Positions 1 through 64,000 of a stretch of DNA of 64,000 nucleotides are shown here, in pieces. Source of the stretch: Apostichopus japonicus. Lineage: Eukaryota; Echinodermata; Holothuroidea; Aspidochirotida; Stichopodidae. The notes under the pieces are model-generated. The model was given only the letters and a program-made list of their open reading frames with translations, did not search any database and was not told the origin of the DNA. Location: contig NC_092570.1 in NCBI RefSeq assembly GCF_037975245.1, positions 12,625,001 through 12,689,000 of the forward strand, read 5' to 3'. How positions within the stretch are numbered: position 1 is the first letter of the stretch; each line of letters opens with the position of its first letter. The position numbers were made by a program, and so were the translations under genes.

Positions 1-3000
1 TCAATTTGTAATCTGTTTTGTGTTCATTACAATTCATTACTAGTTGTTTATTTGCTAACAATGACGTCATTAATAATACTAATAATAAAAAAATAATAAT
101 AAAAGCAGCATACGCAACGATCGCACAGGGGAAATTCTTTATAATTCCAAAGATGGTAGTATATAAACAAAACATTTTACATCCAAACACTTTGTAAGCT
201 AATATGAAAGATTTGTTAATATCTGAGAAGGCCCTGTCAAATTCAAAGTAAAAACTTTTGAGCTTGTCTGTGATTTTCTGCAATTAAGTTTAGTCAAACA
301 AGTCAACAATTGATTACGACACTGAGGCAACTTCTCTCACGTTATCACCAAAATGAGCGTTAATGAGTGAGAAATTAAATAATTTAATTCAACTTCTCAA
401 TATTTGTTTCCTGGATCTTCTTCTTAAAGTATCAATCAAAGTTTGAAGCAAATTAAAAAATCTCAATGCCTTTGATTTTTATATTTGAAAAATGAGACAT
501 GCCTGACCAACATCTACATTCATATACAAATTCATATAACAACAATTAAAATTATAAAGCAATAAAATTTAGCACCGAAATGTTTCCATGATAGGCAGTT
601 AAATAGGTGATGTAATGTCAATACACGGTTATCGTGCCAAGCTGTCATGAAACGGTTATCGTGCCAAGCTGCCATGCATGTAAATAAAATGTAATGTAAT
701 ACAATGTGTAAAAATAAATGCGAACACAGTCTAGGGCTCCAATCCTTCAAAACTCCTTTGTAAAATCAGAAACGTTCTTGACCCCGGAAATAGCCGTTCT
801 ACATATTTGTGTTTGGCGATGGTCTAAACTATCAAGTTTGCAGGTGGTCGGCGGAAAAGCACGTGCCGAGATTTCCAATCACCTAACATTCGAGGGCATT
901 CGGATATATATTCAGAACTATTCCATAATTAATTCGGGCCTTTCTCTTATTCTTTCAATCTATAGGTTCTCACAAACAGTTTCTGGTCTCATAAAAATAG
1001 TCATTGTTTAAAAAAAGTATCCATACATAGATTTTTAAATGGCTCTCTCTGGCTTATAGAAGGAGGACGATACGGCTTACAAACGCCCTTGAATAAATTA
1101 TGTTGCTAGTGTGCGTATATATGTATTAGTTTCGTTCTGTGAGAGGAAACGTCTAACATATTGACTATAGACTGGCGAGGCTTCTCGAGATGTTATCAGC
1201 GTTCCGTATTCGACATTTAAAATACCAATTAAACTTGACTGATATGTGATGTAAAGAAAACTACAGCTGTCTTGTACGTTTAAGCTTAATTGTTAATGCT
1301 AACGCTTTAGAATTATAAGTGCACTTTAAACTTGACATTTGAACTTACTTGGACAAAATGGAAGCAATTATAAGGAGAGGCAAATTGCAGGTGTCCTTGT
1401 AAAATGGTAAAAATGCTATTTGATATCTCATTAAGGTCTTCTTTTTTTTTCGTGTTTTTGCTTTTTGCTCCTGAAAAATTGAGTTAATAATCTGATATAC
1501 CCATTTTCCTCGTCAGTTGCGTCACCCTACCCCCCTCCCCCCCCTCCCCCTCCGAAATAAAATACGATACACACACAAACGCTGAAATTGATGACCGTAT
1601 ATAGATACATTATATGTGTTTATTATTTTAAGGGTAAATTGTGGGTTGAAAACACAGTTATAACACTGCACTGTTTACCAGGCTTCCCTGTATAAAGTAC
1701 CTGTTCCACCCCCTCTATCGTGACGTCATTTATTATTAACGTCAATGATCGCCAAGGATAGAGGTGACTTTCAAATTATTTTTGTCCCCGATCGAATCTT
1801 GAATGATACATGGTCTCCATTTAGAAGTTTACGTAATGTCCCATCTTTTCATGCATACGAGTGATTTCACTCGAAGCTGTTTGTTCCTTTCAGATCAAAC
1901 CAATCAACGTAAAAAGGCAACACACTCTTACAGTTAAGGTAAACAACGTCTTCTGAGAGAGATTTGGAAAACAAAGCGTTTGTTATCCAACTACAATTAT
2001 TATTATTTATTTCTAACGAACAAGGGGGACACATTTTTATATTTCCCAATTTCAAGCGTGGTTGATGACTTGTGTGGTGAAACTTGGCACAGCAGAAATT
2101 AAACCTCGAAGTTTCCATTCATGCCATTTTAATCTGCAAAGTGTTGGTTCGAATCAGGGATGGACTTGATATGACGGGAAGCAGTGAAATTATGTATCCA
2201 ATACACGGGTCGCAAGTACCTACTATACGTACCCCCTGTGACAAAATGGGCGCAATTAAAACAGCATATGAGATATAATCAAAGATCAGAAAGTACTAAA
2301 AGTTGTTAATTTGGAATATCATACCACAAATAGGAGCGAATATGACTATATGTAAAATGCTAAAACTGCATGCATATTCTTGTGTTTCATTACTAAATGC
2401 CTGTAAGGTTTCTCGGGCCGTATTAATTACGTTCGAATGCCTTCTCATTGGCCGCCATCGCTTACACTTTCAATAAAACTTCTGAAGGTTCTGAGGTGAA
2501 TAGTCTAACATCTGTACATTTTTGTTTCATGTCAGTATCTTTTAGATTGATTATCAAAGTACTTATCTAAGTAAATATGCTTTACTAAAGAGAGCAAATA
2601 ATCAAATATGCCGAGATAAATATCCCTCACACAATACACTGGAGCATAACCACAAAACAACGTCAATGAACATATTGTTTCAATCTTTCAATTGTTATTC
2701 CTTGACCGTTTTGGTCCTGCAGCCCATAATATCGACGGTGTCCGTCTGACTATAGAAACAAATATACAGAGAATCTCATATTCTACTTTCGGAAAGAAGT
2801 AGATAACAGATTTGCGTGCTAAAGTTTTGACATGTCTGATTGTATATGTACATATCAAGGTTGGATTAAATTACAATACTGAAAAGATTGGATTAAATTA
2901 ACAATACTGAAAAAAACAAATGGAATGATCAAATATAAAATAATTGTGTTGTTTAATGCAAGTTATTAACATTTGATATGTTTTATAAATTACAAAAGAA

Positions 3001-4010
3001 TTTTGAAGAAAACTTAAAGATTTGAACTGATTTGCAGGTATACCAGTTTTAGAAGATTAAGTGTCCGGAACTAGACTCTCAGTTATAAAACTATATCTTG
3101 ACGTCTATTGGCCCATTTATTAAGGAGTTTGTTATAATTTCTTTATTACAGTTAATTGACCCAAACTACGAGGTGTTGTAGCTTATATGAACACGTGGTC
3201 TCTGATCATAATGTTTTACAAGTTTTGGGCTCATCTGTATTTGTGTATGTCATGTAATATATAATATCCAATAGAATATCGCTAGTACTATTAGGTACGC
3301 TACACCATGTGTATGTATACATGTATCATCGTCCATGCAATATCACATAAACGTTTGTCACATAAACATATGATTACATGAGTACACATGAGAAGAATTG
3401 GTCTTAAACACTTTCCTACAATATGTACTTGATGCATATCTGTTTAAACTTATAAGTCTAACACCCTGAATACAGGTAGCAAGAGTGATACCAACTGCCT
3501 AAAAGCAGAACAAGCCACTTTCGGACACTGTTTCCTTTATATGTTACCATGCTTCCATACTCGCGGTGATGTCAGAGGGGTGGGGAAGGGGGTGGCTACA
3601 GTGGGGGATTTGAAGCAACTGTAGATCGTTTTATTGTTCGCGGAGTAGTCGAGACAAGTGTTGTCAATGAGTGAAGAGTTTTGGAAATACTATAAGACAG
3701 TTTGAGAATCTCTTAGCAATATATGTGAAATATTGATGATTGAAGCAGCGTTGAATGGTCAACTTGTCTGCTATCAGTCAATGGGTAAATGCTACAAGAC
3801 AGACCATATTGGTGTATGTCAAGGCAGAATTTGTTTAGGGTATGCTATCTACGCGCAGGACAACTACAAACGGTTCTGGAGGAGGGTATTTGGTGGCGTG
3901 CTCTAAACTCAGCACTCAAAACCATCTGGAGAATGATCACCGCTACAGACACGTTCAGTAATTGGAGGGCAATGCAAACATGAAGTCACTAGAGAAGCGA
4001 GGAAGTCAAA
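1..4010. other. Intergenic, no gene recognised
   Basis: AT-rich sequence with only short chance ORFs. A 24-base block (GGATTAAATTACAATACTGA and following) is duplicated side by side at about 2862-2912. No splice-linked coding exon or RNA gene was recognised. Confidence 0.6.
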
Positions 4011-4016
4011 TGGGAC

Positions 4017-4830
4017 TAAGAGTGTGGGGACTTGTATATGAAAGGATTTAGACCAGAGTGTGGGGACATGTATATAGGAAAGGATTAGACCAGAGTGTGG
4101 GGACATGTATAGGAAAGGATAGACCAGAGTGTGGGGACATGTATAGGAAAGGATAGACCAGAGTGTGGGGATATGTAGAGGAAAGGATATACCAGAGTGT
4201 GGGGACATGTATATAGGAAAGGATTAGACCAGAGTGTGGGGACATCTATAGGAAAGGATAGACCAGAGTGTGGGGACATGTAGAGGAAAGGGTAGACCAG
4301 AGTGTGGGGACATGAATAGGAAAGGATTAGACCAGAGTGTGGGGACATGTATAGGAAAGGATAGACCAGAGTGTGGGGACATGTTTAGGAAAGGATTAGA
4401 CCAGAGAGTGCATGGGGACATCTATAGGAAAGGATATACCAGAGTGTGGGGACATGTATATAGGAAAGGATCAGGGTTAGACCAGAGTGTGGGGACATTT
4501 ATAGGAAAGGATAGACCAGAGTGTGGGGACATGTAGAGGAAAGGGTAGACCAGAGAGTGCATGGGGACATCTATAGGAAAGGATAGACCAGAGTGTGGGG
4601 ACATGTATATAGGAAAGGATTAGACCAGAGTGTGGGGACATTTATAGGAAAGGATAGACCAGAGTGTGGGGACATGAATAGGAAAGGATAGACCACAGTG
4701 TGGGGTCATATAGGAAAGGATTAGACCAGAGTGTGGGGACATTTATAGGAAAGGATAGACCAGAGTGTGGGGACATGAATAGGAAAGGATAGACCACAGT
4801 GTGGGGTCATATAGGAAAGGATAAGACCAG
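4017..4830. repeat. Minisatellite, about 22 copies of a 33-40 bp unit
   Basis: Units follow the pattern GACCAGAGTGTGGGGACATG then TATAGGAAAGGATTA. Variants include GTAGAGG for GTATAGG, an added GCATG, and GACCACAGTGTGGGGTCAT in the last copies. The unit is not a multiple of three throughout. ORFs across it (SPHSGLSFPIHV type) are artefacts. Confidence 0.9.
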
Positions 4831-4839
4831 GGACTGGAT

Positions 4840-5920
4840 TAAGAGGGGTTGATCGGGATGAAGTGGAGTTGGGGATAGGATTGGAACCGAGGTTGGTATA
4901 GGGATGGAGTGGGGACAGGATATGATGAGATCGGCACACGGCAGAAGAAGGATTTAATGAAGATGAAGTAGGGACTAGCTTTCAGAGTTCAGAGTATAGA
5001 GTTAACTGACGCAAAGTGTAAGTAACTAAATGCTTCCTTGACAATCGACGTGTTGAGTTGAGACTCGATGTATAAAGAGGTGACGTTCACTGATACAATA
5101 TAGGATGATAACTAAACTCAGTGGGGTTAGAGTTAGGGAGGTAGGGTGGGGGGGGGGAGGGGGTTGGTATTAGAGTTATGTAAGGTATCCTTCTGCAATG
5201 AGATGGCATATTATCCGGTGACATTCTTACACAATGCTGTCCACCCACCTCCTGTGCAAATGGTTATTCCATTTTATATCAACTTAAAAATTTGTATTTG
5301 ATTCTTCTCTGAATGATACCATCAAGGTTAGGTTCGCTTAGTACTTGAGAGACAATGAACTAACTATTACAGTACACAATTCCACGTATTTATATGCGTG
5401 GGATGCAAGATACAACGGTATACCCTGGATATTCCGCTGGTAGTTAGACCCATTTATATAAGATTATTGTTTTATTTTGCTTTATATATTTTAACCACGA
5501 AAGCAAACAATAAACATAATCGACTTTACATTTTAGAAGAAGTGTAAATTTCATAGGTTCAAGCAAGATATGTGAGGTTTGTTTACGAACTCTAACCTTT
5601 TTGGATGGCGTGCATTGAACACACTTTAGCTTATCACGTCATCTCTAGTAACCTTTTACTATTTGATCTCTTGTCTGCAATTAAAGGAGCCTTCGGTACC
5701 AGTTGCATTATACCAAGCGCAACACATCTGTCAGATTAAGTTCCACAAACTCAATTCGTTTGTTATCCGTCCAAACCACGGCAAAGGTCAAACGTCATAT
5801 TGCTTTATGTACAGTGGAATAATATAAGCAAGGTCTTTATATGAGTTGGCCGGATACCCAAACAAGTAACTTTTGACAACTGTAAAAGGAGCAAAAACGA
5901 TATATGGGATTTTATCCCAA
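4840..5920. other. Intergenic, no gene recognised
   Basis: Spacer between the minisatellite and the (GGGAG)n array. Only chance ORFs are present. Confidence 0.55.
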
Positions 5921-5925
5921 AGTGC

Positions 5926-6180
5926 GGGAGGGGAGGGGAGGGGAGGGGAGGGGAGGGGAGGGGAGGGGAGGGGAGGGGAGGGGAGGGGAGGGGAGGGGAG
6001 GGGAGGGGAGGGGAGGGGAGGGGAGGGGAGGGGAGGGGAGGGGAGGGGAGGGGAGGGGAGGGGAGGGGAGGGGAGGGGAGGGGAGGGGAGGGGAGGGGAG
6101 GGGAGGGGAGGGGAGGGGAGGGGAGGGGAGGGGAGGGGAGGGGAGGGGAGGGGAGGGGAGGGGAGGGGAGGGGAGGGGAG
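5926..6180. repeat. Perfect (GGGAG)51 pentanucleotide repeat
   Basis: There are 51 uninterrupted copies with no base substitution. The pattern of short G runs is well suited to G-quadruplexes, and the all-purine strand to triplex DNA. Confidence 0.95.
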
Positions 6181-6189
6181 GGAGGTGGT

Positions 6190-7350
6190 ACCCTAAGCAG
6201 TATGTGGGACGAGAAAAGGGAGAGGAACGGTGAGTACATTGCCATCATTCGGTCGTATTCGCCAATCAATGGTTATATAATATATTCACTTTGCCACTTA
6301 CGAAATCAATCCGATACCTCTATTATTGAGTGCCCTAACACGTACGTATTCGTAAATTAACATAAATTATAAAAATGCATCATGCTGAATAACACAGTCA
6401 AAATAACGTTATTTTCAGTTGGTTCCCTGAAGCCACGTGATTATGATGATTGAATGCCTATACAGCGAATTTTCGAAGAATTTAATGAGGATGGATTCGT
6501 CCAGAGCAATAAAAGTATGACGTCATAGGACGCTATAAACTATGACCTTTATGTTGCCTACACCTAAACTTACACTGAGTACTGATAAATTACAAGAGTT
6601 CAAGATTTTCAGTTATTTGCTAAAAGGACTCACCAGCGATCTGAGCTGTAAGCCAGTCGTCCACCCACATGTTATGGTCTCTGTCTTGTATTTATTAAAG
6701 GCAGCAGCATGGCTGTATTACATTGACTTATCACCAGAGTTAGTTGGGTTAGGTTAGTTAGGCTATACTGGCAATGAACCATAATATTAATATGGCGTTT
6801 TCTTTGTGTCCGTACTGAGGGAAATTGGTTGGTAGTACATTAACAGATGAAGACAAGAAAACTAATGGCTTTCGACTCCATTACGACTCATTGCATACGC
6901 TTCCTTAAGGTTTGCTTGAAAAGTATGAATATCTTGTGATTTCAAACATATATCATTAATGCAAAAAAAGATAACAGTAAAAGCTCTCCTTCCAACTTAA
7001 ATAATAATAAGAACATATATGCTGCAAATTCTGAATGTTTTATTTTTATGGACAAAATAGTGTTGTCAACAACTATAAAATAACACATGTTATGTATCGG
7101 ATTTTGTGTGCCTTTAACATTCCTGTGGACTCTACTTCTAAGAACATATGGTAGTCTGTCGTTAATATTGTACGTATCTATCACCATAGACGATTCAAAT
7201 GAATCCAGATAGTATATATGATGGAAATGAGCAAGGAAGGTAGCATTGGTGTCGATGTGAGACAACTGGCTACTCGTCACTGGCTACACCATAACGGGGA
7301 GGAACTACATTGTCTCTGTTACCCGGATTCTTTTAAAGAATGGCGGCATG
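6190..7350. other. Intergenic, no gene recognised
   Basis: AT-rich spacer between two purine-rich repeats. The 71-112 residue ORFs have no recognisable domain. Confidence 0.55.
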
Positions 7351-7354
7351 GTTT

Positions 7355-7742
7355 GGCTGACGAAGGAAGAGGGAGAGGAGATGAGAAGGAGGGGAGAGGA
7401 GAGAGAGAGGAGAGGGAGAGGGGAGAGGGAGGGGAGGGGATATGAGAAGGAGTGGAGAGGAGGGGGAGAGGAGAGAAAGGAGAGGGGAGAGGGAGGGAAT
7501 ATGAGAAGGAGGGGAGAGGAGAGGGAGAGGAGAGGGGAGGAAAGGGGAGAGGGAGGGGAGATGAGAGGGAGGGGGAGAGGAGGGGGAGATGAGAGGGAGA
7601 GGAGAGGAGAGGGGAGAGGGAGGGGATAGGAGAGGGAGGGGATAGGAGAGGGAGGGACGAGGAGAGGGAGGGGAGAGGTGAGGAAGGGGAGAGGAGAGGA
7701 GAGACGGAAGGAAGGAAGGGGACGGAAGGGGACGGAAGGGGA
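7355..7742. repeat. Purine-only GA-rich minisatellite tract
   Basis: Almost every base on the plus strand is A or G. Loose units combine GAGAAGGAGGGGAGAGGAG and GGGAGGGGA, ending in three copies of GGAAGGGGAC. ORFs in it (Arg/Glu/Gly or Ser/Pro/Leu rich) are composition artefacts. Confidence 0.85.
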
Positions 7743-8295
7743 CGTCCGAAAGTATCGTTAAAATCAATCTTTTATTCATGATTTCCCCGAATCACTTTAA
7801 TGCTATAAAATAGAACAGTAACTCAAGCCAGAGTCTGGGAATTAGAAAAGAAATTTACGTTTCTTATCTCACAGATAATGTGGTGTAAATAATAAAAATG
7901 AATGTAATACAGTATTATAATTATACCTTTCGCAGATCTCTTACTTAAACTTCAAAAGTTGGCAGATGCAAATTATAATTACCATCGAAAATTCTTACGC
8001 TCATGCGGTGCAGTGGAACCATCCATGTAGCCGATTGTATTTTCCGAGCATGTGGGCACTATGTACCATTAATCATAACTTATAACCCATAACTTATGGG
8101 CCTATTTACACTATTGTCTGTCTCTTACAAGATTCGAACCCTGAGCGTATGAAGCTTGTAGGTAGCATGCATATAATAAACCAACAATCCTTTAATAAAA
8201 AGAATGAGAACTACGCGTTAATTACTGTCATGGTGATTATCATCGACACTTGTTGTACTTCAGCCCTGATTTAGTTGCTAATCAAACAAATCTCA

Positions 8296-8302
8296 TATAA
8301 AG
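8296..8302 (+). promoter_or_regulatory. TATA box of gene A
   Basis: A TATAAAG motif lies 144 bases before the gene A start codon. Transcription would begin near 8326, giving a leader of roughly 120 bases. It is the only good TATA motif close upstream of the signal-peptide exon. Assignment rests on motif and position only. Confidence 0.5.
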
Positions 8303-8445
8303 AGAAAAGCAAATGTCTTTATATCAACATTTTCATTGAAATTTTGAACGGGCGTGACAAGCATCTATTGTTCGTCTATGAGCGAAGAATAAAGGAAAAG
8401 GCACACTTTTGTGTTTGGTAGTCCGTTTCACTTGACAATACCAAA

Positions 8446-8598
8446 ATGAAAATTTGTCTGACTTACGTGGTTTTTTCGCTCTGTCTTGCTGTTCATGTAT
8501 ATGGTTTCCCTGTTGGGCAGCCATCGAAGCAAGAGAACAGGGAGAATGGCCAACGGGTGGCAGGAATCGCCAAGAAAAATGACCATGCTGACTTACTG
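8446..8598 (+). CDS. Gene A exon 1: signal peptide and charged linker of a Gly/His-rich secreted protein
   Basis: This exon encodes 51 residues. Residues 1-20 form a signal peptide (MKICLTYVVFSLCLAVHVYG) with likely cleavage before FPVGQ. Residues 21-51 are a polar linker rich in Gln, Asn, Glu and Lys. The exon ends in codon CTG followed by GTGAGT, a good 5' splice site, in phase 0. Read through, the frame stops after 60 codons, so the ORF makes more sense as a first exon. The next plus-strand acceptor that opens a long frame in phase 0 is at 10745, giving an intron of 2147 bases. The joint is inferred from splice sites and phase; no transcript was seen. The same layout recurs in genes B, C and D. 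Confidence 0.78.
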
Positions 8599-10745
8599 GT
8601 GAGTCTTTCACAGTTACATGGAACTTAGAGGCCAGTCTGTGTTCTGTTATCATCGGACCGAATTTCACTGATTTGTGAAATTGACAATAACTGTTAAATA
8701 TAAACTAAAGGTCAAATTGATTCAATTTACAGAATGAGATCATCTTTAAATAGGTACTTGTCGATCATATTTACTGCAACCGACAGATTTGTCAAACTTT
8801 AATAATACAGCCAATTAATGACCTTTCCCCAACTCTCTCTCTCTTTGTCTACCTTTGTAAATGAATAATTATTGTATTCATCCCGTCGCCAAGGATAATT
8901 AATGAATTCATTGGTTCTTACAATATTCCAATTGGTTTTAAATTTATTTTCGAGTTTAACTTAAAGTGTAATGATCTTACAGAATACATTATGTACATTG
9001 CTAAGTGTTCGGCAAACTTAAAGGAGACTTAGCAAGTGAAGAAAAATGAAACATCACTTGATGGTATCAACTTACATTGACAACAGTTCAATGTTTATGT
9101 CGCCATGGCAACATAGCAAACAGTATCTAAAACTTGACAATATTTGCTGACAAGTGTATTGTTAATTTTTATATTTTAATTAAACTTCGCCAGCAGTTTT
9201 CGATATCAAGCCATATCTTTTTCAATATATAGTTCGATAAAAGGCGCCAAGCCGTCATACTACGCTAACAAGAAATTTAGTTAAACGTCGGACAAATGTC
9301 CGTGATCAAGCAAGGATTGTAACGTAAAACGGTTAAATGAAAAGAGACATATATACTGAACAGATGCATCAGGCCCTTCCTTCATCCCCACCTTACGCCC
9401 CTCCCCACCCCCTCGCGAAACCTAGTTTATGTACCCATCGACTTGCTGAGCACGTCAGTATCACGTGAAGGTATATAAACATTGCTGTTACTATATATGA
9501 ACCAGATATTAATTAGCGTAAATATCTGACATTTCAAAATACTATTCATTTCGAACTATACGAGTAGCTTACAAACTTTCTTCGTCAATTGCGATCAGTT
9601 TACTTAAATAAGTTAGTAAAATATGCAAATATAACCTTTTGATGTAGTTTTATCAATTGAAGGTGAATTATGGAAAAGAATCAATTATTGTCTTATTATT
9701 GTCTTAATTAATCACATGATTCAAAGAGCAAGAAAAGAAAACCTTGTCGGTATTTCTGTTTTTATATGAGATGACATTTGTGAATTGAAGAACTTAATTC
9801 ATTGCTTTGATATATGGGAACTTCAAGTGATATCGAAGACGTAAACTAATGCAATCAACAAAGGAAGCTCAATGCAAAATTAAAATATAATGAATAAAAG
9901 AAAACATTAAATTAGTAGGGCAATAAGTAATGTAATTAGTAATGACACTCGAAGGAGCATCTTAGTAGAAAAGGGGAAGTTCTATATTTTATTATTATTA
10001 ATATTATGATCTATTTGTGATATAGTTTTACTACAATATTTTTTCGTTATTTCTTCTTCCACTGTTGGAAGCATCCCCAAACCTCCTTGTGATGTTGGTT
10101 TGTTGATTAGACCCACATCCCGTTGTGTAAGTAATGCATATAGTTCAAATGTGCAATGATACTTTTGGTTTAGTCCTTTAAACAAGCATGAGAATAAACA
10201 CACGCCCACAGACAAACACAAATAATAACAAAACCACCTAAATATATGCAGTGAATGAGTTATCCAGGGAAAGAGTTACCGTATTCTTATAGGACCAACC
10301 ACCCCATTCTAAGAAAATATAAAAGTAAGAGAAAGGCTATATTCCTTGGTTGTGTAACATTATCCATTGTCTGCACTTTTCTCTTAGGCTATGTTAACAG
10401 CATCGTTAATCGTTTAATAATATGATATCGAATGATGTAAAAGGTAATTTGGCAGTTTGTTGAGAATGTGGTATTAGTATAACATGTAAATGTAGGACAG
10501 GGTTTAAGTGTATACTTGGTAGTGTTATTGTTGTGGTGAATAGTGTGATACATACAAGTAACTAGTTTGTGATCCAGTGAAGTGAACCAATTAATGAAGA
10601 AATAATACCCTAGCTCCACTCTCAGTCTACGACAGTGATAACCATTCATAACAGTAATGTACAGACAATGAAAACTATTGTAATGTATTCTCTTCTCAAA
10701 TTGCTGTATTGATCATACATTATAATTTCTCTTTTTGATTTATAG

Positions 10746-12008
10746 AACCAACTACAAATGGCTTTAGCTGAACGGAAGAGCACCAAAAAAGGTTGGGGAT
10801 GGGGTGGTGGAGGAGGAGGTGGTGGAGGAGGTGGCGGTGGAGGTGGTGGAGGTGGTGGAGGAGGTGGTGGAGGTGGAGGAGGCGGTGGAGGAGGCGGTGG
10901 AGGAGGCGGTGGAGGAGGTGGTGGAGGCGGTGGAGGAGGTAATACAGGAGGCGGTGGAGGTGGTGGAGGTGGAGGAGGTGGTGGTAATACGGGAGGAGGT
11001 GGAGGTGGTGGAGGCGGTGGAGGAGGAGGTAATACAGGAGGCGGTGGTGGCGGTGGTGGTGGAGGAGGAGGTGGTGGTGGTGGAGGAGGAGGTAATACAG
11101 GAGGCGGTGGAGGTGGTGGCGGGGGAGGAGGGGGTAATACAGGAGGAGGTGGAGGAGGTGGTGGTGGTGGGGGAGGTGGTGGTGGTGGTGGTGGAGGAGG
11201 TAATACAGGGGGCGGTGGTGGAGGAGGAGGAGGCGGAGGTGGTGGAGGAGGAGGTAATACAGGAGGCGGTGGAGGAGGTGGTGGTGGCGGTGGTGGAGGT
11301 GGTGGAGGTGGTGGTAATACAGGAGGAGGTGGAGGTGGTGGAGGCGGGGGTGGAGGAGGTAATACAGGGGGAGGTGGAGGAGGTGGTGGTGGTGGAGGAG
11401 GTGGTGGTGGTGGAGGCGGTGGAGGAGGTAATACAGGGGGCGGTGGTGGAGGTGGAGGCGGAGGTGGTGGAGGAGGAGGTAATACAGGAGGCGGTGGAGG
11501 AGGTGGTGGTGGCGGTGGTGGAGGTGGTGGAGGTGGTGGCGGTGGAGGCGGTGGAGGTGGTGGTGGAGGAGGAGAAGGGGGTGGAGGAGGTGGACACGAT
11601 GACAGTAGTGATAGCAGCCATAGTCTCAGTGATAGTAGCCACAGTCACGGCAAGAGCAGCCACAGTCACGGCAAGAGCAGCCACAGTCACAGCAAGCACA
11701 GCCATGGTCACAGCAAGAGCAGCCATGGTCACAGCAAAGGCAGCCACAGTCACAGCAAGAGCAGCCACAGTCACAGCAAGCACAGCCACGGTCACAGCAA
11801 GAGCAGCCACAGTCACAGCAAAGGTGGTAAAAGTAAACACCATGGAAGCAGTAGCAGTGGTAGCAGAAGTAGGAGAGCTGATGATATGAGTAGTTTACAC
11901 GGTTGTCAAGGACACCGTCATATGGGAGATGGAGGACATATCAACAAGAAGATGACTCTAGCTGATGTACTTGAGAAGAGACAGCCTGTGCATGCACCTC
12001 AACTATGA
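10746..12008 (+). CDS. Gene A exon 2: poly-glycine tract plus Ser-His-Lys repeat, secreted structural protein
   Basis: The acceptor is TTTATAG before 10746, and the exon opens in phase 0 with NQLQMALAERKSTKKGWGW. Joined to exon 1 the protein has 471 residues. Residues about 71-334 are almost pure glycine, broken by 11 evenly scattered Asn-Thr pairs. Residues 335 to about 425 are Ser/His/Lys/Gly repeats built on SHSHSK and SHGHSK hexamers. The last 40 residues are unique, with one Cys (GCQG) and the end KKMTLADVLEKRQPV. Glycine codons mix GGT, GGA and GGC, so the tract is not a simple DNA repeat. Two Trp sit just before the glycine. Such Gly-rich and His-rich blocks occur in animal glues, jaws and silks; the exact material is unknown. 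An AATAAA lies 75 bases after the stop. Long frames on both strands here are shadows. Confidence 0.82.
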   Translation, partial: NQLQMALAERKSTKKGWGWGGGGGGGGGGGGGGGGGGGGGGGGGGGGGGGGGGGGGGGGGGGGGGNTGGGGGGGGGGGGGNTGGGGGGGGGGGGGNTGGGGGGGGGGGGGGGGGGGNTGGGGGGGGGGGGNTGGGGGGGGGGGGGGGGGGGGNTGGGGGGGGGGGGGGGGNTGGGGGGGGGGGGGGGGGGNTGGGGGGGGGGGGGNTGGGGGGGGGGGGGGGGGGGGGNTGGGGGGGGGGGGGGGNTGGGGGGGGGGGGGGGGGGGGGGGGGGGGGEGGGGGGHDDSSDSSHSLSDSSHSHGKSSHSHGKSSHSHSKHSHGHSKSSHGHSKGSHSHSKSSHSHSKHSHGHSKSSHSHSKGGKSKHHGSSSSGSRSRRADDMSSLHGCQGHRHMGDGGHINKKMTLADVLEKRQPVHAPQL

Positions 12009-12082
12009 AGTATTCTTTTTACCGTCCAGTCAAATTTGCATTAGTTAATTCACATAGAATTATTATCACTTTACAACACAAT

Positions 12083-12088
12083 AATAAA
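12083..12088 (+). terminator. Polyadenylation signal of gene A
   Basis: AATAAA lies 75 bases downstream of the gene A stop codon, the expected place for a short 3' UTR. Confidence 0.55.
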
Positions 12089-12089
12089 T

Positions 12090-13900
12090 ATGTTAATATG
12101 TAAGCCTACATTATACGAGGATATTAAATATTCTAACGAGTATTTGTCAGATTAAGTGAAGCATTTTCCGCTTGCAAATGTTGTAACTCTGTATACCAAC
12201 ATTTATGTTAACTTGTTAGTTATCATTTTTACCACTTGCTTAAGGAACAGGCGGGAAAACGTGTTCATGCATAGTGATGTGATGATCGATCGATATAAAC
12301 CTTATAATTGATCGATATTACTGCGATGACGTCACGATTACATTAAGAACATGTTTCATTAAGTTAACCAGTTCTATAGAGGACGTAAACCTCTATAACA
12401 TTCACTCATTATTCCTTTTATCGTTCACCTCCAGTTCCCCCTAATCTTCACATATCTGAAACATAAGTGTCCCTTTTTTACCCTCTCTGAATGAAAAATT
12501 CTGAAGACACTACACATTATTACGTAATTAATAAAATACATTAAAATATTGTTAAGAGGCGGTTTTGCGTATTTTTCTTATCTTTATAAGCTATTTTCAA
12601 AATAATGACATTTCACTTTATGAATTTGAAGACATCATGTTTTCCAATATTCCAACTGTTTATTTACGCGTTGTATATATCCAAGACAAGTGATATAGGT
12701 CTAATTAATGTAAATTTATGACATGAATATGTATACATACAAATAGGAAATAAGGGGAAAAGAGTTAGTCCTATAGAAGTTCAGTGGTGTACCTGAATCT
12801 ATATCGAACTTTGAAATGAATTATTCTAATATTTCATTAATTAGGAGTGATTTAGCTCATTTCATTAATTTGCATGTCATACATATTTACACATGCGCAG
12901 ATGGGAACGGCTACGGCTAACCGAATTGGTGAACGCATTGGATAATGGTCATCAAAATATTCTGGGATAGTGGCATTTCAGTTCAAGAATTAATATTGGT
13001 GAAGCATACACAGGTTAATTAACTCTTTCAATATTTATTACCCGAGAAACCTCTATAGTGATTCAATTTGACGGTTTTATTGAGTCCTTCATTTTGTCTT
13101 ACGTATACGAAACGTTTGCTACAGGGCTCTACATCACTTTCTCTTATACATCTTACCTCTCACATGATCTTGATCTTTCAATGTTTTCCTTTGTACTTGG
13201 TTTGTCCTTTCATGATCATTGCTCCAATATATACAATACTTAATCAAAATCATGTTGTTTTTCCATTATTTCTCCATAAATATTGTACAAAGAGTGAATA
13301 ATTTGATTTCGTTATTATATCTATTTTCTTGAATGCTTCGGCAAAGGGTTCGGAGCAAAGAGCAGACGTGATCGACATATCTTTCCTATACCGATCGTTC
13401 CATTGACAAATAAAGAGAGATAGAGGGTGGGGGTGGGGGTACATTATGGAGGTCTCCACATGTTTAGGAGGCGGAAGGACAAAGTGTCGCTTGATTCCGT
13501 GCACTGCTACCACCATTGCTTTGTAAAGGGAGTTCTTTATCAAATCCGCGTCCCCATGTAGAGTAGCATACAGTATAACTCGTCATGGATAATTCAGTCG
13601 TAGACTGAAAGGCAGCTTTAGGACCAATAACTTGACTGGCACCTGCAACCTGTCACTATTCGTGAAATGGAGAGGCGGATTGGAGACGGGGGTCGGGGGG
13701 GGGCTAGCGGTGGTAGGGGCACAACAAAACCAATTACAACACAACTACATAGCAATATGCATATGGATGCGAGTGCTACCCTGCGTAAAATGAGCAAACG
13801 TTTGAGAATGAGTGAGCACTTTTTTTGTACTTTCTACAATATTTGATAGCAATACATAAATTTCGACTTAAAAAAGAGTAGCTATTATTCAACAACGAAA
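12090..13900. other. Intergenic between gene A and the orphan signal exon
   Basis: Nothing recognisable beyond short hydrophobic ORFs on both strands. No family exon was found here. Confidence 0.5.
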
Positions 13901-13901
13901 T

Positions 13902-13994
13902 ATGAGATTTCGTCTCATTATTTTTTTCTTCGTTGCATATGCATCACTCACATCACGTCATTGGGCAAGCCAAGCCGAAGGTCATTCACATGAA
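13902..13994 (+). CDS. Orphan signal-peptide exon, possibly an alternative first exon of gene B
   Basis: ATG at 13902 opens 31 codons with a hydrophobic core (MRFRLIIFFFVAYASL) and the end AEGHSHE. A perfect GTAAGT donor follows in phase 0. The size, phase and design match the first exons of the other cluster genes, and its His-Ser-His end recalls the His/Ser repeats of A, B and C. No private second exon was found. Because both this exon and the one at 14427 are in phase 0, either could splice to 22702. It could also be the relic of a lost neighbour gene, or a chance ORF; the frame meets a stop three codons past the donor. Confidence 0.42.
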
Positions 13995-14291
13995 GTAAGT
14001 ATTTAATGCCAACATTGCATGAGAAGAGAAAACTGTTCATAATGTATTTCTAGAAGTTGACTTTTAAAATCTGTTTGTTTAATTGTTCATCAATGAACTC
14101 ACTTATTGATCGTATAAACTTTAATTTGCTTAGGGCGGTCAACTTCTACTTTACATATGAAATGGCCTACAAGTCAATTATAAGTCTAATCTGTCATATT
14201 TATATTACTACTATAGAGCAATAAATCTTACTGAAATGTCAATTCTAACTTGTTTGGAAAGCACTTATACTATGGGCAGCCGAAGATATGA

Positions 14292-14299
14292 TATAAATA
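14292..14299 (+). promoter_or_regulatory. TATA box of gene B
   Basis: TATAAATA lies 135 bases upstream of the exon 1 ATG of gene B and about 300 bases after the orphan signal exon. It supports a separate promoter for the 14427 exon. Confidence 0.5.
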
Positions 14300-14426
14300 C
14301 AAGAGTAAGTCAGTTGTCTGGCTAAGACTTGTCCAGGTATATCTCGTGGATAGGTTATACAGACTGAATAGAACTGTTGTAACCGACAAATTTTGTGGGC
14401 TCTCTTCTTGAAGGACCGTCGGCAAT

Positions 14427-14528
14427 ATGAAGGGTACTTTGGTTTGCTGCGTGCTGTTCTTGGTCGTTTACAGCACCCACGGAGCACCCCTTGAGCGCAA
14501 TAAGAGGGATGATACTCTCATTGAGAAG
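14427..14528 (+). CDS. Gene B exon 1: signal peptide and charged start of a Gly-rich secreted protein
   Basis: The exon encodes 34 residues. A signal peptide (about residues 1-19, ending in YSTHG) is followed by APLERNKRDDTLIEK. The donor is AAG|GTAAAT in phase 0. The mature start APL plus charged residues is shared with genes C (APLAQDEED) and D (APLAKRELDD), strong support that these are first exons of one family. A good TATA box lies upstream. The nearest downstream plus-strand exon of the family starts at 22702, so the intron would be 8173 bases; it holds tandem repeats and a foldback element. Additional small exons inside that intron cannot be excluded. Confidence 0.68.
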
Positions 14529-16435
14529 GTAAATTTCTATATTAATGAACTACATGGGTTTCTAATAAAACATAAATTATATCATTAATGTTTGATGCAT
14601 TTTAGGTACTGTATAGTATAGTAAGGGAATACAAGTTTGTTGTACCATGGCCTGAAACCTAATTAGGTTTAACTGTACTTAGATGAGAGAGACAAAACCT
14701 CATTCTCATATGTTTCTTACAGTGATGCGTATATCTATGATAACTGCTCAAACAAATTCTAAATACTAAATCGTGATTCTCTCGTGAGTTCAAACCAAAG
14801 TTCAATACCCATATCTTTATCTAAAAGCTGTTATTTCATATTTTGTACAATTTGTGAAATCATATTATGTAGTGCAGGGGGCACAACCGATTGGTTGCCT
14901 TTAAAAGTTCATAATTTCAAGATGAAATAAACATTGGTGTTAATGATGTTTGTTAAACATTGGCCGAACATTTCGACAATTTCTTTGACAGCTATTGTGA
15001 AACAACACTGCTTTTTTTTACGAAAGTTAACATTGTTACTGATTAAGAACAACCGCTAAATTTTCAAGGAGTACTTGTTGTTGTGACGCTGAGAATTGTT
15101 CAAGTCTTCTGTCCTGTTTGTCGAGAACATAATGAGTCTGATGTCTCCTACATCATTGAATATTTAGCTATTTGAAGGTTTATTCTTTACTGCCGTAGTA
15201 GTTTCGGATATAACGCTTTGACGCGGAGAAGGCGTATAATCAAACGGTCATTCGATCGTGGGAGTATGTGTACATTAATATTAACTGCAAGGTCCTTCAT
15301 TAGCTTACTTAAATAATTTAACCAATAGCAAAGAGGAACCGATGAGATTCATACTATAAGTTGAAATTGTGGTTGTCATAAATGGCATAGGCACTCACGC
15401 GTTTTTTATGGGCAGATTCTTCATATAAGTGAAGAACGCCCCCCCCCCGATTGGTTTTACACAATAGCCAGCGTGACATCTCTGCCCTAGTTAAGAAGGT
15501 GGTTATAGCTGTGCTAACAGTTCATATTGTAGAACACTGTAGTTCTACCGACAGACTGTGTTAACATATAGGCATAATAACCAACATCATCGCCTAGTCA
15601 AATTCGTCATTTTTTAACCACTCGTTTCGGAAATTCGAACAAACTAGAACAAGGGCTATACATCAGCATCGCTCCCAAAATATGCTAGCAAGTCAAATAT
15701 TGGTCACTTGTGACGAGTAGTTTAGCATAATAATCAATTAATGTTTTGTTCATTGTGACACGTCATTATACAACTGAACACAATCTGTCAATAATTTTGA
15801 AGGTCGGAGGAGCCTCCAGGAAAGCATCCACTTTTGAGATATTTTCGAAATTTAACGATCTTAAGATATAGTGGTCATCACTAATTGCCTGCAGCATCAC
15901 GTTGATTACTAGATATTTTTACTTTTGTATACTAGCACCCCCTCCCCTCCGTCCCATCCACCCCTTCTATTGCTGCCAACATTTAAAGTATTCGCTCTAA
16001 GAGCTCGCCGTGGGTACATTATTTAATGATAATCTGAGATTATTGATCTTTCGTTGCAATTTTCAAAGAGATTATCCATTACTTATTTCCATGACTCTAA
16101 GATGGTGCAGTATTTCGAGTTAAAAGTTTAATACACAACTATATGTTTAATGTTGGTAGTCTGTACAGAGAGCAACCAGCAACTTCCTTTACCGTAATTA
16201 GATTCCACATTATAACATTACAAAGTACAGCTGTAAGGTACCAACTATAGCTTTACAATATTTGCTCTTGTCGTATAAAACCATGACACCAACATACCAC
16301 GCATGCGCATAGCCAATGACTCATGAATGATGTTATGCTTAGATGCCGTGACTAGACTCATGCATAGTATACCTATGTTAATAGGGGCACAGTTCACCCT
16401 AAAATAAGCTCCTAAAGAAATGTCACAAATGATCG

Positions 16436-16465
16436 ATATATATATATATATACATAATTATATAT

Positions 16466-16507
<42 letters not shown>
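16436..16507. repeat. (TA)n microsatellite, imperfect
   Basis: Alternating TA with two short breaks (TACATAATTA and AAATA), inside the gene B intron. Just downstream, at about 16660-16760, TCATATGTTTTCATATAGTCT recurs about four times. Confidence 0.8.
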
Positions 16508-16510
<3 letters not shown>

Positions 16511-17569
16511 ATAGGTCGCTCTTAGTACCATTAATTTTCACTGGAGTGGGTGCTTCAGCCATGCTGTGGGGGGGGGCAGCGGGTGGGGGGGGGGGCTGGT
16601 AGAAGGGATACAGATCGATGTGATTCTGCTTCTTAAAGGATGACTTTAGGAAGAAGTTTAGTTTTCATATGTTAATTTGTATGTCTTCATATGTTTTCAT
16701 ATAGTCTCCATATATGTTATCATATAGTCTTCATATGTTTTCATATAATCTTCATATGTTAACTCCTCTGTAACAATCTTAATAAGATCTTTTTTTCTTC
16801 TTTGTGGCATGGATGCATGTCAATTAACACAAAGTGATCAAAGTTCTTTGTCAATCAAAATAAAACACGGAAACTTCTTCACAACTATTTTCATGTTACT
16901 TCTTAATGCTCTTCTTCGTCTTATTGACTGTTCTCTCGTGCGATCAATAATGAGCAGAAAACATAAAAGATGTCCATTACCAAGTTGAATTAATGTCATC
17001 ACAGCGTGAAGAAATTACAAGATAAAGTAATATTTCAATCATTAAATTTAATATTTAACATGCAGCTGCCTCTTGCTCAGATGAATTCAAAATGTACGGT
17101 ACAGTTGAATTATAGTTCAGCCACGTACTAACGGATTTATATCTCAACTACAGCGACAGCTTCTGACGAGATGTTTTATGCAGCCTACACTTTTTGCTGA
17201 AAAGTTCGAAATCCTTCGGGTGTGCAATATAGATATGATGAATGGAACTATCGTCTTTTCATGTACAACGTACTGCGTGCGTATAATTTTATATGCTACT
17301 ATGGTATAACGGTTGTGTTCTTGGCTACAGGGAAACAACGTGTACAATCTAGACGAAATATATTCAGGAATCTCTCAGAATCAGTTGAAATTTGTCATCC
17401 CATATTTAATTTATTAGAAATGTAGTACGCCCTCTTTCACTAAACCCCTCTTCATACCAGTTGCGTATAAAGTACTTCAAAGTGGGGGGGGGGGGGGGAA
17501 CATATACAACCCAACGCGCTCAACCCTCAATGTTTAACATATGAGCTGAATCTTTCGTTGTAGGGCCAG

Positions 17570-18420
17570 AGGCGAACGAAGGATTTTAAAAAGGAGGGGG
17601 ACTGTTGTGTGGTCTTGAGGTCGACTCCTATATAAAGGTGGGAGGGAGGGGGTGGGGACCACAAAGAAGTTAAGAGGTCAAAAGGGGCATTCTGATTCTT
17701 ATTTAGACTATAAATCAGGTCTTTATTAGAATATCTAAACTTAAGTTTCCCCGACTGTGTAATGTAGGTGGGTGAACGTTTGTGGAATGGATCAGAGGAG
17801 AATGAAGGATTTTATGAAGGAGAGGGACTGTTCTGGGGTTATTTCTATGAAGGGGGTCTGGGGATCCTTCCCCAGAAAAATAGCAAACTTTTAAATGTGA
17901 AAATGATTCACTCTGAGTCATACTGAGACTATAAACTATAGGTCCATATAAGTAGCTCTATTGGCAGGATTGTGCTAATAAATAATAATAAACTTCAGCG
18001 TTACCCCGAAGGACTTGTGCGTGTGGGGTGGGGAGGGGGATCCCACAGAAAGTAATATTCAAATTGAACATAAGGAGGCTTATTGAGACTATAAGTTAGG
18101 TCTTTATAAGTAGCTCTAAACGGAAAGTTGTTCTATTTAATAATAAAAAAAAAATCAAAATTTACCCGGACTGATTAAGCTAGGGGCCGGAATCTTTATG
18201 GGTGACCTGTGACGAACGAATTATTTTATAAAGGAGGTATACTATTCTGGGTCATTGAAGTCTAGACAATGTATGGGGGTTTTGGGTCCTCCTCCAGAAT
18301 TCTTTTTTAAATATTCAGACGTCGAATTCTGATGCATGTTTAGACTACAAATCAGGTCGATATAAGTAGCCATAAACGTAAGGTTTTATTAACAAGTACC
18401 TGAAAAAAGGGAAGGATACA
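17570..18420. repeat. Divergent tandem repeat with four units of about 160-255 bp
   Basis: The marker GACTATAAATCAGGTC and its variants occur near 17705, 17928, 18088 and 18343. Each is followed by TATAAGTAGCTCTAAA-like sequence, and most are preceded by GAACGAAGGATTTTA and a G-rich segment. Units are clearly related but strongly diverged. The block lies in the gene B intron. Confidence 0.6.
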
Positions 18421-20422
18421 TCGGTAGTAACGGTTCAAATCTTCCCCGGCTGAATGCCAACATCCCCCCACTGAACCACCCCCCCCCCTCACTAACTGTC
18501 GGAGGTGGGGGCTGGCCAAATACCATATTGCTTAGGGCATTGAAGTTATTCCACCAATAGTTACTTCATGTAAAGCCATATGAGATGCAAATGTGTCTTC
18601 TTTTTTTTCTTTATAGGGTCTAAGGATATTTGACAATGAGAATAATTTTGGTTTCTTCTGAACGGGTCCTTAGGTTTCTTTAATTTAAGTACAACCAGTT
18701 GGTTTGGTACAAGGTCAAGGGCTATTAACTGTCTTTCTTCGCATCAGACCATTCAAGGATACGTGTACATTAAAGTTAAATAGCGCCAATAGTTATTAAT
18801 AACACCCTCTGTCTTAAGTGTATCGCAGTAACGTAAAGCTAATGATGATATATAAATCACACACATAGGGTACAGTTACACATGCAACACTTAAGAATGC
18901 ATGTTCCGAGATGCTGATTTGCACATTAAAAATCAAGCGGATATTTTAAGCATTGTCATTAGTATATGGAAGGCTATAGGCCTACTTAGCTAATTGCGAC
19001 CTGTTTGCAATCAATAAAAGAAACTTGATATCCTTCTCATGGACACTCTGTGGAAGTTGCTTGAGTGACCCTGTGTAGCGGAATATGGGATGTTACTTTA
19101 TTAAAGGCTAACAGCTGCTTTAACGATTAGTTTGTATTATGCACACATTTGAGGCAAGTGTGAATTTCGTTTCTCTTTCTCGCCGCATTGACTGATTTTA
19201 ACAATTAAATGGGAACATCCAATAAAAAAAGCCCTCAGCTATTTTTGGACTGACAACACCTGTCTATTACCATAAACATGGAAAAAAGAAGTTGGAATAA
19301 CCTTTCAAGGAAAAAATGTCACGCGAAACGTCCGTAATGCCATTATGAACAATCAAAGAAAAGTCTTCCGCATGACTGGAAAGAAGGAGAGAAACGAAGA
19401 AGAGGCAGCAAGCAGGAAAAAGAAGAATGTGATTGTGATTACAAAGAATATAAAACTTGACACAGCAAGAACTCAAGGTCGCATATTTTACACCATCGGT
19501 CGGCAAACCCACCAAGACCCACCAGATCCCCAGCACCCTGCATGATCACCCTTGAAAACTTAACCAAGGCCCACCAGATCCCCATTCCTCAGATCTCGAT
19601 GGTCAGGATGCTTGTAGATTAGATTGGACTATGGATTTGATATTTAAAAGAATTTACATCGGCAAGACTCCGAAAACTATATATATCTCTCCAACAGCTG
19701 AAAAATCACGTGACCTACTAAAACTTTTCTCTAAAAAAAAAAATCCATTCAGTTCTTAACAGGAATATAAACAAGGTTTTTTTTAAGTTACTTATTTGTT
19801 TGATTCGAGACAGCTATTTAAGAAGAACTAGTCATTTCAAGAACACCTCGCCCCCCCCCATCCGCCCCCTCGTCCTTTCTACTTCTCGTTTCACAGCATT
19901 TCGGAGCCAAATTCTTGTTATTTTAGTATTAATATTTACTATTCATCATTATGTAGCAAGCAACTTCCAAGATGTTAAGGTTTTCTATCTTTACAAAATC
20001 ATTACCGGTATTTGATATAAGAAGCAGAAAAAACTGACAAAACATTGGAAATGATGAATCAAAGAATGGATTCTACTCTAAGTAGATTATCCTGCTGGTA
20101 CAAGCCTGGCCCTCACCATTACCTCATCCGACATAAGCGGTGGAAAGTAATCGGGTGGATGGATCCAATGGCTGGGGTACTGCACCTCCCCCCCCCCCCC
20201 CCTCACAGTTCTAACCTCTCACAAACTTTCAAAGTAGTTATTATAGCATATACAAAACATAGAGTTTAGACCTAACTGTAGACATAACCTATACAGTATA
20301 TAGTCTTATACAGTATATAGTCTTACTATGCCTCGCAATACAGCCTTTGACGTCTACAATTTCCTTGGGACCGTACCCACCAGATTCACCCACATGTCAG
20401 TTGGCTAAGGACCACAAGGCGA

Positions 20423-20893
20423 ACGTCTATGGCAAGCCATGTGGGACAAACACCGCATAATATATCCGCGTATTAATTCGAATATATACGCGTATTAATT
20501 CAAATACACATGTGTTGTACAAGTTTCGCTTTTTGAAGCGATCTCGCGAGCCCGCCAAAACATTTATCGTTGGTATATGTACACAGCAAGAGCGGAAATG
20601 TTTTTTCGCATGTATATTCTAATTAATCCGTGCATATATTGGATTTAATCTCCATATGTATTTTATTTAATACGTGTATATATTCGAATTAATACGTGTA
20701 TATATTCGAATTAATACGTGTATATATTCGAATTAATACGTGGATATATTCGAATTAATACGCGGATATATTTAAGCCATATGATTGGCTCATAATATAT
20801 ACGCGTATATATTACAATTAATACGCGTATAAATTCCAATTTATACGCGGATATATTATGCAGTGTTTGTCCCATATGGCTTGCCATAAACGT
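20423..20893. mobile_element. Foldback element with about 50-bp terminal inverted repeats
   Basis: The left end (ACGTCTATGGCAAGCCATGT and onward to about 20475) and the inverted right end (ACGTTTATGGCAAGCCATAT) match over about 50 bases with only a few differences. The interior is built from TATATTCGAATTAATACGTG units, themselves partly palindromic. No coding sequence. It lies in the gene B intron. Related AT-rich units (ATATTCAATTTAATACGTG) recur at about 45190-45420 beside gene C. No clear target duplication was found. Confidence 0.7.
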
Positions 20894-21758
20894 CCACCTC
20901 CTCTTATAAAATCTTGAATCTGCTCCAAGCGATCACCAGACTTTTATGTACCATCCTTTTACTTCACAACACTCGTAGTAGGTTCGGCCAACTACCGACT
21001 TCTCTTTCTTTAATCTCAGATGAAGGCAAAGTGGCTTCAGGAGGTTGTTGTATATAGGTTAATGAATAAAATTGACAACTGGTTATACAACACGCACCTT
21101 TAATCAGAGTTAATAAAAAAGAAGCGAAGGAACAAGTTAAGTTAACAAATGAGAATCAGGACTTATCCCTCCATAGAATTCTATATATATATGTATGTAT
21201 GTCAGAATATCATTAATTGAGCAAATAACCTGTAAACAGCCTTTTTCTAAAATTGTCTTGACATTAAGTTGGCCACTTTTTGTTGTTGTACAGTAAACAC
21301 TTGATGTACTGCTAAACTCAAGAGTAACATTTTTTTAAATTTTTCTTATCTTCATATTTCCGTTACCCTGCCTGTGTGCGTGTGTGTGGATGGAATTACC
21401 CTAGAGGATGCGAAAGGGAGGTGGGTGGGGGAAGGGTGAGGTGAGAGGTTTAAACGGAAGCCTAATTCACAGGCAGGTAGGTATTCCGCATTTTGTTCTT
21501 CTTTGTATCAATTCGGTTATAATTGATTTACAACAAATCCAAATAGCAATATTGAACACTCTTGTATGTGTGTATGTGCGTGTGTTTTTATTGTGTGTGT
21601 GTTTGTGTGTAAAAAAGCTGCATTTGGAAATGACAGCCCTCGGTGTATACCGCAGAGGGAAGGGGTGTTATGATGGTTACGCCAATTGAGTGTCACAATA
21701 AGGACCTCTGATCACGTGGAAGGTCATTAACCTGTCTGTATTCTGTGCATGTTTTTGT

Positions 21759-21905
21759 CTCTTCTGTTACTATTACTTGTCATTTAGCCTTTGAAGAAGA
21801 TCCTGCTAGGATCGAAACGTCAGGCCAACTTACTTTTACACATTCTCTTACACAGGCTCTCTAGTGGATAAGCAGTTTGCTAACAGTTTTATTTTATTTT
21901 GACTT
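21759..21905 (+). repeat. Dispersed hairpin repeat, copy 1 (GATCCTGCTAGGATCGAAAC family)
   Basis: About 147 bases: TTGAAGAAGATCCTGCTAGG, then ATCGAAACGTCAGGCC, then ACTTTTACACATTCTCTTAC and a tail TTTTATTTTATTTT. Nearly the same sequence recurs at 35590-35742 (plus), 35541-35583 (minus, partial) and 53113-53220 (minus). GATCC-TGCTA-GGATC forms a five-pair stem. Confidence 0.75.
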
Positions 21906-22701
21906 TAAAGTTATAAATGTGTATACCCTATGATTGGGGATATGATTGGGGATATGTTAGTTGCATGATTCCCGGTGATTTGATGTCCAGGCAGACGGAA
22001 TTTTATAACCAGATCAACAGCTTACAGTGTTTTCACCGATATTCTCTACGAAGTTGTAAACTTTTCTTTTCGTCTAAATCTGTAAATTATTCGGTAAAAA
22101 CTTGATGAGTGACAACGGCTTCTACCATGATATTAACGATACTAATAATAATGTAGGCTTGGTATGATAGTATGTTGATTTTGTTATTAAACCAAGTTGC
22201 ATTTCTGCACGAATGTATTTGATAGAGACATCGTCATGCTGTAAACGCAGTCAGTGGATTTGAGATTGCTGATCACAAGTCTTATATTTGCTAAATCAAA
22301 CTTTATTCTCTGTGGAATGTGATAAATAGCTTTTGTGACGACGAAACTTGCTTTTCCCGTAGATAATGCTAACCAATTGATCTGATATCAAGGGTGAGGT
22401 AATGACAGTTTACAAGAACCATAGCAGTGCCTCATGAGGGATTTAAATATGTTTATAGTGACACTCCTGACTCCCTGTAAAACCTACACACACAAGGCAT
22501 AAATGTAAACGTCAGATCTACTTCATAGTTCCTACGTACTATAATTTCATACGAAACAATGACCACAATACCCAAAAAAGCTAATCACAAACGAACGGCA
22601 AAATAGCAGCTTTCTCATACGACATAATTTGGTTCTAAAATGAATCACAGGTGAAAATAACCTAGTTTGTTATTGATAACTATTCAATATATTTTTGACA
22701 G

Positions 22702-23535
22702 GCTCTATCGGTAGTGGATGACAAGGAAATCGACAATGGCAAAGTAGAGGAAGACAAAAAGTTCTGGAACTTCTGGAATCACTACGGTGGAGGAGGCGGT
22801 GGAGGTGGAGGAGGTGGAGGAGGCGGAGGAGGCGGAGGAGGCGGAGGAGGCGGTGGAGGCGGAGGAGGCGGAGGAGGCGGTGGAGGCGGAGGAGGCGGTG
22901 GAGGTGGTGGCGGAAACAACAACGGTGGAGGCGGAGGTGGAGGCGGAGGCGGCGGTGGTGGCGGTGGTGGCGGTGGTGGCGGCGGTGGCGGCGGTGGAGG
23001 TGGAGGTGGAGGTGGAGGCGGAGGCGGAGGTGGAGGAAACAACGGCGGTGGAGGTGGAGGCGGAGGCGGAGGTGGAGGAAACAACGGCGGTGGGGGTGGA
23101 GGTGGAGGCGGAGGTGGAGGAAACACCGGTGGTGGTGGTGGTGGCGGAGGAGGAGGTGGAGGCGGGGGTGGAGGAAACAACGACGGTGGAGGTGGCGGAG
23201 GAGGTGGAGGCGGAGGTGGAGGAAACACCGGTGGTGGTGGTGGCGGAGGAGGAGGAGGAGGAGGTGGAGGCGGAGGCGGAGGCGGAGGTGGAGGAAACAA
23301 CGGCGGTGGAGGTGGAGGTGGAGGTGGAGGCGGAGGTGGAGGAAACAACGGTGGTGGTGGTGGCGGAGGAGGTGGAGGCGGAGGTGGAGGAAACACCGGT
23401 GGTGGTGGTGGAGGTGGAGGTGGGGGAGGCGGTGGTGGTGGTGGTGGAGGCGGCGGTGGAGGTGGTGGAGGAGGAGGAAACAACGGAGGTTGCACAGGAA
23501 ATGGTGGAGGTGGTGGAGGTGGCGGCGGCGGTGGC

Positions 23536-23567
<32 letters not shown>

Positions 23568-23934
23568 TGGTGGTGGTGGTGGCGGCGGTGGTGGTGGTGG
23601 TGGTGGAAATGGAGGTGGGGATGTTGGATGGGGTGGCGGACGAAAGCCAATTAAGTTTCGTCCTCCGTTCAATTGGATTGGTCGGAGCAGTAGCAGCAGT
23701 GACAGCAGCAGTCGTAGTAGCAGCCACAGTAAGCATAGCAAAAGCAGAAAGAGCAGTAAGAGTAAGAGTAGAAAAGGACACAAACACAGCCATAGCCATA
23801 GCAAACATAGTGGAAGCAAGAGCAAGCATGGGAAGCGAAAACATCGCCATGGTAACCGAGGTTCATGGAGTCGCGAAGAAGTTCTCCTTGATACTTTGAT
23901 GACGAAAAAGATCGCTGTTCAGAATGAAGTTTAA
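22702..23934 (+). CDS. Gene B exon 2: poly-glycine tract with Asn-Asn breaks and Ser/His/Lys tail
   Basis: The acceptor is TTTTTGACAG before 22702. The exon opens in phase 0 with ALSVVDDKEIDNGKVEED, an acidic stretch, then KKFWNFWNHY directly before glycine. There is no ATG at its start, so a spliced upstream exon is required. Joined to 14427-14528 the protein has 444 residues. Residues 63-340 are glycine with Asn-Asn or Asn-Thr breaks and a lone Cys in GGCTGNGG. Residues 341-365 (DVGWGGGRKPIKFRPPFNW and following) lead into a Ser/Lys/His/Arg tail with SHSKHSKSRKSSKSK and HKHSHSHSKHSG. The end (REEVLLDTLMTKKIAVQ) is a short helical-looking segment comparable to the end of gene A. Glycine codons are mixed. 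The function is probably extracellular structural; no known family is recognised. Poly-Pro and Val/Glu frames across it are shadows. Confidence 0.8.
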
Positions 23935-24138
23935 AACCTTTCGACGAAATATTTTACGTACCCTAGACAACGGTTAACATATTTCATACATTTTACTCGT
24001 AGCGTTAAAGGTTACAAGTTCATTTTTAGAATATATGATTGTTATATATACGGTATATGCATTAATGTATGGATAGATAATATATCAGCACTGTACTTAT
24101 GAATTTCAAAGTTCCAAGTATGTTAGTAATGTTACGTA

Positions 24139-24144
24139 ATTAAA
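24139..24144 (+). terminator. Possible polyadenylation signal of gene B (ATTAAA)
   Basis: ATTAAA lies about 205 bases after the gene B stop; a second ATTAAA is at 24209-24214. No AATAAA was seen nearer. The assignment is weak. Confidence 0.3.
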
Positions 24145-24249
24145 CTTCGTATTTTATCTTCCCATTTTATCGAACGGCTCCTGCTGTTTACACAATCCTG
24201 TATCTGATATTAAAGTTACATTGTCATCATCGCAGATGCCCTCGCAGAT

Positions 24250-26500
24250 TACGAATATATATATATATATATATTAAACTGGCCCACTTGTTTGCACGAA
24301 AAAGTATTTGGCCCTCAAATGTCCCCTACGCCCATGTCTCTCCTCACATTTAAATAAGGTCCGGATAATTTTATGTAAGATAGGGCTGATAGAAGAATTT
24401 GTTATAGTAACCAAACGTCACGTATATCTATTGTAGGTCTTTGTAATACAAGTTTGACACTATTTGAAATTCACAACCTTTCTTGTTTAATGTCAGTGAC
24501 ACATAATAATGAAAATAAAGAATAGCGAGATAGTCAGCATTCATTTGTACAGGGACATATAGCATCATTCATTGGGTCTATACACCCGGTCCAAATATTT
24601 CCGGCCAACTATACCCGCTTAAGAGTTAACAATGATGCTGGAATATTGATTCATATAAAAATATCACGTTGTTTATGCATGTCTTGTTATTCCAAAGAGT
24701 TGACATTTTTTTCGTAACTGTTTGCGGTCCACTTTTATAATGTATTTGTAACATGAATGTAGACGTAAAGGCAGCTGTTGTATATATCGACAATAGTGAG
24801 TGTGTATTACTTAACATGTGTTTAAAAAGCTAGCTTGAACTGTTATTTCCTCTCGAATTCTTGCATGTTCTCCGTCACCAATGATGAAATCACTTTATCC
24901 ATCAATATATCAGTACTGACAGGGATGGCGAAATGAATTTGTCAGTGTGTGGGAAGTTGGCACCGTGTAGTATATGGAAACTATTATATATATATCCTTT
25001 TATCCAGTATAGGACAAGTTACAGAGTAATTAGACTGAAACAGGTAGAATTTGTCATGAATAATAAATGGTAGGTTCATCATCATCATCATCTTCCTGTT
25101 AATTAATGTATTTTTTCACTCTGGTCTTATCTATCTCACACAGTCGCGCGTACCGATTGGCAGGTAGGTACAGAATGCGTGCGGAATATAGCGTGTAGTG
25201 TTTTAAAAGTTGATTTGTGCAGTCTTTAAATATTCATGAAGCGCAGAGAAATATGAGATTAAGCAAATTCATTTTCTTGACGTGGGTTCTAAACATAAAC
25301 TTAAAGTTTTGGGTTAAGACATTGAAGAAAGTAAAAACAGCCAACACAACGTCCTGTCGAGTACCAAATGTTCGCTTGATGGCTGTAATAGAGCTGCCTA
25401 GTATTTTGAACATTTTCATTGTTTTTTTCAGCATACCCGAAGTAAAAAAAAAAGACAGGATGATCATTAAAGTAACATTAATGAGTATTGTTCGTTGCCC
25501 ATATTCTTTAGAATGTATGGACGGAGATGAATGAAAAAAATCTGTCACGCTTTTCAGCCTTTTGGCCTACATACATATTAATGTCATACAGGCATATGGA
25601 ACTCCGACCTATACCGTATGATTAGTGTTATGAAGTATATTATATCAGGTAGTCATGGTCACATGATGGCGGTGATGATATTACAAAAAAAAAATATATA
25701 TATCTGAAAAAGCCAAGGAAGTACAGAAAAAAATACCGACCGTCATTCAATATTTCTTGGCACATTACGGGGAAATCCAACATAAAGTCATTATTTTCAA
25801 AACCTTTCAAGATTCTGATTTTTGGATCCCACTGTCGTTATTGCAGGATCAACTCCCACCGTCACGCGATCACAGGTTTAAGTTTAAACATATAGGTCAA
25901 AATATTCCAATTTGTTCTTAATTCTGAATTTTATACATAGGAAGAGGAAAACCACACCCTGACAAACTGATGGTATTCCTTTGGAGCCGGGGATACACAT
26001 ATATTGTATAACTTCAAACACAAGTGGCGACTTGAGCGACACACACTTATCAAAAGCCCCCCCCCACACCCCTCCCCTTCTGCCAACCCGACGAACTATC
26101 TCCAAAAATAGGTGTGCATGCAACGAGCACTGTTTTGTGCTTGGTGATTCATTAATACTTGACCGTGTTATTATATAACGACCGGTATTAACCAGCCCTT
26201 GTTATGGAGGAAAGTGGAAAGAAGATATTGCCCATTTTATGACTAAAATAAGAGTCTTAATTATACTTCTCATTTGATCTCTGCGCATGTCAGATGATGT
26301 CGATTCTACCAGCCAATGCAAGGAGTTCATTTCATAGTCACCGCGGTGTCTGCCTTCCAAGACATGCTCACACGTTATGTATAGTTTAGCTTAGTAGGCT
26401 AGGAAGCCTACAGAAGCTCATATGAAACCATATTCATGTCATGGCCCTGGCTATATCAAGTCTTATCTGCTTCGCAATGGTGAACGCAATTGTTTTCGAA
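24250..26500. other. Intergenic downstream of gene B
   Basis: A short (AT)n run is near 24258. Overlapping hydrophobic frames on both strands at 25217-25548 (about 105 residues each) match no family I know. No gene is supported. Confidence 0.45.
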
Positions 26501-26507
26501 ACCACTT

Positions 26508-26590
26508 AAAGAACAAAACCAAGGATTGGAACCTGGAATCCTATGATTATGGGGTGGATACCCTAACCGCTACACCCCGTCTTCACCATA
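26508..26590 (-). mobile_element. tRNA-like sequence, probably a SINE head or tRNA pseudogene
   Basis: Read on the minus strand, GGGGTGTAGCGGTTAGGG resembles a Pol III A box and GGTTCCAATCC resembles a B box (GGTTCRANTCC), at tRNA-like spacing. The anticodon arm does not pair cleanly, so a functional tRNA is unlikely. No clear tail or target duplication was found. Confidence 0.35.
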
Positions 26591-27199
26591 TAATATGTGT
26601 ATATTGTGCCCTACGAACGGTTAGAAATTTTGCCCCAATTGGAATAGACCCGACACATTCGTGAGTGTTGTACGATTCAAGAACAATCCTTCGTTAGTTA
26701 CCACGGTAACGTTTACGCAAGAGGAAACGGATCATGAGCTGACATCAAAGAACTATTTGTTTTGACATAATCTTTCAAGTGAATGTAAATCCAGTATTTT
26801 AAATTTTGGTGTACACCCCTCCCCACCCCCCCCCCCAAAAATTAAAAAATAATAATCATAAGTGTTGTGGCTTGAGTACATTTCTTTAATTTTGCTAAAA
26901 CCTGTAAGTTTCTAATGCCCTTGTCTTGTTGGTCTTTTTTTTTAATTTGCTCTTTATTGCCTTTGACATTAAAAGTGCATTTCAATAATTGATGACTTGA
27001 ATTAACAACAGTATATCATAAAAAATACCTTAATATTAAAAGTGAAATAAGTAAAAACCATGGAAACCAGTATTTTCTTCTAAATACCTTCTGATAATGA
27101 TTTTGGCGCAACACATTTTGTGTAAACCAAAGTACTCTTTCAAATAATTATGCAAACCATTAACCATAATGGTATACTCTTAGCTATCTTACAATCAAA

Positions 27200-30120
27200 G
27201 ATAAACTTTTTTTCATTATTAAAATCATAACTTAATTAAGTTCACGAGCGCAATATTCCCAAACAGAAAAACAGAAGCATCACTGAAATCTACTTGAATG
27301 CCCGCTTTGTCAAGAACATTATGAAAATATTCCCAGATTCTTTGTGCAAATTTGCAACGAAAAAGCAGATGTTGAATCGATTCGGTGCAAATTAAGCAAA
27401 ATGTGCACATACATATATAGAGATACCATTGTTATGGTGTGAAGATTCTTGCTTGTGGGGATAATTCTATGACGTAATTGATACTGAAACCACCGAATAG
27501 AATCATCATTGTACAAATGAACGGAATTCCAAGACTACTTTGTAATGTGAACAGTCTCATCCCATTTGAAATAAGATTTACTGGGGGCCGCAAACAGCTT
27601 TAGCCTCTTTTGGACAGGTGAACTGATTTACATGTTAAATAACCACCAGTCAGTAGCATATTTTACAAAATATTAATAAGATTTTACAAATATTGATCTA
27701 TGTTATTGTTGACCTTATTCCAAGTAGTTTTTATAAGCATTCATTACGCCTTGATACTCCAGAAATAGAGTAGTTTACGAAAATTTTCTCGATAAAAGGC
27801 ACCATCATTGATAAGATAAATTCCACAACAAATCCATTGCTGATAAACAATTGGCTTGTTATAAACTTGAATCGTGCTATTATTCCAAATTGGTTGACAA
27901 AAAAATAAAGAAATCTTGTATTTAGGATAACAATTCAAATTTAACAGATAATAGTACGTTGCTTTTAAGACATCCCGCCAGAAATAATTTCGTAATTAGC
28001 TTGATAAAATAGTCACCGTTATTTGCAAAATCATCAATATTTGATTTTATATTTCTTCCGAATATCGCCAACAAAACTGACACTTTGGTTTTACCACAAA
28101 CGTGCAATAATATAGTAACTTTTAAAGTCAAACAATACATCGAGAAGTCAACCATCCCAAGACCCCCCCCCCCTCCCCATAGAAATACGTTTGAATAATT
28201 TGATTACGACTGATTATGTCTGGCTTATTTTGTCCAAGCAAATCTAAAAAGTGAACTTTTATCTTTCGAAATGGAGTTATTTGTAGACATGGGAAGTGAT
28301 AAACGAAAGTAATGAAATTATGGTAAAAGAAGTGATTTTACAACTGTGATCCGCCCCAAGAACAGTAAGGATAAGCTTGATCCACAAATTAGTTAGGACA
28401 TTCATGATTAAATTGCTTTATAATCATTCTTATCAAGATGTCAGAATTAAAAAGATTTCCAAGCAAGACCAAAATCATCGACACTAATCCATATACTCTC
28501 TGAGTAGACTCTTTGGACACGTTGAATTTTATTCACAAGAAATTTCTACCTTTTACAATCAGTCTTCTCTTTTAATGAAGGAGTAAGAAATAATTTGACC
28601 TCCTATATTCATCAGAAAAGTTTCAAAGGTTGATAACCGATATTACATGGGATGTTATTCCTATGAATATTTAACAAGGTATCATCATCCATACGGCAAA
28701 AGCAAGCATACTCAATAATATTTTGGTCAATAATATCTTTCACAATATTTTTATAACAGTCATCACTATGTAGTTACAATCTAACTTAGCCCAAAGGATG
28801 GATTTATCATAGAGTGGTCAGTTCTGTAAACATCAGTAATTGAAACATCAGCAACTGTGTTGAAAAGCCCAGAGGAAAACCAAAAAGATATCAAGTCTAC
28901 ACTGTTTTTGCGGATATTTCTGCCGCCAAGTATTTTGATTTTAGGTAGGATGAAAAAAAGACCAAGCATCAAGCAGATCGAGGTCCTTCATTAGATTCAG
29001 AACAACCTACCCAGACTTAGTGTTATTGGTATGCGTGTAATTGAAGCTATCCAAATCAGTCTTAAGCACAACATTCTAGTCACCGACTACAATAGAATGA
29101 GAGGTATGGAAAACTTCAATTATGCTTTGTACCTGATTGAACGATACAGGTGTATCAGTATTAGGGACGTAAAGAACAACAAGCGTGATTGAATAATGAC
29201 ATATTTCAATAACAACAGCAATTCAATTGCCATCTGAACTGCAATGAACATGGCTAATGTTTAAGTTAATATTATCATTTAAACGTAAGTCAACATCTCT
29301 GGAAGTATTAGTAACAGGGACAATAAAACCATTTCTACCCATGCATTGTATCAATCATACTGGAACCTCAATGAACATATTGAAGGCAATGAACATGACT
29401 GCCTCTTGTTTTGAAATAATCGAACACATATCTTCTTTAACATGCATTATGAAGGAGTCCCCTACAATTTAAAGATAAACAATTATTTCAACCGCCATTT
29501 AAACATTGCATTTATCACCTACTTTATTAAGTAAGGAATTATATTTTGTAAAGGATAATGACAAGAACCTCTTAACAAATTAATGATAAACAACACAAAC
29601 ACAAACATATATGAAAGCGTAGTTTACAGCTGCTTGCTGACGTATCACCGGTTTTTGTCTTGAAAACCTGCAGGCTTCCCTAACGTTAGTGGAGACATCG
29701 TCTGTTATGGAAGTCTTTGCCCCTTAATACAAACTACCTTTTGCTTTCATTCCTGCAAAGTTAAAAACATTTCCTATATTATTGAATAGTAGAAATTTCA
29801 CGTGAATTGGGCGCGGTTTTGTTTTCTGCGCTATAGGTGCTCGTCCAGGGGTCCATATGAGCTCGTTCTATTTCCACATTCTCAACCCCATCAGGTTGGC
29901 TAGATTATCAGCTTTAAAAATGTCTTCACATATTTCAATAACGGCTTCTGGCACACCATTGCTGTTGATATGTTCTCCAAATCTTCTATATTTGTTTTTT
30001 AATAAACGCTCCGAATCGCTTACACTTTCCTTAAGAGATTCAACGCCATTTTGTTGCTTCCTGATTTTATTGTTGAATTTTAGAGACAATTATGGCTCTA
30101 TGGTAATTAAAAAATAATAA
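27200..30120 (-). mobile_element. Decayed L1/Tx1-type LINE retrotransposon
   Basis: Broken minus-strand frames appear in LINE order. At 30089-29868 a coiled-coil-like segment (ESVSDSERLLKNKYRRFGEH) suits an ORF1 product. From about 29470 to 28790 lies an endonuclease remnant: NGFIVPVTNTSRDVDLRLND, then WIAVVIEICHYSITLVVLYV, and finally a VYRTDHSMI motif typical of the end of APE-type endonuclease domains. At 27516-27225 lies a zinc-binding C-terminus: WFQYQLRHRIIPTSKN, then CTFCLICTESIQHLLFRC and RIWEYF. The reverse-transcriptase core between them is mostly missing, since only about 1.3 kb separates endonuclease and tail. Many stops and frameshifts show it is dead. Confidence 0.6.
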
Positions 30121-30349
30121 TTGTTAATTACCTATGGGCTTACCACGGAAGGCGATACTGCTGTGACGTCATGTTTCAAAGGTGAAAGAAGTAAACTATT
30201 TGTCAAAGTGCAGTAACTATAATGACGTCACAAACTATTCTGTGATATACCACCCAAACAGTAGGAAGAAAAGAAAAAACAATGGTTATCTTAATATTTT
30301 AACTAATCAATGAAAGACGACAACATTGACAAGGAAATTTAATCGCAGT

Positions 30350-30355
30350 TTTATT
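30350..30355 (-). terminator. Possible polyadenylation signal after the small secreted ORF
   Basis: AATAAA on the minus strand, about 45 bases past the stop at 30398. Confidence 0.3.
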
Positions 30356-30397
30356 CTATATCTGTATCGAAAATTACTCTTTCAAAACAATGTAAAA

Positions 30398-30568
30398 TTA
30401 CAATCTTGTAAGCGCCACAATTAGAACACAGATATGCAAACTGTGTGAGATAGATGCTTCATGTATGGTCATGTCCTCTGTTAGTGTTTTTTCAGAACAG
30501 TCTTGAGCACAATCAGTGTTTAGCAAGCAAAGGCAAACAATAACAAAACAGGTCAACATAAAGTTCAT
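30398..30568 (-). CDS. Candidate small secreted Cys-containing peptide
   Basis: ATG at 30568 opens 56 codons starting MNFMLTCFVIVCLCLLNTDC, a strong signal-peptide core. The rest (AQDCSEKTLTEDMTIHEAS and a hydrophobic end SLHICVLIVALTRL) contains two more Cys. The start has G at -3. An AATAAA lies about 45 bases past the stop. The reading frame is open upstream to 30646, so the start is a choice. It lies between gene E and the LINE remnant. No family is recognised. The hydrophobic end could be a membrane or GPI-type tail, or the ORF may be chance. Confidence 0.3.
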   Translation of the reverse strand: MNFMLTCFVIVCLCLLNTDCAQDCSEKTLTEDMTIHEASISHSLHICVLIVALTRL

Positions 30569-30983
30569 ATCGACACTTGAATCAAGTTGAATGTCACAAC
30601 TTCTCATCGTAAATGTTTCTTCATTACACCTGTGCTTTGCAAACAAATTGAGCCTAACGTTAGGGCCTACATCTATTATAAAGTCAAAGAATCGTGTTTG
30701 CTATTAGGCTACCTCCTTGAAAGCCTGCATTTATAAATACAGCTATACGATAACGGATGCATAGATGTGATAGAACTTAAGCACGGCACACTGCTCCCGC
30801 CATTAACAAACAATGTAACATTCACATAGATGATTGGAGTGATTATATTACTCAGGTATAGATAAATCAACATTTTTATGATGGATTAGTTTACCCTATT
30901 GTTATTCCCGGTTTGAAGGGGTGAATGCAGTGTATCTCCGCCAAATACACACTATGTTCAACTAATGTTCAATTTCATGGTAC

Positions 30984-30988
<5 letters not shown>

Positions 30989-31070
<82 letters not shown>
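30989..31070. repeat. (TA)n microsatellite
   Basis: About 41 perfect TA copies upstream of the small secreted ORF at 30398-30568. Confidence 0.9.
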
Positions 31071-31077
<7 letters not shown>

Positions 31078-32211
31078 TAATTATTATAAAAAGATGCAAA
31101 CTAAGGTCTATGATTTTCACTCAATATTCGAAGTATTTTGTGTTCTTGTTCACTCTTTTGCTGAAGATTCACGTATGTAACATAAATTACCGTGTAAATA
31201 CATTACTCCAAAAAATATCCATTAAATACTATTTGAGATCTGTGTTGTTTGGGAGATTATGAAATTTACAGCTGCATTTCACGTTTGGTTTGTAACTGTG
31301 GTTGTAGTCGGTGATGTCGAATGGCAATTTGGATCTGAAACCTTTCCTATCCTTACTCTTTGTTATTTACCTTTATAAATTTAAGATGAATTCTTCGCAA
31401 TGTTGACACTAAAACAGGTGCCATCTTTAGGTCATGTTTAAAGCTTCAATATATTAAATAAAGTTAAAGCGTTACAGTTATTGAGCACAAACACTAGCAA
31501 CCCTTATACTAACTATGTTTGATTTATTTATGATTGCTTGTAGCGGGCGAAGTCACAATTTAATTGAACCTAATTCTCTTCTAACAGGTTTAACCAGATA
31601 TAAATACTTCTGTTCCGTCTTCCATAATTTTATGACATCCATCATCGCCAAACACGTGATGACACCCTTTGTCTGGAAAATGGAAAATATTTTCAAATTA
31701 ACATAACAAAAGATATGGTCTATACGATTAAACTACGGCGAACCTTAAAATGACAAGCAGGGTTTTATTCCTCTTCAAGAAATGCAATAACTGATAGAGA
31801 ATTTTAAGACAATGTCACTATTCAAAATGACATATATCTCGCCAATTGTACAGTATACAGATTAGTCGCTCAAGTATATCAAGATTATAAACAAACTAAA
31901 TTAAATTTATCCAGAATCTACTAGGTCCAACCTATTAATGTGAAATGTTCGAGTGAATGAGCAGTTACATGCCACATAACAATGAAAAAGTAAAGATAGC
32001 CATAATAAACAATAACAATTACAGATGTTTGTCGTAGTCAAAGAAAATTAATTTTAAATGAAACTAATTCTATAAGAAGGATAAAACGGTGTGTGATTTC
32101 ATCTCTTCTTAGTTTAGTGAGAATTCATCAGAGCTAAAATACTATCCAAATTATCACTCTCTAACTCAATAAGTGACTTTTGCTCTTATTCAATTAAGTT
32201 TAGGTCACGCA

Positions 32212-32217
32212 TTTATT
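32212..32217 (-). terminator. Polyadenylation signal of gene E
   Basis: AATAAA on the minus strand lies 60 bases past the gene E stop. This position favours the 91-residue, two-exon reading. Confidence 0.5.
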
Positions 32218-32276
32218 ACAATACCGATATACCGATACCGAATTCCTAAATCTGTGAAGAAAATGTAGAATTAAAA

Positions 32277-32465
32277 CTAACCTCCAATAAATCCATCTTC
32301 CTTCAGATTCTCTACCTTACTTTCTCTAACAAGGGTGTCTAATCCCCTCAAACCGAGAGACAACTCAGGTTCTTGCTTCACAGACGATTCTTGCCTCTGT
32401 TTAAATATGGCAGGCAAAGCGTCAAACAGCCTCTGTATTATCAGTTCATCCCTCTTAGCACGGAC
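32277..32465 (-). CDS. Gene E exon 2: helical charged segment ending the small secreted protein
   Basis: The acceptor TTGCCGTATAG precedes 32465. The phase-0 frame reads VRAKRDELIIQRLFDALPA and continues without a break through SLGLRGLDTLVRESKVENL to KEDGFIGG and a TAG stop. The full protein is 91 residues. An AATAAA lies 60 bases past the stop, supporting a two-exon gene. A possible donor (GGAG|GTTAGT) just before the stop, in phase 1, would allow a longer form as in gene C, but no third exon was found. The segment RDELIIQRLFDAL resembles RAEDVITSLLAAL in gene C exon 2. It has no Cys and no glycine tract. Function unknown; a helper or ancestor of the repeat proteins, or an unrelated secreted peptide. 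Confidence 0.62.
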   Translation of the reverse strand, partial: VRAKRDELIIQRLFDALPAIFKQRQESSVKQEPELSLGLRGLDTLVRESKVENLKEDGFIGG

Positions 32466-32732
32466 CTATACGGCAATGAAATAGCTTAGTAAAGATAGTA
32501 TACTAGCATAGTAACATATATAGCTAATTACATCATACTGTAATGTTCCTTATCCTAGTCGGTATGTTCTGTATAGGTGTTTACATATGTAAATTACTGA
32601 CATGACCACGTCTAACACATTCTTTGATTGATCCATGTCAGCTCCCTGCTCGGATAAGTTTTAAGTAAGTTACATTCAACTGAGCTAGCTTCAAAAGGAT
32701 TTTTTGGTTAGTTCGTGCCATGTTATGCACAA

Positions 32733-33240
32733 GAATATGATTTCTATGGGTGTCTTTGAAGATTTGTCGAAAAGTGTTCGATACAATGAACCACCAAACA
32801 TATCATTATGGTATTAGAGGCCTCGGCCTTGACTGGATTAAAAGCTATCTTTCGCACAGAGTACAATTTACAACTTTTAACAATGTAGATTCCGAGACGA
32901 CGAATTCTGTTGGTGTTCTATACAAGGATCTATTTTAGGGTCGTTATACTAGTTATCATTTATGTCGATGATAAACATGAAGTATCAGAGAAATGTTCCA
33001 CTATATCTTGTTTGCTTATGATACTAATATTTTCTTCACTGGCCATAATGTTATTGTATTGAAAGACACAATTTGTCAGGAACCTACACAATTATATGCT
33101 TTTTTCTCTGCCGATAAACTTCCTCTTAATGTGTATTAGGACTAATTATATTGTTTTAACAATAATGATAGCAACATTGATAACGTGACATTTGATACAT
33201 CAATGGATGGAAAATATATTAAAAGAGTAGATTATACAAC
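32733..33240 (+). mobile_element. Degenerate reverse-transcriptase fragment of a non-LTR retrotransposon
   Basis: The plus strand encodes pieces of an RT domain: KVFDTMNHQTYHYGIRGLGL then DWIKSYLSHRVQFTTFNNV, followed in other frames by material matching the ADD region (LFAYDTNIFFTGHN; the active-site Asp pair is degraded) and KLPLNVY. Frameshifts and stops break it. It lies inside the intron of gene E on the opposite strand. It is of a Jockey/CR1-like kind and different from the minus-strand LINE at 27-30 kb. Confidence 0.55.
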
Positions 33241-34304
33241 GATTAATCTTGTGTAGTAATTCATTGATGTTAGTTTTCTTTTTTCTTTTGGGGAAAACTA
33301 TTTGTAAAAAGTTTGTTTAATATGAGTTAAAAGTCTATTTTGTTATAACTGTTTATAGGACAACATGCACTGGAAAATCCTACATACGTATTTTTATACT
33401 AATATTGGCTAACTCTTGTCATTCCCTTGGTCCAATGAGGCCAAAATGCAAAATACAGAGTGTTTTAAGCTTTAAGAAGTCACAAGGCAGAAAACCGGTA
33501 GGCCTATATGGTTTGCCGGGGGGGGGGGGGGGGAGGGAATTCCTATAAGAAATGCCGTCTTCTTACTTTTTCCACTTGCCACTTGCATTATCGAAATTTC
33601 AAATTGGCGTTTTATATCGAAATTTCAAATCGCTCCGAGAAATTTGAACTTTTCAATTTCGATTTTATTTTTATCTTTAAATTTGGCTATTTTCTTACAA
33701 TTTTGACTTTATGCTAAGTTGTCACCTGTTTTTTTTGGCCACATTACGACCATTTGGTATCAAAATTTCAAGCATTTGCTCACTATATTATCTTCCCTTG
33801 GAACTTTGTTGATGACAGTAAATCGAATTTAGGAACAAGTCGAAGTTTGGACATTTCATTTCGAACTTTCGACTGTGAAAATGATGACTATTTTACCTCA
33901 ACATTATGACCCGTCAATTTTGTCATCATAAACAGAGAGGGAGGGGGGGGGGGGGAGCTGACAACCTCCGTTAATGTTTGGGGGTATTGCCAAGAAGAAA
34001 TTTCTTCTAGTGAGGACATTTGATTTGCATAATGAATATTCAAATTGCCTAAAATGCATACACCTATAGTTATTTGGACACAATTGTAAATAGTCATCAA
34101 GTGAATACGTTGAAGCAGTGCATCTGCATACGAAAGTGTTTGTGTATCATTTGAAAGTTTTCGAAATTCGTTCTTACATAGCTTGGCCTGTTTGGTCAAC
34201 GGTTGGAAAACTCGTACCCGATCTGTAAAGGACACCCTGCGACACTTAGACTACATTCAAAACCTTCGTAATATACCACCAAACATAATAAAGGTATACG
34301 GTAC

Positions 34305-34576
34305 TGTGTACAAATGTGTATATATGTGTACATATGTGCAAATATGTGTACATATGTGCAAATATGTGTACATATGTGCAAATATGTGTACATATGTGTA
34401 CAAATGTGTATATATGTGTAAATGTGTGTACATATTTGTACATATGTGTACATATATGTACACATTATGTACACATATGTACACACATTTACACATATAT
34501 ACACATATATACACATATGTACACATATGTACACATATTTGCACATATGTACACATATTTGCACATATGTACACAA
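34305..34576. repeat. Large inverted repeat of ATGTGTACATATGTGC units
   Basis: The left half repeats TGTGTACATATGTGCAAATA; from about 34460 the right half is its reverse complement (TATTTGCACATATGTACACA). The arms are roughly 110-130 bases. The 65-140-residue Tyr/Val/Cys/His ORFs on both strands come from this repeat and are not genes. It lies in the gene E intron. Confidence 0.8.
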
Positions 34577-34997
34577 TGGTCCTAATTCTCGCGGCTTCAA
34601 TGTAGCTATATGTGCATGGATGACCGTAGTATAAACTTAGGATCTGTCATGTTATGCTAGTCATGACAGATTACAACGTCCGTCTACTGGCAGCTAGCTA
34701 TGTATTATAGTTTTAGATGATTAATTATTCATTAAGAAATTGAATTGAAATTAAGGTCATCAGTATTGTCTTCAAATATGCTAGAAATACCCAAAACAGA
34801 AATCAGCGAGGCACGGTCAAGCTTTAACACCTGTTCTAATCCCTTGGCGAATTTCTAGATTTGTTCACCTCGATATTTGTCAACTCTCGGAGGACTTTTG
34901 ACATGGAGAGAGTTCTATAGCTTTGGAACTTGTAAATTCACCACTGCTAGGTATTGCCGTGTTTTAGCAAAGAGGAACCTTGTAATTTCATCCTTAC

Positions 34998-35084
34998 CTG
35001 GATTCCACCATCTTCTTCCGATATTGGAGAACATTGGGTGACGACAAATCCAAGAAGAAATACGTAAATTAAGCGGACGTCCAT
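34998..35084 (-). CDS. Gene E exon 1: signal peptide of a small secreted protein
   Basis: The exon encodes 29 residues: MDVRLIYVFLLGFVVTQC as signal peptide, then SPISEEDGGIQ. The donor CAG|GTAAGG is excellent and in phase 0. The open frame upstream of this ATG is not hydrophobic and is judged 5' UTR. The mature start SPI plus acidic residues parallels the APL plus acidic start of genes B, C and D. Its partner exon is at 32465, after an intron of 2532 bases that contains a large inverted repeat and a plus-strand LINE scrap. Confidence 0.68.
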
Positions 35085-35540
35085 GGTCCCTTTGACAACT
35101 TCGCTGAATACTGATTCCTGATTGAAACTTGGCTGTACCGCAAGCCTATACCTGTAGGAGCGTAATATATGAATAAACGGGATGGACTGTCCATCTGACC
35201 TGTACACAATTGATTGTTGTCTTAAGGTCGGTACAACTCTATCCATTAATCAGGGCAAACATATTTCTGTGTAGTTATATAAAGCACTTGACATTTTATG
35301 TTGACAACGTAAACCAGACTGGTTGACGCTTGTTGTCCATAGGTTAATTTATTTCAACTTATACACTTGTAACTATTCAAGCTCATTGAATCACACATCG
35401 TAACGTTTATTTTTTCCAACATGGAAAACGTGTAGAAAAGAAGAGCGAATGAAGGAGAAAAATCTACAGATTAAGTTAAATATATAGAAATGTAACTGGA
35501 AAAATAATATATAAATGAATAGTATTTGGATTTTCTTTTA

Positions 35541-35742
35541 TGTGTAAAAGTAAGTTGGCCTGACGTTTCGATCCTAGCAGTATCTTCTTCTTGTTCCTTC
35601 TGTTACTGTTACTTGTCATTTAGCCTTTGAAGAAGATCCTGCTAGGATCTAAACGTCAGGCAAACTTACTTTTACACATTCTCCTACACAGGCTCTCTAG
35701 TGGATAAGCAGTTCACTAACAGTTTTATTTGATTTTGATTTT
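35541..35742. repeat. Dispersed hairpin repeat, copies 2 and 3 in head-to-head orientation
   Basis: A partial minus-strand copy (AAAGTAAGTTGGCCTGACGT onward) is followed by a full plus-strand copy with TTTGAAGAAGATCCTGCTAG and the same tail as copy 1. The two could fold on each other. A small further fragment (GATCCTGCTAGGGATCGAAA) is at 36176-36206. Confidence 0.7.
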
Positions 35743-35769
35743 CTTTTATGTGAACTAAGCAATACACAT

Positions 35770-39200
<3,431 letters not shown>

Positions 39201-39212
39201 GAGGTAGAGAGT

Positions 39213-39535
39213 TAGAGAGGCGGAGAGGCGGAGATGCGGAGAGGCGGAGAGGTGGATAGGTGGAGAGGCAGAGAGGCCCAGAGGCAGAGAGGCAGAGAGG
39301 CCCAGAGGCAGAGAGGCAGAGAGGCAGAGGGGCAGAGAGGCAGAGAGGCAGAGAGGCCCAGAGGCAGAGAAACAGATGCGGAGAGGTGGAGGGGCAGAGA
39401 GGCGGAGAGGCGGAGAGGCAGAGAGGCAGAGAGGCCCAGAGGCAGAGAGGCAGAGAGGCCCAGAGGCAGAGAGGCCCAGAGGCAGAGAGGCAGAGAGGCA
39501 GAGAGGCAGAGAGGCAGAGAGGCAGAGAGGCAGCA
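39213..39535. repeat. GA-rich minisatellite of AGAGGC octamers
   Basis: Units of GGCAGAGA, GGCCCAGA and GGCGGAGA repeat about 40 times. ORFs rich in Arg/Glu/Gln/Gly or in Leu/Ser/Pro/Cys are composition artefacts. It ends about 40 bases before a hAT-type element. Confidence 0.85.
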
Positions 39536-39584
39536 GTTAACAGAGGGGCGAGGACAATAAGGATGGGATTAAAGTGGGAAGGGT

Positions 39585-40772
39585 CAGTGGCGGCGGAACC
39601 GGGGGGGGGGCTTGGGGGCTTAGCCCCACCAATGAACAAGTTGAGGGGGCAAATGCATGATAAGCCCCCCAATATTTACCAAGGCTCCGAAACGTGCATC
39701 TGCCCATTTTTCAATGCATACTTGTCGATCTGTCCGATGCACACGTATACTATATAGGTGTAATAATTTTAGTAAATGCTGTGGGACCCTCGGCCCGTCC
39801 CCTGGCTATAGACCACATTGTCACCCTAACCGCGTCTTCACGCCCCGTGAAAAGTGGAAGCAGTGAGTGTGAGTACCGGTAAGCGCAACACAACTTCGTC
39901 TTAGGCCAATGACTTGCCTCATTTCATTCTACATTGAGGAAATCTAATCTCTGTTCTGAAAGAATTGCAGTCGATACGAGGGTATAAAACAATGGGATAG
40001 TGGGATGGTGGTGGTCTGGGTAAGGAATCACAAAAGGGGTGGGGTTGGAGTGGTGGGGAGCAGGGCGAACATGGGGGGGGGGTTAGGTGCGGAGCATTGC
40101 AGCCAGAGCATTCAAACGATATGATTATTGATTGTCTGCACAGCCTCATCGAATATAAGTGTTTTAAATAATAGTGTAATAAGCTAGACGCTACACTCAT
40201 CAACATTTGCGTTTACACTACGAGTACACGCAAGGCGTGGAACATGGCTCTATGTTTAAACGCAATCAATTATTAAACGAACAAAAACACAATATTAGCA
40301 TTTCACCTGTACTGTATAGGGTACATGCATTCGTGACAGTGCTTGGTTTATAGAAATTTGTTGGCAACTGCACATGGTTTTGGAATAACCCATTTGTTGA
40401 CATTGTTTTTTCTTATGACATTTATTTAATTATTGCATTTAATTGCAAGTAGTAATTTACTACACTCAAAAACGTCTTTGCGAGTACACTACGAGTAATA
40501 GCTACTCTATTATAACACCATCGGATATACCAATTACAATGTTTTTACAGATTTTTATGTGCAATCTGAGAAATTGCAGGCTTGAGACCCATATTTTGGG
40601 GCTAGATATTCGCAGCATAAAACACTCGGGAAGTGCCGTTTCCGGCCATCTGGGGGTTTGAAAAACCCAAAATTTTCTTGTACGCTCCGCGCCAACTGAT
40701 GGTGGCGCTCCGCTTAGATAGTCTCCACACATTAGCCCCCCCCCCAATAATTTTCCCGTTCCGCCGCGCCTG
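39585..40772. mobile_element. Non-autonomous hAT-type element, 1188 bp, with 8-bp target duplication
   Basis: The left end is CAGTGGCGGCGGAAC and the inverted right end is CAGGCGCGGCGGAAC. The flanks carry identical GGAAGGGT at 39577-39584 and 40773-40780. An 8-bp duplication and CAG ends fit hAT transposons. The interior has G-rich and C-rich termini (GGGGGCTTAGCCCC) and no transposase frame, so it depends on another source. Superfamily assignment is inferred from ends and duplication length. Confidence 0.75.
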
Positions 40773-40789
40773 GGAAGGGTACGACAGTT

Positions 40790-42600
40790 CAAACTGAAAT
40801 CAAATCAGAAGTAAAGAGGTCAAAGTCCAAAAGCGAGGATGTGTGGGTGGCAGAAAAGAAAGAACTCAGGTATAAGGCAAAGTAAAGTTCGAGAGACAAC
40901 ATCCTTATAGAAACAACAGTTTCACGTTTGCGGAAAGTTGAGGCAATGTCTCTGGATCGGAAACTTTACTTTTCATCTGTAAAATATCGGGACTCTTTGT
41001 ACCTTTCCCCTCCTGCTACTGTATAGGGGTCCAAGAAGTAAACGCTCAAATGCATAACATGTGCTTGTCTTCATTTACGAGGCGGGGGGGGGGGGGTTAA
41101 GGGTGGAGTAGGGCCAGATGGTTGGGGAGATGGATGGGTCACATATTCGTTTTACTTCAAACACGTGTTTTTGTGCCCTCTCTGGTTTCTCCCCCCAAAA
41201 TAATGGTATTTCCTGAAGACAATCACTTTATCTACTCCTTCCGTACAATGTGGTAATAATGTTTTTTACCTCAAACAAGAATAAAGTCTAAAAATGAGAG
41301 AGATTCAACTTATTAGCTGCAAATCTAATTTATCTGAAGTCTTAAGGAAACCAAACATGATAAGTAAAATTAACAGAAGAAAAACTGTGGACATTAAATA
41401 GACAGAAATGATACCTATAAAGTAGATCCGATTGTGTCATATACCGACCACACTTAACTAGCCCAAAACGCTATCCAGCTGCATGTTTCGTTCAATACGT
41501 TTTGCTATGTGACTGCCAGAGAATCATTTCATAAAGTACTTATTTGTAAATCACGAGCTTTAACTCATTAAAGACATAGCGACATGTACAAAATAAATAA
41601 AAGGGAGATATGTTGTCATATAGTCAGGATTTGATCTTTAAAGGCAGAGAAAACATAAACATCTTTGTTACGATATAGGGTATTTATGCTAAGATGGATA
41701 ATTACATCTTCCCTGATCCCGACTGTCTTCCATCATTAATTGCAGACAGTTTATAAATCGTCGAGTCAGTAAACTTATGCAACTCCAAGAAAAATCACGA
41801 TGTGTGCATTCACTAGCAGACGACAGATGATAAGTATAACACCACATCTACATTAAATGGCGGGAAACGACACAGCTAATTCCATTTATTGCTAAACTAG
41901 AGAAATTGAATACACAGTTGCGCAAAGGCATACCTCTTAAAATCGATATATTGATTATATCTGGTCAATGTATAGTATCTAGCAATTTTATATAGCAATT
42001 TGACTGGACGAAATATTGGGAGAAAAAAATATATAAATTTTAGTCATCAGAGAATAATATAAGTATCATTTCATTTCAAATCATAAAGTTTAATTTACAA
42101 AGGGAACAAAAGGCAGCAAATTTGGATAAGGAATGTTTATGAAATGAATTTTGAGAATTAAAATTCAAATCAAATTAATACTTGTTCATTAGATAGTAGT
42201 ATTTCAACTTATGCTCACATTACTATAGCACTGTTGCTTGAAAGATTGAAACTAAGAGATTTCATCCACAGGACATTTTTATAGGAAGAACGTTAAAAGG
42301 AATGAAAAAATTAACATAAATACGTATTCGTTTAATAAATTATTGCATGCGCTAATTATCTACATTTGAATACAGAAGTTAGCTAGATAATATCTCACTT
42401 TCTGAAAATATATTTCATAATAAATTAAGCATGATCACGAAACGTCCTATTGCAACATCGGGGGTTTGGGAGTATTAGAGAACAGCGCCATAAATAGATA
42501 CTTCTAACGATACGTATAATGTTCTATTAATGAATTCAAAGCAAACACCACACTCATTTATAAAATTAACCATGTAACACCCTCACGTCTTTCAACCGTT
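40790..42600. other. Intergenic downstream of gene C, no gene recognised
   Basis: AT-rich with no ORF over 60 codons. Nothing else was seen. Confidence 0.55.
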
Positions 42601-42624
42601 AGTAAAACATAGTCATTTTGTGTG

Positions 42625-42634
42625 TTTATTTATT
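42625..42634 (-). terminator. Possible polyadenylation signals of gene C
   Basis: Two overlapping AATAAA motifs on the minus strand lie about 310 bases past the stop codon. A nearer ATTAAA (42920-42925) is only about 20 bases past the stop. Confidence 0.35.
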
Positions 42635-42943
42635 TATAATTATGAAGAGAAATTAAAGTGTTTGCATTTACTTTAGATATAATAGTAAACAAAAAATGAA
42701 GACATTTCTTAAATGAAATAATAGTGCTGATACCGATATGCCTTCAATTCACAAATCACAATTTCTGTTTTGGATGATAGTAAAAGTTATTTAGCTATTT
42801 AGCCTATGTATTTGTTTTGAAGAAGAGGAAACTAGTCTATTCACCAAACAATTGTAAAAACACAGAACGTTTGAGTACTTATCAGACAGTTACAAAGGAA
42901 AGCATATTGTAAAGTCTAGTTTAATTACTATCGTTTCACATCA

Positions 42944-45057
42944 TTATTGTGTACTCTTATCATTTGACAATACATTTCTTTCCGCTCTCCTTCGAAGAAC
43001 TGACTGACGACTTATGAAGCTATTCCAGTGGATTTCAGCTTCCCTTTCAACATGATTTCCTCGTTCGTGAATCTTAAATAGATCACATCCATGACCGGGA
43101 TATTTATTGCCAGGCTCAACTGTTGTCTGTTTCAAAGGAAGAGTAAATATTGGCGGGAATGTCGATGCTTTTGGTGTTGGATTCTTAATATCACTACCAC
43201 CGTCCGAAGTTGCTACTGTTGTCTCAAGTACGTTTGTGATTTGCATCTTCGTGGTGGGAACTGTAGTCGGCAACTTCGTCGTCGGCACGGTTGTGGTGGG
43301 TACTGTTGTCGGCACCTTCGTCGTCGGCACGGTTGTAGTCGGTACTGTAGTCGGCAACTTCGTCGTCGGCACGGTTGTAGTCGGTACTGTAGTCGGTACC
43401 TTCGTCGTCGGAACGGTTGTGGTGGGTACTGTAGTCGGTACCTTCGTCGTTTGCACGGTTGTGGTGGGAACTGTAGTCGGCAACTTCGTCGTCGGCACGG
43501 TTGTGGTGGGTACTGTTGTCGGCACCTTCGTCGTCGGCACGGTTGTGGTCGGTACTGTAGTCGGTACCTTCGTCGTTTGCACGGTTGTAGTCGGTACTGT
43601 AGTCGGCAACTTCGTCGTCGGCACGGTTGTGGTGGGTACTGTTGTCGGCACCTTCGTCGTCGGCACGGTTGTGGTCGGTACTGTAGTCGGCACCTTCGTC
43701 GTCGGCGGCACGGTTGTAGTCGGTACTGTAGTCGGTACCTTCGTCGTCGGAACGGTTGTGGTGGGTACTGTAGTCGGTACCTTCGTCGTTTGCACGGTTG
43801 TGATGGGAACTGTAGTCGGCAACTTCGTCGTCGGCACGGTTGTGGTCGGTACTGTTGTCGGCACCTTCGTCGTCGGCACGGTTGTGGTCGGTACTGTAGT
43901 CGGCACCTTCGTCGTCGGCGGCACGGTTGTAGTCGGTACTGTAGTCGGTACCTTCGTCGTCGGCACGATTGTGGTGGGTACTGTAGTCGGAACCTTCGTC
44001 GTCGGCACGGTTGTGGTCGGTACTGTAGTCGGCACCTTCGTCGTCGGCACGGTTGTGGTGGGTACTGTAGTGGCTACTTTAGTCGTTGGAGCACCTCCTC
44101 CACCTCCTCCTCCTCCACCTCCTCCTCCACCTCCTCCACCTCCTCCACCTCCTCCTCCTCCTCCTCCTCCACCTCCTCCTCCACCTCCTCCTCCACCTCC
44201 TCCACCTCCTCCACCTCCTCCACCTCCACCTCCTCCACCACCACCTCCTCCTCCAATTTCTTCACCTCCACCTCCTCCTCCACCACCACCTCCTCCTCCA
44301 CCACCTCCTCCTCCTCCACCACCTCCTCCACCTCCTCCTCCTCCACCTCCTCCTCCTCCTCCACCTCCTCCACCTCCACCACCTCCACCACCTCCTCCTC
44401 CGCCTCCACCTCCACCTCCCCCTCCACCTCCTCCGCCTCCCCAGCTTGTGCTACCGCTTCCACTTTCTTTGCTACTCTTTCCTCCGCTATGGTCATGGCT
44501 CTTCCCATGACTGTGACTCTTGCTCCCACTTTCCTTGCTGCCTTTACTGCCGCTATGGTCATGGCTCTTCCCATGGCTGTGACTCTTGCTCCCACTTTCC
44601 TTGCTGCCTTTACTGCCGCTATGGTCATGGCTCTTCCCATGACTGTGACTCTTGCTCCCACTTTCCTTGCTGCCTTTACTGCCGCTATGGTCATGGCTCT
44701 TTCCATGGCTGTGACTCTTGCTCCCACTTTCCTTGCTGCCTTTACTGCCGCTATGGTCATGGCTCTTCCCATGGCTGTGACTCTTGCTACCACTTTTCTT
44801 GCTACTCTTGCCACCGCTCTTTCCTTTACTGCTCTTTCCACCGCTCTTTCCTTTGCTCTTTCCACCGCTCTTTCCTTTACTGCTCTTTCCACCGCTCTTT
44901 CCTTTACTGCTCTTTCCACCGCTCTTTCCTTTGCTCTTTCCACCGCTCTTTCCTTTGCTCTTTCCACCGCTCTTTCCTTTGCTCTTTTTACCACTTTTGC
45001 CTCCACTTTTACTTCCGCTGCCGCTCTTACTTTTTCCTCTCTTGAAGGCATCTAAAT
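42944..45057 (-). CDS. Gene C exon 3: Lys/Ser/Gly, His/Ser, poly-Gly and mucin-like Thr/Pro blocks
   Basis: The acceptor TTTACTGTTAG precedes 45057, in phase 1; a second AG six bases later would delete two residues. The exon starts DLDAFKRGKSKSGSGSK. With exons 1-2 the protein has 774 residues. Order: Lys/Ser/Gly repeats (KSGGKSSKGK type, about 77-155); five 22-residue His/Ser repeats (SKSHSHGKSHDHS core, 66-bp units); residues 277-392 poly-glycine entered through STSWGG and broken once by EEI; residues 393-673 Thr/Pro/Val repeats (KVPTTVPTTTVPTT, 42-bp unit), a likely dense O-glycosylation domain; residues 674-774 unique, with one Cys (HGCDLFKI) and a basic end (RRRAERNVLSNDKSTQ). All blocks are in one uninterrupted frame. 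The opposing plus-strand frames, though up to 654 codons long, are shadows: they lack exon structure and a signal peptide. Confidence 0.8.
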
Positions 45058-45580
45058 CTAACAGTAAAAAAGATGATCGAAATTGTTATAATAGCGAACT
45101 CTCCATGTTTAATTTGGTTCGAAGTCTTAAAAGGTGCTTACGTACAGTACACTTTCGTATCTATATAGAGATTGAATACTTAATACATATATCTTGCAAC
45201 GCAGTCATATGCGTATTAATTCAATGTAATACCAGTATTAATACTTGTCAGTATGATTGACTGATTAAATGCGCGCATATATTCAATTTAATACGTGTAT
45301 GTTATAATTTATTTATACGATCATAATTATAAACAATGTGATCTTAGTGCTTGGTTATGAATTGTTTAGGAGTATGTATTCAATTAATTCCGCGTATATA
45401 TTCGCATATATATAAGTGTTTAATAACTTGTCACAAGACCCTCCATATAGATCGCCAATTCATTGTATTAACCGATTGACGACGACACATTGTATCAAAT
45501 GGCTTGACAATAATGCGATGCTTTTTACTTTCCTATGAAAGTAGCTCGATTGACTAGAACGAACTGTAGTATGTACCAAC

Positions 45581-45686
45581 CTGCTTCACTCTCCACAGCT
45601 TCTAATCCACTGTAGCCCCGTTTGCTGTCCTCTAATGCCGCAAGAAGACTTGTGATGACATCTTCTGCCCTTCTGTCGACGCTTAC
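45581..45686 (-). CDS. Gene C exon 2: short amphipathic helical segment
   Basis: A pyrimidine-rich acceptor (TTCTTCTTCTCTCAG) precedes 45686. The exon of 106 bases reads in phase 0 from exon 1: VSVDRRAEDVITSLLAAL, then EDSKRGYSGLEAVESEA. It ends GCAG|GTTGGT in phase 1, a usable donor with G at position +5. Phase 1 is what the acceptor of exon 3 requires. The pattern of charged and hydrophobic residues resembles the start of gene E exon 2 (RDELIIQRLFDAL) and of gene D exon 2 (ERQERLVAKLTEDL). It may act as an oligomerisation or propeptide segment; that role is inferred. Confidence 0.65.
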
Positions 45687-45716
45687 CTGAGAGAAGAAGA
45701 AGAAACAACAAATGCA

Positions 45717-45985
45717 TGCAGGTTTCCTAATGCATGAGGTACAGAGGTTTCCTAATGCATGCAGTATAGAGGTTTTATAATGCATGAGGTATAGAGGTTT
45801 TATAATGCATGAGGTACAGAGGTTTCCTAATGCATGAGGTATATATAGGTTTCCTAATGCATGAGGTATATATAGGTTTCCTAATGCATGAGGTACAGAG
45901 GTTTCCTAATGCATGGGTTATAGAGGTTTCCTAAAACATGATGTATATATAGGTTTCCTAATGCATGGGATATAGAGGTTTATGA
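45717..45985. repeat. Tandem repeat of about 31 bp, about nine units
   Basis: Units read AGGTTTCCTAATGCATGAGG then TATAGAG or TATATAT. It sits in intron 1 of gene C, starting about 30 bases upstream of the exon 2 acceptor. Part of the minus-strand frame through it is not coding. Confidence 0.85.
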
Positions 45986-46670
45986 GGTCGAACGTTTCAA
46001 GTTGAAGTTTTTTTTTTCAAGGGCGCAACGAATGGAGGAGTCCGGTGTTTTTAGCGGGAAACTTCGCTACAGCTTTACTTAAAAAATCAACCCATCAACT
46101 CCAACAATCGTATACTTGGATTTGAGCAGTGATTTCCCGTTCGTATGTATTATTCTATTCTCAATGTGTGAAGAGCAAAAAAAAAAAGGGGGGTGGGAAG
46201 AAAAGGCAGAATAGGGGGGAAAAAAGTACTAATAATGTTTCTATAGTATATCCTAGTTCAAAATATTCAAGTTTAAAATATTTAAATTTGTGAAAGGCTA
46301 CAATCGATGATGACGTCAGTTCCTCTGTGCATATCTAAGTTTAATCCATTGATTCCTAAATTTGAATAATTCTAGCAAGACATGAACCATTGGATGACTT
46401 AAAGTATAGCATTTTATTTGTAATACATTGTACACAGTTTATTGAAGATCGTAAAATTCTTGGTGGTCCTATTGAATGCCTTGTGATTTGCCTGAGGAAC
46501 TGAGCCAATGGTCTGTGTTAGACTATGTATTCCAGCCACTTTAGTCGATAAGCCACAGAAATGTCATAAAGTTGATGATAGTTCAAAAGTTAAAAGTGAT
46601 AGAAAATAAAACATATAACAGTGCTTTTTAACCGTCTACAGAAGATCAAAGTAAATTTAATGCCTATCGA

Positions 46671-46975
46671 ATCCCACAAGTGGTAAGTCAACTCTGTTAC
46701 CCCATGGGGCAATCTTGGATGTTATGTCGAATCGTTAAGTCTGTTTAATTACCAAATCCCACCAGAGGTAAGTCAAATATGTTACCCATGAAGCAATCTT
46801 GGATATTATATCCCATCGTTAGGTCTCGTTAAGCTTTATCATGAAATCCCACCAGGGGTAAGTCAACTATGTTACCCCATGGGGCAATCTTGGATGTTAT
46901 GAAGCAATCTTGCATGATATGAATCAATCTTGGATGTTATATCCCATCGTTAGGTCCCTTTTATCACGAATCAGG
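46671..46975. repeat. Tandem repeat of about 90 bp, three units
   Basis: Units carry AATCCCACCAGGGGTAAGTC, then TTACCCCATGGGGCAATCTT and ATCCCATCGTTAGGTC. The third unit has extra copies of GCAATCTTGGATGTTAT. It lies in intron 1 of gene C. Confidence 0.75.
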
Positions 46976-47393
46976 ATATATTAACCATATGTTAACACAT
47001 TTTCCGTTTCGTTTTGTTTCTTTTCTTTGCTCTATTTTTTTCTTCACAGCTACATGACATATTTAATGTTTGAACTTGACTGTACTGAGGGTTTATAATT
47101 ATATGAAACTGTGGAGCATCCGAAAACTTTCAAAGTTTCTACATATTTCATTTATGAAGGCTTTAGTGATATGTTAAGATGGGGTCAATAGGTCACATAA
47201 GTCTCACATAAGTCTCACATAAGTCTCACTTAAAACATGGATCATGGTACGATGGGTAGTATTCACTCTGATGTTCCACAACCTATCCCTATCTCCTCCC
47301 TCTCCCCTCCATCTCCCCTCCCTCTCCCTCCCTCTTCCCTCCTCCTCCTCATCCGCCTCCTCCTACAAACCCAATCCCTTTGTAATATCTTAC

Positions 47394-47498
47394 CTCGTGG
47401 TCGGTTTCTTCATTGTCTTCCTCGTCTTGAGCCAGCGGCGCGGCCGTAGCGGCCAATAGCAGACAGGTCAATAATAATAATATCCGTAGCGATTCCAT
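47394..47498 (-). CDS. Gene C exon 1: signal peptide and acidic start
   Basis: The exon encodes 35 residues. The signal peptide is MESLRILLLLTCLLLAATA, followed by APLAQDEEDNEETDHE, a strongly acidic stretch. The donor GAG|GTAAGA is good and in phase 0. The APL mature start plus acidic run matches genes B and D. The intron that follows (45687-47393, 1707 bases) holds two tandem repeats. A TATA box lies close upstream and a hAT-type element about 600 bases upstream. Confidence is high because signal peptide, donor, phase and a downstream compatible exon all agree. Confidence 0.78.
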
Positions 47499-47527
47499 CC
47501 TACGGCTTCGCTGGACAAACCAGCTAG

Positions 47528-47534
47528 ATTTATA
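47528..47534 (-). promoter_or_regulatory. TATA box of gene C
   Basis: Read on the minus strand, TATAAAT lies only about 30 bases ahead of the gene C start codon. A start site 30 bases from it would leave a leader of only a few bases, which is unusual. Either the leader is extremely short or the motif is fortuitous. Confidence 0.4.
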
Positions 47535-48126
47535 CTATGGTATACTCCTCGATGCGTACAAATCAAGGGTTCCTCCCGTGTCCGACTGAAGAAAAAAACA
47601 AGACAATATTTCTAAACCGTCCGTTTTGGTATACCGGTAGTCGACTTACGTGGGGGCATATTAACAAGAGATAGCACGCACTGAGAAGTTACTATGTAAA
47701 TTCCAACACCAACGCATTATGTGATGTCAACGGACACGAAATACCAAAGGTTGACTTTATTGACATGACGGTGTACCTCTGAGCTTAACTACACTGATTG
47801 TAAGTGGAGTCAAGAATACTCGTCTTACTCCTCTAGGTTAAATCTTTACAATGTGTAAATACAATTACAGATCGTAAGCAAATAGTCCACAGGAGAACAA
47901 TTAGTAACATCAATCAAAAGGGATCAAGTTTAAAAGCATGTCTATCAAGCAACATTTGCGTACATCCATGTAACTTCAGTTTTCTTGTGTCGTTTTCAAT
48001 ACGTGACATTAAAGTACATTTTAAAGTACATTAAGTACAGTTTTTCTTACTACTTTTCTCGTACCATTTCGAATATGTAAATATATACATATATCCATAC
48101 GTTATATGCAACTCCATGCTCTAGAA

Positions 48127-48473
48127 CAGGGGTTCCCTAACTGGGGTCCATGAACCCCCAGGGGTGCGTGAGTCCAGCCCAGGGGGTTCATGAGACGTTT
48201 GTGAAAGTCAAACTAGAGTACTTTTTGTTGAATTAAACTCTGATATATCATATAATTTAGTAATGTACAAAAGTCGTATCTATCGACAGACTCTTTTCGC
48301 GCCCCATACGCATATGTTGCCATAGTAGTACCGTACCGTGCATCTTTTACGAAGCACTGTAATGTGTATTATAGTATAATAATGACTCAGATCGTGTCTC
48401 GAAAAGTTGGGGGTTCGTGAACAACTCTGACATCCACAGGGGGTTCGTGGGGGATAATGTTAGGGAAACCCTG
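48127..48473. mobile_element. hAT-type MITE, 347 bp, with perfect 8-bp target duplication
   Basis: The left end is CAGGGGTTCCCTAACTGGGG and the inverted right end is CAGGGTTTCCCTAACATTAT; both then reach GAACCCCC-type sequence. The flanks are identical CTCTAGAA at 48119-48126 and 48474-48481. CAGGG ends and an 8-bp duplication are typical of hAT MITEs. It has no coding capacity. It lies about 620 bases upstream of the gene C start, in possible promoter territory. Confidence 0.85.
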
Positions 48474-48489
48474 CTCTAGAACATTGTCC

Positions 48490-51400
48490 CCTGTTTCTTG
48501 GTCACAAGTCACGTGGTCATAGTTTGTGCACTTTGTAATAAACTAAAACATGTTACAATTTTTTTCTGAAGTAATTGGTATTTCGATCTGTTTTTTCACT
48601 GGAACAAAAATAAATTGTCTGATTTTCGAAGCTGCCATGTTATATATGCTTTTTTTAACCGAGTTTGTTTGTCAACTTTTCTAGCCTTTTTGACAAAACA
48701 TAAATAACAAATGTAGCCGATTTACTTGTACCAAATATTTTAAGCGAAAGGACAAAAAGAACTTTTCAAACATGGATGACTTAATGTCAAAATCTGATAT
48801 CTTCCTGGATGTACATTGGAGACAGACAGTATAACAATCTAACTGTCATCAAATAGACGTTTCTCGGTAAATTGGAACAGGAACTTTATCGCGTGAGAAG
48901 GTTCCTGCATTACAATTATGTTATGCCTTGGTTTGTCATTTTTGACTCCTGATAACTAAACCAGGTGTCTAACAAATTTAATCTATCGCCTTTGTTCTAT
49001 TTTATTTTATTTGAAATAAGACGTGAACAATGTAGATGGAAAGATCTATACTGCATTGTTCCTGAATTAATTAGAAACATAAAGGAATGGTCGCCTCTGT
49101 TCTTTTCTTGTCGACGTCAGAACGCCCTCCCGCCCCCCCACCCCCTTCTGCGTACGTCACTGAATAATACTTTGAAGACTACTATATCTTAGTATCCTGT
49201 TGACTTCTTCAATCAAATCCTAAATGTCGCTCATGAGATAGAAATTGGAAGTTGATTCGTTTCTTATCGAGGTTAGCAGGTTTAATTCAACTTATTCGAA
49301 TGACGAACGTATTTCTAAATGTGTCACTCTACATTTTGACTTTAGATTGGGCCCAGTGCCAACTTTTACTAAAGGCGGCGCTGTTGAGATTATACGATAC
49401 TAATGAACATGAGTGCATTCAGAGTCTGATGCACCATTTTAGAGAAGAAAGTTAAATTCAAATTTTGAAGAACAGTTACAAGTTTGTGCGTATCAAGGAC
49501 GTCTCGCTGGTTTGCGTCAGGTCTTTGTTACAAAAATAAAAATATGAAAATGATGCAGCCTGCACTGTGGGTTCTGCACACCTAGGCCACACCCGCGACG
49601 CCCCCCCCCCCCCCCTCTTGCTGGCTCGTTCATTTCATTCCCAGCCAAGTATAACTCCTTCATTAGAAATATCCTGCAATAAACACATCTGCTCTATAAT
49701 ATATTTCGGCGACGAGAAGTTAACGAATTACCATAAACTTTCCCGGTTTTGCTAGGAGTAGCCGGTTTTGCTGGGAGTACCCCGGTTTGCTGGAAATGTG
49801 AAGATCTCATTTTTCCCTTTCTTCTACAGTGTGATCAGTGTTTGGTCGCGCGTATGTTTTTTTGACCTGTGTTGGGAGCGTAGAGAAAATCCAATTATGG
49901 TGTTTCTGGCAATAATTGTATAAAATTGTTAAAACCCAGAACGTATTTTGATTTCTCTTTTTTAGTTTTATCTGAATTTTTTTGTTTTATCTGCCCAAAT
50001 CGTTCCCTTTTTTCTAATCTCCTCATTTAAGGGATGGATTTTTTTTTCTAAATCACCCTACTTTTGTGAAAGATAAGTTTGGCAATGTAAAGAAAGCTTT
50101 CGGCAAAAGAAGTATTGATTTATGCTTACTCGGTATAGCCTTCTCGTTACCTATAAGTAGAACAGTTATTTACCTCAAATATATAGATATGTGACGGAAG
50201 TATCGTATTGCGTTCCCTCACCACCCCACCTCCTCATACCCGGCTCAACTTGCCAAATATTAAAGTATACCTAGCTTAAAGTTTAAATTACCCTATCAAA
50301 TGTGTATTCCGTGAAAATGAGTAAGCATTGTTTTATTAATGTATACTTCTTCTAGTAAACAAAATGGCGCCTGTATGACATATGAGTCCCATGAAATCCC
50401 GAGGCGTCCCTCTTTATATAGGTTTCAGTGCTTAGCGAGTTTATTTTCTTTATCGCAGATAGTGCTTTACCAAACTAATGTGAATCTATTGACGTTATCC
50501 TGCAATTCAGACGTTTGTAATGACTACAATCGTATTTGGAATCAACTCTTTCTATTTATTCCTTGAAAGCTAGTCAAAAGAGTTCATATAGACTGTAGTC
50601 TTTGTTTTTTAAGACTTCCAATAAATAAATACTCGCTTACAGACTGCTCAAAATATCCTCTTAGCCTATACTCAGGTCGTTTTGATAAGCCGTTCAGAGA
50701 TGTAACCTATGTAATATAACCCTTGACCAGCAAATACTTTAATATCATCAGCGTGTGTTTTCTTTGTCAAGTGTGTACTCTACTGCAGGATACAGAATGT
50801 ACTCCATTAAGAAGAACTATCAGATGAATGTAAAGAACAAGACAGAGGTGACATTAATTGGTATGTGTTTCACATGTTGTATCTGCTTGATCACCACAGC
50901 CTCCTAGCCTCTACAGTTTCTATAGATGTCCGCTGTGCGGTATATCACGTCAATTGGTCTGTCAGTGGTGGTTTTAATGAAGATGAGTGACAGTGTCTAC
51001 TGATTCTTATCAAAAGTCTTAAAAGTAAGAAACAAGGTATATCAGCTGAGAGTTACTATCAGCAGGCTACGACTTGAAAGGGTTTGTTTTTTTCTTCAAA
51101 AAATGTCCATGTTTTACGTCAACTCTCTTGATGTCTTGTTTTCAGTCTAAATAATCATTTTCTCAACAATTTTACCGGACAAATGCTTCCATCTGTACAG
51201 ATTATAGCCAAATTATGTTAGAATAAAATTCATAGCCTATAAACACAATGTAAAACAGTGAGAGAATTTTTACCTTGATGCTATAAATCTGTGGTAATTA
51301 GTTAATCTCTTGGATCTTTCATGTCTTCATGATCCTTCTTTGTTCTTTTTCCAGTATTTGTAATTAATTGTCTGATTACATTGTTTTCTCATTAGTCCTT

Positions 51401-51860
51401 TGTCTCGTTATATTAGAGGAGCTATATTTTTGTTAGGTGATCTACAGTTAATTAATTGTAGTATCTCCTTTTACAAAACTATTTTTTTTTCTGTTACCAA
51501 AGGGCAAGAAATGAAACGAATCATAACAAAACAAAATAATGTGCCCTATCTTACAGTACAAATGTTTTGCGTTTGCTTGTATCAGATACCGGAAGTACAT
51601 AACCGGGAATTTCGATATGCGCATACGTATCAGTTTGATTCATGAAATGCTGATGATAAGCTGATGGAGAAATAGAATACCTCAAATTAAAGTGTCGTTC
51701 AGATATTAAGACTTATATGAGACATATACTGATTTGGAATACTGAACGCTTTGGTAACGTGTTTGATGCTAATGTCAAAAGCTATCTTAGCGACAAATAT
51801 ATTGGAATAAGAAATAAACGCGTATATCATATCAACACGTCACTGTAGTTCAAACTGATA
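48490..51860. other. Intergenic upstream of gene C, no gene recognised
   Basis: Only chance ORFs and short C runs (for example near 49600). No conserved domain was recognised. Confidence 0.5.
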
Positions 51861-51869
51861 TCGGATAAT

Positions 51870-52150
51870 GTTTTAACCTGATCATTGGCAATGACATGTT
51901 GATCACTACTTGATATTGGCAATGACATGTTGATTAATAATTTATGGTCAGTCACGAGTTGATCAATATTTTATATTAGCAATAACATTTTGATCAATAC
52001 TTTATTGGCTATGACATGTTGATCAATACTTTAAGGTCAATCCCATTTGATTTGAATCAATACTTTATTGGCAATCACATGTTGTTGAATACTGCATTAG
52101 CAATCACATGTTGATCAATATTTTATTGGCAATGACGCGTTCATCAATTT
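51870..52150. repeat. Tandem repeat of about 40 bp, about seven units
   Basis: Units read GGCAATGACATGTTGATCAA then TACTTTATT, with drift between copies. It is intergenic, between genes C and D. Confidence 0.75.
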
Positions 52151-53112
52151 GATAACATCGTTCATGGTCCAGTTAGCTTCTTACTTCAGAGAAATTCATA
52201 TCTGGTTGGAAGCTAAATATGCTATGGAATGTGCTAAAGAGTGATCGGGTTTATTACAAATCACCTCTCTGCTGATTATTTTATATGTCTGAATATTCCC
52301 AAAATATTTGTTATAAACTCCTGAATGTGGACAGATGAGGCTACATAACGTCAAGAACTGTATAGTGGCCCTTAGAAGTAACCTTACAAAAAAACGATAA
52401 ACAATTTTTCAAACAATTTTTCAAAGTATGAGAACGCTAATATTGCGTTTGACAGAGAAACGATTTATTAATCGTTTAGTATGGATATTTCAAATATAGT
52501 TTGTTCAGTAACGAACGTGACGTCATCTGGGCAAATGTAGATTACAACATAACCCACGTTGCATACAGTTCCGACAGTAGTCACAACCTTAACCGCGATT
52601 GAATACAGATTAATTTTTCCTTAAGTTTTCGGTGAAATTTCTTATAAATTAGAAATGTTTAAAAAAATCGTTAAGCCGTCATCTATGTAGGCCTAGTGCA
52701 TGGGTGATTTCGTGGTCTTTGTGTAACACAAGGTTAGCTTCAACAGCAGACTCTTCGTTGTTTACATTGCGCTGTCCAGCTCGAATGCGAAGAATGTGGT
52801 AGGCTATATTGTTAGGTTTACAATCGGACAAAATTTCTATGAATGCTAAGCTTCCCGGTACTACATTCTGCTCTGCCATCGATTCCGCAATGTTTCACCT
52901 TTCGATATTGCAATACTTTTCAAGTAATATTAAGAAGCTTCCTTTATTGTAAATGTGATCCGTGAATTTCATTTCAGCGATTTCGAAAAACGGTTTATTA
53001 AATGTGGTTTAAGTGTATTTTGTGCAATGCTATGTACGTACCAACTGGCCAACTAGGCATTGTATGATGTACGTTCGCGATGTGTACGTAATATATAAAA
53101 GGATAAATCAAA

Positions 53113-53220
53113 TAAAATAAAACTGTTAGCAAACTGCTTATCCACTAGAGCCTGTGTAAGAGAAAGTGTAAAAGTAAGTTGGCCTGACGTTTCGATCCTA
53201 GCAGGATTTTCTTCAAAAGC
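53113..53220 (-). repeat. Dispersed hairpin repeat, copy 4
   Basis: Minus-strand copy of the family at 21759-21905: TTGAAGAAAATCCTGCTAGG, then ATCGAAACGTCAGGCC and the same downstream block and AT-rich tail. It lies about 250 bases past the end of gene D. Confidence 0.7.
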
Positions 53221-53473
53221 CAAGCCATTGAAGAAGATACTATATTAACATTGCCAGATTTTCTGTATAAATAAACCAAAAGATATACAAATTAAGAAAG
53301 AAACAGAAATGGCAAAATCCAAAGGAAGTACCGTGGTTACAACTATATTTGGTTATGACATCAGTTAACACTTTAACATATACTTTCTATCAAATTGAGA
53401 ATTACACTTTGTACAAATTAAGTCTAGAGTAATCTATACTAATTGTTAATATACGGATCCATGATGAAACATC

Positions 53474-55014
53474 CTAGCGACCAAACCAATGTCGCCATCC
53501 ACCACCTCCCCCTCCACCTCCTCCTCCACCTCCTCCTCCTCCACCTCCTCCTCCACCTCCTCCTCCTCCTCCACCTCCTCCTCCTCCTCCTCCACCTCCG
53601 CCTCCGCCTCCTCCTCCTCCTCCACCTCCTCCTCCTCCACCTCCACCTCCACCGCCTCCACCACCACGTTCTATCACCAGTTCCTTTTTGTCACAATCTT
53701 TTGGATTTTTGCCACCTCCTCCAGCACCCCCTCCACCGTTCCCTCCTCCTCCACCACCACCGCCTCCACCATTGTTACCGCCTCCACCTCCTCCGCCTCC
53801 TCCTTTTCCGCCATTGTTTCCACCTCCACCGCCCCCTCCACCGCCACCGCCTTTCCCGCCATTGTTACCGCCTCCACCGCCCCCTCCACCGCCTCCAACT
53901 TTTCCGCCATTGTTTCCACCTCCACCACCACCGCCTCCGCCTCCTCCTCTTCCACCATTGTTTCCACCTCCACCGCCCCCTCCACCGCCACCGCCTTTCC
54001 CGCCATTGTTACCGCCTCCACCTCCACCTCCACCGCCTCCAACTTTTCCGCCATTGTTTCCACCTCCACCACCACCGCCTCCGCCTCCTCCTCTTCCACC
54101 ATTGTTTCCACCTCCACCGCCCCCTCCACCGCCACCACCTTTCCCGCCATTGTTACCGCCTCCACCTCCACCTCCACCGCCTCCAACTTTTCCGCCATTG
54201 TTTCCACCTCCACCACCACCGCCTCCGCCTCCTCCTCTTCCACCATTGTTTCCACCTCCACCGCCTCCTCCACCGCCACCCGCCTTTCCCGCCATTGTTA
54301 CCGCCTCCACCTCCACCTCCACCTCCACCGCCTCCAACTTTTCCGCCATTGTTTCCACCTCCACCTCCACCGCCTCCGCCTCCTCCTTTGTTACCTCCAT
54401 TGTTACCTCCTCCACCGCCACCTCCACCACCGTTATTACCGCCGCCGCCTCCTCCTCCACCACCTCCTCCTTTGTTACCACCATTGTTACCTCCTCCCCC
54501 ACCTCCACCTCCTCCATTGTTGCCTCCTCCTCCACCTCCTCCTCCACCTCCTTTGTTCCCTCCATTGTTACCCCCCTCCACCGCCGCCACCGCCGCCATT
54601 GTTACCTCCTCCTCCACCACCACCACCTCCTCCTCCCCCGCCTCCGTTATTACCACCGCCTCCTCCTCCACCACCTCCTCCTGTGTTACCACCGTTGTTA
54701 CCTCCTCCTCCACCACCGCCTCCTCCCCCGCCTCCGTTATTACCTCCACCTCCTCCGCCACCCCATCCTCCCCAACCCCCAGTCCAATCTTTCCAATTAT
54801 TCCAACCACCACCGCCACCTCCACCGCCGTTGTTGCCGCCACCGCCTCCGCCTCCTCCGCCTCCTCCTCCTCCTCCGCCGCCACCTCCTCCTCCTCCTCC
54901 TCCTCCACCGCCTCCGTTGTTGCCTCCTTTATTTCCGCATTTGTTGCATTTACCGCGTTCATCAAGATCTTCAGTGAGCTTTGCAACCAGTCTTTCCTGC
55001 CTCTCCTTAAGGAC
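53474..55014 (-). CDS. Gene D exon 2: Cys-, Trp- and Gly-rich repeat exon with two single-base frameshifts
   Basis: The acceptor TTCACTCATCAG precedes 55014. The phase-0 frame starts VLKERQERLVAKLTEDLDER, then GKCNKCGNKGGNNGG (a CxxC) and poly-glycine. A Trp cluster follows (WNNWKDWTGGWGGW, residues 108-121). This frame hits TAA at 54568 because a run of six C at 54571-54576 (plus strand) has one base too many. Past it the glycine frame continues to about 54280, where CCC replaces the CC of sister repeats and shifts the frame again. The third frame carries NNGGK/NNGGR glycine units in 144-bp repeats, NPKDCDKKELVIER, another glycine tract, and ends GWRHWFGR at a TAG. Ignoring the two extra bases the protein is about 549 residues; as written it stops at about 185. 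Either sequencing indels at C runs or real decay. Long frames on both strands here are mostly shadows. Confidence 0.7.
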
Positions 55015-56564
55015 CTGATGAGTGAAAAGAAAGTATGATTTTCAATACGAGGCACTCAGTTAATGTTTTAGATTTGGTTATCATACCATTGTTCATTAAA
55101 AAATAAAATTATGAGCCCTCAACATCATTGTCGCTGGTCGATGGATGTCAATGGATCGATGGATCAAAATTAAACATTTTCCGTCCAAACAAACGTAAAA
55201 AATTGCCAGTAATTCCGATACAGAATGTGTGTACACTTTCAAAACTGTGAAATTTACATTTTTTTCACTGGTGTGCTTTAACAAGTTACAAGTAGATCAA
55301 AGCAAACGGTTGCATTCGAAACTTATTTCCCTCGCCATCTAGTACGTTGGATTAAACACCGTTTGTTACATGTGTGGTCCTACAGACCCCGTCAGTCACA
55401 CAATTAGTGTTTACTATAAACATTTATGAAATAAATGAGTTCAAATTGTCTCTGCAAATGACTGGTGTGTCTGATTATAGAACTAGCTAGTTTATTAAGT
55501 TGATTCTAGTCACAACATTCTCTCTATGGATAGTGACCTCATTACTTTTTGAATCGCGTACAATGTACAAATTAGTCTGACGACTGAATGAATTATTGCA
55601 TATTCATGCCTCTTTCGTCACTATAACAGAGCAACGTGTTAACGTTAAACATTAATATGATACAAGTATGAAATATTTAAAAAATGTCGATAAAATTATG
55701 CTAGGTCTACGTTGGCAGAATCGCAAATTAAAATTAGAACTCGAGTGACTTGTTCATTTTTATCCAAAAGTCAGAAAGTTAATCACTAAAGAGGGAATTA
55801 TTTTATGCATCACTTTAATCTTGGGGGGGGGGGGGAGGTGGGTGTATCCTAAACTGTTAATACGGTATTGCTCATCTCTGCTATACATATGCCTTAACCG
55901 TGCTGGCATACAGTGTAGCCTATATATACATTCTGACGTAATGCGACCAAAGCTATCTCGGGAAACCATTTTGGATGTGAGTTGCTGGTTCTCTTATTTT
56001 CAATTTCCATTTCAATGTAAATTTCAAGGTTTTTTGGGGGGAGCTGTACTTCAACGAATTAGGAAATATCTCCAAATTGGGCTTCAACATATATGAACTT
56101 ACTCTGTTTTAAATTGAACGATATCATTATGGAATTGACAAGTTCATAATTCCATATTAATGAGTCAAGACACGGGGGAATTATTTATTAGACATATTTG
56201 ACAGGAGGTGTACATGAGATGTAGCACCGACTCTAATTCACTTTTCACTTCTTAGATTGAAACTGCAGTCAAAAACAAATCTTCATCTAACACCTAGACC
56301 CTATATGCAGTTAACCTACTTTATTCCCTTCTAACATGACTTAAAATAAAGTCCTATTTTTTTGTTCTTAACCACGTGGACATTACTTATGTTGGATGGG
56401 CTATTGCATGTGGTTAAGAATTAGGTCAGTAAGCACCTAGCTAGGAAAGATAATCACACGAAGAGTGATTAGAGGATGACGTCAGGCAGAAAATTAATAT
56501 TTGTATATTAATATTTGCTTGTTGCAGACCTTATAAAGACTAAACGCTAGTATCAGTTCAGGCT

Positions 56565-56670
56565 GTATTTATATACCACACTTGACTGCCAGAAATGACC
56601 TTTTGAATGTCTGAGATCGGTCAATTAAATTGGCTGGAGTATTTAGTCTAACACACAGTCCATTAGGTCA
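56565..56670. repeat. Dispersed repeat, copy 1 of a diverged pair
   Basis: The block TCAATTAAATTGGCTGGAGT ATTTAGTCTAACACACAG is about 80-85 percent identical by eye to CAATCAAATTGACTGGACTA and following at 58080-58115, with related sequence upstream in both (TATATAC, GAAATGACC). Both copies lie in the gene D intron. No ends were defined. Confidence 0.5.
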
Positions 56671-58009
56671 ATTCCTCAGAAGATAAATACACCAAACTCA
56701 AAAAGGAAAAAAAAAATGTTTATAGCCTCAGGTAACATGTTTGGCATATACATTACGAATTTGTTATGGACGAATTCTGTTTAATGTCATCTAAGGGTGC
56801 ATGTTATATTGTTCACTTGAAGCTGAACGAACGTATTTTTAGCTGAGTAACGGTCAACTATAAAACAATTAACATTAACCGTTGAGCCTGCACCGAGGAG
56901 CACGTGATCATTATTATCAATATTGCGTTAAGGAAACATTTCAGAAAGTTAACATAGTTTAAAGTTGGTTATCTTGAAAACCGGAGCAGCCATATTGAAA
57001 CGTTAATAATACTCACATATTTCTCTTTTTTTTTTTGGACTATCACTAAAATGTAGCCCTTAAATTCAGCCCTAAAGTTATTGTTTCAGTAACATCTTCA
57101 ACATCATTGTTATCACAATGATACAGAACAGTAAACAGATTTGTTAGTGTATAACAATTAAATGCATGTGACGAAAACACCCGCAAAACCATTTTGCACT
57201 TGTAACCCTTGATTGAAGCATATATGAGGAAGCCAGATTACACGAGCACTGTATTTGTATTAACCAATTCTCTTTGTTTTCATTAAATACAATCGATTAA
57301 TATGTAAACCAAATTTTCACATTGCTGAAATTTTGGGTTTTAAATACCTCGCAATAATATTTACCGTTAACAATGTCACACCATAACCGGGGGAGGCTGA
57401 AATTATTTATTTTAATTATAAAGTTTTATTATCGAGTAGAATATGATTATGCCATTTATATACTCAGACCGAGCCAGCCACTTAAAGTATTTGTTCTTAG
57501 CATACATTTCCTGTACGTGATTAAATAGACAGCGAGTCGACCTGTTGTGATTCTTGTAGTGTTTTTTTGTTCAATGTTAATCGATAGGCTTACTCAGACG
57601 CAATATTCGTTTGACTACAACCCATATATTAGCTTTAAGTAATACATAACACTGTACAAAAACACAGTGTAGTATACACTTTTTCAATTGCATCTATTTT
57701 CACCTGTGTAAAAACTGGTGAATTCGGGTTGTTTATTATTGCGTAATTGTTGAATGAAAAACCCTTGTTATGTCGGGCCCTGTGTTTTATATGTTAAGTA
57801 ACCCTTGCGATAAACTTGCTATATACTCTTGCAACTGATAATCTGTAGAATTATCTTAACAAATGCCGAACATTCTGGACGAGACATTCGACATTTGTTG
57901 CGACATTAACGTCACTTAAATGTTATGTTCTCACGAAATTTGCGAGAAGGAACGCTGCAAACACAAAAATTGATTTTGATAATTTCGTAGAATTTGAAAC
58001 CATCGCGAC

Positions 58010-58115
58010 TATATATACACGTCCAGGTGGAATTTCTATTCCGCTTTGTGAAATGACCCTTAAACATAAGAGGCTCATCAATCAAATTGACTGGACTACT
58101 TAGTCTACCACACAG
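58010..58115. repeat. Dispersed repeat, copy 2 of a diverged pair
   Basis: Partner of the copy at 56565-56670, in the same orientation. Confidence 0.5.
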
Positions 58116-59610
58116 ATCCAAATTAAAGCAGCGTTTTGAGTTTATTTTGATCAATATTTTGCTGCTGTTCAGTACTAAAATATCAAATTACTAGATCTTC
58201 ACTGAATAGCTCGACTAGCCAAGATTTTGTTTCAGATAGTGGAGTACACGTTCAATTGTTTTAAATAAATTTCCATGTAGTGTTAAACCGTGCTTACTAT
58301 GCCACTATGAAAAGTGTACGGACGAGAACAATGTCCATAATTGAATAAATATCTTTTATTACCTTCTGATGAACCTGCGTTTGGTGGAAAAAGGAATAAC
58401 CAGGAAAGCGTCTTAGCTTTACAAATTAAAATCTTATTTTGTGCAATCATTGTAAGGTTTGGAAAAATTGCTGAACAAACTAAAAAACGCTGCTTTAAGG
58501 AAAACTTGAGACTTTAACGGTGTACTGTAACATGTTTACACTGTATACAATCTTGTCATGTACACAAATCGTATGGGATTTCATCCATTGGTGCTTGGCT
58601 GTTCATATGAAGTTAAACAAACATTTTCGGTTGAGTTCAAAGAATTGATTTACATAAATTGTAAAAGATGAAGCGACGCCATCCTCGAATTAACCTTCCA
58701 GACATTTGACACATTTTAATGGTGCATTTTTTGATAACAGAATTAGCTATATAGAATATTTACTTCCACTCAAAGGAGGGTGGGTGGGGTGGTGTGGGGT
58801 GGGGGGGGGTGATGACTTATCAATCTAAAGTCGTCTTTTAGGAGGCAGTGGGCCATCTTATTGAAGTAATAAGTTGCATAAAATCATAAAGAAAATAATC
58901 TTTTATATAGTTACTGAAGCATATGATACTCTTTAGTTCAAGCTCCGAGCTCCGAGCTGAGAGCTTTGCGCTTTTCTTCAAGTTTGTTCAAGTAGCTAAT
59001 CTATAGTACTGCGTACATGTTTATACCAGACAGGCATAGGACTTTCACCGTAATGATTTGATACCCGAGGTCACTACGTCCTAGTAGTTTGGTACTGTAA
59101 CAAAGAGCTATTGAAAGTTCTGACAAGTTTTAGCTTTTTAGACCTAATTCTAACATCAAGTTTGTAAAGTTATTTTACGTAAATTATATGTTACTGAAAT
59201 CAAAGACTCAATCGAGCTGTTTGACTTCTTAAATGTCCGGTAAACATTTAACTTTCTCTGTACAAACATTCTTAACATATTGAGTACAAATCTACTAATA
59301 CTAACTATGATATCTTTAGCTATTTTTAACGTCTAAGTACCGGTCAGTCTCTTAAGTCTATTGATTGAAACTTCCATCTATAGGCCATTATAGTTCTGGA
59401 CAATCGCTTTGTAAGTAGTGACGAGATCATAAATAATTATTATTGAAAAATAACAAAAATAACAAAAAATTAACGTCAATTATCTTGTATTTAAATTTTG
59501 TCGCCCAGACACAATTTGTCTTGACCATGAAATGAGTATAAAATAGATGAAATTTATGCGAAGATTGATTCTAAACCTTTAGTTTATAATGAGAGAATAG
59601 AATGGCCCAC

Positions 59611-59721
59611 CTCGTCTTTCTCGGTTTCATCGTCCAATTCCCTCTTAGCCAATGGTGCAGAGAGGGAGACGGTGACGAACACCACCAGAAGGGCCAGCAC
59701 CAATACAAGTAGACGGGCCAT
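59611..59721 (-). CDS. Gene D exon 1: signal peptide and acidic start
   Basis: The exon encodes 37 residues. The signal peptide MARLLVLVLALLVVFVTVSLS is followed by APLAKRELDDETEKDE. The frame is open upstream, with ATGs at 59736 and 59838. I chose 59721 because it places the hydrophobic core at the extreme N-terminus and has A at -3 and G at +4. The donor GAG|GTGGGC is weaker than in the sister genes but keeps phase 0. The APL start and acidic run match B and C. The nearest compatible exon on this strand begins at 55014 with a frame that immediately yields the cluster's Gly-rich pattern, leaving an intron of 4596 bases. Confidence 0.68.
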
Positions 59722-59875
59722 CTTGTCGTGGACCATGGATCGATTCCAAGGCGCCTGATTAAGATTCAGTTGTGTCACCGACGATTTGATAAGAATGTTT
59801 CTTTCAGTTGGTCCGGAATTGGCTGTAGCTTCAACCATCTACCTCCTTATAGAAATAAATATTACCAAGCCAGCC

Positions 59876-59883
59876 GTATTTAA
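59876..59883 (-). promoter_or_regulatory. TATA-like box of gene D
   Basis: TTAAATAC on the minus strand lies about 155 bases ahead of the preferred start codon of gene D and would set transcription near 59850. It is an imperfect TATA motif. Confidence 0.3.
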
Positions 59884-59889
59884 GGCCCT

Positions 59890-62670
59890 GTCGTTAGTTT
59901 ACAATTCGTATAAACGTTATCAGCTAAACATCTTTTTATTATCGTTATAAAAAAACATAAAATGGACTTGATATTGAAATATTGACATACAGTCTAAGAT
60001 ATCTCAGTCAAGTAGATGTGGTTTACCTTTCTGGGTTTTTTTATGAGGTGTTAAATAGCAGAGGGTTAACGGGAATTATGCGTAGGAGGACACGCTCACC
60101 AAACAAGATGATTAATGTAGGCTAACATAACTGTTTCACGTACAATTGAAGCGGTGGGGGGTATCAAAAATCGAACCATTATATGATCAACGTATTGTAA
60201 AAATTTGAAAGAAAAAATTTGAAGGAAAATGACAGAAAGGTTTTCTGCTGCATTCTGTAAGTTAATTATTATTCAAATGGAGTTCCTATGAAAACTATTT
60301 GTTTGTAAAGGAAATGAAAGGGTAGCCAATACATCTCACGAGGTTAGATTAAGAAACATTAGTTAGAGAGAGATGAATATTCAGAAGGGGCGGAGCTTAT
60401 CTCTAGTTCAGGAACTCGAACAAATTAAATTTATCACTAGCTTAATATCAGGTAATGAAAACGACAGTTGTATTTCATCTGAATCACGACCTTGTTTTAA
60501 TCTTTCATAATTACCCCATATATCATGTGCTTTGATCATCATCATAAAACACAAACAAGTATGACATGTAAGAAATCAGAATTTCAATATTTATGGTGTA
60601 TTAATGAGCATTAAACATCAATGGTCACGTGGTCAACGGAGATTATAGGCAAAGTTTGGCGAAATTTGCGCGGAAAAATATGCCAAAAACCTCTCATATG
60701 CCGTAAATCGGTGGACTTCAACGTTGCTGGGTGTAGGCATAGGCAAGGGTATGGGCACGAGAGAATGGTCAGGTGTCACATTTCAAGAACCAACAACTGT
60801 TCTTATGGTTATGAAAAAATCTCAGATGATAATGCGATCATATTAAATAACGCTAAATGTTAAAGGTCAATGAGGTCAATGTAGTTCAAACTTGATGGGT
60901 CAGCATGCATGCATGAATATGTGCCTTTTGGACTGATGACATGGCAGAGGTCACATCACGAATCTGTATGTGTGTGTGGAGGGGGGGGGGGGGGATGTCT
61001 ACAACTCGTTGTATTGCCTACTTGTTGTTTGATTTGCTTTCGAAGGGGGCGTCTAGTTTTATCATTTTATCATTTATTTGCGCAATTTTGATGATTTAAA
61101 GTAGAGCAATATTCTTACTTACTTTCATTGTTTATTTATGCTTTCCTTTACAACACGTGAGTTTTACCCATTGATATTATTCCCTATAACGTCATATACC
61201 ACGCTATGAATGGATTCATATATCAATAATAATACTTACTTTAATTCCACAATTAAATAAAAAAAATGATACTTAATCCAAGCATGGGAAAGGGTATAGT
61301 TTTACCTTTTATTATTGATTCGTGCATGAAGAAATAAAATCAAAATGATTTTATCATTTCTTTTTGTCTCAAATAAAATAATAATAGGATAAGTCAAACT
61401 TACGAGAAAGTCAGACTGTGGTGGGAAAACTATGAAATCCTTGCATCTGCATGACGTCAACAGTTCCAGCTTGATGCATGGAACGTGCAACTGGTTACCC
61501 TACGTAAAGGTTACAAAACTAGAGAGTATTCATTCATTCTATTGCACATTAAACATACTTATCTCCCATGTTGTACACGACAAACATTGCTGAGCATCTA
61601 TCGCGATTGAATATTTAAATTTCCTGTAGCAAAGTACACAATAAAAGGTCACGTCATAAAACGTCAAGTGATATGCAATCTACTTTGCTTACGAAAAGAA
61701 AAATAATAAGAGTTCTGTTTATACATCTGGCTTGGCAGTTCATGACTCTCTTCGCAAAAAAATTGTCACGTCAGGATAGTTTCAGGATAATCTCTTCAGG
61801 TATCTGGTAACTATTCGAAATGTCGGTATAAAATAAGACTTTTGTTCAACCTTAATCGACCTGCAGTGGACTATATCGACATAAAGTATAATTAAACGCC
61901 ACCCATATAGATTATTATGTAAAATCGACAAATACAATTGAAATCGTTGCATAGTAATCTCTATCATTATATGACAATTTAAATTATTATAAAGTCATTT
62001 TCAATCGTGATATGTCAAATTTAAATTGTTTTCATTCCTGAATAAAAAATATAGTTACTATTAGCGTAATGATTGATAGCGCTTTGCAAACATTCGCATT
62101 GAAACAAGAAACGTTCAAAAAATCAATGATATGGATCGATTTGGACTGATAATCAAATGTCGATATTAATTAGTAGATGTTATATTATCATCGGTAACGT
62201 ATACACCCAATTTTTCCACTACCGCCTACCCTCCCCCCCCCCCCCCCCTTCCCATCTCGAACCAAGGAATACTCATCACACTGCAAGGATTTAAATTAGG
62301 AATTTGATCCTCACAATTTTCTCATAACAACAGAAAAACAACAGTATGATATTCATAGCCAGCAATGTTGTTCTTTAATAACGTTATTTCCAGAGCATTC
62401 TAGGTGGTAGGGAGGTGCCTGGTTCTCCCACTAAACCCCTTCCCTCCCCCTTCCAGCTTCATATGGAACTCGAATCCAGCAAAAGAATATTGTAATCGAC
62501 GTTGTAACGTATCAAAAAGCTACTAATGTTTGTGTTATGAATCGCTAGTGTACACTGACCCAATTACCGTCTCAAAGTTTGCATTTTTATACCTCATTTT
62601 TCCAAAAATGGAGATGTTATGACACCTTGACTTGAAGATAACTTTGATTATACTACGAATCGTGTGCAAT
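59890..62670. other. Intergenic upstream of gene D, no gene recognised
   Basis: AT-rich sequence with scattered G or C runs. No exon of the Gly-rich family was found upstream of gene D. Confidence 0.5.
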
Positions 62671-62674
62671 GCAA

Positions 62675-62770
62675 TGCAATTATTATTATTATTATTTTAC
62701 CAAATTTATATAGCGCTCTTTTCATGCTTATGCATGTTCAAGAGCGTTTAACAATGACAAAAAAAAAATG
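62675..62770. repeat. (ATT)n tail with TATAGCGCTCTTTTCATGC dispersed repeat
   Basis: An ATT microsatellite is followed by ATATAGCGCTCTTTTCATGC and ATGTTCAAGAGCGTTTAACA, a small imperfect hairpin (GCGCTCTT with AAGAGCG). This kind of sequence is a common end of dispersed repeats in marine invertebrates; family not assigned. Confidence 0.5.
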
Positions 62771-62779
62771 ACAAAACTC

Positions 62780-64000
62780 TTAAAATATGAATATGAAGAA
62801 TAAAATTGACACAGCTTAAATATTATATAAAAAAATATATTAATATATAAGCGAAAGAATAATTTTAAAAATAATATAGATTTACAGTGAAAATCCTAAA
62901 AAAAAAAATAGTTTTAAGTAAATTCAAGTAACAAACTGACAAAATCCCTTTAAATATGAATACGAAAAATAAAATGGACGCAGCTTGAAAATTAATTTAA
63001 AAATATAAATGTATCTATTGGACTATTCACAACCTTGTACTGAAAAGTATTAGTATAATATCCCGCAAGAAATGCATTTTTGATCATCTGTACTACATCA
63101 AGGTATAGAACATAAATTAAAAACAAGGAAATGAAGACAAATAAATTATCTCAATTTCATATGCTCGTCCATATTGCTGTTGGTCTATAGTTATATGTGA
63201 ACGTGTATAAACTCCAGCACAGATGGCGTAGAAATTGGATAGATTTAAAGCGATTTAAAAGATTGATCTGATTCTCTGAAGCATGATGGGGTTACTAAAC
63301 CAGAATAACGTTTTTTTTATTTTCTAAGGGAGGTTCCTATTGACAGTAAATGAAAAAAAAGAGAGAATAAAAAAACGTGGTCAGAAAAGTTGACTACCAT
63401 GATAGTAGAGATCACCAATTGTCGCGCAATTTGCAAAATATATTAGAGCAGTTGCAAATATTTGCGGCGTTGTATCAAATAACTAGTACCGTACACCTCA
63501 ATATAAAGGGTTCGTTGTCGAGTAGTGTCAGGAACGTAGCCGGAAGGGGGGGGGGGGCAATAGGAACTCCTCCCCCTTTCAGTGTCGAAAAAATGTTAAA
63601 ACCTATTCTTTTTTTTTGCATGGCATTTTGCCAGTGCTCTTTTGATCTTGAATACTCGTCAGCTCCGTTAACTCGATTATAATCGTAGTAACATTCAGGC
63701 CTACTGATTCAGCTACTTAGTTTGGCAGATGCAATTAGCTAAATTTAGCCTATAGCCTATTAAAAGCCTACAGTTGGCCACTGCGTAATAAAATACATAT
63801 AGCCTACCTAACCGTACTCGATGGAGTGTAACGAACCGTATGCACAACGACGACGACAACGTGCGTTCTCATCCTTTATGATTCGTCATAAGTTGTTGCA
63901 CGAACAGCATGTTATGAAGCTAAGCTAGCAATCGTACGTGATACGCGCTTCCTATAAATAGTTATTACACTGCTAAATATGAAAGTTTATATTGTCCATC
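62780..64000. other. Intergenic to window end, no gene recognised
   Basis: AT-rich. At about 63525 CAGGAACGTAGCCGGAAGGG followed by a G run resembles the left end of another hAT-like element, but no partner end was found inside the window. Confidence 0.4.

Follow-up and report, generated by a model that had tools for sequence, protein, structure and literature searches.

Five probably related secreted-protein genes, four of them with long glycine runs, in the sea cucumber Apostichopus japonicus

Described repetitive secreted proteins and the A. japonicus locus

The sea urchin spicule matrix proteins SM30 and SM50 are clustered, repetitive and secreted, and carry a C-type lectin domain. In mussel byssal preCols and the cement proteins of the sandcastle worm, a single secreted structural protein combines Gly-rich with His/Lys-rich blocks, and the glycine-rich proteins of plants and animals, a descriptive class, usually consist of GGX repeats. 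In the sea cucumber Holothuria leucospilota, the Cuvierian organ outer-layer proteins (COOLPs) are characterized, in a review, by long tandem repeats, no functional domains or orthologues and a predicted full β-sheet, with the Cuvierian organ ascribed to Holothuriidae (PMC12472103).

We analyzed a 64,000-nucleotide stretch of the A. japonicus genome (contig NC_092570.1, positions 12,625,001 to 12,689,000 of the forward strand; hereafter the window), which holds four Gly-rich genes, A to D. Compared by description only, A–D are, like the COOLPs, long-tandem-repeat proteins of a sea cucumber, with no known domain in the eight pieces searched against Pfam; they differ in lineage, A. japonicus belonging to Stichopodidae and the Cuvierian organ to Holothuriidae, and in having polyglycine where COOLPs are predicted to be fully β-sheet. 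With SM30 and SM50 they share the character of clustered, repetitive, apparently secreted echinoderm proteins, but none of the same eight pieces has a Pfam match to the C-type lectin domain. A–C can be likened by composition to the preCols and sandcastle worm cement, with Gly-rich and His/Lys-rich blocks occurring together, whereas A–D lack a collagen block, and tyrosine is so scarce (two residues each in A, B and C) that there is little scope for DOPA, unlike in byssal and cement proteins. A and B agree with the glycine-rich class in having a signal peptide and more than half glycine (C has only 22.0%), but A–D depart from it in their unbroken runs of 43–59 glycines and, among them, separate Ser/His/Lys and V/P/T blocks. 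Gly-rich structural proteins as such are known; what is unusual is how long and how pure the glycine runs are, together with the mix of blocks.

Gene models and the reading of the repeats

The four Gly-rich genes were recovered, by stop-to-stop reading and exon modelling, at the places given in an earlier note on this DNA, with A and B on the plus strand, C and D on the minus strand, and the two groups facing each other within the window, as that note had claimed. Gene A (8446-12008, plus) comprises a signal-peptide exon ending in phase 0 (8446..8598, from the hydrophobic-core scan and exon model), an intron of 2147 bp and a second exon (10746..12008, stop included) encoding polyglycine with NT spacers, Ser/His/Lys repeats and a Cys-containing C-terminus. 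Gene B (14427-23934, plus) has a signal-peptide exon of the same phase (14427..14528), separated by 8173 bp from an exon (22702..23934, stop included) with polyglycine, NN/NT spacers and a Ser/His/Lys block. Gene C (47498-42944, minus) is split into a signal-peptide exon ending in phase 0 (47394..47498), a 106-bp exon ending in phase 1 (45581..45686) and a third exon (42944..45057, stop included) that holds K/S/G repeats, 66-bp S/H/G/K repeats, Gly runs, 42-bp V/P/T repeats and a Cys-containing C-terminus; its introns measure 1707 and 523 bp. Gene D (59721-53474, minus) begins with a signal-peptide exon ending in phase 0 (59611..59721), followed after 4596 bp by a Gly-rich exon with NN spacers and two frame breaks (53474..55014).

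The signal-peptide exons ending in phase 0 that had been proposed for A–D were thus found again (starts at 8446, 14427, 47498 and 59721), each at a GT donor and with the Gly-rich exon downstream behind an AG acceptor, and the Ser/His/Lys repeats assigned to A, B and C are present in these three and absent from D. The general plan of a signal exon, a long intron and one very large exon with hundreds of glycines describes A and B well (262 and 265 glycines); it has to be amended for C, which has the extra middle exon and only 170 glycines, the larger part of the protein being other repeats. The large exon is open without an internal stop through to the stop codon in A, B and C (products of 471, 444 and 774 amino acids), and its frame is broken twice in D.

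Glycine makes up 55.6% of A (262/471), 59.7% of B (265/444) and 22.0% of C (170/774), the longest pure runs being 46, 43, 59 and 56 residues in A, B, C and D. In C, 113 of the 170 glycines fall in two runs (59 + 54), and the bulk of the protein consists of K/S/G, S/H/G/K and V/P/T repeats rather than Gly runs; its V/P/T region (43251-44086, minus), with about 20 copies of the 42-bp unit, would by its composition look like an O-glycosylated, mucin-like segment. If cleavage occurs at the assumed sites, the mature proteins have masses of about 36 kDa (A), 34 kDa (B) and 73 kDa (C), a pI of about 10.1 and a charge of +12 to +47 at pH 8. There are 12 H-x-H sites in A and 10 in C, five S-x-E sites in C, and dibasic sites close to the N-terminus in B, C, D and E (a further gene described below). 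Downstream of the repeats, non-repeat C-termini follow in frame in A, B and C.

The Gly frame of D shifts twice, by one extra base each time, at about 54571-54575 and at 54279-54280, which leaves three open segments of 97, 76 and 210 glycines, the glycine content being high in each. At the second break the copy is one G longer than three sibling copies, and both breaks may be either a fault of the assembly or a real allele; an extract of the description of a published A. japonicus assembly reports HiFi reads and 47% repeats (PMC10344927). D ends in Phe-Gly-Arg-stop (53474-53500, minus) and E in Gly-stop (31590-31620, minus). C-terminal ends of this Gly type are often seen in amidated peptides.

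How often signal-peptide exons of this kind arise by chance was estimated with a scan for an ATG, a hydrophobic core and a phase-0 donor, the thresholds being chosen with the five exons already known. At a donor threshold of 3 the window gave 10 rows. Six of them represent the five genes, D having two ATGs, and the others lie at 13902 (plus), at 8586 (minus, antisense within A exon 1) and, in two cases, within repeat arrays; by comparison, 30 order-2 Markov sequences yielded 0.37 rows on average and never more than 2. This null was built from the 55,600 non-repeat bases, while the repeats were kept in the scanned window, so that the array rows fall outside the null. Raising the donor threshold to 5 left six rows, one each from A, C and E, two from D and one from an array, with a null mean of 0.13 and the loss of B. 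A stricter scan returned B, C, E and two unrelated sites, missing A and D. The row at 13902 corresponds to an extra signal-peptide-like exon (13902-13994, plus) with a weak phase-0 donor, shortly upstream of gene B, a candidate for the start of a sixth gene.

Variation between tandem copies, counted as pN/pS and as changes per codon position in seven arrays of A–D, indicates that the repeats are translated as protein; since copies inside one gene are not independent, the pN/pS figures are indications and not formal tests. In the coding frame, third-position changes account for 69 of 88 in the Gly array of A (pN/pS 0.145), 16 of 20 in that of B (0.11), six of seven in D (0.07, for 54280-53784 only) and 12 of 15 in the SHSHGK array of C (0.05). 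The proportion is lower in the VPTT array of C (60/100; pN/pS 0.30) and the SHSHSK array of A (9/27; 0.37), and the KSGGKSKG array of C, with 17 of 35 changes at third positions and pN/pS of 0.77, is the exception among the seven; in an alternative frame it falls to 0.35, but with three stops. For six of the seven arrays the coding frame gives 0.05–0.37, which points to amino-acid constraint in most of the repeats, although the A SHSHSK and C KSGGKSKG arrays support the coding reading little or not at all. Five control arrays, each read in three frames with periods picked by the analyst, gave 0.52–2.42, and lowish values also occur in non-coding frames of D (0.28, from seven differences and with three stops) and B (0.54). 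Within the Gly blocks the first and second codon positions are nearly fixed (entropy 0.07–0.51 bits) and the third is variable (1.09–1.65), whereas a G-rich control array at 7368 has no such split (1.06–1.22). The window has 45 runs of at least 10 GGN codons, all of them within A–D: 23 in A and B together and 22 in C and D. On the whole, A–D can be taken as a real set of genes for secreted repeat proteins, probably unannotated.

Two G-rich non-coding arrays (5926-6182 and 7362-7744) lie just upstream of A, with G on the strand of A and 51 perfect GGGAG copies among them, and another G-rich stretch follows the donor in the first intron of C (about 47372-47283, minus). Such arrays near A and C might serve as a source from which Gly codons arise.

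Gene E, kinship within the cluster and the search for relatives

The cluster of four envisaged by the earlier note appears incomplete, since a possible fifth relative without a Gly block, gene E (35084-31590, minus), lies between the two groups. It consists of a signal-peptide exon ending in phase 0 (34998..35084), a second exon ending in phase 1 (32282..32465) and a third (31590..31672, stop included) encoding a short Cys/His end, with introns of 2532 and 609 bp. Its 117-aa product is 100% identical over the full 117 residues to P0001, an uncharacterized A. japonicus protein; the model predates the search, and the agreement of a hand-built model with an annotated protein supports the approach used for the exons. 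The identity also assigns the window to A. japonicus or a very close relative, in line with the echinoderm comparison of the earlier note. E is acidic (pI 4.9), in contrast to the basic A–C. It has the same intron phases as C, 0 and then 1, and in both genes an Asp codon is split after its first base where reading resumes past the intron. As E lacks the Gly block and yet has the intron phases of C, the family may be that of a small secreted-peptide gene, copies of which gained repeats. A single-sequence structure model of E had a mean pLDDT of 41.7, a confidence too low for use.

Kinship was assessed by pairwise shuffle tests (2000 shuffles each) on ten N-terminal and ten C-terminal pairs. Among the N-terminal pairs, A–C (p 0.002), C–D (0.006) and B–E (0.03) gave the lowest values, the others being at least 0.13; among the C-terminal pairs A–B reached 0.0005 and the others were at least 0.06. 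Three of the 20 pairs are therefore at p ≤ 0.006 and 17 at about 0.03 or above. With exon 2 aligned from its first codon, D–E gave p 0.0006, whereas C–D and C–E gave 0.12 and 0.30 in register and 0.011 and 0.025 at an offset of one residue. Five helix stretches pooled gave p 0.004, an optimistic value, as the stretches were picked by eye after inspection. The first intron is in phase 0 in all five genes, and C and E, which alone have a second intron, both have it in phase 1; the helix stretch, however, is interrupted by the intron in A and B and follows it in C, D and E. A DNA self-comparison with the known arrays omitted found interspersed and local repeats only; at E 1e-4, no flanks of paralogous genes emerged. 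The earlier proposal of a locally duplicated family is moderately supported, with the three low-p pairs and the shared phase of the first intron on its side, against 17 weak pairs of 20 and no duplicated non-coding DNA seen. Five secreted-protein genes of A. japonicus probably form one cluster of kin, and A–E are likely, though not proven, to be one family with two subgroups.

No named homologue had been recognized previously, and none emerged from Pfam, composite or profile searches, the only named relative being the record of E itself. A composite query of the non-repeat parts of A–D had no match at E ≤ 10 among 8000 candidates of about 255–810 aa, and in the search with E, five candidates were scored and only its own record matched. 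A profile of the five ends had four matches among 3353 candidates: P0001 is the E protein, P0002 the C-terminus of A (40 aa, one residue different), P0003 exon 1 of A read on into the intron, and P0004 exon 1 of D, an entry that carries no source, as is the case for proteins of the window itself. Since P0003 runs into the intron of A, its origin appears to be genomic or unspliced; it differs from A in one of 51 residues in the exon part and diverges more in the translated upstream flank, with an indel. Within the length ranges searched, A and D were represented by short pieces only and no named A–D protein was found. Eight non-repeat pieces had several sub-threshold Pfam matches, none reaching the family cut-off, and no tRNA genes or Rfam families at gathering scores were detected in the window. 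Among the matches listed from the openly licensed literature, none describes these genes in its title or the start of its abstract, and a term search of the main text of the Holothuria glaberrima genome preprint returned no mention of glycine (PMC13228809). A–D may have been left out of the annotation owing to repeat masking or their simple-repeat look, and the cluster suggests that repeat-rich genes can go missing from good genome annotations.

Proposed function and its alternatives

The signal peptides and repetitive composition point to an extracellular material, and A–D, as far as sequence can tell, may be structural proteins that are secreted to build a glue, coat or matrix. The best explanation, to which we give a probability of roughly 0.55, is a secreted surface coat or glue of the epidermis or tube foot, made by a five-gene cluster that grew from an E-like founder. 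The founding gene would have had a signal peptide, a dibasic site, a helix-like stretch and a short Cys/His end. Repeats of the GGN and Ser/His/Lys types, joined in C by V/P/T repeats, would then have expanded within the last exon of A–D. The proteins would be released from the cell, perhaps with trimming at the dibasic sites; their polyglycine blocks, up to 59 residues long, could serve for hydrogen-bonded chain packing or as hydrated spacers, cationic Ser/His/Lys blocks could hold on to acidic glycans, phosphates, metals or mineral, and the V/P/T block of C might be a mucin-like sugar carrier. The basic composition fits such a presumed secreted polymer of glycine spacers and cationic His-bearing grips, with a mucin-like part in C. 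Against this explanation count the pN/pS of 0.77 in the KSGGKSKG array of C, the frame breaks of D, the non-significance of most kinship tests and the mismatch in intron position. A glue is also at odds with the basic character of A–C, unless they are phosphorylated, as the Holothuria forskali adhesive fraction is acidic; in an extract of its description, the adhesive protein is acidic, contains phosphoserine and has a high share of Gly and charged residues (PMC12472103), and sea star footprint proteins are, in an extract of another report, mostly domain-bearing, with one rich in Ser/Gly (PMC9382459).

The choice of coat or glue over ossicle matrix is the weakest step. As the organic matrix of calcareous ossicles, A–D would be cationic Gly-rich proteins that organise calcite, for which the His/Ser/Lys blocks and the five S-x-E sites of C can be adduced. 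Calcite matrix proteins are usually acidic, a character absent from A–C, and no lectin or other Pfam domain was found in the eight pieces tried, which makes this role unlikely. The species is reported to have few biomineralization genes (PMC5638244), which leaves the ossicle reading some probability.

A role in defence is slightly less probable still: coelomocytes or epidermis would produce Gly/His-rich cationic antimicrobial precursors, freed by dibasic cleavage, in keeping with the signal peptide, the dibasic sites near the N-terminus of B, C, D and E and the cationic Gly/His-rich remainder. Arthropods have antimicrobial peptides rich in Gly, but the usual peptides are much smaller than the 34–73 kDa of these products. 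Least probable is that the Gly blocks are G-rich simple repeats with no protein role, open by chance, or parts of decaying genes, as the two frame breaks in D, the G-rich non-coding arrays upstream of A and the failure of the searches to return a named A–D protein might suggest, against which stand the pN/pS of the Gly arrays (0.07–0.145 versus 0.52–2.42 in controls), the variety at third positions, which the G-rich control array lacks, and the in-frame non-repeat C-termini past the repeats in A, B and C.

The secreted coat or glue might, more tentatively, be a material restricted to sea cucumbers and largely of pure polyglycine (runs of 40–60 Gly), born by repeat expansion in the last exon of a small acidic secreted-peptide gene, with E as the unexpanded copy remaining in the cluster, and overlooked in annotation; we consider this bolder version possible but doubtful. 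Long polyglycine has low solubility and is associated with disease where human repeats expand, and its deliberate secretion by an animal, if true, would show how such chains are controlled and what they build. E compared with C and D may be a before-and-after pair for the birth of a structural protein.

Other repeats in the window include an interspersed element of about 115–155 bp in three copies (21752-21906, 35588-35742 and 53095-53223), pairs of which are 89–95% identical. Two stretches with broken frames, 27228-27534 (minus) and 32741-32935 (plus), look by eye like fragments of reverse-transcriptase retroelements.
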